Below are positions 1 through 39,868 of a DNA stretch of 39,868 bases, piece by piece. A program made the translations under genes and the position numbers. Within the stretch, counting starts at the first letter, position 1; each line of letters starts with the position of its first letter. The DNA lies in assembly GCA_017617335.1 (NCBI GenBank), contig JAFZWK010000025.1, positions 1 through 39,868 on the forward strand. Direction: 5' to 3'. Below the pieces are notes generated by a model. That model worked only from the letters and a program-made list of their open reading frames with translations. It was not told where the DNA came from and did no database searches. The DNA is from Bacteroidaceae bacterium (GTDB lineage: Bacteria > Bacteroidota > Bacteroidia > Bacteroidales > Bacteroidaceae).

Positions 1-20
1 CACATCGCAAACCACCTTAA

Positions 21-48
21 TGTCACGATGTCACTGTCACACTGTCAC
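21..48. repeat. Four-copy TGTCAC iteron cluster
   Basis: The hexamer TGTCAC starts at 21, 29, 35 and 43, so the copies are 8, 6 and 8 bases apart; two of them carry a following GA. No gene overlaps it. Short direct repeats of this kind are typical of regulator or replication-initiator binding sites, but no binding protein can be named. A similar iterated element, built on ATGTTAC, occupies the equivalent place in the right margin of the window (39535-39557). Confidence 0.6.
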
Positions 49-64
49 GATTTGCTTCTATTTG

Positions 65-99
65 TTGACAAGAAAAGTGATACTGAAAAATCTTTACAC
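65..99 (-). repeat. Left copy of a conserved intergenic block, inverted relative to 39469-39502
   Basis: The block begins TTGACAAGAAAAGTGATA and ends TTTACAC. Its reverse complement aligns by hand with 39469-39502: about 32 matching positions, one mismatch and three single-base gaps. In both places it lies between a CAACGTGTTG array and a set of short iterons. Its strand is given as minus because the order array, block, iterons then reads leftward out of the window. The function is unknown; it may be part of a promoter region for a gene left of base 1. Confidence 0.6.
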
Positions 100-130
100 G
101 CGTAATTGACTCAAAAAGAAGGAGTTACAC

Positions 131-164
131 TAACCATAACGTTAACCTTAACGATAACGATAAA
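131..164. repeat. Degenerate TAAC-based direct repeats
   Basis: Within 34 bases, TAAC recurs about every six bases (TAACC, ATAACG, TTAACC, TTAACG, ATAACG). The stretch lies between the conserved block and the CAACACGTTG pair. The right margin does not contain this element. It could be an operator or simple-sequence drift; nothing here decides between them. Confidence 0.4.
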
Positions 165-192
165 GACTCTTGACCCTTGACTGTGAGGAGGT

Positions 193-224
193 CAACACGT
201 TGAAACCGTAAAGTCAACACGTTG
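193..224 (-). repeat. 22-bp-period array, two copies of CAACGTGTTG (read on the minus strand)
   Basis: CAACACGTTG occupies 193-202 and 215-224, exactly 22 bases apart start to start. On the minus strand each copy reads CAACGTGTTG; the first is followed by ACTTTACGGTTT and the second by ACCTCCTCACAG. The array lies 47 bases past the stop codon of the NagB-like gene, in the sense orientation of that gene. It belongs to the same family as the arrays at 14516-14569 and 39389-39442. Confidence 0.8.
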
Positions 225-270
225 AGTTTGCCGACTCCGCATGCAAGCGACTCTTTACTTCCCTCTTGCC

Positions 271-2268
271 CTACAATGGCTTATACTCCACGAATGCCTC
301 CATGGCCTCGTAGCATGCCAAGCCCAGGCTGTCGTAGAGCTTTGCCGTAGCACGGTTGCGGTCCTCGGAACGCTGCCAGAAGAGGCGGGTATCGTTGCCC
401 AGGAAGGGAGCGGACTCCATCTGTGAGCTATGCTTGAGGATAGAATTACGCTTGGCTCGCAGTTCCTCGGGAGACATGGGCACGCACATCTCGATGTTCT
501 CGATCTCCCATTCAGCCCAGGCGCCGCGATACATCCAGATGCGGCATTCCTGAAGCCACTTGGCTGCATCCTGCTTTTCCAGATCGATGGCAGCCAGGAC
601 TGCATCCGTACACTTGCGGTGGGTGCCATGAGGATCGGCCAAATCACCTGCCACAAATATTTCGTGAGGCTGGACCTTCTTCAACAGGTCGCGGACAATC
701 TCCACGTCTTTCTCCGTCATGGGAAGTTTCTCTATCGTTCCACTCTCGTAGAAGGGCAGATCCAGGAAGTAGACACGGTCGAGAGGTATATCGTTGTAGG
801 TGCAAGCCGTGCGAGCCTCACCACGACGAATCAATCCCTTCAGGGTACGCACCTCCTGAATGTCGATATCGCCTTCCTTTTTCTTCTTGAAGAACTCCCT
901 GATCTCGTTGTATATTTGGGTGATCTTCTCGTTCTTGCTGTCCATGAATATCTGGTTGAATCCGTTCACGAAGTGCATGAAGCGTGTCACCTCCTCATCG
1001 TTCACGGCAATGTTGCCTGAAGTCTCGTAAGCGACGTGCACCTCGTGCCCCTGCTTCACCAGACGCTGGATGGTTCCTCCCATAGAAATGACATCATCAT
1101 CAGGATGTGGCGAGAAGACGAGGACACGCTTGGGGTAGGGTTTTGCACGCTCAGGCCGATAGGTGTCATCGGCATCGGGCTTGCCACCTGGCCAACCTGT
1201 GATGGTGTGCTGAAGGTCGTTGAATATCTTGATGTTGCAGTCGTAGGCGGAGCCATAGTGAGCCAGGAGTTCCGAGAGTCCGTTCTCGTTGTAGTCCTTG
1301 TTGGTCAACTTCAGCAGGGGTTTCTTGGTGATTCCACAGAGCCAAACCAAAGCGGCACGGGTCAACTTATCATCCCACTTGCAGCTGGTGACCAGCCAAG
1401 GATGAATGATGCGGGTGAGCTTGCTGGCTGATGCCAAGTCAAGCACCACGTTCGCGTCGTTGTGTGCCTGGAGGAAACTGGCTGGCTTAGCGTCCGTAAT
1501 GGCTCCCTCGACAGTATCCTTGATGATGCTGGCCTTCTCTTCGCCCCAAGCGGTCAGGAAGATCTTGCGGGCAGAAAGGATGTTGGAGATTCCCAACGTG
1601 ATGGAACAGGGTGGCACAGCTTCCTGTCCGCCGAAACTCATTGTCATCTCCTCGCGTGAGATGGCATCGATCAGCATCAGACGAGTACGGGTATTGATGG
1701 TGGAACCAGGCTCGTTGGTGGCGATATTGCCTACGCGACCGATACCCAACAGGATGATATCCAATCCGCCAAAGGTGGCGATACGCTCATCGTAGAGACG
1801 GCATTGGGCCTGCACATCTTCCTGGGGAATGGAGCCATCCATCGAGTAGATGTTCTGTTCTGGAATATCTATCTTGTCGAGGAAATACTCTCTCAACTGA
1901 TGCAAGCTGCTGATCTTGCTGCCTGGCTTCAGAGGAAAGTACTCGTAGGCATTGAAAACAACCACGTTCCTGAAGCTCAACTTCTTGGTCTTGTGGCGAT
2001 GAATCAACTCATCATAAACGGGCACCAAACTTTGACCTGTACCCAAACCCAACACACAGTATTTACCCAACTTATGCTTGTCTCTTATTTCTGACTCTAT
2101 AGCGTCAGCAATAGCAGCCGCTCCTTCTTCCACCTTGGGATAGATATCGGTGCGAACCTTCTCGAAACGTGTAATCTCGCTGCGGTCAACAGCAGTCTTC
2201 GGTGCATAAAACTCTTCTGGTACCTTGTTCAGTACAATCTGGGAACTCAAATTTAAATTCAGACTCAT
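271..2268 (-). CDS. NagB-like / LmbE-like (PIG-L deacetylase) fusion protein
   Basis: The 665-residue protein has a glucosamine-6-phosphate isomerase (NagB) fold at about residues 15-350 and an LmbE/PIG-L-type zinc deacetylase domain at about 380-665. The second carries SPHPDDD at 386-392, the usual metal-binding signature. The NagB half keeps the NEP glutamate (186) in GIGRVGNIATNEP. The positions of E. coli NagB Asp141 and His143 appear here as Val and Asn, and the Asp72 region reads NAYEY, so classical deaminase chemistry is doubtful. The family is usually annotated glucosamine-6-phosphate deaminase; a role in amino-sugar metabolism is inferred. The start was set at 2268 because homologues begin near this Met and a -7 promoter element lies at 2340-2347, downstream of the longer possible start at 2421. 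The protein has no signal peptide and is probably cytoplasmic. Confidence 0.85.
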   Translation of the reverse strand: MSLNLNLSSQIVLNKVPEEFYAPKTAVDRSEITRFEKVRTDIYPKVEEGAAAIADAIESEIRDKHKLGKYCVLGLGTGQSLVPVYDELIHRHKTKKLSFRNVVVFNAYEYFPLKPGSKISSLHQLREYFLDKIDIPEQNIYSMDGSIPQEDVQAQCRLYDERIATFGGLDIILLGIGRVGNIATNEPGSTINTRTRLMLIDAISREEMTMSFGGQEAVPPCSITLGISNILSARKIFLTAWGEEKASIIKDTVEGAITDAKPASFLQAHNDANVVLDLASASKLTRIIHPWLVTSCKWDDKLTRAALVWLCGITKKPLLKLTNKDYNENGLSELLAHYGSAYDCNIKIFNDLQHTITGWPGGKPDADDTYRPERAKPYPKRVLVFSPHPDDDVISMGGTIQRLVKQGHEVHVAYETSGNIAVNDEEVTRFMHFVNGFNQIFMDSKNEKITQIYNEIREFFKKKKEGDIDIQEVRTLKGLIRRGEARTACTYNDIPLDRVYFLDLPFYESGTIEKLPMTEKDVEIVRDLLKKVQPHEIFVAGDLADPHGTHRKCTDAVLAAIDLEKQDAAKWLQECRIWMYRGAWAEWEIENIEMCVPMSPEELRAKRNSILKHSSQMESAPFLGNDTRLFWQRSEDRNRATAKLYDSLGLACYEAMEAFVEYKPL

Positions 2269-2339
2269 ATTCTTTGTGTTTTTTTTACTTTCCTTTTCTT
2301 CACCACCTCCAGGAAACCGCAGATGATGCATTTTCTTTG

Positions 2340-2347
2340 CAAAGTTA
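2340..2347 (-). promoter_or_regulatory. Bacteroidetes -7 element upstream of the NagB-like gene
   Basis: The minus strand reads TAACTTTG here, matching TAnnTTTG, about 70 bases before the ATG at 2268. No clear TTTG -33 element was found at the usual 19-21 base spacing. It is divergent from the element at 2454-2461. Confidence 0.55.
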
Positions 2348-2453
2348 CAATCTTTCCTTTCATTTTTGTTATCTTCCTCCCCAAATTCTTCCTTAAAATT
2401 TCTTAAAGAAATTCTTGGCATGGTTTTCCCATTAATTTCTCAATGTTTTTTCG

Positions 2454-2461
2454 TAACTTTG
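2454..2461 (+). promoter_or_regulatory. Bacteroidetes -7 element upstream of the GH51 gene
   Basis: TAACTTTG matches TAnnTTTG and lies about 70 bases before the ATG at 2532. The -33 region is not a good match. Together with the minus-strand element at 2340-2347 it makes this gap a divergent promoter region. Confidence 0.55.
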
Positions 2462-2531
2462 CAAAACACTTTGCAAGCAAAACCATCAAGAACAAAAAGT
2501 CTCTAAGAAAAGTCATTTATACCCAAGGAAC

Positions 2532-4466
2532 ATGAAAAAACTGGTTCTCTTTTTAGGCCTTATTCATCTATTGTCTGTACAAGCACAAAAGATAGACTTC
2601 CGTGTGGCGGAGGAATACTCGCCCTATATCTTCGGTTACAATCTGGAACATACACGTTCTGCCATAAACGGCGGCTTGAGTGCACAAATGCTAAAGAACC
2701 GCAAATTTGCAGGCAAACCCCAAGCCAACTTGGGTCTTGCTGCACATTGGTTCCCCATTGGAGAAAGAACCTTTTATCTGAAGAGCGACAGAGATGCCTA
2801 CACCAAACACATCTGCCTGGCCAATATGTACCGCAGGAATGAAATCGGCGTTCAAGTCATTCAGAACCTGACCGAAGGAAAGACTGCTGGAATGGGACAG
2901 CACGAATTGGGTCTGAAAGCAGGCAAAACGTATGAACTGCGCATGGTGACTCGTGTAAACAAACCCATCCATCTGAAGGTGGAATTCACCAATCACTCAG
3001 GGAATCGCACCTATGCCAGCCACACCCTGTCGCTTGCTCCCACACAAGATTGGGAAATCGACGAATTCACCCTAACCCCTTCGGCTGACGATGCGGTGGC
3101 CGATATCCGCTATACGTTCACAGAACAGGCAGAACTCGCGATTGGCGCCCTGTCCGTGATGCCACAAGACAATTTCCATGGGATGAGGCGTGATGTGGTG
3201 GAGAACCTGAAGCAGATAGGGCCACGTCTTATCCGCTGGCCAGGAGGCAACTTCGCAGGAGAATACCGTTGGAAGGACGGCTTGCTTCCAGCGGATCAAC
3301 GCGCTCCCCTGCAAGCCTATACTGAAATTGAAACCCAACCTCACAGCGATGGTTACGACTATCACGAAATCAATACTGACGATTTCATCGCCCTATGTCG
3401 CGAAGTGGGTGCTGAACCATTGCTTACTATCAATCTGGCATGGAACACTCCGAAAGAGAGTGCCCAATGGGTGGAGTACTGCAACGGGACTGCCGAAACA
3501 GAATACGGAAAGATGAGAGCCGAGCGCGGTCACCCAGAGCCTTACAACGTGCGTTTCTGGTCATTGGGCAACGAGATGGGATATGGACACATGGAAGGAC
3601 CTAATACTCCTGAACGCTATAACGAGTTCGCCCAGCGCCATACCGATGCCATGCTTAGGGTTACGCCAGACTTGGAACTCTTTGCCTCAGGACCTTATCC
3701 CAACGATGACTGGGCAAAGAAATCGGCAGCCATGATGGCCGACAAGGTGAAAAACATCTCCCTGCACGGCTATTTCGGTCCCACCTCTTATCATGGAGGC
3801 AGGCTGCACTACACGACTCCTGAGGAGACGGAAGCCACCTACCACGCCATCGTGGAATCAGCCCTCAGTGCTGGAAACCATGTCCGCAACATGCGCCGTT
3901 GCTTGGATGCCACAGGGAAGAAGCTGCACATCAGTTTCGACGAGTGGAATCAATGGTATGCATGGTACCGCCCCTCCTGTGTCAGCGAAGGCATCTTTAC
4001 TGCCAGGATGATGCACTTCTTCCTCAATCATACAAATGAGATGGACATGCCCGTTGTCTGCTACTTCCAACCAATTGGCGAGGGAGCAATCATCATAGAC
4101 CGTCTGGAAAGTCGACTGACAGCTAACGGCCAGATATTCTCGCTGATGAGGAATCATCAGAATGGAAAAATCTGCAAGGTAAGTGAGAATGACGATCTAT
4201 CCACTGCCGCAACCCTTCAGGACAACGTGCTCACCATCACTCTTATCAACGAAAAATATGACGAGGAACGCGTCTTCCGTTTTCCTATAAATATAAGGAG
4301 TAGTGTCATAGATGCTGTGCTTTATTCCTCGAATGACGTTCGACCCTACAGCTATTTCAACGAATCTCCTCTCCAAGTGAAGAACGACAAGAAAATTTTA
4401 AGCACCATACTTCCTCCACACAGCGTGGCACTGATACGCCTGAACCTAAACATAAAGAAGAAATAA
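2532..4466 (+). CDS. GH51-type alpha-L-arabinofuranosidase, exported
   Basis: The protein has 644 residues. A Sec signal peptide covers about residues 1-18 (cleavage near VQA-Q). It is followed by an N-terminal beta-sandwich region and a TIM-barrel with RWPGGNFAGEY (235-245), SLGNEMGYG with the likely acid/base Glu348, and ISFDEWNQWY with the likely nucleophile Glu471. A beta-sandwich C-terminal domain, as in alpha-L-arabinofuranosidases, closes the protein. GH51 enzymes release terminal alpha-L-arabinofuranose from arabinan, arabinoxylan or arabinogalactan; export suggests periplasmic action. The start fits the signal peptide. The DUF1080 lipoprotein gene follows after 164 bases. Exact substrate cannot be read from sequence. 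Confidence 0.9.
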   Translation: MKKLVLFLGLIHLLSVQAQKIDFRVAEEYSPYIFGYNLEHTRSAINGGLSAQMLKNRKFAGKPQANLGLAAHWFPIGERTFYLKSDRDAYTKHICLANMYRRNEIGVQVIQNLTEGKTAGMGQHELGLKAGKTYELRMVTRVNKPIHLKVEFTNHSGNRTYASHTLSLAPTQDWEIDEFTLTPSADDAVADIRYTFTEQAELAIGALSVMPQDNFHGMRRDVVENLKQIGPRLIRWPGGNFAGEYRWKDGLLPADQRAPLQAYTEIETQPHSDGYDYHEINTDDFIALCREVGAEPLLTINLAWNTPKESAQWVEYCNGTAETEYGKMRAERGHPEPYNVRFWSLGNEMGYGHMEGPNTPERYNEFAQRHTDAMLRVTPDLELFASGPYPNDDWAKKSAAMMADKVKNISLHGYFGPTSYHGGRLHYTTPEETEATYHAIVESALSAGNHVRNMRRCLDATGKKLHISFDEWNQWYAWYRPSCVSEGIFTARMMHFFLNHTNEMDMPVVCYFQPIGEGAIIIDRLESRLTANGQIFSLMRNHQNGKICKVSENDDLSTAATLQDNVLTITLINEKYDEERVFRFPINIRSSVIDAVLYSSNDVRPYSYFNESPLQVKNDKKILSTILPPHSVALIRLNLNIKKK

Positions 4467-4529
4467 GTAATCGAGATATGAGGTAAACAACGAGAAAAGA
4501 TGGCTATCAAGGTAAAAAGGGAGGAAAAT

Positions 4530-4561
4530 TTTGTTTAAATGAAAAGTTTTGCTTTTCTTTG
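4530..4561 (+). promoter_or_regulatory. Possible promoter of the DUF1080 gene
   Basis: TTTG at 4530-4533 is followed after 20 bases by TTTCTTTG at 4554-4561. The -33 and spacing fit the Bacteroidetes pattern, but the -7 has TT instead of TA, so this is a weak call. The ATG is at 4631. Confidence 0.3.
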
Positions 4562-4630
4562 CAAAGCGAAAGAAACATGAAAAAAGTAAAATAAAGGGCA
4601 TTTATCATAAACAAAAATCAATGTAAAGCG

Positions 4631-5920
4631 ATGAAAAAGACAAATCTGATGCTGCTGACTGCAGCAACAATAAGCGGAATGCTTTGCTCTTGTCAGCCCA
4701 AAGACAACACGTTGACAAAGGCTGAAGAACAAGAAGGATGGGAACTGCTGTTCAACGGACAGGATCTATCCGAGTGGCGCAATTACAACGATACCATCCT
4801 ATCCAATGGATGGACGGCCGTGAACGGTTGCATCCAAGCAAGTGGCGAGGGTGCCGATGAATCTGGCTATATCGTTACAAAGCGCAAGTTTGCTGACTTC
4901 GAACTCTCTTGGGATTGGAAATTGACACACGGCGGCAACAGTGGTATGCTGTATCACGTGGTGGAAAGTCCCGTCTTCAGTGTTCCCTATGTAACTGGCC
5001 CTGAATATCAGCTTATCGACAACGAAGGATGGGAAGAAGTGAATGCTCCTGAGAAACTTGAAGAGTGGCAGAAGTTGGGAGTAGATTATGCCATGCACCT
5101 GCCCGACTATTCCAAGATGCACGTCAATCCTGTGGGCGAGTGGAACAACTCACGAATTATCTTTGACAATGGTCATGTGGAACACTGGCTCAACGGTGAG
5201 AAGATTCTGGAGTTTGAAGCTTGGACAGATGACTGGTTTGAGAAGAAGGGTAGCGGCAAATGGGCTCATGCTCCCGAATACGGTCTTTCCAGCGAAGGCG
5301 TCATCTGCCTGCAAGATCATGGCGATCCCGCATCTTTCAAGAACATCAAGATTCGGCCACTACCCCATAAAGGCGGCCAGACAGAGAGCCTCTTTAATGG
5401 TAAGGACCTCACTGGCTGGGAACCTTTCGGCGATGGCAAGTGGAGCGTAGACGAGGAAGGCAATCTGGTGACCGAGAATGGAGACAACAAACAATATGGT
5501 TATCTTTGCACCCGCAAGTATTACAAGGACTTCGACCTCACTTTAGAGTTCAAACAGGAGTCCAACGGCAACAGCGGTCTCTTTTTCCACTCTTTCATCG
5601 AGGGTTTCAACACCGTTCATGGATGGCAATGTGAGGTGGCTCCCAAGGGCAATGATACAGGTGGTATCTACGAATCCTACGGACGTGGCTGGCTCCAGCA
5701 GATTCCTGACGAAAAGGAGGAAATCTTAAAAGAAGGCGAATGGAATACTCTTCGCCTGCGCGTAGAAGGCAATCATATCCAGACCTGGCTCAATGGTGAA
5801 CCCATGGCTGATCTGGAAGACGAACTCATTGGCAAAACTCCAGGTCGCCTGATGCTGCAAATCCACGATGGAAATGACATCAAAGTCCTTTGGAGGAATT
5901 TCCAACTGACGCAACTCTAA
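4631..5920 (+). CDS. Lipoprotein with two DUF1080 (3-keto-disaccharide hydrolase-type) domains
   Basis: The 429-residue protein starts with a lipoprotein signal whose lipobox ends at Cys21 (MLCSC). Two concanavalin-like DUF1080 domains follow, each opening with the same motif: ELLFNGQDLSEW near residue 38 and ESLFNGKDLTGW near residue 254. Both contain the NGNSG/GGNSG and L-N-G motifs usual for the family. DUF1080 proteins are found with sugar 3-dehydrogenases and act on 3-keto-glycosides in some Bacteroides; no such dehydrogenase lies in this window. Location is probably the periplasmic face of a membrane. The domain pair looks like an internal duplication. Substrate is unknown; its position after GH51 suggests a plant glycan role. 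Confidence 0.85.
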   Translation: MKKTNLMLLTAATISGMLCSCQPKDNTLTKAEEQEGWELLFNGQDLSEWRNYNDTILSNGWTAVNGCIQASGEGADESGYIVTKRKFADFELSWDWKLTHGGNSGMLYHVVESPVFSVPYVTGPEYQLIDNEGWEEVNAPEKLEEWQKLGVDYAMHLPDYSKMHVNPVGEWNNSRIIFDNGHVEHWLNGEKILEFEAWTDDWFEKKGSGKWAHAPEYGLSSEGVICLQDHGDPASFKNIKIRPLPHKGGQTESLFNGKDLTGWEPFGDGKWSVDEEGNLVTENGDNKQYGYLCTRKYYKDFDLTLEFKQESNGNSGLFFHSFIEGFNTVHGWQCEVAPKGNDTGGIYESYGRGWLQQIPDEKEEILKEGEWNTLRLRVEGNHIQTWLNGEPMADLEDELIGKTPGRLMLQIHDGNDIKVLWRNFQLTQL

Positions 5921-5941
5921 TCGTCTAAAACTCTGAAAAAT

Positions 5942-5990
5942 AAAAAAAGCAGGACTTCACTGTTTGAGGTGGGGTCCTGCTCCTTTTTTG
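5942..5990. terminator. Bidirectional intrinsic terminator
   Basis: The stem AGCAGGAC (5948-5955) pairs with GTCCTGCT (5974-5981) and can extend inward through CAC/GTG. It is flanked by an A run on the left and TTTTTT at 5984-5989 on the right. It sits between the convergent DUF1080 and RNase R genes and could serve both. Confidence 0.8.
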
Positions 5991-6001
5991 TTCAAAGGCG
6001 A

Positions 6002-8215
6002 CTAATCACGCACTAATTTATAATCCAACTGCTTGCTGTACAGATCAGCGCGAGCTACCTTGATTTTCACGCTGTCACCCAGGTTATAGCAATGATGGTA
6101 ACGGCGGCCACGCAGACAATATTTCCGTTCATCGAACTCGTAGTAATCATCGTCCAAATCGCGCAAAGGTACCATTCCTTCACATTTGTTCTCGTCCACC
6201 TCCACATAGATTCCAAACTCTGTCACGCCGCTAATGGTTCCTTTGAAGGTTTGGCCCAGTCGCTCGCTCATGTATTCTACCTGTTTATACTTGATGCTTG
6301 CACGCTCGGCTGATGCAGCAGTTTGCTCCATATCGCTACAATGTTCACAAAGCTCCTCGTATTTCTCAGGATTGGCGCTGCGACCACCCTCGGCATACTT
6401 AGTCAGCAAACGATGAACCATCAAGTCGGGATAACGACGGATGGGACTGGTGAAATGAGTGTAATAATCGAAAGCCAAACCATAGTGTCCCACATTATGG
6501 ATACTGTAGCGAGCCTTCATCATGGCACGCAAGGCGACCTGCTCTACCACATCCTGCTCTCTTTTTCCTTTAACAGATTCCAGTAACTTATTTATATTCC
6601 TCGATGTTTCAGCACGTCCACCAGTAGATTTCAACTTATATCCAAATTTCACTACAAAGTTGGCCAAGTTGGCAAGCTTGCTGGGATCAGGTGAATCATG
6701 GATACGATAAGGCAATACCTTGGCTTTCTTGTTTTTGGGTACCTTACCCACATATTCTGCTACTGTTCGATTTGCCAATAACATGAATTCTTCCACCAGT
6801 TTGTTCGCATCCTTGGCTATCTTAAAGAACACGCTTACCGGTTTGCCTTTCTCGTCAATCTCAAATCGAACCTCGCATCGATCAAAATCTACAGCTCCAT
6901 TTGCAAACCTGCGGGCACGCAACTCCTTGGCCATGCGGTTCAAGGTAATCAATTCCTCGGAAAAATCCTCGGCAGGACGATAAGTTGGATTCTCTGGCTC
7001 ACAATGGTCACCAGGATTGTTGTAATCCTCAGGCGAAGCTTCTCCATGAGCCTCCAACACCTGTTGAACCTCCTCGTATATGAAACGGCGGTTACTACGG
7101 GTCACGGTATGAGCCAAATGCCAATCCTTCACCTCTGCCTTCTCGTTCAAGACAAAGATCACACTATACGTTAGTTTATCTTCATCAGGACGCAGAGAGC
7201 AGATGTAGTTGCAAAGACGCTCAGGCAACATGGGCACAGTGCGGTCTACCAGATACACACTGGTTGCTCTCTTCAACGCCTCACGATCGATGATACCGCC
7301 TTCTTCCACATAATGAGACACATCAGCAATATGAACTCCTACTTCCCACAAATGAGGACTCAGTTTGCGGATACTCAAGGCATCATCAAAATCCTTGGCA
7401 TCACGTGGGTCTATGGTGAACGTGCATACATCTCGAAAATCTTCTCGACGAGCAATCTCCTCGGCATTGATGCCTGGTTGTAGTTTCTCAGCGGCCTTTT
7501 CCACCTGAACAGGGTAAACGTAAGGCAAACCATATTCGGCCAAGATGGCATGCATTTCAGCATCATTCTCGCCTGTTTGCCCCAGAATATCCACCACTTT
7601 ACCAATAGGATTCTTAGCATTTTCTGGCCATTCCACAATCTTTACCACAGCCTTATCGCCCGATTTTCCCTTCTTCAAATTAGCCTTGGGAATAAAGATG
7701 TCATTAGCCAAAGTGCGATCTTCTGTCAGTAGATATGCATAGTCTTTACGGACTTGCAATGTACCCACAAACTGTTTATCGGCACGTTTCAAGATTTCCG
7801 TCACAGCCGCCTCGCGGACGTGATTTTTACGACGTGCCATCATGGTGATCCGAACCCGATCTCCATCCATAGCATGCAAACTGTTGCGTTCAGCCACCAA
7901 AATGGGTTCTCCACCACTATCAGGCAGGAAAGTGTTCTTTCCATTGACCTTGCGGTGGAAGATACCCTCCATCACCGAGGTTGGAACATTCAGTTGGAAC
8001 TGAAAACGTGATTTCTCCTTGATATAATCATCCATCATCAAGGACTCCAGTGCATCCACACATAACATCTTGGATGGATGCGTGCTTAGGTGCAACAGAC
8101 GATAGATGGTCTTCAAATCATATACTTCCTGTGGATTCTGCTGGAAAAGTTCGATCAACATGCTTTCCAAATCTTTCTTTCTCAGGCCCTGGCCGCCTTT
8201 CTTTCTCTTTCCCAT
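6002..8215 (-). CDS. rnr: Ribonuclease R (RNB-family 3'-5' exoribonuclease)
   Basis: The 737-residue protein has the RNase R layout: an N-terminal winged-helix region (about 15-75), cold-shock OB domains (about 85-240), the RNB catalytic domain with TIDPRDAKDFDDAL at 267-280 carrying the metal-binding aspartates, and a C-terminal S1 domain (near 645-735, TFKGTISGVTEFGIYV). RNase R degrades structured RNA in the cytoplasm and acts in mRNA and rRNA quality control. The N-terminus is Lys-rich (MGKRKKGGQG) and there is no large basic C-terminal tail. Length and start are normal for the family. It is convergent with the DUF1080 gene and divergent from the epimerase gene. Confidence 0.95.
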   Translation of the reverse strand: MGKRKKGGQGLRKKDLESMLIELFQQNPQEVYDLKTIYRLLHLSTHPSKMLCVDALESLMMDDYIKEKSRFQFQLNVPTSVMEGIFHRKVNGKNTFLPDSGGEPILVAERNSLHAMDGDRVRITMMARRKNHVREAAVTEILKRADKQFVGTLQVRKDYAYLLTEDRTLANDIFIPKANLKKGKSGDKAVVKIVEWPENAKNPIGKVVDILGQTGENDAEMHAILAEYGLPYVYPVQVEKAAEKLQPGINAEEIARREDFRDVCTFTIDPRDAKDFDDALSIRKLSPHLWEVGVHIADVSHYVEEGGIIDREALKRATSVYLVDRTVPMLPERLCNYICSLRPDEDKLTYSVIFVLNEKAEVKDWHLAHTVTRSNRRFIYEEVQQVLEAHGEASPEDYNNPGDHCEPENPTYRPAEDFSEELITLNRMAKELRARRFANGAVDFDRCEVRFEIDEKGKPVSVFFKIAKDANKLVEEFMLLANRTVAEYVGKVPKNKKAKVLPYRIHDSPDPSKLANLANFVVKFGYKLKSTGGRAETSRNINKLLESVKGKREQDVVEQVALRAMMKARYSIHNVGHYGLAFDYYTHFTSPIRRYPDLMVHRLLTKYAEGGRSANPEKYEELCEHCSDMEQTAASAERASIKYKQVEYMSERLGQTFKGTISGVTEFGIYVEVDENKCEGMVPLRDLDDDYYEFDERKYCLRGRRYHHCYNLGDSVKIKVARADLYSKQLDYKLVRD

Positions 8216-8244
8216 ATTTTCTGGTTTTTGATGGTTTCTTTGGT

Positions 8245-8252
8245 CAAAAATA
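8245..8252 (-). promoter_or_regulatory. Possible -7 element for rnr
   Basis: On the minus strand 8252 to 8245 reads TATTTTTG, a TAnnTTTG match about 30 bases before the ATG at 8215. No good -33 element was seen. A moderate call only. Confidence 0.4.
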
Positions 8253-8296
8253 ACGAAAAAAATGACATGTGCCTAGGAATTGTGGTAAAAAAAAAC

Positions 8297-8304
8297 TATC
8301 TTTG
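8297..8304 (+). promoter_or_regulatory. -7 element upstream of the epimerase operon
   Basis: TATCTTTG fits TAnnTTTG and lies 30 bases before the ATG at 8335. It supports the start at 8335 over the upstream in-frame ATG at 8269, which would precede the promoter. No clear -33. Confidence 0.55.
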
Positions 8305-8334
8305 TACACATTAACAAATAAATGCTACGCAAAG

Positions 8335-9381
8335 ATGACAATTCTAGTAACTGGAGCAAGTGGTTTTATCGGCAGCTTTATTGTGAGTGAAGGATTGAGT
8401 CTAGGGCATCAGATGTGGGCTGGCATTCGTGGTACCAGCAGCCGTGAATATCTGACTGATGATCGTATCCAGTTTGCTCTATTGGATTTGGGTAATCCAG
8501 AGAAGCTACGTACTCAACTGCTTCAATATCGTGAAATGATGGGGGGGCATGGTTGGGACTATGTAGTGCATGCCGCAGGAGCTACCAAATGCCTCCACCG
8601 AGAGGATTTTTTTCGCACCAATACACAAGGTACACAAAACCTCATCGAAGCACTACGGACTACAGACATGATTCCCCAACGCTTCATCTTTATTAGCAGT
8701 CTTAGCGTTTTCGGTGCCATTCGCGAGAAGCCTGTCCGTCAAGCTACATCCGACAATCCATGGGTTTACAGTCCTATCCTGCTTACCGATATTCCTCAAC
8801 CCAACACAGCTTATGGACAAAGTAAACTTCAAGCCGAGGAGTACCTGCAAAAACAGAAGGATATTCCTTACACCATCCTACGCCCCACAGGAGTTTACGG
8901 ACCTCGCGAAAAGGACTATTTTCTAATGGCCCAGAGCATTAAACAGCATACTGATTTTTCTGTTGGCTACAAAGCTCAGGAAATCACTTTCGTCTACATG
9001 ATGGATGTGGTACAAGCTGTCTTCCGCTGTATGGATTCTCCTGCTGCCCTCAATCATGCCTATTTTCTTTCTGACGGTCACATTTACAACAGTCAACACT
9101 TCAGTAATCTACTCCAGAGAGAATTAGGAAATCCTTGGGTGCTCCACATCAAGGCTCCTTTGTGGTTTTTGCGTATCATTTGCTGGATAAGTGGTCAAAT
9201 CAGCAAATTTACAGGTAAAATGAATGCTCTCAACGAAGATAAATACCACATTCTGCGCCAACGTAATTGGCAATGTGATATTGAACCAGCTCGACAGGAC
9301 TTCGGTTACGAGCCACAATGGTCATTGGAACGTGGCGTGAAAGCTGCCGTCAAATGGTATCGTGAGAACGGATGGTTATAA
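8335..9381 (+). CDS. NAD-dependent epimerase/dehydratase family protein (extended SDR)
   Basis: The 348-residue protein starts directly with a Rossmann nucleotide-binding motif, TGASGFIGSF at residues 6-15. It has the SDR catalytic set: Ser in FISSLSVFG and the Tyr/Lys pair in AYGQSK. Length suits extended SDRs acting on nucleotide sugars or similar substrates, such as UDP-sugar epimerases or dihydroflavonol-reductase-like proteins; the substrate is not identifiable. No signal peptide, so cytoplasmic. The ATG at 8335 was chosen because an upstream start would precede the -7 element. The GH105-GH106 gene begins 34 bases downstream, so the two are probably co-transcribed. A run of seven G (8541-8547) lies in the coding sequence. 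Confidence 0.85.
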   Translation: MTILVTGASGFIGSFIVSEGLSLGHQMWAGIRGTSSREYLTDDRIQFALLDLGNPEKLRTQLLQYREMMGGHGWDYVVHAAGATKCLHREDFFRTNTQGTQNLIEALRTTDMIPQRFIFISSLSVFGAIREKPVRQATSDNPWVYSPILLTDIPQPNTAYGQSKLQAEEYLQKQKDIPYTILRPTGVYGPREKDYFLMAQSIKQHTDFSVGYKAQEITFVYMMDVVQAVFRCMDSPAALNHAYFLSDGHIYNSQHFSNLLQRELGNPWVLHIKAPLWFLRIICWISGQISKFTGKMNALNEDKYHILRQRNWQCDIEPARQDFGYEPQWSLERGVKAAVKWYRENGWL

Positions 9382-9415
9382 GTGGGAATCACAGATAATC
9401 CTTAATAACGTGTCG

Positions 9416-12400
9416 ATGAAGAAAATCATCTTTTGCCTGCTTTTCATTCTGACGTCTCTCCATGCTGCGGCTCAGACACCTGACGAGATTCTTGAAACGA
9501 CTCAACGTGTCAACAATTACTTCATGACACGATGTCCTGATCCTACTAAGGCTACTTTCGTCAAACGTGAGCGTCCTAGCTCTCTTTGGACGCGTGGTGT
9601 ATACTATGAAGGGCTCATGTCACTCCAAAGCATAGACCCCCAACAGCGTTATCTTGATTATGTTGACCAATGGGCAGATTTCCATCAGTGGACTCCTCGC
9701 AACGGAATTACCACTCTCAATGCCGATGATCAATGTTGTGCTCAAACGTATCTGGAACGTTATCTGACTACGGGCAACGAGAAAATGATTCAACATGTGC
9801 AAGAAAACCTCCAACACCAGATGTCTGAAGGACGCGTAGACCATTGGGATTGGATTGACGCTATCCAGATGGGAATGCCTGTCTATTCCCACATGTTCAT
9901 GGCTACCAGGGATGAACGATACATGAAATACGCTCTCAACAGCTATCTTTGGACTCGCAACACATGTGGTGACCACGGTTTGTGGAACCCTTCTGAAGGA
10001 TTTTGGTGGCGAGATGCCAATTTCGACCCACCTTACAAGGAGAGCGATGGTCAGAATTGCTATTGGAGTCGAGGAAATGGATGGGTTTATGCAGCACTTG
10101 TTCGCGTGCTGAATGACCTACATGACATGGGCATCGATTTCACTTCACCCGATAGTCCTTACTTTATTTTTTATCAGGATTTCCTTCGCATGTCAGAAGC
10201 TTTACTTACATGTCAGCGCGAGGATGGATTCTGGAATGTCAGCCTTCTTTCTCCTACTACGTATGGAGGTCCTGAAACTTCTGGCACTAGCCTTTTTCTG
10301 TATGGTTTTGCATGGGGAATACTTCAAGGAATTCTGCCTACTGAAAAGTATCGTTCAGCTGCTGATCATGCATGGAAAGCAATCAGTGGGGTTGTTCATG
10401 CAAACGGTTCCCTTGGTTATGTACAAGGCACAGGAAAGGAGCCCAAAGATGGTCAACCAGTCACTGCAGACAAGATACCTGATTTCGAGGATTATGGTGC
10501 AGGGTGTTTTCTCTTGGCTGCCACAGAATACTATCGACTCATCCAGCATATTGCTCAACCAGGTGTGAGATGGTGGTGGTTAGGGTCTGCTGTCACGTAT
10601 GAAGGAATAACCTGGCAGATGCAGCAGATGGCCAGTCATGGTGTAGGTGCCTTGGAAATCACACCTCTCTATGGTGTGCAGGGCAATGACGAGAACAACA
10701 TAGATTTCCTCTCACCCCAATGGATGCGTATGCTGCGCTACACCATTCGCGAGGGAAAGCGTTTAGGTATCCAGATAGACATGAACTTAGGTACAGGATG
10801 GCCTTTTGGCGGTCCCACCACACCCATTGAGGAGGCTGCATGCAAACTGGTCATAGTAGATTCTATCATGGATTCCCATATTGCTAAAAAGGTAAAGTTG
10901 GAGGCTCCTGAACGTGAGCGGAAATATGCTAAACGGATTCTGCAACAACGATTCAAGACAACGGAAAGAGGCAAGACTCGTGTCATTGCGCTCTTCGAAA
11001 GCCGTACACGCCAACAAGTGAAACGCGCCGCTCCTGGCGGTGAAGGATACGTGATGGATCACTTCGATTCTACGGCTGTAGCTCACTACTTGCAGCGCTT
11101 CGAGGATGCTTTTGCGGAGGCAGAACGTACTGATGGACCTGAGAATCTTTGGCCCGCCACTTTTTTTAATGATTCCTACGAGGTGTACCAGGCCGATTGG
11201 ACATCCACTTTGCTGCTGGAATTCGAGAAACGTCGAGGTTATAGACTTCAGGATAAATTGAAGGAGTTTGTTGATGGTGATCCTGCCGTCGTAAGTGATT
11301 ATCGTGAAACACTTTCTGACCTGCTCTTACAAAACTTCACTCAACAATGGGTACGTTGGTGTCATCGTCATGGTGTCAAGGTACGCAATCAGGCTCATGG
11401 TTCACCTGCCAACTTGATTGATGTCTATGCTGCTGTCGATATCCCTGAGATTGAAGGTTTCGGCTATTCTGAATTGGGTATAAAAGGACTCAGACAGGAT
11501 TCTGGCATGACACGCAAAAACCAATCTGACCTGACCATGCTGAAGTATGCCTCTTCATCTGCTCACATCACAGGCAAGCAACTGACAAGTAGCGAGACGT
11601 TCACTTGGCTTACTGAGCATTTCCGCACCTCGCTCTCTCAAATGAAGCCTGATATGGATCTCATGTTCTGTGCAGGAGTCAATCGCATGTTCTTTCATGG
11701 TGCCTGTTATTCTCCTCAAGACGATCCTTGGCCAGGATGGCGTTTCTATGCTTCCATCGACATGTCGCCCACCAACACTATTTGGCGCGATGCTCCCTAT
11801 CTGATGAAATACATTGAACGATGTCAAGAAAGGCTTCAGAAAGGCAAACCTGACAATGATTTCCTTGTTCTGCTGCCAATTCGTAATATGTGGAGAACAA
11901 ATTCTCAGCATCGACTTATGCAGTTCGAGATAGGAAACATGTACCAGAAGTCACCTGAATTCGTTCAAAGTATTCTTCGAATCGATTCTCTCGGCTTCGA
12001 TTGTGATTATATCTCAGAAAGTTATCTTTTGGGTACCACGTATTGCAAAGGTCAACTCCAGACAGATGCAGGTACACGCTATGCCGCTCTCATTTTGCCA
12101 GATAACTGCATCTTGACTCCAGAAGTTAAGGCCCATGTAGAAGCTCTTCGCAGTCAAGGTGCACCCATCATTCAAGGCATAGATGCTGAGCGAATGAATG
12201 CTGTTGCACGTCCAGAAGAGATACGTAGTAAATTGGGGTTGAAGATGATTCGGCGAAGCAATCTGGATGGAACCTACACGTACTTTATCTCTAATCTCAC
12301 CCCACACGATATCTCAGACGAGGTAAACCTTGCTTCAGAAGCAAAAGGAGGTACTTGGTATGACCCCTTGACTGATGCCTCTTCTCCAGCAGAGTTCAGC

Positions 12401-13057
12401 GAAGGCCATCTCCGCATCCGTATGCGAAGTGGAGAATCACGCTTCCTGCTGACTCAAACATCTGCTGCTGAGAACGTTATTCCGTCATCCTCTGCCCTGA
12501 GTTTTGATTCGCTTGATGCCAAATTCTCTGATTGGAAACTCCATTTCATCCAGAGCCAACCTGTTGTTGCGGACACATTCCATCTCGAGGGTCCTCAAAC
12601 GTGGGAAAGCTTGGGAAAACATCTGGACTTAGATCAGAACCTGACAGACAGCTTGAGCGAACTGATGGGCACGGGTGTCTATGAATGTACTCTCGCCCTT
12701 CCAGACAACGTCTCGCCCACAGATGAATACCAGATGGACTTGGGAGACGTGCGCGAATCTGCCCGTCTTTACGTTAACGGACACTACGTGGGATGTGCTT
12801 GGTGCGTGCCGTTTTCTCTGCGATTCCAGGGACTTCTCCATGCTGGAAACAATCATTTGCGCATCGAGGTCACCAACCTGCCAGCCAATCGCATTGCCGC
12901 CTACGACAGAAAAGGCATTAAGTGGCGTAAGTTCAACGACATCAATGTAGTGGATCTTCAGTACAAGAAGACGACCTACGAGAAATGGGAACCTGTCCCT
13001 TCAGGTCTTAATTCCCCTGTCCATCTCTATCGCCAGCATCATCCTCTTAATCCTTGA
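9416..13057 (+). CDS. GH105/GH88-type unsaturated glycuronyl hydrolase fused to a GH106-type alpha-L-rhamnosidase
   Basis: The protein has 1213 residues with a signal peptide ending near AAAQ20. Residues about 25-375 form an (alpha/alpha)6-barrel of the GH88/GH105 type, with WIDAIQMGMP (146-155, probable catalytic Asp148) and WSRGNGW (217-223). The sequence then passes with almost no linker into a GH106-like rhamnosidase from QPGVRWWWLG (381-390), including GTGWPFGGP near 459 and the later SSETFTW and HGACYSP motifs. The C-terminal ~110 residues look like a galactose-binding-type beta-sandwich. The first domain would remove unsaturated uronic acid after lyase cleavage and the second alpha-L-rhamnose, a logical pair for rhamnogalacturonan or arabinogalactan. 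Start at 9416 fits the signal peptide. A read-through of two formerly separate genes is a possible origin. Confidence 0.88.
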   Translation: MKKIIFCLLFILTSLHAAAQTPDEILETTQRVNNYFMTRCPDPTKATFVKRERPSSLWTRGVYYEGLMSLQSIDPQQRYLDYVDQWADFHQWTPRNGITTLNADDQCCAQTYLERYLTTGNEKMIQHVQENLQHQMSEGRVDHWDWIDAIQMGMPVYSHMFMATRDERYMKYALNSYLWTRNTCGDHGLWNPSEGFWWRDANFDPPYKESDGQNCYWSRGNGWVYAALVRVLNDLHDMGIDFTSPDSPYFIFYQDFLRMSEALLTCQREDGFWNVSLLSPTTYGGPETSGTSLFLYGFAWGILQGILPTEKYRSAADHAWKAISGVVHANGSLGYVQGTGKEPKDGQPVTADKIPDFEDYGAGCFLLAATEYYRLIQHIAQPGVRWWWLGSAVTYEGITWQMQQMASHGVGALEITPLYGVQGNDENNIDFLSPQWMRMLRYTIREGKRLGIQIDMNLGTGWPFGGPTTPIEEAACKLVIVDSIMDSHIAKKVKLEAPERERKYAKRILQQRFKTTERGKTRVIALFESRTRQQVKRAAPGGEGYVMDHFDSTAVAHYLQRFEDAFAEAERTDGPENLWPATFFNDSYEVYQADWTSTLLLEFEKRRGYRLQDKLKEFVDGDPAVVSDYRETLSDLLLQNFTQQWVRWCHRHGVKVRNQAHGSPANLIDVYAAVDIPEIEGFGYSELGIKGLRQDSGMTRKNQSDLTMLKYASSSAHITGKQLTSSETFTWLTEHFRTSLSQMKPDMDLMFCAGVNRMFFHGACYSPQDDPWPGWRFYASIDMSPTNTIWRDAPYLMKYIERCQERLQKGKPDNDFLVLLPIRNMWRTNSQHRLMQFEIGNMYQKSPEFVQSILRIDSLGFDCDYISESYLLGTTYCKGQLQTDAGTRYAALILPDNCILTPEVKAHVEALRSQGAPIIQGIDAERMNAVARPEEIRSKLGLKMIRRSNLDGTYTYFISNLTPHDISDEVNLASEAKGGTWYDPLTDASSPAEFSEGHLRIRMRSGESRFLLTQTSAAENVIPSSSALSFDSLDAKFSDWKLHFIQSQPVVADTFHLEGPQTWESLGKHLDLDQNLTDSLSELMGTGVYECTLALPDNVSPTDEYQMDLGDVRESARLYVNGHYVGCAWCVPFSLRFQGLLHAGNNHLRIEVTNLPANRIAAYDRKGIKWRKFNDINVVDLQYKKTTYEKWEPVPSGLNSPVHLYRQHHPLNP

Positions 13058-13084
13058 CACTATAACACCTAAACATATACTGAC

Positions 13085-14317
13085 ATGAAAAAGAATTATG
13101 CAACCCTCGTTATGGCAGGACTTTTCCTGATGAATTTGCCTGCCCAAGCCCAAGAGGCAAACTACGATGAGTCTAATGTAGGTACTTATACTTTACCTGA
13201 TGCACTGACCTCTCTCAATGGCCAACAAGTTATTAAGAAGAAAACATGGGAGAAGATACGCCGCCCAGAAATTCTGAAACTTTTTCAGGACAACGAATAT
13301 GGCATTCTACCCAATGCAAAAATCAAAACAAACTATCGCATCATAGAAGAAAGTGACAATGCTCTCGAGGGAAAAGCTATCCGTCGTCAGGTGGAGATTA
13401 CTTTTAGCGGCAACAATCAGACCCGCAAGATGCTTGTTCTGCTTTATATGCCAAAGGGAGTGAAGAAATGCCCAGTTTTCGTGGCACCCAACTTCCAAGG
13501 GAATGCCACCACTACAATAGACCCAGCCGTCATCGAATCACAATTCAGCACTTACGAACGGGCTCATCAAACCAGTCGCTGGTCCTATGATCGTATCATC
13601 AACTCTGGCTATGCTGTAGCTACTTTCCACTACTACGACATCTATTTCGATGCGAATGGCAAACTCGCAGAAACCATCTATCCGCTCTTTGGCATCACTT
13701 CTGATGATGACCTGCAGGACAATACAGGCAAAGCCATCACCGCTTGGGCATGGGGATGTTCTCGCGTGCTGGATTACCTGCTCACCTTAAAGAACATCGA
13801 CAAGAAGCGCACCATTGTCATGGGTCATTCACGTTTGGGAAAGACGTCTCTCTGGTGCGGAGCTCAAGACCAACGTTTCGCTATGGTCATCTCCAACAAT
13901 TCAGGTTGCTCTGGCGCAGCCTTGTCTCGTCGCAACTATGGAGAGACTGTGCCGCGCATCAACAAATCCTTCCCCTGGTGGTTCTGCAACAAATACCAAT
14001 CATACAACCAGAACGTCCCTTCGCTTCCCATGGATCAGCACGAGTTGCTTGCCCTCATAGCTCCACGTCCCGTCTACGTAGCCAGCGCCCAAGAGGACAG
14101 GTGGGCAGACCCTCGCGGAGAGTTTCTTTCTTTGCAGGAAGCAAGCAAAGTTTATGCGCTCTATGGTTACGACACCCTGCAAGGCTACTCCTTCCCAGCC
14201 CCCAACGAACATCTTTGGAAGGGCAATTGCGGCTATCACATGCGCACTGGAGTACACGATGTCACAGACTTCGATTGGCAGTCATACATCGAGTTTGCTG
14301 ACAGACATCTGAAGTGA
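13085..14317 (+). CDS. CE15-type glucuronoyl esterase, exported
   Basis: The 410-residue protein carries a signal peptide (cleavage near AQAQ23) and an alpha/beta-hydrolase domain of the carbohydrate esterase 15 type. The nucleophile is Ser249 in GHSRLGK, followed by the family's NNSGCSGAALSRR-GET segment (271-288) and a C-terminal GYHMRTGVHD motif (383-392) that holds the likely catalytic His. CE15 enzymes cleave esters of 4-O-methyl-glucuronic acid that link xylan to lignin alcohols; some bacterial members have other uronate-ester substrates. The gene starts 27 bases after the GH105-GH106 gene, so it is probably the last gene of that operon. The rhamnose/uronate context hints that it may act on pectin- or arabinogalactan-linked uronates, which is inference. 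Confidence 0.88.
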   Translation: MKKNYATLVMAGLFLMNLPAQAQEANYDESNVGTYTLPDALTSLNGQQVIKKKTWEKIRRPEILKLFQDNEYGILPNAKIKTNYRIIEESDNALEGKAIRRQVEITFSGNNQTRKMLVLLYMPKGVKKCPVFVAPNFQGNATTTIDPAVIESQFSTYERAHQTSRWSYDRIINSGYAVATFHYYDIYFDANGKLAETIYPLFGITSDDDLQDNTGKAITAWAWGCSRVLDYLLTLKNIDKKRTIVMGHSRLGKTSLWCGAQDQRFAMVISNNSGCSGAALSRRNYGETVPRINKSFPWWFCNKYQSYNQNVPSLPMDQHELLALIAPRPVYVASAQEDRWADPRGEFLSLQEASKVYALYGYDTLQGYSFPAPNEHLWKGNCGYHMRTGVHDVTDFDWQSYIEFADRHLK

Positions 14318-14371
14318 AGGAACTTGCGAACTCATTGATTGTCAGGATTTCGGAAACCTGAGCCATACCTA

Positions 14372-14409
14372 TGTCTTGGTTTCAGTAATGTCCTCTGTCT
14401 TGGTTCCAG
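14372..14409. repeat. Direct repeat TGTCTTGGTTTCAG / TGTCTTGGTTCCAG
   Basis: Two 14-base copies (14372-14385 and 14396-14409) differ at one position and are 24 bases apart start to start. They lie about 55 bases past the CE15 stop codon. Function unknown. Confidence 0.6.
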
Positions 14410-14515
14410 CCTTCGAGGGCATAGTTGCAACCATACGATTCACTACCTTTTCTATTTACCTTTCAATCAGTCAGTTGATCAATATTTCAATCATTTCTTC
14501 ACCTTGCGCTCAGGG

Positions 14516-14569
14516 CAACGTGTTGTCTTTGAGATTTCAACGTGTTGTCTTCCTCTTTCTAACACGTTG
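14516..14569 (+). repeat. 22-bp-period array, three copies of CAACGTGTTG-type cores
   Basis: Cores are CAACGTGTTG at 14516-14525 and 14538-14547, and TAACACGTTG (inverted centre, one mismatch) at 14560-14569. Start-to-start distances are exactly 22 and 22. The second spacer, TCTTCCTCTTTC, matches the bases after the last core of the right array (ACTTCCTCTTTC) at 11 of 12 positions, so the arrays share spacer sequence as well as the core. It lies about 200 bases past the CE15 stop codon, in the sense direction of that gene, and is convergent with fur. Confidence 0.8.
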
Positions 14570-14767
14570 CAAAGGTACGAACAACTGATGGCCTGCTGGT
14601 GTGGTATGGTATGATTTTTTTTGTTTGGGCATGATATAGCATGTATTGCAAGGGTCAGCATGCGCACCTTCAGCCGCTGACTAAATCAGAATATCCCTAC
14701 TGGCTGAACTGGGAGTGATGCCCACCACCAAACTTGTCCCTCTTATGTCTGCCTAATGGATCTGCGG

Positions 14768-15229
14768 TTAATATGAGATAGATGAGTGACACTCTGGGCA
14801 GAGACCTTTGATCATGTAATTGATTGTTTGGACGATGAAACCTGCGGGGAGGGTGATTTGGGGAACTTTTGTGTCATGAAGACAGAAGGTGCGTTGGCAA
14901 TGCTCGCAATAGAAATGGGTGTGCTGATCCTCGAGAGTACATTCATCGTGTCCACAGCAAAGCTCGTACTTGAGGGCTCCACTGCCATCTTCGATGGCAT
15001 GAACGAGATGGTGATGGAGCAAGAGGGTAAGAACGCGGAAAATGGTACTCTTGTCCACCGTGAGAAGTCGATCCTCGAGATCCTTGATAGAATAAGGGCG
15101 ACGGGCACGAGCCAACTCACGGAATACAAGCAGGCGCGATGAGGTGGGTTTCACCCCATGGGAAGCAAGACGCGCTTCAGGGTTTCCGATAAACTCGTCT
15201 ATCTCATTGATAAGGACGTGAGGCGACAT
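14768..15229 (-). CDS. Fur-family transcriptional repressor
   Basis: The 153-residue protein has the Fur layout: an N-terminal winged helix (about 20-90, recognition helix near KSTIFRVL at 60-67) and a C-terminal metal-binding dimerisation domain with QHTHFYC (102-108), two CxxC pairs (108/111 and 144/147, a structural zinc site) and the conserved LHD. The family senses Fe, Zn, Mn or peroxide; the sequence does not decide which. The ATG lies seven bases after the nucleoside-kinase stop codon, so both are probably co-transcribed. The protein ends soon after the second CxxC. Confidence 0.9.
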   Translation of the reverse strand: MSPHVLINEIDEFIGNPEARLASHGVKPTSSRLLVFRELARARRPYSIKDLEDRLLTVDKSTIFRVLTLLLHHHLVHAIEDGSGALKYELCCGHDECTLEDQHTHFYCEHCQRTFCLHDTKVPQITLPAGFIVQTINYMIKGLCPECHSSISY

Positions 15230-15236
15230 GGGGCAT

Positions 15237-16895
15237 CTAATATTTAAATGAACTGCCTCCAGCGAACTCGCGGAGAAGACTGGTGGGGGGAACCTGGTCG
15301 GCAGGAATACTACGGAAATACTTGAGGAACTTGCGCAAGCGTGTAGCCTCGGCGTACTCTGGAGCCCGCTCCTCCACTTGTTCCAGGATGGGCATTACCT
15401 GCTCGCGAATGACTCCCAACTCATAGAGTAAAGCTGCATTGAAAGTGGCGTCAGCCAATTCCTGGAAGGGGAAAATCCATTTTGCCTCACCTGCAGAGAC
15501 GCTTGGACATCGCTTGATCGTCTGGACTGCGCTGTAACCACGATACCTATAGTCGCGCAAGATACGGCGCAGTAATCGGATATCCACAGTGGGAATATGA
15601 TTGTGGTCATCGAGTTGAATGGTGGTGAGGGCTGAGACGTAGATACGGAATTTCTTCTCTTCTGGCACTTGCTGCGAAAGGATGGGATTGAGTGCGTGGT
15701 TTCCTTCAATGATGATGACATCATCAGAACCAATCTGGAGTTTCTTGCCCTCGAAGACTCGCTTGCCAGAAGGGAAGTCATAGCGTGGAATTTCTATTTC
15801 CTCACCCCTGAGAAGAGCTTCCATCTGTTGATTGAAGAATGCTGTATCAACTGCCTCGATACACTCGAAATCGTACTCTCCATTCTCGTCTTTGGGAGTA
15901 TCCACACGATTGACGAAATAGTTGTCCGTGCTGAGAGTGTGAGGTCGCATACCACATGCCATAAGAAGGATGGCCAAACGTTTGGCTGTGGTAGTCTTGC
16001 CGCTGCTGCTGGGACCTGCTATGAGAACCAGCTTGGAGTGGCGAGAAGTGATTTCATCGGCAATGTTTGAGAGTTTCTTCTCCTGGAGTGCCTCGCTGAC
16101 ATTAATCAATTCGGTAGCATGGCCTGCCAAAACAGCTTGGTTAAGCTCGCCAGCCGTGCTGATACCCATAATCTCCTGCCAACGCTTTTGCTCGCGAATT
16201 ACACCCATTTTCTTAGTTTGAGGCACCATTTCCTCCAGTCGCCAAGGCTCCTTCTGACTGGGGATGCGCAACAAAACCCCCTCGCAGAAGAGTGCAACAT
16301 CAAAGAGATGAATATCGCCAGTATGGCTCATGAGGGGACCATAAAAATAATCGATGGTGTTCTCTAACTGATAATAATAGGTATAAAGGTTGGATTGACT
16401 CTCAAGGAGCTGAGCCTTGCTCTCCATTCCATGACTGCGGAAAAGCTCAATGGCATCCTCGATGGGGCACTGGATACGATGGATGGAAAGGTTTGCCTCG
16501 ACGAGATGCTGCATATAAGCGCGGATTTTGGCAGCATCCTGCTCAGTGAGTGTCCGTCCGATACGCAACTCGCAATAGTACCCATTACTCACATTGGCGG
16601 TTATGAGGAGTTGGCTATTGGGAAAGAGATCTTCAATGGTTTTGAACAAGATAAGAAAAAGGGTGCTTATATAAGTACGCATTCCCCCATCTGTATGAAG
16701 ATCGAGGAACTCAACGTCCTTGTCATTATAGAATCGATACTTAAGCCCTTGTTCCTTGTTGTTTACATGAGCGGCCATAGGGCCATAAGGCATATCCAAC
16801 TGAGCCTTTTCATAGACATCGAGGAGGGTGCTTCCCAAAGGGACTTTGATTATCTTACCATTATTCTTACAGCGAATCTTTACTCCATTTGCCAT
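15237..16895 (-). CDS. TGS-domain nucleoside (uridine-type) kinase
   Basis: The 552-residue protein joins a TGS domain (about 1-65), a threonyl-tRNA-synthetase-like second editing-type domain (about 75-240), and a P-loop kinase of the uridine kinase/phosphoribulokinase class (about 285-490) with Walker A GPSSSGKT at 294-301, STDNYF at 322-327 and IIEGNHALN. It should phosphorylate a nucleoside, probably uridine or cytidine, with NTP in the cytoplasm. The N-terminal half resembles the ThrRS N1/N2 region, an arrangement known in this kinase family, and may provide ligand or RNA sensing. The fur gene follows after seven bases and the sirtuin gene lies 68 bases upstream on the same strand, so the three may form one unit. 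Confidence 0.85.
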   Translation of the reverse strand: MANGVKIRCKNNGKIIKVPLGSTLLDVYEKAQLDMPYGPMAAHVNNKEQGLKYRFYNDKDVEFLDLHTDGGMRTYISTLFLILFKTIEDLFPNSQLLITANVSNGYYCELRIGRTLTEQDAAKIRAYMQHLVEANLSIHRIQCPIEDAIELFRSHGMESKAQLLESQSNLYTYYYQLENTIDYFYGPLMSHTGDIHLFDVALFCEGVLLRIPSQKEPWRLEEMVPQTKKMGVIREQKRWQEIMGISTAGELNQAVLAGHATELINVSEALQEKKLSNIADEITSRHSKLVLIAGPSSSGKTTTAKRLAILLMACGMRPHTLSTDNYFVNRVDTPKDENGEYDFECIEAVDTAFFNQQMEALLRGEEIEIPRYDFPSGKRVFEGKKLQIGSDDVIIIEGNHALNPILSQQVPEEKKFRIYVSALTTIQLDDHNHIPTVDIRLLRRILRDYRYRGYSAVQTIKRCPSVSAGEAKWIFPFQELADATFNAALLYELGVIREQVMPILEQVEERAPEYAEATRLRKFLKYFRSIPADQVPPTSLLREFAGGSSFKY

Positions 16896-16963
16896 CTTAT
16901 TCGTGCTTTGAGATTTGTGGTTATTTTACACACAATGACTTTTCTAACAATATTCTTACATTT

Positions 16964-17662
16964 TTAAGGAGAGGGCAGCAATCCTAACAGTTCCTGCATT
17001 CCTTCGGAAGCTCCTTTTTGGATATGAGTGAAAGTGTTATCACTATTCCAGTGAACTGGCTTCGGATCGATGAGATAAATAGGAGTTCCAGAAGGAACGC
17101 AATGGGTAAGTCCTGCAGCAGGATACACATTGAGGCTCGTACCAATGATAATAAGGATGTCGGCCCTGGAACACACATGAACAGCATCATCGAAACGAGG
17201 AACTGACTCGCCAAACCATACAATGAAAGGGCGTATCTGGCTTCCGTCATCTGCCAAATCTCCTATATGAACATCAATATCAGGAGGAATGAGCGTCTGT
17301 ATGTAGCGAGGGTTATTAGGACTCCAACTGCTAGTGACCTTCATAAGCTCACCATGCAGATGAATCACACTTTTACTACCTGCCCGTTCGTGAAGATCAT
17401 CCACATTCTGAGTAACTACAGTAACATCGTATCGATCCTGCAGTTGAGCCACAAGACGATGCCCTAGACAAGGCTCTTTCTCTAAAATCTGATGACGAAG
17501 GCCGTTATAAAAGTCCGTCACAAGACGGGGATTGCGATTCCAACCTTCAGGGGTTGCCACATCCTCTACGTTATACTGATCCCATAAACCACCATTGTCG
17601 CGAAAAGTGCTGACTCCACTCTCTGCACTCATTCCCGCACCAGTCAAAACAACTATCTTCAT
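16964..17662 (-). CDS. Sir2-family NAD-dependent protein deacylase
   Basis: The 232-residue protein has the sirtuin core motifs GAGMSAESG (8-16), TQNVDDLHERAG (84-95), catalytic His103 in HLHGE, WFGE (149-152) and GTSL (174-177). It removes acyl groups from lysine with NAD. The segment between HGE and WFGE (residues 106-148) has no cysteine, so the four-Cys zinc module of CobB-type sirtuins is absent. At the YxxR position that gives CobB and SIRT5 desuccinylase activity it reads Y52-N-G-L, with Arg one position later. A short, zinc-free deacylase is therefore likely; target unknown. First gene of a minus-strand set that includes the kinase and fur. Confidence 0.9.
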   Translation of the reverse strand: MKIVVLTGAGMSAESGVSTFRDNGGLWDQYNVEDVATPEGWNRNPRLVTDFYNGLRHQILEKEPCLGHRLVAQLQDRYDVTVVTQNVDDLHERAGSKSVIHLHGELMKVTSSWSPNNPRYIQTLIPPDIDVHIGDLADDGSQIRPFIVWFGESVPRFDDAVHVCSRADILIIIGTSLNVYPAAGLTHCVPSGTPIYLIDPKPVHWNSDNTFTHIQKGASEGMQELLGLLPSP

Positions 17663-17692
17663 AAATAACTGGCAATTTTATATAATTATGGG

Positions 17693-17700
17693 CAAAAATA
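17693..17700 (-). promoter_or_regulatory. -7 element for the sirtuin gene
   Basis: The minus strand reads TATTTTTG (TAnnTTTG) 30 bases before the ATG at 17662. It is divergent from the plus-strand element at 17745-17752. No good -33 was seen. Confidence 0.45.
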
Positions 17701-17744
17701 ACAAAAAAAATCAAACGATTGACTCTTAGATAAATAAAATGTAT

Positions 17745-17752
17745 TAATTTTG
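17745..17752 (+). promoter_or_regulatory. -7 element for the first FKBP gene
   Basis: TAATTTTG fits TAnnTTTG and lies 29 bases before the ATG at 17782. A TTGA lies 22 bases upstream, slightly outside the usual spacing. Confidence 0.5.
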
Positions 17753-17781
17753 CGGCGCAAAATAGATATCATTAGGGTAAA

Positions 17782-18390
17782 ATGAACAAAATCAGTTACG
17801 CTATCGGCTTAGGAATTGGCCATCAACTCAAGAATATGAACATTGAAGACTTCAGTATAGAAGACTTCACAAAAAGTATCACAGATGTGATGAATGGCAA
17901 TCCCACAGAAATGACTAGTCGCGAGGCGCAAATTATGCTGAATTCCTATTTCCAAAAGAAGGGACAGGCAGAAGCCGATAAAACAAAAGCAGAAGGCAAG
18001 GCGTACCTAGATGCAAACTCTAAGAAAGAAGGAGTATGTGTAACCAAGAGTGGACTTCAATACGAAGTTCTGCGAGAAGGTGCTGGCAAGAGTCCCAAAG
18101 CAACGGACACTGTGCGCTGCCATTACGAGGGACGACTGATTGACGGAAGTGTGTTTGATAGCAGTTACCAACGTAATGAGCCAGCAGATTTTGGCCTCAA
18201 CCAAGTCATCACAGGATGGACTGAAGGCTTGCAGCTGATGAAGGAAGGTGCCAAATATCGCTTCACCATTCCTTACATGCTGGGCTACGGTGAGCGTGGT
18301 GCAGGAGGCAACATTCCAGGCTACAGCACACTTATTTTTGATGTGGAGTTAATTAAGGTTTTTGAAAATCCTTCCCACAACAAAAGCTGA
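17782..18390 (+). CDS. FKBP-type peptidyl-prolyl isomerase (FklB/FkpA/Mip-like), cytoplasmic
   Basis: The 202-residue protein has an N-terminal helical dimerisation region (about 1-85, starting ISYAIGLGIG) and a C-terminal FKBP domain (about 100-193) with HYEG, FDSS (125-128), VITGW (142-146) and LGYGERG, all standard active-site positions. It catalyses cis-trans isomerisation of prolyl bonds. There is no signal peptide, unlike its two neighbours, so it is probably cytoplasmic. It is the first of three related genes; the next starts 118 bases later. Confidence 0.9.
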   Translation: MNKISYAIGLGIGHQLKNMNIEDFSIEDFTKSITDVMNGNPTEMTSREAQIMLNSYFQKKGQAEADKTKAEGKAYLDANSKKEGVCVTKSGLQYEVLREGAGKSPKATDTVRCHYEGRLIDGSVFDSSYQRNEPADFGLNQVITGWTEGLQLMKEGAKYRFTIPYMLGYGERGAGGNIPGYSTLIFDVELIKVFENPSHNKS

Positions 18391-18508
18391 CAACAATTCT
18401 TTTTCTTAAAAAAAACTTAACGCAAACTTAATCTTTCTTCCTCAACACGTTATATAAAAATAGAGAGAACAAAAAAACTAACATAAAGTATTATAAAACA
18501 ATTAGAAA

Positions 18509-19378
18509 ATGAAAAAGTTAGGATTATTTTTTGCTGCTGCAATTGTAGCTTTCGTGATGTCTTGTGGACCTTCTACTCCCAAAGCAGACATCAAGAATGA
18601 GATTGACACACTGAGTTACGCTATCGGTATGGCTCAAACTCAAGGCCTGAAGGAATATATGACACAGCGCCTGAACGTGGACACTGCCTATCTGGGTGAA
18701 TTCGTTAAAGGTTTGAACGAGGCTGCCAATGCTGGTGATGATGCCAAGAAGGCTGCTTATTATGCAGGTATCCAGATTGGTCAGCAGGTAAGCCAGCAGA
18801 TGCTCAAGGGTATCAACTATGAACTCTTTGGCGATGACAGCACTCAGACCATCAGCCTGAAGAACTTCATGGCAGGTTTCATCTCTGGTACCACAGGCAA
18901 GAATGGCTTGATGACAGTAGACTCTGCCAGCAATCTGGCTCAGACCATGATGAAGACCGTAAAGGCTAAACATTTGGAAGAGGTTTATGGCGAGAACAAA
19001 AAGGAAGGCGAAAAGTTCATGGCAGACATCGCCAAGAAACCTGGCATCAAGGCTCTGGAGAATGGTGTATACTATGAAGTCATCACTGAGGGTAAGGGCG
19101 AGATTCCTTCTGACACCAGCAAAGTAAAGGTTAACTATGAGGGAACCCTCCTGAATGACTCCGTATTTGACAGCACCTACAAGCGTGGCGAACCTACCAC
19201 ATTCCGCTGCAATCAAGTTATTCCAGGATGGACCAATGCTCTGACTCACATGCCTGTAGGTTCTACTTGGATGGTCTACATTCCCCAGGATCAGGCTTAT
19301 GCAGAGCGTGAGGCTGGACAAATCAAACCCTTCTCTTGCCTGAAGTTCAAGATTGAGTTGCTTGGTATTGAGAAGTAG
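18509..19378 (+). CDS. FKBP-type peptidyl-prolyl isomerase, lipoprotein
   Basis: The 289-residue protein has a lipoprotein signal with lipobox VMSC, acylated Cys19. An N-terminal FkpA-like helical domain (IDTLSYAIGMAQTQ from about 32) is longer than in the cytoplasmic paralogue. The FKBP domain at about 195-289 has NYEG, FDST, VIPGW and AYAEREAG. It should assist protein folding in the periplasm while anchored to a membrane. The third FKBP gene begins only two bases after its stop codon, showing co-transcription. Confidence 0.92.
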   Translation: MKKLGLFFAAAIVAFVMSCGPSTPKADIKNEIDTLSYAIGMAQTQGLKEYMTQRLNVDTAYLGEFVKGLNEAANAGDDAKKAAYYAGIQIGQQVSQQMLKGINYELFGDDSTQTISLKNFMAGFISGTTGKNGLMTVDSASNLAQTMMKTVKAKHLEEVYGENKKEGEKFMADIAKKPGIKALENGVYYEVITEGKGEIPSDTSKVKVNYEGTLLNDSVFDSTYKRGEPTTFRCNQVIPGWTNALTHMPVGSTWMVYIPQDQAYAEREAGQIKPFSCLKFKIELLGIEK

Positions 19379-19380
19379 AA

Positions 19381-20286
19381 ATGAAGATCATTAAGTTTTT
19401 GTGTGTCTTTTTGATGGCTGCTCTCTGCCTTAGTACAGGAGCTGCCACCAAGAAGACTTCTAAAAAGAAGAATAAAAAGAACACTGCCCCTGTAGAAGTA
19501 GTGGATACCATCTGTGTGGATTCCTTCAGTTATGTCTTTGGTAAAGCCAACTCAAATGGCCTGAAGAAATATTTGGCACAGCAAATGGGAATCGACACTA
19601 CCTATATTGCAGACTTCCTGAAAGGATTCGAGTCAACCAAATTGACTGAGGCAGACATGCGAGAGAAGGCTCGCATAGCTGGTACAGAGATTCGCAATCA
19701 AGTGGAGAATCAAGTCTATCCTCAGGCCAGCAAACAAGTGAACGATTCCATCGACATCCTGAACAAGGTTCTTTTCCTGAATGGTTTCCGCGATGGCATC
19801 TCTGGCCAGAACGAGACCATCAGCATGGATAGCACTCAAGCACTCGTCCAGAAGCAAATGGAATACTATCACAGGGTGAACATGGAGCGCAAATATGGTG
19901 CTAACCGCTTGGCAGGTGAGGAATTTTTGAAGTTGAATGCCAAAAAGGATAGTGTTAAAACCACCGAGAGTGGCCTTCAATATAAAATCCTGACCCAAGG
20001 TACTGGTGAAGTTCCTGTAGCCACCAGCAGGGTAAAGGTTAACTACGAAGGTAAACTTATCGACGGCACAGTTTTCGATAGCAGCTATAGTCGTAAGAAA
20101 CCTGCAAGTTTTGGTTGCAATCAGGTCATCAAGGGTTGGACAGAAGCTCTAACAATGATGCCCGTAGGCAGTAAATGGGAGATTTACATCCCTCAGCAAT
20201 TGGCTTATGGTGATCGTGAGCAAGGGAAGATTCCCCCCTTCTCCACCTTAATATTCACTGTTGAATTGCTTGAGATAGAGAAATAA
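19381..20286 (+). CDS. FKBP-type peptidyl-prolyl isomerase, secreted, Lys-rich N-terminus
   Basis: The 301-residue protein has a signal peptide (about 1-22) without a proper lipobox. A very Lys-rich stretch (TKKTSKKKNKKN, 23-34) follows, then the FkpA-like helical domain (VDSFSYVFGKANSNG) and an FKBP domain (about 205-301) with NYEG, FDSS, VIKGW and LAYGDREQG. It is probably a soluble periplasmic isomerase. It is the closest neighbour and relative of the preceding lipoprotein gene, pointing to tandem duplication. A strong intrinsic terminator follows 18 bases after the stop codon. Confidence 0.92.
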   Translation: MKIIKFLCVFLMAALCLSTGAATKKTSKKKNKKNTAPVEVVDTICVDSFSYVFGKANSNGLKKYLAQQMGIDTTYIADFLKGFESTKLTEADMREKARIAGTEIRNQVENQVYPQASKQVNDSIDILNKVLFLNGFRDGISGQNETISMDSTQALVQKQMEYYHRVNMERKYGANRLAGEEFLKLNAKKDSVKTTESGLQYKILTQGTGEVPVATSRVKVNYEGKLIDGTVFDSSYSRKKPASFGCNQVIKGWTEALTMMPVGSKWEIYIPQQLAYGDREQGKIPPFSTLIFTVELLEIEK

Positions 20287-20304
20287 ATCGACTCTGAACA
20301 AGTC

Positions 20305-20340
20305 AAAAAGACACCAAATCATCTGTTTGGTGTCTTTTTT
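20305..20340 (+). terminator. Strong intrinsic terminator after the FKBP genes
   Basis: The stem AAAAAGACACCAAA (20305-20318) and its complement TTTGGTGTCTTTTT (20326-20339) enclose a seven-base loop TCATCTG. The T run follows directly. It closes the FKBP unit. Confidence 0.92.
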
Positions 20341-20374
20341 TTGATAAAACTTATTACATATCGATAAATTTGAG

Positions 20375-20382
20375 TATATTTG
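20375..20382 (+). promoter_or_regulatory. -7 element upstream of the Lrp-family gene
   Basis: TATATTTG fits TAnnTTTG, 47 bases before the ATG at 20430. The -33 region is poor. It probably drives the following seven-gene run. Confidence 0.5.
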
Positions 20383-20429
20383 CTTACACTTTATAACAAA
20401 AAAGGCAAAACATAATATCATAAACACTC

Positions 20430-20900
20430 ATGGATAAGATTGATCATCTTGACAAAAAGATTCTGGAAATCATTTCTTGCAATGCCCGTCTGCCTTTCAA
20501 GGATGTGGCAGCAGAATGTGGAGTAAGTCGTGCCGCCATCCATCAGCGCGTACAGCGACTGATTGACATGGGCGTTATTGAAGGATCTGGTTATCACGTA
20601 AATCCAGCCAGTTTAGGTTACAATACCTGCACCTATGTAGGAATTACCTTGGAACGAGGATCAATGTATAAAGAGGTTGTAAAAGATTTCCTGAAAATTC
20701 CTGAGATAGTAGAGTGCCACTTCACGACTGGTCCTTATACGATGCTGATAAAGCTCTATGCTCGTGACAACGCGCACCTGATGGAGTTACTCAATAATTG
20801 TCTGCAGGAAATACCTGGAGTGATAGCTACAGAAACTTTGATTTCCCTAAAGCAAAGTATCAAAAAAGAAGTTCCCATCTGCTTTCAGCATGAAGATTAA
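20430..20900 (+). CDS. Lrp/AsnC-family transcriptional regulator
   Basis: The 156-residue protein has an N-terminal winged HTH (about 5-60, LDKKILEIISCNARLPFKDV, recognition helix near SRAAIHQRVQRL) and a C-terminal RAM ligand-binding domain (about 70-145). The family senses amino acids or small metabolites and binds DNA as an octamer or similar. The next gene, a peptide/glutamyl hydrolase fusion, starts three bases after its stop codon, so it heads an operon and may regulate peptide or amino-acid metabolism. Confidence 0.92.
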   Translation: MDKIDHLDKKILEIISCNARLPFKDVAAECGVSRAAIHQRVQRLIDMGVIEGSGYHVNPASLGYNTCTYVGITLERGSMYKEVVKDFLKIPEIVECHFTTGPYTMLIKLYARDNAHLMELLNNCLQEIPGVIATETLISLKQSIKKEVPICFQHED

Positions 20901-20903
20901 GTG

Positions 20904-22607
20904 ATGAAGAAACGTCCTATCATAGGTATCACAGGCAATTATGGTGAAAAAGGGTGTGAACTGGCATCTGGTTACTATCAATCTGTACTGGAGGCTGGTG
21001 GAACACCATTTGTGATTCCTCCGTATGATAACGAAGAATCATTGCTGAACACCGTGCTGCAACTGGATGGACTGGTGCTATCTGGCGGAGGAGACATCAA
21101 TCCGCTTTTGCTTGGCCAAGAGCCCATACCTGAATTGCATAGCATCTGCCCCCAACGGGACGAAATGGAACTGCGACTTGTCAAAGAAGCCTTTAACCAC
21201 CAGATACCAATGTTGGGTATATGCCGAGGTATACAGACACTGGTAGCTGGACTGGAAGGTGAACTCTACCAAGACTTGAATTCTCAATACAAGGAAGCAT
21301 CACTCATTAAGCACAACCAAGACTTACCCCGTGAATATGCCTCTCACAGTGTGAATATCGAGAAAGATTCCCTATTGAATGAAGTGATGGGAGATGAAAC
21401 GGTTGCTGTGAACTCCTTCCATCATCAAGCTGTAAAGTCACCTGGTCCTCATCTGCGCATCTCTGCACGTGCTGTGGATGGTGTGATAGAAGCAGTTGAA
21501 AGCAATGAATTCAAAAGCATCATAGGCGTTCAATGGCACCCTGAATGTTTTATTCTCAGAGGTGATCGCTCCATGATGCCACTTTTCGACTGGCTCATAA
21601 ATGAAGCCTCCTCGTTCAAAGAAGCTAAACGTATCCACAATCGTATCTTGACTCTCGACAGCCACTGCGATACACCCATGTTCTTCAATCAAGGCATTCA
21701 CTTCGACCAGCGAGATCCCAAAATTCTGGTAGATTTGCATAAAATGGCAGAAGGACGTTTGGATAGTACCATCATGGTGGCTTATCTGCCCCAAGGCAAC
21801 CGCGACCCTGAATCGAGTTTAGCCGCCACAGCAAAGGCAAACCGTATTCTGACTCAGATAGAGGAAATGGTAGCAAGCAATTGCACTCAGGTGGATATTG
21901 CCTATACACCTGAGGACCTATACCACCTAAAGGATCAAGGAAAGCGTGCTATCATGCTGGGTGTAGAAAACGGTTATGCCATAGGAAAAGACTTGACTCA
22001 AGTGGAGCATTTCCGTAAGCGTGGAGTGGTTTATATGACTCTCTGCCACAATGGAGACAATGACATTTGCGATTCAGCTCGCGGCAACAATGAACATGGA
22101 GGTGTAAGTCATTTTGGAGCCCAAGTAATCAGCGAGATGAACCGATTGGGCATGATGGTAGATCTGAGCCATGCCAGCGAAAAAAGTTTCTATGATGCTT
22201 TGGAAATCAGCAAAAAACCCATCGTATGCAGCCACAGCTGTGCACGAGCATTATGCGATCATCCACGCAATCTGAAAGACGACCAGTTGAAAGCTCTGTC
22301 TCAACGTGATGGAGTTGCCCAGTTAACGTGTTATCATGGCTTCCTTCACTCGGAAGGTGAAGCGACCATTCTGGATATGGTGGAACACCTTAATCATATG
22401 GTCAACGTGATGGGAGTGGAGCACGTGGGCATCGGAACAGATTTTGACGGTGATGGAGGTGTGTGTGGTTTTGCCTCAGCATCTGAGGTCATTAACTTTA
22501 CTCGTCGACTTCTCAGGGAGCGATACAGCGAGGATGATCTGCGTCTCATTTGGGGTGGCAACTTCCTTCGAGTAATGAAAGAAATACAAACATATGAAAG
22601 CAAATAA
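20904..22607 (+). CDS. Gamma-glutamyl hydrolase (PuuD-like class I amidotransferase) fused to M19 dipeptidase
   Basis: The 567-residue protein joins two enzymes. Residues about 4-235 are a PuuD/peptidase C26-like domain with nucleophile Cys107 (LGICRGIQ) and His212/Glu214 (QWHPE). Residues about 243-560 are a renal-dipeptidase-type M19 barrel with zinc ligands His254/Asp256 (SHCDT), bridging Glu355 (VENGYA), His423 and His444 (CSHS), and GTDFDG near the end. The first domain would cut gamma-glutamyl bonds and the second the resulting dipeptide, which is how glutathione-type or other gamma-glutamyl peptides are recycled; this pairing is inference. No signal peptide. A GTG precedes the chosen ATG at 20904. 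The next gene overlaps its end by 14 bases. Confidence 0.9.
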   Translation: MKKRPIIGITGNYGEKGCELASGYYQSVLEAGGTPFVIPPYDNEESLLNTVLQLDGLVLSGGGDINPLLLGQEPIPELHSICPQRDEMELRLVKEAFNHQIPMLGICRGIQTLVAGLEGELYQDLNSQYKEASLIKHNQDLPREYASHSVNIEKDSLLNEVMGDETVAVNSFHHQAVKSPGPHLRISARAVDGVIEAVESNEFKSIIGVQWHPECFILRGDRSMMPLFDWLINEASSFKEAKRIHNRILTLDSHCDTPMFFNQGIHFDQRDPKILVDLHKMAEGRLDSTIMVAYLPQGNRDPESSLAATAKANRILTQIEEMVASNCTQVDIAYTPEDLYHLKDQGKRAIMLGVENGYAIGKDLTQVEHFRKRGVVYMTLCHNGDNDICDSARGNNEHGGVSHFGAQVISEMNRLGMMVDLSHASEKSFYDALEISKKPIVCSHSCARALCDHPRNLKDDQLKALSQRDGVAQLTCYHGFLHSEGEATILDMVEHLNHMVNVMGVEHVGIGTDFDGDGGVCGFASASEVINFTRRLLRERYSEDDLRLIWGGNFLRVMKEIQTYESK

Positions 22608-23601
22608 ATTAACCTGTTTATTGGCCACAGCCAGCATTTTACTTGTTTCTTCGTGTGGAGGTCACACTGCCACCAGCTACAACAAAGCCGACACCATTGC
22701 CTTGGCTCCTTGTCCTACATTCGTAGCGGATAGTGCCATGCAATATATTAAGGACCAGTGTGCTTTCGGTCCTCGTATCCCAGGGAGCGAGGCATCTTCG
22801 AAATGCGCACAGTACCTCATTGACAAGTTCATCCAATTTGGAGCCAAAATTACCTTACATGATTCTAAGGTTGTCATTTTCGATGGCACTCGTCTCAACT
22901 GTCGTAACATTGTGGCTAGCTTGAATCCTGACAATCCAAACCGCATTTTGATCTGTTCTCATTGGGACAGTCGTCCTTGGGCTGACAATGATCCAAATCC
23001 TAAAAACCACAAAAAGCCTGTTCTGGCAGCCAATGATGGAGCTAGTGGAGTAGGTGTAATGTTGGAGCTTTGCCGCATCCTGCAGCAGCAACCCATTGAC
23101 ACAGGAATCGATTTTGTCTGTTTCGATGCAGAGGATATGGGTACACCTCGCTGGGCCGAAGATGATACAGATCGTGAGGATACATGGTGCTTAGGCTCAC
23201 GCAACTGGGCACAATGGGCCAACGAGCACAACTATTCAGCTCGTTATGGCATTTTACTCGACATGGTTGGCGGACGAGGTAACACTTTTGCCCGCGAACA
23301 AATCTCCATGCAATACGCGGCTCCTGTAGTAGAATTGTTATGGCATTTAGCCCACCAGATTGGCTACGGACATTACTTTCCAATGAAGGATGGAGGCTCT
23401 CTGATTGATGACCACGTGAACGTAAATAAGATTTGCCGCATACCTTGTTTGGACATAGTTCCCTACTACGAAGAAGGTCCAAGTAGTTTTGGCCCTACTT
23501 GGCACACATTGGATGACACTCCAGAAAATATCGATCCAAATGTGTTAGAAGCAGTAGGGCAAACCATTGCTCAACTATTATACAATGATAACGCAGAGTA
23601 A
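22594..23601 (+). CDS. M28-type glutaminyl-peptide cyclotransferase (glutaminyl cyclase), lipoprotein
   Basis: The 335-residue protein has a lipoprotein signal with acylated Cys21 (VSSC). The M28 zinc-hydrolase fold follows, with SHWDSRPWAD (122-131), AANDGASG with metal ligand Asp148, DAEDMG (178-183) and a late WHTLDDTPENI. This is the type of the Bacteroidetes zinc-dependent glutaminyl cyclases, which convert N-terminal Gln to pyroglutamate on exported proteins or peptides. An M28 aminopeptidase is the alternative, but SHWDSRPWAD favours a cyclase. It overlaps the upstream fusion gene by 14 bases; sufE follows after 14. Confidence 0.87.
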   Translation: MKANKLTCLLATASILLVSSCGGHTATSYNKADTIALAPCPTFVADSAMQYIKDQCAFGPRIPGSEASSKCAQYLIDKFIQFGAKITLHDSKVVIFDGTRLNCRNIVASLNPDNPNRILICSHWDSRPWADNDPNPKNHKKPVLAANDGASGVGVMLELCRILQQQPIDTGIDFVCFDAEDMGTPRWAEDDTDREDTWCLGSRNWAQWANEHNYSARYGILLDMVGGRGNTFAREQISMQYAAPVVELLWHLAHQIGYGHYFPMKDGGSLIDDHVNVNKICRIPCLDIVPYYEEGPSSFGPTWHTLDDTPENIDPNVLEAVGQTIAQLLYNDNAE

Positions 23602-23615
23602 TAAAAACAGAGGAA

Positions 23616-24041
23616 ATGACAATCAACGAGATTCAAGACGAAATTATTGAAGAATTCTCTATATTCGATGACTGGATGGACAAATACCAACTGCTCATCG
23701 ACACTGGTAGCGAGCAAGAACTTTTGCCTGAGAGATACAAAACTGATCAGAATCTGATAGATGGTTGTCAAAGTCGTGTATGGTTACAAGCCGACATGAC
23801 AGATAACGGACTGTTACACTTTCAAGCCGAGAGTGATGCTCTCATTGTGAAGGGTATTGTAGCACTGTTGGTACGTGTGCTAAGCGACCATACTCCTCAA
23901 GAGATATTAGATGCGGACCTCTATTTTATCGAGAAAATAGGGTTGCGTGAACATCTCTCCCCAACTCGAAGTAATGGTTTGCTTGCCATGTTGAAACAGA
24001 TGAAGATGTACGCTTTGGCGTATAAGGCTAAAGGATATTAG
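23616..24041 (+). CDS. sufE: SufE-family sulfur acceptor
   Basis: The 141-residue protein matches SufE throughout. Cys51 in LIDGCQSRVW is the persulfide-accepting residue. SufE takes sulfur from the cysteine desulfurase SufS and stimulates Fe-S cluster assembly in the cytoplasm. No SufS or SufBCD gene is in the window. Two products in this stretch, the U32 hydroxylase and QueG, need Fe-S clusters, a possible functional link. It starts 14 bases after glutaminyl cyclase and eight bases before the Dus gene. Confidence 0.93.
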   Translation: MTINEIQDEIIEEFSIFDDWMDKYQLLIDTGSEQELLPERYKTDQNLIDGCQSRVWLQADMTDNGLLHFQAESDALIVKGIVALLVRVLSDHTPQEILDADLYFIEKIGLREHLSPTRSNGLLAMLKQMKMYALAYKAKGY

Positions 24042-24049
24042 AAAACCAC

Positions 24050-25069
24050 ATGAAAATAGGCTCCCTCGACTTAGGTGAAAAGCCTGTTCTGCTGGCTCCA
24101 ATGGAGGACGTAACCGACATTGGTTTCCGCTTGTTATGCAGGCAGATGGGAGCTGCCATGGTTTATTCGGAATTCGTTTCCAGCGATGCCTTGATTAGAT
24201 TGGTGAGCAAAAGTCTTGATAAACTGCGTGTATGTCCTGATGAACGGCCTGTGGCAATTCAGATCTATGGCAAAGACATAGACACTATGCAGGAAGCTGC
24301 CAAGATTGTTGTAAATCACGCCCATCCTGATGTTCTCGACATTAATTTTGGTTGTCCTGTGAAAAAAGTGGCAGGAAAAGGTGCAGGTGCAGGCCTTTTG
24401 CAAAATGTACCTCAGATGCTTGCCATTACACGAGCTGTGGTGGACGCCGTACCAAATACACCTGTCACGGTTAAAACCCGACTGGGATGGAACGAGGAGC
24501 AAAAAATCATCGTGAATTTGGCAGAGCAATTACAGGACTGTGGCATCCAAGCTTTGACTATCCACGGACGAACACGTGCACAGATGTATACTGGCGAAGC
24601 TGACTGGACTCTCATTGGTGAGGTAAAAAAGAATCCTCGTATGCACATCCCTATTATCGGCAATGGAGATATCACTACTCCAGAGCAAGCTAAGAAAAGT
24701 TTTGATCGCTACGGAGTGGATGCCATTATGGTGGGCCGTGCTACTTTCGGACGTCCTTGGATCTTTCGTGAGATACGTGATTATATAGATTATGGAAAAT
24801 TGACAAGGGAATACAGTGTTGATTGGAAAATGAATGTTTTGAAGCAACAAATTATAGCTTCGATAAGACATGCCGAAGACTTGCAGGCAGGTAAAGACAA
24901 AGGAAGAAATCCTGAATACAGAGGTATCCTACACGTACGACGTCATCTGGCTGCCAGTCCACTCTTCAAGGGCATTCCCAATTTTCGAGAGACACGCATA
25001 CGCATGCTTCGAGCCGAAACTACAGAAGAACTTTTTCAAATCCTGGATGAGGTACGCAAACTCATATGA
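24050..25069 (+). CDS. tRNA-dihydrouridine synthase (DusB-like)
   Basis: The 339-residue TIM-barrel flavoprotein has APMEDVTDIGFR (16-27), INFGCPVKKV with catalytic Cys102, KTRLGW, HGRTRAQMYTGEADW and GNGDI, all standard Dus motifs, plus a short C-terminal helical domain. It reduces uridines in the tRNA D-loop with FMN and NADPH. Which Dus subfamily and position cannot be fixed from sequence alone. The U32-family gene starts five bases after its stop codon, so two tRNA-modifying enzymes are neighbours in one operon. Confidence 0.93.
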   Translation: MKIGSLDLGEKPVLLAPMEDVTDIGFRLLCRQMGAAMVYSEFVSSDALIRLVSKSLDKLRVCPDERPVAIQIYGKDIDTMQEAAKIVVNHAHPDVLDINFGCPVKKVAGKGAGAGLLQNVPQMLAITRAVVDAVPNTPVTVKTRLGWNEEQKIIVNLAEQLQDCGIQALTIHGRTRAQMYTGEADWTLIGEVKKNPRMHIPIIGNGDITTPEQAKKSFDRYGVDAIMVGRATFGRPWIFREIRDYIDYGKLTREYSVDWKMNVLKQQIIASIRHAEDLQAGKDKGRNPEYRGILHVRRHLAASPLFKGIPNFRETRIRMLRAETTEELFQILDEVRKLI

Positions 25070-25074
25070 CATAA

Positions 25075-26325
25075 ATGATGGAAAGAAAAGACTTTGAAAT
25101 CATGGCACCTGTAGGTTCACCAGAATCTCTGGCAGCTGCCCTACGTGCCAAAGCAGACAGCATTTATTTTGGCATTGAGAATCTAAATATGCGAGCCCAT
25201 TCAGCCAGTACCTTCACTATTGATGATCTGAAAAGGATTGCAGAGGAATGCAGACGTTGTGGTGTGAAAAGTTACCTGACAGTGAATACCATTATTTACG
25301 ATGGAGACTTGCCTTTGATGCGTCAAATCCTGGATGCTGCCAAGCAGGCACAGATCAGTGCAGTCATTGCAAGCGACATTGCGGTGATGAGTTACTGCAA
25401 GCACATCAACCAAGAGGTGCATTTAAGCACTCAACTCAATATTTCCAATATTGAAGCATTACGTTTCTATGCTCAATTTGCTGATGTAGTTGTGCTGGCA
25501 CGCGAACTAAACATGGATCAAGTGGCTGAAATAAGTCGTCAGATACAAGAGGAAAACATTTGTGGGCCGAATGGAGAACTGATACGGATCGAAATGTTCT
25601 GTCATGGAGCTCTCTGTATGGCCGTGAGCGGAAAATGTTATCTAAGTCTTAATAACTTGGGACGAAGTGCTAATCGAGGCGAATGCATGCAATTGTGTCG
25701 CCGTAGTTACATTGTATCTGATCAAGAGACAGGCACTGAACTCAACATCGACAACAAATACATTATGAGTCCCAAGGACCTGAAGACCATCCGTTTCATA
25801 GATCGCATGATGACTTCTGGCGTACGTGTTTTCAAAATAGAAGGACGAGCCCGTGGAGCTGAATACGTTGATACAGTGGTGCGATGCTATCAAGAAGCCA
25901 TACAGAGTGTGATTGACGGCACTTTCACTGAGGAAAAGAAAAACCAGTGGGACGAACGATTAAGCAGAGTCTTTAATCGAGGATTTTGGGATGGATACTA
26001 TCAGGGACAAATGCTAGGAGAATGGAACAAACAGCCAGGCTCAATAGCCACACAAAAGAAAGTCTACGTGGGACGTGGTGTGAAATATTTCAACAGATTA
26101 CAAGTCGCAGAGTTCAAAATAGAGGCTGCAACCTTGAGCGTAGGCGACAAGATTCTGATTACAGGTTCCACGACAGGTGCTTTTGAAGCCGAGGTGAAGG
26201 AGATACGTTTTGACTTGAAACCTGTTGAAACCGCCATACAAGGTCAACATATCAGTATTCCTTTAGACACCAAGATTCGATATAACGACAAGCTATACAA
26301 AATGGTTAATAATACGCAGAAATGA
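25075..26325 (+). CDS. U32-family (TrhP/RlhA-like) RNA hydroxylation protein
   Basis: The 416-residue protein has the peptidase-U32 core with four conserved cysteines (181, 188, 204, 208) in HGALCMAVSGKC and RGECMQLC, the Fe-S cluster ligands known in TrhP and RlhA. TrhP makes 5-hydroxyuridine at the tRNA wobble position with prephenate; RlhA modifies 23S rRNA. The short C-terminal beta-barrel (about 330-410) and the Dus neighbour favour a tRNA role, but the exact target is open. An older label is collagenase-like protease. The next gene overlaps by four bases (ATGA). Two adjacent ATGs, 25075 and 25078, could be the start. Confidence 0.88.
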   Translation: MMERKDFEIMAPVGSPESLAAALRAKADSIYFGIENLNMRAHSASTFTIDDLKRIAEECRRCGVKSYLTVNTIIYDGDLPLMRQILDAAKQAQISAVIASDIAVMSYCKHINQEVHLSTQLNISNIEALRFYAQFADVVVLARELNMDQVAEISRQIQEENICGPNGELIRIEMFCHGALCMAVSGKCYLSLNNLGRSANRGECMQLCRRSYIVSDQETGTELNIDNKYIMSPKDLKTIRFIDRMMTSGVRVFKIEGRARGAEYVDTVVRCYQEAIQSVIDGTFTEEKKNQWDERLSRVFNRGFWDGYYQGQMLGEWNKQPGSIATQKKVYVGRGVKYFNRLQVAEFKIEAATLSVGDKILITGSTTGAFEAEVKEIRFDLKPVETAIQGQHISIPLDTKIRYNDKLYKMVNNTQK

Positions 26326-27269
26326 AACGTTTTTGCCTCCTTGCATTTCTCTTTCTCGTTTGCCTCAGCTCTATGGCAAAACCTTATCTATACAAGCTAA
26401 AAAAATGGGGGATATCACCCGCCAATTATAGTGGCATTACATCTATTGGAGAAGGTCTTTATGCTATTGTTTCTGATGAAGAGCCAGAAGCAGGTTTTTA
26501 TGTATGGAACATTCGGATTGACCCAAACACTGGCAAACTCGTCTCTGTCCAACAACAAGGATGGAGAGGTGTACCTTATGACATTGATCGTGATGCAGAA
26601 GGAATAACCTTTTGTCCAGAACGTGAAAGTCTTTTCATCAGTGGAGAGGCAGATCAGAGAATCATAGAACATCGATTGGATGGAAGTTTAACAGGGAATG
26701 AACTTTGTATACCCAATAACATGAGGAAAGACAAGATACAAAGCAATCGTGGATTCGAAGCATTGGGATACGATCAAGAAAAGCAAATTTTCTGGACAAC
26801 TACAGAAAGCAACTTGCTTAGTGATACCACGTTACTACTTCGCTTCCAGAGTTTTGGAATTGACCTACAACCCAAGCAAGAAATACTTTATCCATTAGAT
26901 TCTGAAAAATCCAAGAATTATGGACGTGACCACTATCATGGCGTGGTTTCTATCACACCCCTTAAAGATGGTATGTTGTTAGTTTTGGAGCGTGAAGCAC
27001 GTATTGCAAAAAAATACAATGGAAGTTGCTGCTGGTGTAAACTCTTCCTTTTCAATATTGAGACAAGCAAGAAAACCTTGCTCGAAGAATGGAAAACCCG
27101 CTTTACCGCAAGTAATACGCGATTTGCCAATTATGAAGGAATGTGTCTTGGTCCTACCCTTGCTGACGGACGCCAAACCATATTGTTAGTGAGTGATTCT
27201 CAAGCAGGCTATGGCCGTGGTCCATGGCATTTGAAGGACTGGTTGAAGATAATTACACTGAATTTTTGA
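26322..27269 (+). CDS. Exported phytase-like beta-propeller protein
   Basis: The 315-residue protein has a signal peptide (about 1-19, SSMAK). It resembles the esterase-like activity of phytase family (Phytase-like domain): YSGITSIGEG, RDAEGITF, NRGFEALG and ANYEGMCLG at the expected spacings, and a late SDSQAGYGRG. Members are predicted six-bladed propellers; some have phosphatase or phytase activity, many are uncharacterised. Last gene of the run that begins with the Lrp regulator, overlapping the U32 gene by four bases. Substrate unknown. Confidence 0.8.
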   Translation: MKRFCLLAFLFLVCLSSMAKPYLYKLKKWGISPANYSGITSIGEGLYAIVSDEEPEAGFYVWNIRIDPNTGKLVSVQQQGWRGVPYDIDRDAEGITFCPERESLFISGEADQRIIEHRLDGSLTGNELCIPNNMRKDKIQSNRGFEALGYDQEKQIFWTTTESNLLSDTTLLLRFQSFGIDLQPKQEILYPLDSEKSKNYGRDHYHGVVSITPLKDGMLLVLEREARIAKKYNGSCCWCKLFLFNIETSKKTLLEEWKTRFTASNTRFANYEGMCLGPTLADGRQTILLVSDSQAGYGRGPWHLKDWLKIITLNF

Positions 27270-27275
27270 AAATTT

Positions 27276-27295
27276 CTGTGCATTCGTTTGCACAG
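27276..27295. promoter_or_regulatory. Inverted repeat overlapping the cysE -33 element
   Basis: CTGTGCA (27276-27282) and TGCACAG (27289-27295) form a perfect seven-base inverted repeat around TTCGTT. The right arm begins inside the TTTG -33 box (27287-27290). It starts six bases after the stop codon of the phytase-like gene and lacks a T run, so an operator is as likely as a terminator. Confidence 0.5.
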
Positions 27296-27318
27296 GCGCG
27301 AAGGATTTTTTACTTTTG
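27287..27318 (+). promoter_or_regulatory. Promoter of the cysE operon
   Basis: TTTG at 27287-27290, a 20-base spacer, then TACTTTTG at 27311-27318: the best full match to the Bacteroidetes TTTG-N19-21-TAnnTTTG promoter in the window. The cysE ATG is 30 bases downstream. Confidence 0.8.
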
Positions 27319-27348
27319 TACCTATATTCTTGACATTCTTATAAGCGA

Positions 27349-28290
27349 ATGAGTCCTACAAAACTGAACCATCTGCTCAAGCAGACCATCACCGAGCTGT
27401 CAGAAAGTTGTTCTCTGCATGGCCTTTTTCATGAGCACCATGATGGTGATCCTCTTCCATCAGGTCCTATTCTGTCTGAAATTGTGGAGTTGTGTCGCGC
27501 CATTATTTTTCCTGGTTTTTATGGTCAATCTACAGTAAGCAGTCAAGCCCTTCCCTATCATATAGGAGTGAACATTGAGCGTCTCTACAACCTGTTGAGT
27601 GAACAGATTTTGGCAGGACTCTGTTTCAGCAAAGTAGAAGTGGAAAATCAGGGAAATACTGCCCAGCGTGCACAGACTCTTGCTGCCGCTTTTATAAAAA
27701 AACTTCCTGAATTAAGAAAAATCCTAGCAACTGATGTGGAAGCTACTTTCAATGGCGACCCTGCCGCAGAATCATATGGTGAAATTATCAGTTGTTATCC
27801 TGTCATCAAAGCTATCAGCAATTATCGCATTGCTCATGAATTGCTCCTTTTAGGTGTGCCTCTCATCCCCCGCATAATTACTGAAAAAGCTCACAGCGAG
27901 ACAGGAATCGACATTCATCCAGCAGCTTCCATTGGTCATCATTTCACCATCGACCACGGAACAGGTGTGGTAATCGGTGCTACTTGTATCATCGGCAACA
28001 ATGTGAAACTTTATCAGGGAGTTACCCTCGGTGCTAAAAGTTTCCCTCTCGACGAGAAGGGTCATCCTATCAAAGGCATTCCACGACATCCCATTTTAGA
28101 AGACAATGTCATTGTATACAGTAATGCTACCATTTTAGGACGCATCACAATTTCCAAAGGAACTGTCATCGGTGGTAACATTTGGGTTACTCAGGGTACT
28201 AAACCTGGCGAGCAACTTGTACAAGCAAAACAAAGAAAAGGTAACATAAAAGACACTATTATTCGCCCCGAAGATTTCGGAGGACTTTAA
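27349..28290 (+). CDS. cysE: Serine O-acetyltransferase
   Basis: The 313-residue protein has an N-terminal helical domain (about 1-175) and a left-handed beta-helix of hexapeptide repeats (about 185-300). The active-site pieces are DIHP (188-191) and IDHGTG (201-206), which align with Asp143 and Asp157/His158 of E. coli CysE. It makes O-acetylserine from serine and acetyl-CoA, the first committed step of cysteine synthesis. A clear promoter precedes it, and a palindrome overlaps the -33 box, so regulation there is plausible. The RNA methyltransferase gene begins two bases after its stop codon. Confidence 0.93.
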   Translation: MSPTKLNHLLKQTITELSESCSLHGLFHEHHDGDPLPSGPILSEIVELCRAIIFPGFYGQSTVSSQALPYHIGVNIERLYNLLSEQILAGLCFSKVEVENQGNTAQRAQTLAAAFIKKLPELRKILATDVEATFNGDPAAESYGEIISCYPVIKAISNYRIAHELLLLGVPLIPRIITEKAHSETGIDIHPAASIGHHFTIDHGTGVVIGATCIIGNNVKLYQGVTLGAKSFPLDEKGHPIKGIPRHPILEDNVIVYSNATILGRITISKGTVIGGNIWVTQGTKPGEQLVQAKQRKGNIKDTIIRPEDFGGL

Positions 28291-28292
28291 AA

Positions 28293-29870
28293 ATGGAATT
28301 TGAAATGATTGCCAAGACCTTTCAAGGTCTGGAAACTGTGTTGGCAACAGAACTGATTGATTTGGGAGCCAACAACATACAAATTGGACACCGTATGGTG
28401 TCTTTTACAGGTGACAAGGAATTGCTATATCGTGCTAATTTCCAACTTCGTACTGCTATTCGTGTCCTGAAACCCATCAAGCATTTCCGTGCCACTTCTG
28501 CCGATGAAGTCTATGATGCAGTTAAGCAAATTGACTGGACAGAATTTTTGTCTAATGAAACCACCTTTGCCGTAGATAGCGTGGTTTTCAGTACTGAATT
28601 TCGCCATAGCAAATTCGTCGCCTATAAAGTGAAGGATGCTATTGTAGACCAGTTCCGCGAGAAAACTGGCGAACGCCCTAACATCCGTATCACCAATCCC
28701 GATCTCCAACTTAACATTCATGTGGCAGAGTATGATTGTACCCTCTCACTTGACAGTAGTGGTGAAAGTTTGCACCGTCGTGGGTATCGCCAAGAGACTG
28801 TAGAAGCTCCTCTTAATGAGGTGCTTGCTGCTGGCATCATCATGTTGACAGGTTGGAAGGGCGATTGCGACCTGATAGATCCTATGTGTGGAAGTGGAAC
28901 AATTCCTATCGAGGCCGCTCTGATTGCACGTGGAATATCACCTGGTGTTTTTCGCAAAGAATACAATTTTGAAAAATGGCCTGATTTTGACCAAGAACTT
29001 TTCCAGCGTATCTACGAGGATGACAGTCGCGAGAAACCTTTTGAGCATCACATCTATGGCTACGATATCAATCATAATGTTGTGAAAATAGCCGAAACGA
29101 ATGTTAAAGCCGCTGGACTGAGCAAAGAAATCAGCATCTCGCAAAAGGACTTTAAGGACTTTACCCAGCCTCTGGAGAAAAGTATTATCATTACCAATCC
29201 TCCTTATGGAGAACGCATCTCTGCTCCTGATTTACTTGGACTTTACAAAATGATTGGTGAACGCTTAAAGCATCAGTTTGTAGACAACGATGCTTGGGTG
29301 CTGAGTTTCCGTGAAGAATGCTTTGACCAGATTGGTCTTAAACCTTCACTCCGTACTCCTCTCTTCAATGGCTCTTTGGAATGTGAATTACGCAAATATC
29401 AGATTTTCAGTGGGAAATTTGTTGAAATGCGTGCTCATGGCGGCGATATTAAAACTGCTCAAGAACGTCGCATGATGGCTGAGAAGAAACGATTTAAGCA
29501 ACATCGTGAATTCAAGGATCGTTTGGAGGATAACTCTGAGGAAAGAGGACGTTTTAAAGAACATCGAGAACACCGAGGTGACAGTTACAGAAGTAGATTC
29601 CGAGGTGAAAATCTTGAGGATCACCGCGGTTTAAAAGGACGTGGAAATTTCCGCGAAGGTGAAAGGAATGAACGTCGAGGAGGTTTTCGTGATGGAGATA
29701 AAGACGAACGTCGAAGCAGTTTCCGTAACAATGACTACGATAACTCTAGAAGAGGTTCCCGCAGAGGTGATGATCGCCGAGGAGGAAGATCTGACCGCAG
29801 CCGTGGGAACAACTATCCCTATGATCGCAACAAATATGGACGCAGTAGTTTTTCTGAAGATGAAGATTAA
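28293..29870 (+). CDS. THUMP-domain RNA guanine-N2-methyltransferase (RlmL N-terminal type) with Arg/Gly-rich tail
   Basis: The 525-residue protein has an N-terminal ferredoxin-like/THUMP region (about 1-155) and a Rossmann methyltransferase domain (about 165-378) with DPMCGSGT (196-203) and NPPYGER (302-308). It resembles the N-terminal half of RlmL, which methylates G2445 of 23S rRNA. From about residue 385 the protein becomes a 140-residue low-complexity tail dense in Arg, Gly, Asp and Glu, with repeated short words such as GRFKEH, RGNFRE, RGGFRD and RSSFRN. The tail is probably disordered and RNA-binding. The next gene overlaps its end by 11 bases. Confidence 0.88.
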   Translation: MEFEMIAKTFQGLETVLATELIDLGANNIQIGHRMVSFTGDKELLYRANFQLRTAIRVLKPIKHFRATSADEVYDAVKQIDWTEFLSNETTFAVDSVVFSTEFRHSKFVAYKVKDAIVDQFREKTGERPNIRITNPDLQLNIHVAEYDCTLSLDSSGESLHRRGYRQETVEAPLNEVLAAGIIMLTGWKGDCDLIDPMCGSGTIPIEAALIARGISPGVFRKEYNFEKWPDFDQELFQRIYEDDSREKPFEHHIYGYDINHNVVKIAETNVKAAGLSKEISISQKDFKDFTQPLEKSIIITNPPYGERISAPDLLGLYKMIGERLKHQFVDNDAWVLSFREECFDQIGLKPSLRTPLFNGSLECELRKYQIFSGKFVEMRAHGGDIKTAQERRMMAEKKRFKQHREFKDRLEDNSEERGRFKEHREHRGDSYRSRFRGENLEDHRGLKGRGNFREGERNERRGGFRDGDKDERRSSFRNNDYDNSRRGSRRGDDRRGGRSDRSRGNNYPYDRNKYGRSSFSEDED

Positions 29871-32001
29871 TCGTATATGCTCCACCCTGATAATTCTAAT
29901 CACCATGAGCTTAAACTGTGAAGCCCAAAAGTTGTTCACGCTGGAAGAACTGAACTTTGGGGGAAAGAATGCATACAACTTTGTGCCTCAGCGATGGAAA
30001 TATTATTGGTGGGGAAATAAACTGGTAGATGGAAACCACGAGAGCAACTTGTTCCTCAACCCTGCTACAGGGAAAGCTCTCAAGGACGAATGCATCACGC
30101 AAGATAAAATTCTTTCAGCATACGGTTTATCCGCAAATGAAAATGTTCGTTTTGGTGAATTTCCCTATAGCGACTTGCCTCTCCTGCTCAACACTGTCAA
30201 GGAAGAACGCTCACTGGTGGACTTCAGTGAATGGAAAGTCATCTGGCGCCAAAGTGCTGAAGGATCTTTGGAGTGGAACAAAGTTTCTCGCGCTGATGCA
30301 TTCTTACGAGACAAGAATCTGTGGGTTCGATATACCGATGGGCATGAGGTGCAACTTTCTAAAGACGGCTCTCGTGAGATTGTATACGGACAAAGTGTTC
30401 ACCGCGACGAGTTTGGCATCTACAAGGGAACGTTTTGGAGCGAAGATGGCCAAAAGTTGGCTTTCTATCGTATGGACCAGAGCATGGTGGCCGATTATCC
30501 TCAAGTCAACACGTTTAGTCGTGAAGCCTCTCTAGAACCTGATAAATATCCTATGGCTGGTATGACTTCTCACAAGGTGACCATCGGTATATTTGACCTG
30601 CAGAGCGAAAAGACCATATGGCTCAACCTGGGTGATGTGACTGACCGTTACTTTACTAATCTCGCATGGAGTCCCAACGGAAAAATTCTCTATCTTTTTG
30701 AACTAAACCGCGACCAAAACCATTGCACGCTAGATGCCTACGATGCCATTACAGGTGACAAGTTGAAGACTCTTTATACTGAGGATTCCCCAAAATATGT
30801 AGAGCCTCTGCACCCCATCACATTTCTGCCTTGGGACAATGAAAAATTCATTTACTGGAGTTGGAAAGATGGCTACACTCATCTCTATCTCATGGACGTG
30901 AACGGCAGAGAACTAGGTCAACTGACTCGAGGGAATTGGGTTGTAAAAGAATTGATAGGATTCTGCCCTTCCGCCAAGAGTGTCATTATCACTAGCAAGG
31001 AGGCTGGCGATCTGCAAAAAAACATATACAGCATCAATTTAAAGACCTTGAAGCGTACATTACTCGATAATGGAAAGGGTGTCCATCAAGCTCGCCTTTC
31101 ACAGGATGGTCTTTACGTTTTGGATACTTGGCAGGAACCTGATGTGCCTCGCAAGTGTGCTGTGACAAACACCAAGACAGGAAAAAGTATTTTGCTCCAG
31201 ACAGCTCCAGACCCTTGGGAAGGTTGGTATCAACCCATTTTTGAAAACGGCACCATTAAGGCCGCTGATGGAACAACTGATCTTTATTGGCGTATGGTAA
31301 AACCTGCTGAATTTAATCCTACAAAGAAATATCCTACTGTAATTTATGTCTATGGAGGACCTCATGCTCACAATGTGGAGGCATCCTGGCATTGGGGCTC
31401 TCGTTCCTGGGAAACCTACATGGCTCAAAAAGGTTACATCCTGTTCATTCTGGATAATCGTGGCAGTGAAGACCGTGGCCGCGATTTTGAGCAAGTAACC
31501 TTCCGACATTTAGGACAGGAAGAGATGAAAGACCAGATGTGTGGTGTGAACTATCTGAAAACCCTTCCCTATATAGATATTGACCGATTGGGAGTTCACG
31601 GATGGAGCTATGGTGGTTTCATGACTACTTCCCTGATGACCAATTATCCAGATGTTTTTAAGGTTGGTGTCGCTGGTGGCCCAGTTATTGACTGGAAATA
31701 TTACGAGGTAATGTACGGTGAACGCTATATGGATACGCCCGAAAGCAATCCTGAAGGATACGAGCAGACAAGCCTACTGAATAAGGCAAAGGAACTAAAG
31801 GGAAAGCTGCAAATTATCATTGGAATGAACGATCCTACGGTGGTTCCCCAACATGCCTTACAATTTATGAACGCCTGCACTGAAGCTGGCACACAGCCTG
31901 ACTTCTTCGTTTATCCTGGTGAGGGGCATAATATGAGGGGACATAAGAGTGTACATCTACATGAACGAATTACCCAGTATTTCGAGGATTATTTGAAATA
32001 A
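29860..32001 (+). CDS. Dipeptidyl peptidase IV (S9B serine peptidase)
   Basis: The 713-residue protein has a signal peptide (about 1-21, cleavage near CEAQ), an N-terminal eight-bladed propeller with the S9B motif FYRMDQSMV, and a C-terminal alpha/beta-hydrolase domain with the catalytic triad Ser583 (GWSYGG), Asp658 (NDPTV) and His690 (EGHNM). It releases X-Pro or X-Ala dipeptides from peptides in the periplasm, feeding peptide use. The open frame extends upstream to 29641, but that extension overlaps the RG tail and lacks a signal peptide, so the ATG at 29860 was chosen; it overlaps the methyltransferase stop by 11 bases. Confidence 0.93.
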   Translation: MKINRICSTLIILITMSLNCEAQKLFTLEELNFGGKNAYNFVPQRWKYYWWGNKLVDGNHESNLFLNPATGKALKDECITQDKILSAYGLSANENVRFGEFPYSDLPLLLNTVKEERSLVDFSEWKVIWRQSAEGSLEWNKVSRADAFLRDKNLWVRYTDGHEVQLSKDGSREIVYGQSVHRDEFGIYKGTFWSEDGQKLAFYRMDQSMVADYPQVNTFSREASLEPDKYPMAGMTSHKVTIGIFDLQSEKTIWLNLGDVTDRYFTNLAWSPNGKILYLFELNRDQNHCTLDAYDAITGDKLKTLYTEDSPKYVEPLHPITFLPWDNEKFIYWSWKDGYTHLYLMDVNGRELGQLTRGNWVVKELIGFCPSAKSVIITSKEAGDLQKNIYSINLKTLKRTLLDNGKGVHQARLSQDGLYVLDTWQEPDVPRKCAVTNTKTGKSILLQTAPDPWEGWYQPIFENGTIKAADGTTDLYWRMVKPAEFNPTKKYPTVIYVYGGPHAHNVEASWHWGSRSWETYMAQKGYILFILDNRGSEDRGRDFEQVTFRHLGQEEMKDQMCGVNYLKTLPYIDIDRLGVHGWSYGGFMTTSLMTNYPDVFKVGVAGGPVIDWKYYEVMYGERYMDTPESNPEGYEQTSLLNKAKELKGKLQIIIGMNDPTVVPQHALQFMNACTEAGTQPDFFVYPGEGHNMRGHKSVHLHERITQYFEDYLK

Positions 32002-32028
32002 ATCACACATAAAAGATAACAAAGAGCA

Positions 32029-33297
32029 ATGAATTTACTGTTGTTAGGGAGCGGGGGACGCGAACACGCATTGGCATGGAAGATTGCCCAAAGTCCAAAA
32101 ATCGAAAGATTGTATATTGCCCCAGGAAATGCAGGAACCTCCACGGTGGGTGAAAATGTATCCCTCAAGGTGGATGATTTCTTAGGCATTAAGGCTTTCT
32201 GTCTGTGCAATAAGATAGACATGGTTGTAGTAGGTCCTGAAGATCCATTGGTAAAGGGTATCTACGATTATTTTCAGAACGATGCCGAAGTATGTCACAT
32301 TCCCGTCATTGGTCCCAGCAAGAAGGGAGCTGTACTAGAAGGTAGCAAGGATTTCGCCAAGGGATTCATGCAACGTCATGGTATCCCAACTGCGGCCTAT
32401 CGTACTTTCAACGGAAATATGCTTGAAGAAGGCTTTCAATTTCTTGAAAATCTTCAGCCACCATATGTGCTTAAGGCAGATGGACTTTGTGCTGGCAAGG
32501 GTGTCCTGATCCTACCTACTTTGGAGGAGGCAAAGAAAGAACTTCGCGAGATGCTAGGTGGAATGTTTGGCAATGCCAGCAGTCGTGTTGTCATTGAGGA
32601 ATTCATGAGTGGCATCGAGTGCTCTGTCTTCGTCTTGACAGATGGCAAAGACTACGTGGTCTTGCCTGAAGCAAAAGACTATAAACGCATAGGAGAAGGC
32701 GATACAGGCCTCAACACTGGAGGAATGGGTAGTGTAAGCCCCGTTCCTTTTGCCACGAAGGATTGGATGAATAAGGTGGAGGATCGCATCATCCGTCCTA
32801 CGATAAAGGGTTTGGCTGAAGAGAACATTGACTATAAGGGATTCATCTTCTTTGGCTTGATCAACGTTAATGGAGATCCCAAAGTGATTGAATACAACGT
32901 GCGTATGGGCGATCCTGAAACAGAATCTGTCATGTTGCGCATAAAGAGTGATTTAGTAGATCTTTTTGAGGGGGTTGCTACTCAGACATTAGGCCAGCGA
33001 AGGATAGAGATTGATGATCGAAGTGCTGTGTGCGTAATGCTGGTTAGCGGTGGTTATCCAGGACACTACGAAAAGGGTTATCCCATCGAAGGTCTAGATC
33101 AAGTGGAGGGTAGTATTGTCTTTCATGCAGGAACCACTATCAAAGACCATCAGGTTGTAACAAATGGTGGTCGAGTAATTGCCGTAAGTAGTTATGGAGC
33201 CACCAAGGAGAAGGCACTGAAGAAAAGTTTCCAGGAAGCTCAAAAGATTAAGTTCGAGAAGAAGTATTTCCGTAGCGATATCGGTGCAGACTTATAA
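32029..33297 (+). CDS. purD: Phosphoribosylamine-glycine ligase
   Basis: The 422-residue protein matches PurD across its length: [15 protein letters not shown] at the start, VVGPEDPL, the ATP-grasp domain with [21 protein letters not shown] and YNVRMGDPE, and the C-terminal domain with [10 protein letters not shown]. It catalyses the second step of purine synthesis, joining glycine to phosphoribosylamine with ATP. The membrane-protein gene starts immediately after its stop codon. Confidence 0.96.
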
Positions 33298-34260
33298 TTG
33301 CTGAATGTTGTGAGGCACAACCGATTCCAAAATCATATTTCCGAGAGTATCTTTACACTGCCTTTCTGTGCAGTGACGGCTACTGTTTTATGGTGGTGGC
33401 CATTGGGTAGATTTAATATCGACTATGCTTTGGGATGGATTCTTTCTGCCTTGTGTACCTACATCATTTTAGAGACCAATAACAGCAATTTCCTTATTCG
33501 AATCCGTACTCGCATGGTGTCATGTGTATGGTTGGTTATTATTACTTCGCTTGGATTCCTTCATCCCATCAGTAATGCTTCTATTGCTGCTTTTTGTTTA
33601 GTGGTGAGTCTTTTCCTTCTTTTCAAAACTTACCAACAAAGACAAACTGTAGGATGGGTCTTCCACAGTTTCCTTTTTCTGGGGTTGGGAAGTTTGGTCT
33701 TTCCGCAGATGCTTGTTTTATCATTTTTTCATTACTGGTATTTGATTGTCTTGCTGCGAGCCATCAGTTGGCGCAGTTTCTTTGCTGGCATCATTGGTCT
33801 CTTACTTCCTTATTGGTTCTGGGCAGCTTTCTGTGCACTGACAGACAATTTCAGTCCGATAATTACTCATATTTTAAGGATTACTGAGTGGCATCCTATC
33901 GCCATAGAAAATTATCTTTATCTTCCTCAATCTTGGATAGCTTCATGGGCGGTTATAACAATAACAAGTATAGTAGGAGGATTACACTTCTTAGTTACCT
34001 ATTATAATGATAATATAAAGCAGCGTATGCTACTGTATATCTATGTTTTTCAAACAATACTAATCCAAGTTTTCTTGTTGCTGCAACCCCAGTTCTTTCA
34101 GACTTTGGTAGCTTTGTTGGCCGTTTGTGCCAGTCCACTCATCGCTCATTTTTTCGCTCTGACAAACACCCGGTTCAGCAATCTATTCTTTTGTTTCACA
34201 CTCCTTTTATTCATCGGGTTGACTGTGTGGAATCTGTGGATGCCAACATTCGTTTTCTGA
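33298..34260 (+). CDS. Multi-pass membrane protein of unknown function
   Basis: Not recognised by function. The 320-residue protein has about ten or eleven hydrophobic segments separated by short loops, with one longer basic loop near IRIRTRM (about residues 67-73). It resembles an uncharacterised integral membrane family found beside purD in Bacteroidales. The frame opens with TTG at 33298, directly after the purD stop; a GTG at 33310 is the other possible start, and no ATG lies near, so the exact start is uncertain. The abutting position implies translation coupled to purD. Confidence 0.7.
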   Translation: MLNVVRHNRFQNHISESIFTLPFCAVTATVLWWWPLGRFNIDYALGWILSALCTYIILETNNSNFLIRIRTRMVSCVWLVIITSLGFLHPISNASIAAFCLVVSLFLLFKTYQQRQTVGWVFHSFLFLGLGSLVFPQMLVLSFFHYWYLIVLLRAISWRSFFAGIIGLLLPYWFWAAFCALTDNFSPIITHILRITEWHPIAIENYLYLPQSWIASWAVITITSIVGGLHFLVTYYNDNIKQRMLLYIYVFQTILIQVFLLLQPQFFQTLVALLAVCASPLIAHFFALTNTRFSNLFFCFTLLLFIGLTVWNLWMPTFVF

Positions 34261-34376
34261 TGATCATTAGCTTCTTTCCTTGGAAAAGCAATGCTTTACA
34301 ATCCTGTTTTGTGTCTCTAAAGGGTACATTAACGAAAAATAAGACATCATAGACAAGGAATTAAACAAATATTGAG

Positions 34377-34384
34377 TAACTTTG
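34377..34384 (+). promoter_or_regulatory. -7 element for the DUF2723 operon
   Basis: TAACTTTG matches TAnnTTTG, 44 bases before the ATG at 34429. It lies inside the upstream in-frame extension to 34372, which argues that the extension is not translated. Confidence 0.5.
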
Positions 34385-34428
34385 CAAAATCATTTAAAAA
34401 AATCAACAAGAAGAAACAAAATAAAGCA

Positions 34429-37400
34429 ATGAAACAATTTAGATTAATAGACAACCTGATGGGTTGGATAACATTTGCTATAGCAGCTTTCGTGTATTGT
34501 AGCACGATTGAGCCATCGGCAAGTTTCTGGGATTGTCCAGAGTTTATTACCACCGCCTACAAGTTGGAGGTGGGTCATCCTCCTGGGGCACCCTTTTTCA
34601 TGCTGACTGCCAATCTGTTTACCCAATTCGTCAATGACCCCACCAAAGTGGCAATGATGGTCAACACGATGAGTGCTCTCTTTAGCGCTGCCTGCATCAT
34701 GTTCCTTTTTTGGACTATCAGCCATTTGACGCGTCGATTGGTTGGTGAGAATAACCAAGTGAAGACATTTGGACAACTTGTTACGGTTGAGGCTTGTGCT
34801 CTGGTCGGTGCGCTGATCTACACTTTCAGTGACACTTTCTGGTACAGTGCTGTTGAGGGAGAGGTTTATGCCTACAGTAGTCTTTTTACTGCTATTGTCT
34901 TTTGGTTGATGCTGAAATGGGAAGATCATGCCGATGATCCTCATTCTGACCGTTGGCTGATTCTGATAGCTTATCTGACAGGCCTTAGCATCGGAGTGCA
35001 TTTGCTCAATCTTCTTTGTCTGCCAGCCCTTGTACTTATCTATTATTATCGTAAATATCCGAATGCCAACGTAAAAGGCTCTCTGATTGCTCTGTTAGGT
35101 AGTTTTGTGTTGGTAGCTGCAGTCTTGTATGGTATCGTTCCTGGTATCGTGAAGGTGGGCGGATGGTTTGAGCTCTTCTTCGTCAACACTCTGAACTGTC
35201 CTTTCAATACGGGTCTCATCGTTTACTTGCTGCTATTGATTGGTATCGTTCTATGGTCAATTCGCGAGACGATGATTGAGAAGAGTCGGATTCGCATGAA
35301 TATTTCTTATCTGCTGAGCATTGGTATGTTGGGTATCCCCTTCTATGGTCATGGTATCAGTAGCATTGTCATTGGTGTCATTATCTTGGCTCTGCTCTAT
35401 ATGTTGTTACGTTGGGATACAGTTAAAGGCAAACTCATTTCTGCACGTCTGATGAACACCAGTTTGCTCTGCATGCTGATGATCATGATTGGCTACAGTT
35501 CCTATGCCGTCATTGTGATTCGCAGTACTGCCAATACTCCTATGGATCAAAACAGCCCAGAGGACATATTTACCTTGGGAACCTATTTGAGCCGAGAACA
35601 GTATGGAGACCGTCCTTTGTTTTATGGGCAGGCATACACCAGCAAGGTAAAACTGAAAGTGGAGGGCCAGTATTGTGTGCCCGTCAGCAAGAAAGGCGCT
35701 CCTGTTTATCAACGTAAAGAGAAGGCTAAAGCCGATGAACCTGACCGCTACGAAATACAACGCTATGATCAGGACTACATCTACGGACAGAACATGCTAT
35801 TCCCTCGCATGTACAGCGAGGCTCATTCCAATGCTTATGAGAGTTGGATGGGTGGCGTGAAGGGTCACAACATTACCACAGACCACTGTGGTGAGATGAT
35901 TACCGTCAAGACGCCCACCATGTTCGAGAATATCCGTTTCTTCCTCAGTTACCAAGTCAACTTCATGTACTGGCGCTATTTCATGTGGAATTATGCTGGA
36001 CGTCAGAATGATATTCAAGGCAATGGTGAGTGGGAACATGGGAATTGGATATCTGGTATACCTTTCTTCGACAACTTCCGTTTGGGTAACCAGGACAGAC
36101 TTCCTCTCGAATTGCGTGAAAACAAGGGACATAATGTTTATTATTGCCTACCTTTGCTTCTTGGCCTGCTTGGCTTCTTCTGGCAACTCTTCCGCAACAA
36201 CGAGAAGAACAACAATGCTGGTGAGAAACAATTTTGGGTTGTTTTCTTCCTGTTCTTTATGACAGGTCTGGCCATTGTAGTTTACCTTAACCAGACACCT
36301 ATGCAACCACGCGAGCGTGATTACGCCTACGCAGGTTCTTTCTATGCTTTTGCCATCTGGTGCGGTATGGGTGTGGCAGGTATCGCAGAATTGATTCGTC
36401 GAGTACTGAAAAACGAGAACTTGAGTGCTGTTATCAGTTGCATAGCTATTCTGATTCCCTTGCAAATGGCAGCACAGAATTGGGATGATCATGACCGCAG
36501 CGGACGCTACACGTGTCGTGATTTTGGTCAGAACTACCTGATGTCACTTGATGAGACTCGTCATCCTATCATCTTTACCAATGGCGATAACGACACTTTC
36601 CCCTTGTGGTATGCTCAAGAGACAGAAGGCTTCCGTACTGATGCTCGTGTCTGCAACCTTTCTTACCTGCAGACCGATTGGTATATCGACCAGATGAAAC
36701 GTCCTGCCTATGACAGTCCGTCTGTACCCATCCACTGGAGTCGCTTGCAGTATGTAGCAGGTACTCGTGAAGGAATCTCCGTGCGTCCTGGTACTTTGGA
36801 GCAAGCCATAAACTACTATAAGGATGATCCTCTTACCATGCATCAGCTCCTGGGTGACAATCCCTACGAACTGCACAATATCATCGACAAATGGATACTC
36901 AATGATAATCCTGATTTGCAGATTTTCCCCACCGATAGTATTGTGCTGACAGTGGACAAGGAAGCCGTTCGTCGTAGTGGTATGATGATTGCTGGCGATA
37001 GCATTCCTGATGTAATGCACATTAGCCTGAAGGGTAAACGTGCTGTCTATAAGAGCGAGATGATGATGTTGGAAATGTTGGCTCAATGCAATTGGGAACG
37101 TCCCATGTACGTAGCTATCACAGTGGGCAAGGACAATTATGGCGGGTTGGGTGACAACTTCGTTCTCGAAGGTTTGGTTAACCGCATTACGCCCTTCAAC
37201 ACCAAGGCTAACGGCAAGAACATCGATACGGAGAAGATGTACGACAACCTGATGCACAAGTTCAAGTTTGGTGGCCTCGACAATCCTGACATCTATCTTG
37301 ATGAAACGGTGCTTCGCATGTGTTGGACCCATCGTCGTATGTTCTCCCAATTAGCCACTCGTCTCGTCGAGGAAGGCCAGATGGAAAAAGCTGCCAAGGT

Positions 37401-37833
37401 AGTAGAGTACGTTGAGAAGGTGATTCCTTCTACCACTGTTCCTCACAACTATTCAAGCGGTTCTATGGATCTGGCGCGTATTTGGGTTAAGTTGAACAAA
37501 GTTGATCAGGTTGAAAAAATCCTTCAACCCATTGCCCAGAATGCTTGTGACTATATGTCGTGGTATCTCAGCCTACCCAGCAGGATGTTGATTCAGGAGG
37601 ATGAGGACATCATGTACTACATGTACCAACTCCACAACTGCATAGATTTGTTGCAAGAGACCAAGAGCAATTATGCCTTGGAATATGCGATGAAGCTTGA
37701 TTTGTACAACCGCGAAGTACAAAAGCGCCTCTATGGTTCCGCTGGAATGGCTCTTCCTGAAAACGAAAGCCAGACAGAGGAGGATTGGTTGCCTGAGTTG
37801 GATGCACTCGACACCGCTGCAGCCGAAGAATGA
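34429..37833 (+). CDS. DUF2723 GT-C-like membrane protein (predicted glycosyltransferase)
   Basis: The 1134-residue protein has about a dozen hydrophobic segments in its first ~650 residues and a large soluble C-terminal part (about 660-1134). The first extramembrane loop holds SFWDCPEF (32-39), with acidic Asp35/Glu38 like the catalytic acids of GT-C enzymes, followed by GHPPGAPFF. Late motifs include QPRERDYAYAGSFYAF and NGDNDTFPLWY. The family (DUF2723, protein O-mannosyltransferase-like) is near-universal in Bacteroidetes and of unproven function; a lipid-linked sugar transfer role is inference. The C-terminal region has helical repeat character (about 955-1115). The NodB deacetylase overlaps its stop by four bases. 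ATG chosen at 34429 over a TTG at 34372. Confidence 0.85.
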   Translation: MKQFRLIDNLMGWITFAIAAFVYCSTIEPSASFWDCPEFITTAYKLEVGHPPGAPFFMLTANLFTQFVNDPTKVAMMVNTMSALFSAACIMFLFWTISHLTRRLVGENNQVKTFGQLVTVEACALVGALIYTFSDTFWYSAVEGEVYAYSSLFTAIVFWLMLKWEDHADDPHSDRWLILIAYLTGLSIGVHLLNLLCLPALVLIYYYRKYPNANVKGSLIALLGSFVLVAAVLYGIVPGIVKVGGWFELFFVNTLNCPFNTGLIVYLLLLIGIVLWSIRETMIEKSRIRMNISYLLSIGMLGIPFYGHGISSIVIGVIILALLYMLLRWDTVKGKLISARLMNTSLLCMLMIMIGYSSYAVIVIRSTANTPMDQNSPEDIFTLGTYLSREQYGDRPLFYGQAYTSKVKLKVEGQYCVPVSKKGAPVYQRKEKAKADEPDRYEIQRYDQDYIYGQNMLFPRMYSEAHSNAYESWMGGVKGHNITTDHCGEMITVKTPTMFENIRFFLSYQVNFMYWRYFMWNYAGRQNDIQGNGEWEHGNWISGIPFFDNFRLGNQDRLPLELRENKGHNVYYCLPLLLGLLGFFWQLFRNNEKNNNAGEKQFWVVFFLFFMTGLAIVVYLNQTPMQPRERDYAYAGSFYAFAIWCGMGVAGIAELIRRVLKNENLSAVISCIAILIPLQMAAQNWDDHDRSGRYTCRDFGQNYLMSLDETRHPIIFTNGDNDTFPLWYAQETEGFRTDARVCNLSYLQTDWYIDQMKRPAYDSPSVPIHWSRLQYVAGTREGISVRPGTLEQAINYYKDDPLTMHQLLGDNPYELHNIIDKWILNDNPDLQIFPTDSIVLTVDKEAVRRSGMMIAGDSIPDVMHISLKGKRAVYKSEMMMLEMLAQCNWERPMYVAITVGKDNYGGLGDNFVLEGLVNRITPFNTKANGKNIDTEKMYDNLMHKFKFGGLDNPDIYLDETVLRMCWTHRRMFSQLATRLVEEGQMEKAAKVVEYVEKVIPSTTVPHNYSSGSMDLARIWVKLNKVDQVEKILQPIAQNACDYMSWYLSLPSRMLIQEDEDIMYYMYQLHNCIDLLQETKSNYALEYAMKLDLYNREVQKRLYGSAGMALPENESQTEEDWLPELDALDTAAAEE

Positions 37834-38447
37834 TCATCGAGCAGCCCACCAAATTTCTCCGTTGGCTGTATCCTCATGCCTTGTGGAGAATGGATCATCA
37901 GGAGAAAGTCGTCTATTTGACCTTTGATGATGGCCCTCTTCCTGAGGCCACACCGTTCATACTGGATGTGTTGGATCGCTACAATGCCAAGGCTACTTTC
38001 TTCATGGTGGGTGACAACGCCGAGAAATATCCTCATCTGCTCAAGGAAGTCCGTAGTCGTGGTCATCGTATCGGCAACCATACCCATAATCATGTGAGAG
38101 GTATGAGTATGAGTGTATGGAAATATTTGGCCAATGTAAAAAAAGCCGAGGAAATCCTGCATACAGACCATCTTTTCCGTCCCCCTCACGGATGGATGGG
38201 ACTTGTGAAATACCGCACCATGCGATATTTGGGTTGGCGTATCGTCATGTGGGACGTGGTCACCCGTGACTACAGTAGGCGTCTGCAAGCCGAAGATGTG
38301 CTCAACAATGTGAAACGTTACACTCGGCCTGGCAGCATCATCACTTTCCATGACTCGCTCAAGAGTATCGACAAGTTGAAGAGTGCCCTTCCAAAGGCCA
38401 TGCAATGGTTATGTGAACAAGGTTATGAGTTCCGCACTTTTGAATAG
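37830..38447 (+). CDS. Polysaccharide deacetylase (NodB/CE4 family)
   Basis: The 205-residue protein is a compact NodB domain: TFDDGP (31-36) with metal-binding Asp34, HTHNH (84-88) giving the HxxxH metal pair, RPPHG (117-121), WDVVTRD (141-147) and FHDS (173-176). CE4 enzymes remove N- or O-acetyl groups from sugars such as chitin oligomers, peptidoglycan or xylan. No signal peptide is present, so it may act on a cytoplasmic or inner-leaflet lipid-linked substrate. The ATGA overlap with the DUF2723 gene suggests translational coupling and a shared pathway. Confidence 0.9.
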   Translation: MIIEQPTKFLRWLYPHALWRMDHQEKVVYLTFDDGPLPEATPFILDVLDRYNAKATFFMVGDNAEKYPHLLKEVRSRGHRIGNHTHNHVRGMSMSVWKYLANVKKAEEILHTDHLFRPPHGWMGLVKYRTMRYLGWRIVMWDVVTRDYSRRLQAEDVLNNVKRYTRPGSIITFHDSLKSIDKLKSALPKAMQWLCEQGYEFRTFE

Positions 38448-39327
38448 ACAATCAGTGAAAGCCGAGGCCCTCCGCCTTGGCTTTTCTGCGTGTGGATTGG
38501 CTCCAGCGGAAGCTGTCCAGGAACCTTATGCCAGCAGGTTTCTTCAGTGGATTCAGAAAGGCTGCCAAGCCAACATGAGCTATATGGAGAATCATATCCA
38601 GATGCGGCTCGATCCGCGTCTGTTGGTACCTGGCGTCAAGACCATCATCAGCGTTGCCCTCAATTATTATCCTTCCAAGCAGGCTTCCGGACTCAGCATG
38701 TATGCTCAGGGACAGGACTATCATGAGGTGGTTCGAGAACGGCTGCATCAACTGCTGGAAGCATTGAATGTCGAGGGGCGATGCTTTGTGGACACTGCAC
38801 CTGTTCTGGAACGCTATTGGGCATGGCGAGCAGGATTGGGATGGATGGGACGAAACACCTTGTTGATTCTGCCTCATCACGGCAGCACATATTTCTTGGG
38901 AGAACTTTTCGTGATGGCCGAAGCTGACAGTTATGACACTCCCCTGGCCCGCTCCTGTGGCGATTGTCATCGATGTATCGAGGCATGTCCTATGGGAGCC
39001 ATCAGCGAAACGGGCATAGATGCACGCCGATGTATCAGTTATCTCACCATCGAGAATCGTGGACCCTTGCCCCAGGAACTAACCCTGGAGGATTGTTTCT
39101 ATGGTTGTGACCGCTGCCAGCAAGCCTGTCCCCATCTGCAACACGCCATTCCCACGTCAGAAGAGGCATTTCTTCCCAGTAAGGAAATTTTGGAGATGAG
39201 TCCCTCCGAGTGGAAGAATCTCACTCTCGAACAATACCAGCATCTTTTCAAAGGATCTGCTGTGAAAAGAGCAAAATTCGACGGGTTGAAACGCAATATT
39301 GAGGCTTGCAAGTTCCATCCAGAATAG
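38425..39327 (+). CDS. queG: Epoxyqueuosine reductase
   Basis: The 300-residue protein has the QueG layout: a cobalamin-binding N-terminal domain with catalytic-type Asp123 in FVDTAP and WAWRAGLGWMGRN (132-144), then a double [4Fe-4S] ferredoxin domain with CGDCHRCIEACP (178-189) and CFYGCDRCQQACP (224-236). It reduces epoxyqueuosine to queuosine in tRNA. The extra C-terminal HEAT-like domain of some homologues is absent. The ATG at 38425 overlaps the deacetylase gene by 23 bases; a TTG at 38440 would give a length nearer homologues, so the start is not certain. Confidence 0.93.
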   Translation: MSSALLNRQSVKAEALRLGFSACGLAPAEAVQEPYASRFLQWIQKGCQANMSYMENHIQMRLDPRLLVPGVKTIISVALNYYPSKQASGLSMYAQGQDYHEVVRERLHQLLEALNVEGRCFVDTAPVLERYWAWRAGLGWMGRNTLLILPHHGSTYFLGELFVMAEADSYDTPLARSCGDCHRCIEACPMGAISETGIDARRCISYLTIENRGPLPQELTLEDCFYGCDRCQQACPHLQHAIPTSEEAFLPSKEILEMSPSEWKNLTLEQYQHLFKGSAVKRAKFDGLKRNIEACKFHPE

Positions 39328-39388
39328 CTTTCTGGCTCTTTTGCCTGCGCTTTAAACATTTTCAGCTAAGGAAAAGAAAAGAAAAAGA

Positions 39389-39442
39389 CAACGTGTTGAC
39401 TCCTGACTTTCAACGTGTTGTGTTTGTGGTTTCAACGTGTTG
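39389..39442 (+). repeat. 22-bp-period array, three perfect copies of CAACGTGTTG
   Basis: Cores lie at 39389-39398, 39411-39420 and 39433-39442, exactly 22 bases apart. Spacers are ACTCCTGACTTT and TGTTTGTGGTTT; the last core is followed by ACTTCCTCTTTC. The array is 62 bases past the queG stop codon, in the gene's sense orientation. Same family as 193-224 and 14516-14569. Confidence 0.85.
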
Positions 39443-39468
39443 ACTTCCTCTTTCTGGGTTATTTGTAT

Positions 39469-39502
39469 GTGTAAAAATTTTTTCATATCACTTTTCTGTC
39501 AA
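39469..39502 (+). repeat. Right copy of the conserved intergenic block
   Basis: Reads GTGTAAAAATTTTTTCATA then TCACTTTTCTGTCAA. Its reverse complement matches 65-99 almost throughout. As at the left margin, it lies between the CAACGTGTTG array and short iterons, here reading rightward out of the window. Confidence 0.6.
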
Positions 39503-39534
39503 TGAGAGAGCCGTATGTCTGCAATTCGGATTGA

Positions 39535-39557
39535 ATGTTACATGTTACATGTTACAT
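39535..39557 (+). repeat. 7-bp tandem repeat ATGTTAC x3
   Basis: Three perfect consecutive copies of ATGTTAC plus AT. It is in the position that the TGTCAC iterons hold at the left margin, and the two repeat words share the TGT-AC frame. Confidence 0.85.
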
Positions 39558-39592
39558 TTCGCGTTTTTCATTTTCATGGAACAGAGTAACAC

Positions 39593-39628
39593 AGTATCAT
39601 GAGTATCATGAGTAACATGAGTAACATG
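39593..39628 (+). repeat. 9-bp tandem repeat AGTAWCATG x4
   Basis: Four consecutive units: AGTATCATG twice, then AGTAACATG twice. An extra AGTAACAC precedes them near 39586. Because the unit is a multiple of three and contains ATG, the repeats can be read in frame as a short Met-Ser-rich peptide, but coding is doubtful. Confidence 0.85.
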
Positions 39629-39823
39629 AGCAAAATTGAAATGTCTTTCCTAAACGGGTTGGGACAAAAATACAAGGCAAGATAGGTCAATACGTAACAT
39701 GAAAGAGGAAATTTTTATATATATTTATCACTACTGTCCCGTTAAAGTGGATTAATCGGTCTTTGAAATAATTGAAATTCAGTATTTTACAGGCAATTTT
39801 GAGGGTGCGACGATTTGAATTCG

Positions 39824-39831
39824 TATCTTTG
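39824..39831 (+). promoter_or_regulatory. -7 element of the presumed transposase promoter
   Basis: TATCTTTG fits TAnnTTTG, with TTTG 22 bases upstream, slightly wider than usual. The ATG is 23 bases downstream. Confidence 0.5.
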
Positions 39832-39853
39832 CAGTCAAGACAGATGGCTGCAT

Positions 39854-39868
39854 ATGAACAAATCAAAA
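39854..39868 (+). CDS. First five codons of a possible transposase (partial)
   Basis: ATG-AAC-AAA-TCA-AAA encodes MNKSK and runs off the window. It follows a promoter-like element and lies within the apparent insertion sequence end. Too short to prove anything by itself. Confidence 0.3.

What the first reader, a model, noticed from the sequence alone, without database searches (positions are those of the whole stretch)
193..39442. A family of 22-bp-period arrays of CAACGTGTTG at three intergenic sites
Seen directly: cores at 193, 215; 14516, 14538, 14560; 39389, 39411, 39433. Every start-to-start distance is exactly 22. Seven of eight cores are perfect as CAACGTGTTG or its complement; the eighth differs at one base. 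Spacers are partly shared (TCTTCCTCTTTC in the middle array, ACTTCCTCTTTC after the right array, ACCTCCTC after the left array). All three arrays lie just past a gene's 3' end (47, about 200 and 62 bases) in that gene's sense direction. A 22-bp period is close to two turns of DNA, so a protein bound to each core would sit on nearly the same face. Inference: a cooperative binding array for a nucleoid, segregation or regulatory protein, or a transcribed 3'-end element. I do not recognise a described system.
Basis: partly seen in the sequence, partly recalled or inferred. Interest (0 to 1): 0.7.

Follow-up and report, generated by a model that had tools for sequence, protein, structure and literature searches.

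The report
Chromosome-wide palindrome arrays linked to HU-HIG
This bacterial chromosome carries many small arrays of one short palindrome repeated every 22 bases; relatives have arrays with the same spacing but a different palindrome, and in several of them that palindrome also stands in front of genes for a little-studied HU-like DNA-binding protein, so the arrays may be that protein's landing sites.

Summary
The window's genome has 295 matches to core-N12-core on two strands, against 0 for the reversed pattern. In 424 kb, 42 of 43 core-to-core steps under 300 bp are 22 bp. Of 12 arrays of two close relatives that could be placed on fetched own sequence, 11 have an array there. Related genomes carry 22-bp arrays with unrelated palindromes: 3' of gyrB, 9 of 28 genomes of the genus have one, with eight different cores. 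Such arrays also stand in leaders of HU-HIG genes (PF18291, HU-like DNA-binding proteins): 18 of 56 leaders. With at least 200 bp free of ORFs upstream it is 17 of 48, against 4 of 66 other leaders, or 11 of 81 in regions partly chosen for arrays. Four leader palindromes, searched in 32 genomes, recur at 22-bp spacing in their source genome and in 1 to 6 of the 31 others. The window's middle array lies in the leader of a decayed HU-HIG gene. Best reading: operator arrays of HU-HIG proteins; binding is untested.

The parts
193..224 (-). left array: 2 exact cores 22 bp apart, 46 bases past the 3' end of ORF 271-2421 (-)
14516..14569 (-). middle array: 3 cores (third with 1 mismatch), in the leader of a decayed HU-HIG gene read on the minus strand
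14569..14577 (-). TACCTTTGC, a TAnnTTTG promoter-like box directly before the first core of that leader (consensus recalled, function not tested)
   Evidence: same or similar box before the leader arrays of other HU-HIG genes
14322..14446 (-). remnant of a HU-HIG (PF18291) gene start, broken across two frames
   Evidence: tblastn with the intact own-genome HU-HIG protein, E 3.8e-5; DNA alignment of 14326-14609 (-) to the HU-HIG promoter, leader and start on contig C32, 71%, E 1.6e-37
39389..39442 (+). right array: 3 exact cores, 61 bases past the QueG-like ORF 38383-39327; spacer ACTCCTGACTTT and flank ACTTCCTCTTTC resemble HU-HIG leader spacers

Best explanation
The arrays are clustered operator sites of HU-HIG proteins, an HU/IHF-like DNA-binding family with many copies in this bacterial family. 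Each unit is a short two-fold symmetric site suited to a dimer. Units stand 22 bp apart (21 bp in three HU-HIG leaders), about two turns of DNA, so neighbouring dimers can touch. The arrays have two kinds of place: the promoter or leader of HU-HIG genes, where binding would repress or tune the gene, and many sites between transcription units, where the protein would act as a local architectural or boundary protein. Protein and palindrome change together over evolution while the spacing stays. SHOWN: arrays, period, dispersal, shared places with two close relatives, different cores in different genomes, enrichment in HU-HIG leaders, dispersal of leader cores in the same genome. INFERRED: binding by HU-HIG, cooperativity, autoregulation, boundary role, co-evolution.
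For: Own genome 295 matches, control 0; 42 of 43 short core-core steps are 22 bp; 11 of 12 placed arrays of relatives keep the site, and in the 7 pairs of equal size cores are 219/220 identical, spacers 130/180. Same period with different palindromes in relatives; 9 of 28 gyrB downstream regions exceed shuffles at period 22, next period 30 in 3. PF18291 matches per genome: 3-21 in 14 genomes of the family, 1-3 in 6 of other families of the class, 0-3 in 5 of other classes; the model also rings on ordinary HU (9 of 14 control genomes), so some matches are plain HU. HU-HIG leaders with period 22: 18 of 56, against 7 of 214 and 18 of 275 (regions partly chosen for arrays, 30 instead of 60 shuffles). 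HU-HIG leaders are mostly intergenic, so the fair comparison is leaders with at least 200 bp free of ORFs: 17 of 48 against 4 of 66 (Fisher 8e-5) and 11 of 81 (0.004). Leader cores at 22 bp in 32 genomes: GAGCACGCTC G099 84, G070 7, G066 2, 29 none; GCACCACGCTGCGA G113 386, G082 1, 30 none; AAATCCN6GGATTT G091 29 per strand, G016 37, G027 28, 29 none; GGACGTGTCC G121 25, G027 40, G146 36, G075 3, G016 2, G099 1, G047 1, 25 none; reversed controls 0-1. Leaders of own HU-HIG genes and of one in G015 carry CAACGTGTTG-type cores, some degenerate, after a TAnCTTTGC box. Pfam: own HU-HIG E 5e-19.
Against: No binding data. 38 of 56 HU-HIG leaders show no significant 22-bp period (11 show 10 bp), among them leaders of near relatives of the own protein (L341, L310); none of the leaders read from G150, G384 and G397 has one. 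With the intergenic control the enrichment shrinks (17 of 48 against 11 of 81), and leaders of paralogues are not independent. 19 of 28 gyrB regions have no significant 22-bp array. Of 21 leader arrays, 11 lie after the last TAnnTTTG box, 4 before it, 6 have no box. A regulon member can carry an operator without encoding the binder. The HU-family model PF00216 matches only below its cut-off. Classical HU has little sequence preference (recalled).
Confidence: 0.55

Rival explanations
1. Selfish dispersed repeats: HU-HIG genes with their leaders are a multicopy element and the arrays are leader-derived fragments spread by an unidentified mobiliser; no protein uses the dispersed arrays.
For: HU-HIG genes are multicopy and several matches sit at contig ends in G000 and G015; the window's middle array is a decayed HU-HIG leader; 9 of 108 arrays have a spacer at least 10/12 identical to a HU-HIG leader spacer, two of them in the window; arrays are densest between convergent genes, as tolerated insertions would be.
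Against: 99 of 108 arrays lack such a spacer (the 108 are all arrays with flanks held, own and relatives). At shared sites cores are 219/220 and spacers 130/180 identical, which points to selection on, or concerted change of, the core. RAYT transposase (PF01797) is absent from G015, G091, G103, G113 and G305, though present in 9 of 22 genomes. No viral contig holds the exact core pair.
Confidence: 0.22
2. The arrays are operators of another regulator and HU-HIG genes are prominent members of its regulon.
For: An operator in front of a gene does not prove autoregulation; other leaders carry 22-bp arrays too (18 of 275; 11 of 81).
Against: Leaders of different HU-HIG paralogues carry different palindromes at the same spacing, even within one genome (G121 three, G103 two, G091 two), which fits the family itself better than one outside regulator.
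Confidence: 0.17
3. Transcribed RNA hairpins or bidirectional intrinsic terminators.
For: A-rich and T-rich outer spacers; weak complementarity of outer spacers (4.80 against 4.21 of 12); terminator-like ends in G113 (by eye); T run after the gyrB array in G000 and G015; excess between convergent genes.
Against: 8 of 41 assigned arrays lie between divergent genes; inner neighbouring spacers are direct repeats (7.51 of 12 identical against 5.30 random) and mirror pairs are less complementary than random (4.02 against 4.54); in four relatives the gyrB array follows a separate hairpin (by eye); no Rfam match in the window.
Confidence: 0.05
4. Neutral minisatellites made by slippage.
For: Some neighbouring spacers are near-identical: 20 of 136 neighbour pairs.
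Against: Slippage does not fix one period, 22, in many genomes with unrelated sequence, nor keep cores while spacers change.
Confidence: 0.01

Closest known systems
REP/BIME elements with RAYT transposases (PMC3733652, abstract listing and passages seen)
   Same: short palindromic, high-copy, largely intergenic, species-specific; associated with a DNA-binding gene family
   Different: here a fixed 22-bp period with a strict core and free spacer; RAYT absent from several array-rich genomes
BrickBuilt minisatellite MITE of Porphyromonas gingivalis (PMC4596501, outline, abstract and passages seen)
   Same: tandem repeat of similar length (23 nt), intergenic, same phylum
   Different: 19 copies in ATCC 33277, unrelated unit AGAYCATARTATCCTCTCRTRTG, IS5-like terminal inverted repeats; ours have 12-bp variable spacers
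TAACTGA direct-repeat sets in Beggiatoaceae (PMC4679880, outline, abstract and passages seen)
   Same: 169 small repeat sets, mostly intergenic, proposed as binding sites of a regulator
Iterons, parS/ParB, MetJ- or Arc-type operator arrays (recalled)
   Same: phased tandem sites for a dimeric or cooperative DNA-binding protein
   Different: few loci each; core not replaced from species to species at constant spacing
HU/IHF superfamily, HU-HIG clade (Pfam PF18291; a 2017 paper on HU/IHF clades is recalled and not held)
   Same: the linked genes match PF18291
   Different: no target sites for the family turned up in the search made for it (listing only)

Membership tests
HU-HIG (PF18291), for the linked genes | match above Pfam's gathering score | tested here: met
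   own proteins L173 69.0 and L121 68.8 bits against 26.2; three proteins of relatives 43.4-79.1 bits
HU-HIG (PF18291), for the linked genes | sequence-specific binding to the arrays | not testable with these tools
   needs EMSA or ChIP
REP/BIME (RAYT-linked) | RAYT (Y1_Tnp) in the genome | tested here: not met
   0 matches in G000 (62% complete), G015 (97%), G091, G103, G113 and G305 (100%); present in 9 of 22 genomes searched
REP/BIME (RAYT-linked) | GTAG or CGTC tag at one end | not tested
   no count was made
MITE such as BrickBuilt | shared terminal inverted repeats outside the unit | tested here: inconclusive
   only 34 bp on each side were profiled; outside one degenerate outer unit, 12 positions carry at most 0.13 bit
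CRISPR | unique spacers of protospacer length between repeats | tested here: not met
   12-bp spacers, similar within arrays
Intrinsic terminator | restricted to 3' ends | tested here: not met
   8 of 41 assigned own arrays lie between divergent genes, by a rough gene caller
Phage-borne repeat | presence in viral contigs | tested here: not met
   0 exact pairs of CAACGTGTTG and of CAACGCGTTG in viral contigs

The most novel reading that the evidence does not exclude
HU-HIG paralogues are sequence-specific architectural proteins, each with its own chromosome-wide lattice of 22-bp-spaced palindromes that marks boundaries between transcription units. Protein specificity and all its sites turn over together between species at fixed geometry: a fast-evolving bacterial system in which one protein family re-addresses whole genomes.
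Probability: 0.3. Interest if true: 0.9.

Novelty: categorically new. Interest (0 to 1): 0.78.

Why it matters
If true, a large HU-like family without a role known to me becomes a set of site-specific chromosome proteins whose targets can be read from sequence alone. It would also let one watch a DNA-binding family and many sites per genome change specificity together in close relatives while the spacing stays fixed. Both claims are directly testable. Nothing like it turned up in the listings of the ten paper searches made, which cover open-licence papers only.

Tried and rejected
RAYT as driver: absent from several array-rich genomes. Long RNA hairpin: inner spacers not mirror-complementary. 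Rfam: nothing in the window. Viral origin: no exact core pair; 7 stretches matched a peptide pattern of the own HU-HIG protein, none was confirmed as a relative. P. gingivalis repeats (passages): different unit and ends. B. thetaiotaomicron transcriptome paper (passages): nothing on such arrays in the passages shown. Wider spread: one 22-bp array was seen by eye in another family of the class (L252), but palindrome pairs show no excess there (2 at 22 bp, background 1.22); in ten family genomes sampled at C1 the excess is weak (2 against 0.65). Solved structures: no match to the own HU-HIG protein at E up to 1.

Rows dropped before counts: L316 and L317 (no upstream sequence), L339 (wrong side of the gene fetched) and L351 (too short) from the HU-HIG leaders; L298 and L299 (hits at 41% and 37% identity, taken as not gyrB) from the gyrB set, leaving 28 of 30 genomes, the own one included. 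Of the 12 arrays, L049 and L103 map to the same own locus, and L110 maps to a 2811-bp interval whose cores do not form an array; a notebook entry made after says 12 of 12, the recount is 11 of 12. The own stretches compared were partly chosen because they hold arrays, which favours this figure. In one search, 24 of 65 own arrays were not assigned: 4 overlap a called gene, 20 lie at a stretch end or between no two called genes. Ten arrays of G015 in the same call: 6 tandem, 2 convergent, 1 divergent, 1 unassigned. The L343 protein was read in a wrong frame (seen); its leader was taken upstream of that wrong start.
Full report
OBSERVATION. In the genome of the window (G000, 2.37 Mb, 62% complete) the pattern CAACGTGTTG-N12-CAACGTGTTG with up to 2 mismatches has 149 + 146 matches; the reversed pattern has none. 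In 424 kb of it there are 22 groups of two or more exact cores and 16 single ones; of 43 core-to-core steps under 300 bp, 42 are 22 bp and one is 66; of 85 counts of cores with 1-2 mismatches at 11-79 bp from an exact core, 80 are at 22, 44 or 66. Only the core is strict. Spacers are partly constrained, often with GC at the midpoint, 11 bp from the core centre.

WHO HAS IT. Of 139 genomes of the genus (own included) 27 match, but only G000 (295), G015 (448), G122 (295) and G113 (54) have more than 25 matches. In 251 family genomes 28 match, several with other cores at the same spacing (G343 77 + 77, control 11 + 5). Of 60 genomes of the phylum only the own and one other match. The exact pair is in no viral contig.

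SHARED PLACES, CHANGING SPACERS. Twelve arrays of two close relatives (RGIG2783 and SRR12081297_bin.84) could be placed between matching flanks in fetched own sequence (1.08 of 2.37 Mb, partly chosen for arrays). Eleven have an array at that place; one (L110) does not; two of the twelve share one own locus. In the seven pairs of equal size, cores are 219/220 identical (strand-blind) and spacers 130/180. The comparison starts from exact cores, so end units are favoured.

PLACEMENT. Of 65 own arrays, 41 fell between two called genes: convergent 13 (1.07 per kb), tandem 20 (0.34), divergent 8 (0.28); in tandem regions the median distance is 71 bp to the upstream 3' end and 230 bp to the downstream start; orientation 13:7. 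The caller is rough (it misplaced the window's middle array) and the sequence was partly chosen for arrays. Among 108 arrays of own and related genomes, inner spacers are direct repeats, not mirror images.

SAME SPACING, OTHER PALINDROMES. In relatives, repeats and palindrome pairs peak at 22 and 44 bp with other cores: CACTTAAGTG in G043, CAACGCGTTG with a second palindrome halfway in G278 and G252, GAGCACGCTC in G099, ATGATATCAT and TCTTATAAGA in G246, TGCAATTGCA in G086, GCACCACGTTGCG in G113. In ten genomes of the genus sampled without regard to arrays (183 kb) palindrome pairs number 5 at 22 bp and 4 at 44 bp against a mean of 0.45 per distance, though 69 bp also has 5. The clearest view is 3' of gyrB: of 28 genomes of the genus, 9 exceed shuffles at period 22, with eight different cores (G000 and G015 share one; in G105 the 22 is a multiple of an 11-bp repeat); no other period is significant in more than 3; 19 have no 22-bp array. 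In G016 and G075 the same place has a 10-bp period (CCTAGG).

THE LINK TO HU-HIG. Looking for a DNA-binding family that is expanded where the arrays are, I searched PF18291: 3-21 matches in 14 genomes of the family, 0-3 in 11 others; the model also rings on ordinary HU. In the own genome, leaders of HU-HIG genes carry CAACGTGTTG-type cores, some degenerate, after a TAnCTTTGC box, and so does one in G015. I then fetched upstream regions of HU-HIG genes in 15 genomes. Of 56 usable leaders, 18 have a significant 22-bp period (10 bp: 11; 20 bp: 7; 21 bp: 6), in 11 genomes; with three 21-bp arrays, 12 of 15 genomes have one. Other leaders: 7 of 214 in regions not chosen for arrays, 18 of 275 in regions partly chosen for them. 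Because arrays are mostly intergenic, I repeated the count on leaders with at least 200 bp free of ORFs: HU-HIG 17 of 48, others 4 of 66 (Fisher 8e-5) and 11 of 81 (0.004). So the link holds but is weaker than the raw figures say, and paralogues are not independent. Different paralogues of one genome have different palindromes.

COGNATE CORES. Four leader palindromes were searched as 22-bp pairs in 32 whole genomes (matches on both strands; some places count twice). GAGCACGCTC: G099 84, G070 7, G066 2, 29 none. GCACCACGCTGCGA: G113 386, G082 1, 30 none. AAATCC-N6-GGATTT: G091 29 per strand, G016 37, G027 28, 29 none. GGACGTGTCC: G121 25, G027 40, G146 36 (often with GGACGCGTCC, as in its own HU-HIG leader), four others 1-3, 25 none. 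The reversed controls gave 0 or 1 per strand. So the palindrome in front of a HU-HIG gene is also dispersed through that genome, and is rare or absent in most others. HU-HIG leaders of G016, G027, G070 were not read. This does not prove that HU-HIG binds it.

THE WINDOW AGAIN. The middle array lies in the leader of a decayed HU-HIG gene on the minus strand: 14326-14609 aligns at 71% (1.6e-37) with the promoter, leader and start of the HU-HIG gene on contig C32, and the start of the protein survives in two frames. The first 56 bases of the window are identical to a stretch that ends about 330 bp upstream of the HU-HIG gene on contig C11.

READING. The most economical account is operator arrays for HU-HIG dimers: two-fold symmetric sites, spacing near two helical turns, presence in the genes' own leaders, the leader's palindrome dispersed in the genome. 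Shown: arrays and association. Inferred: binding, autoregulation, a boundary or architectural role. The main rival is that leaders of a multicopy HU-HIG element were scattered and decayed; keeping of cores against spacers and the rarity of leader-like spacers (9 of 108 arrays) speak against it as the whole story.

NOVELTY. BrickBuilt, REP/RAYT and TAACTGA repeats (papers seen in part) share single traits but not fixed spacing with changing palindromes. The search for HU-HIG listed four papers; one, on a Bacteroides strain, holds 'HU-HIG domain' once (listing only). I rate it categorically new as a system, with the mechanism unproven.

Noticed in passing
window 1-56: 56 bases identical to a stretch that ends about 330 bp upstream of the HU-HIG gene on contig C11 (L121), a TGTCAC-type repeat at the contig end.
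   Followed up: partly
L291, L294 (3' of gyrB in G016, G075): 10-bp-period arrays of CCTAGG where other genomes of the genus have 22-bp arrays; a 10-bp period is also significant in 11 of 56 HU-HIG leaders.
   Followed up: partly
L176-L179 (G305): Several copies of an element with 22-bp-spaced palindromes inside a long inverted repeat and similar tails of the type CCCCTCTCACAAGGCCTGTAGAGG.
   Followed up: no
G000 and G015 contig ends: Several HU-HIG matches lie at contig ends, as if near-identical copies broke the assembly.
   Followed up: no
window 39535-39630: Short tandem repeats ATGTTAC (3.3 copies) and AACATGAGT (5.9 copies) downstream of the right array.
   Followed up: no
window 271-2421 (-): One ORF joins a glucosamine-6-phosphate isomerase domain and a PIG-L deacetylase domain.
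   Followed up: no
L252 10616 (G384, another family of the class): A four-unit 22-bp array of AACCTGCTCAGGTT type seen by eye, hinting at a wider spread.
   Followed up: no
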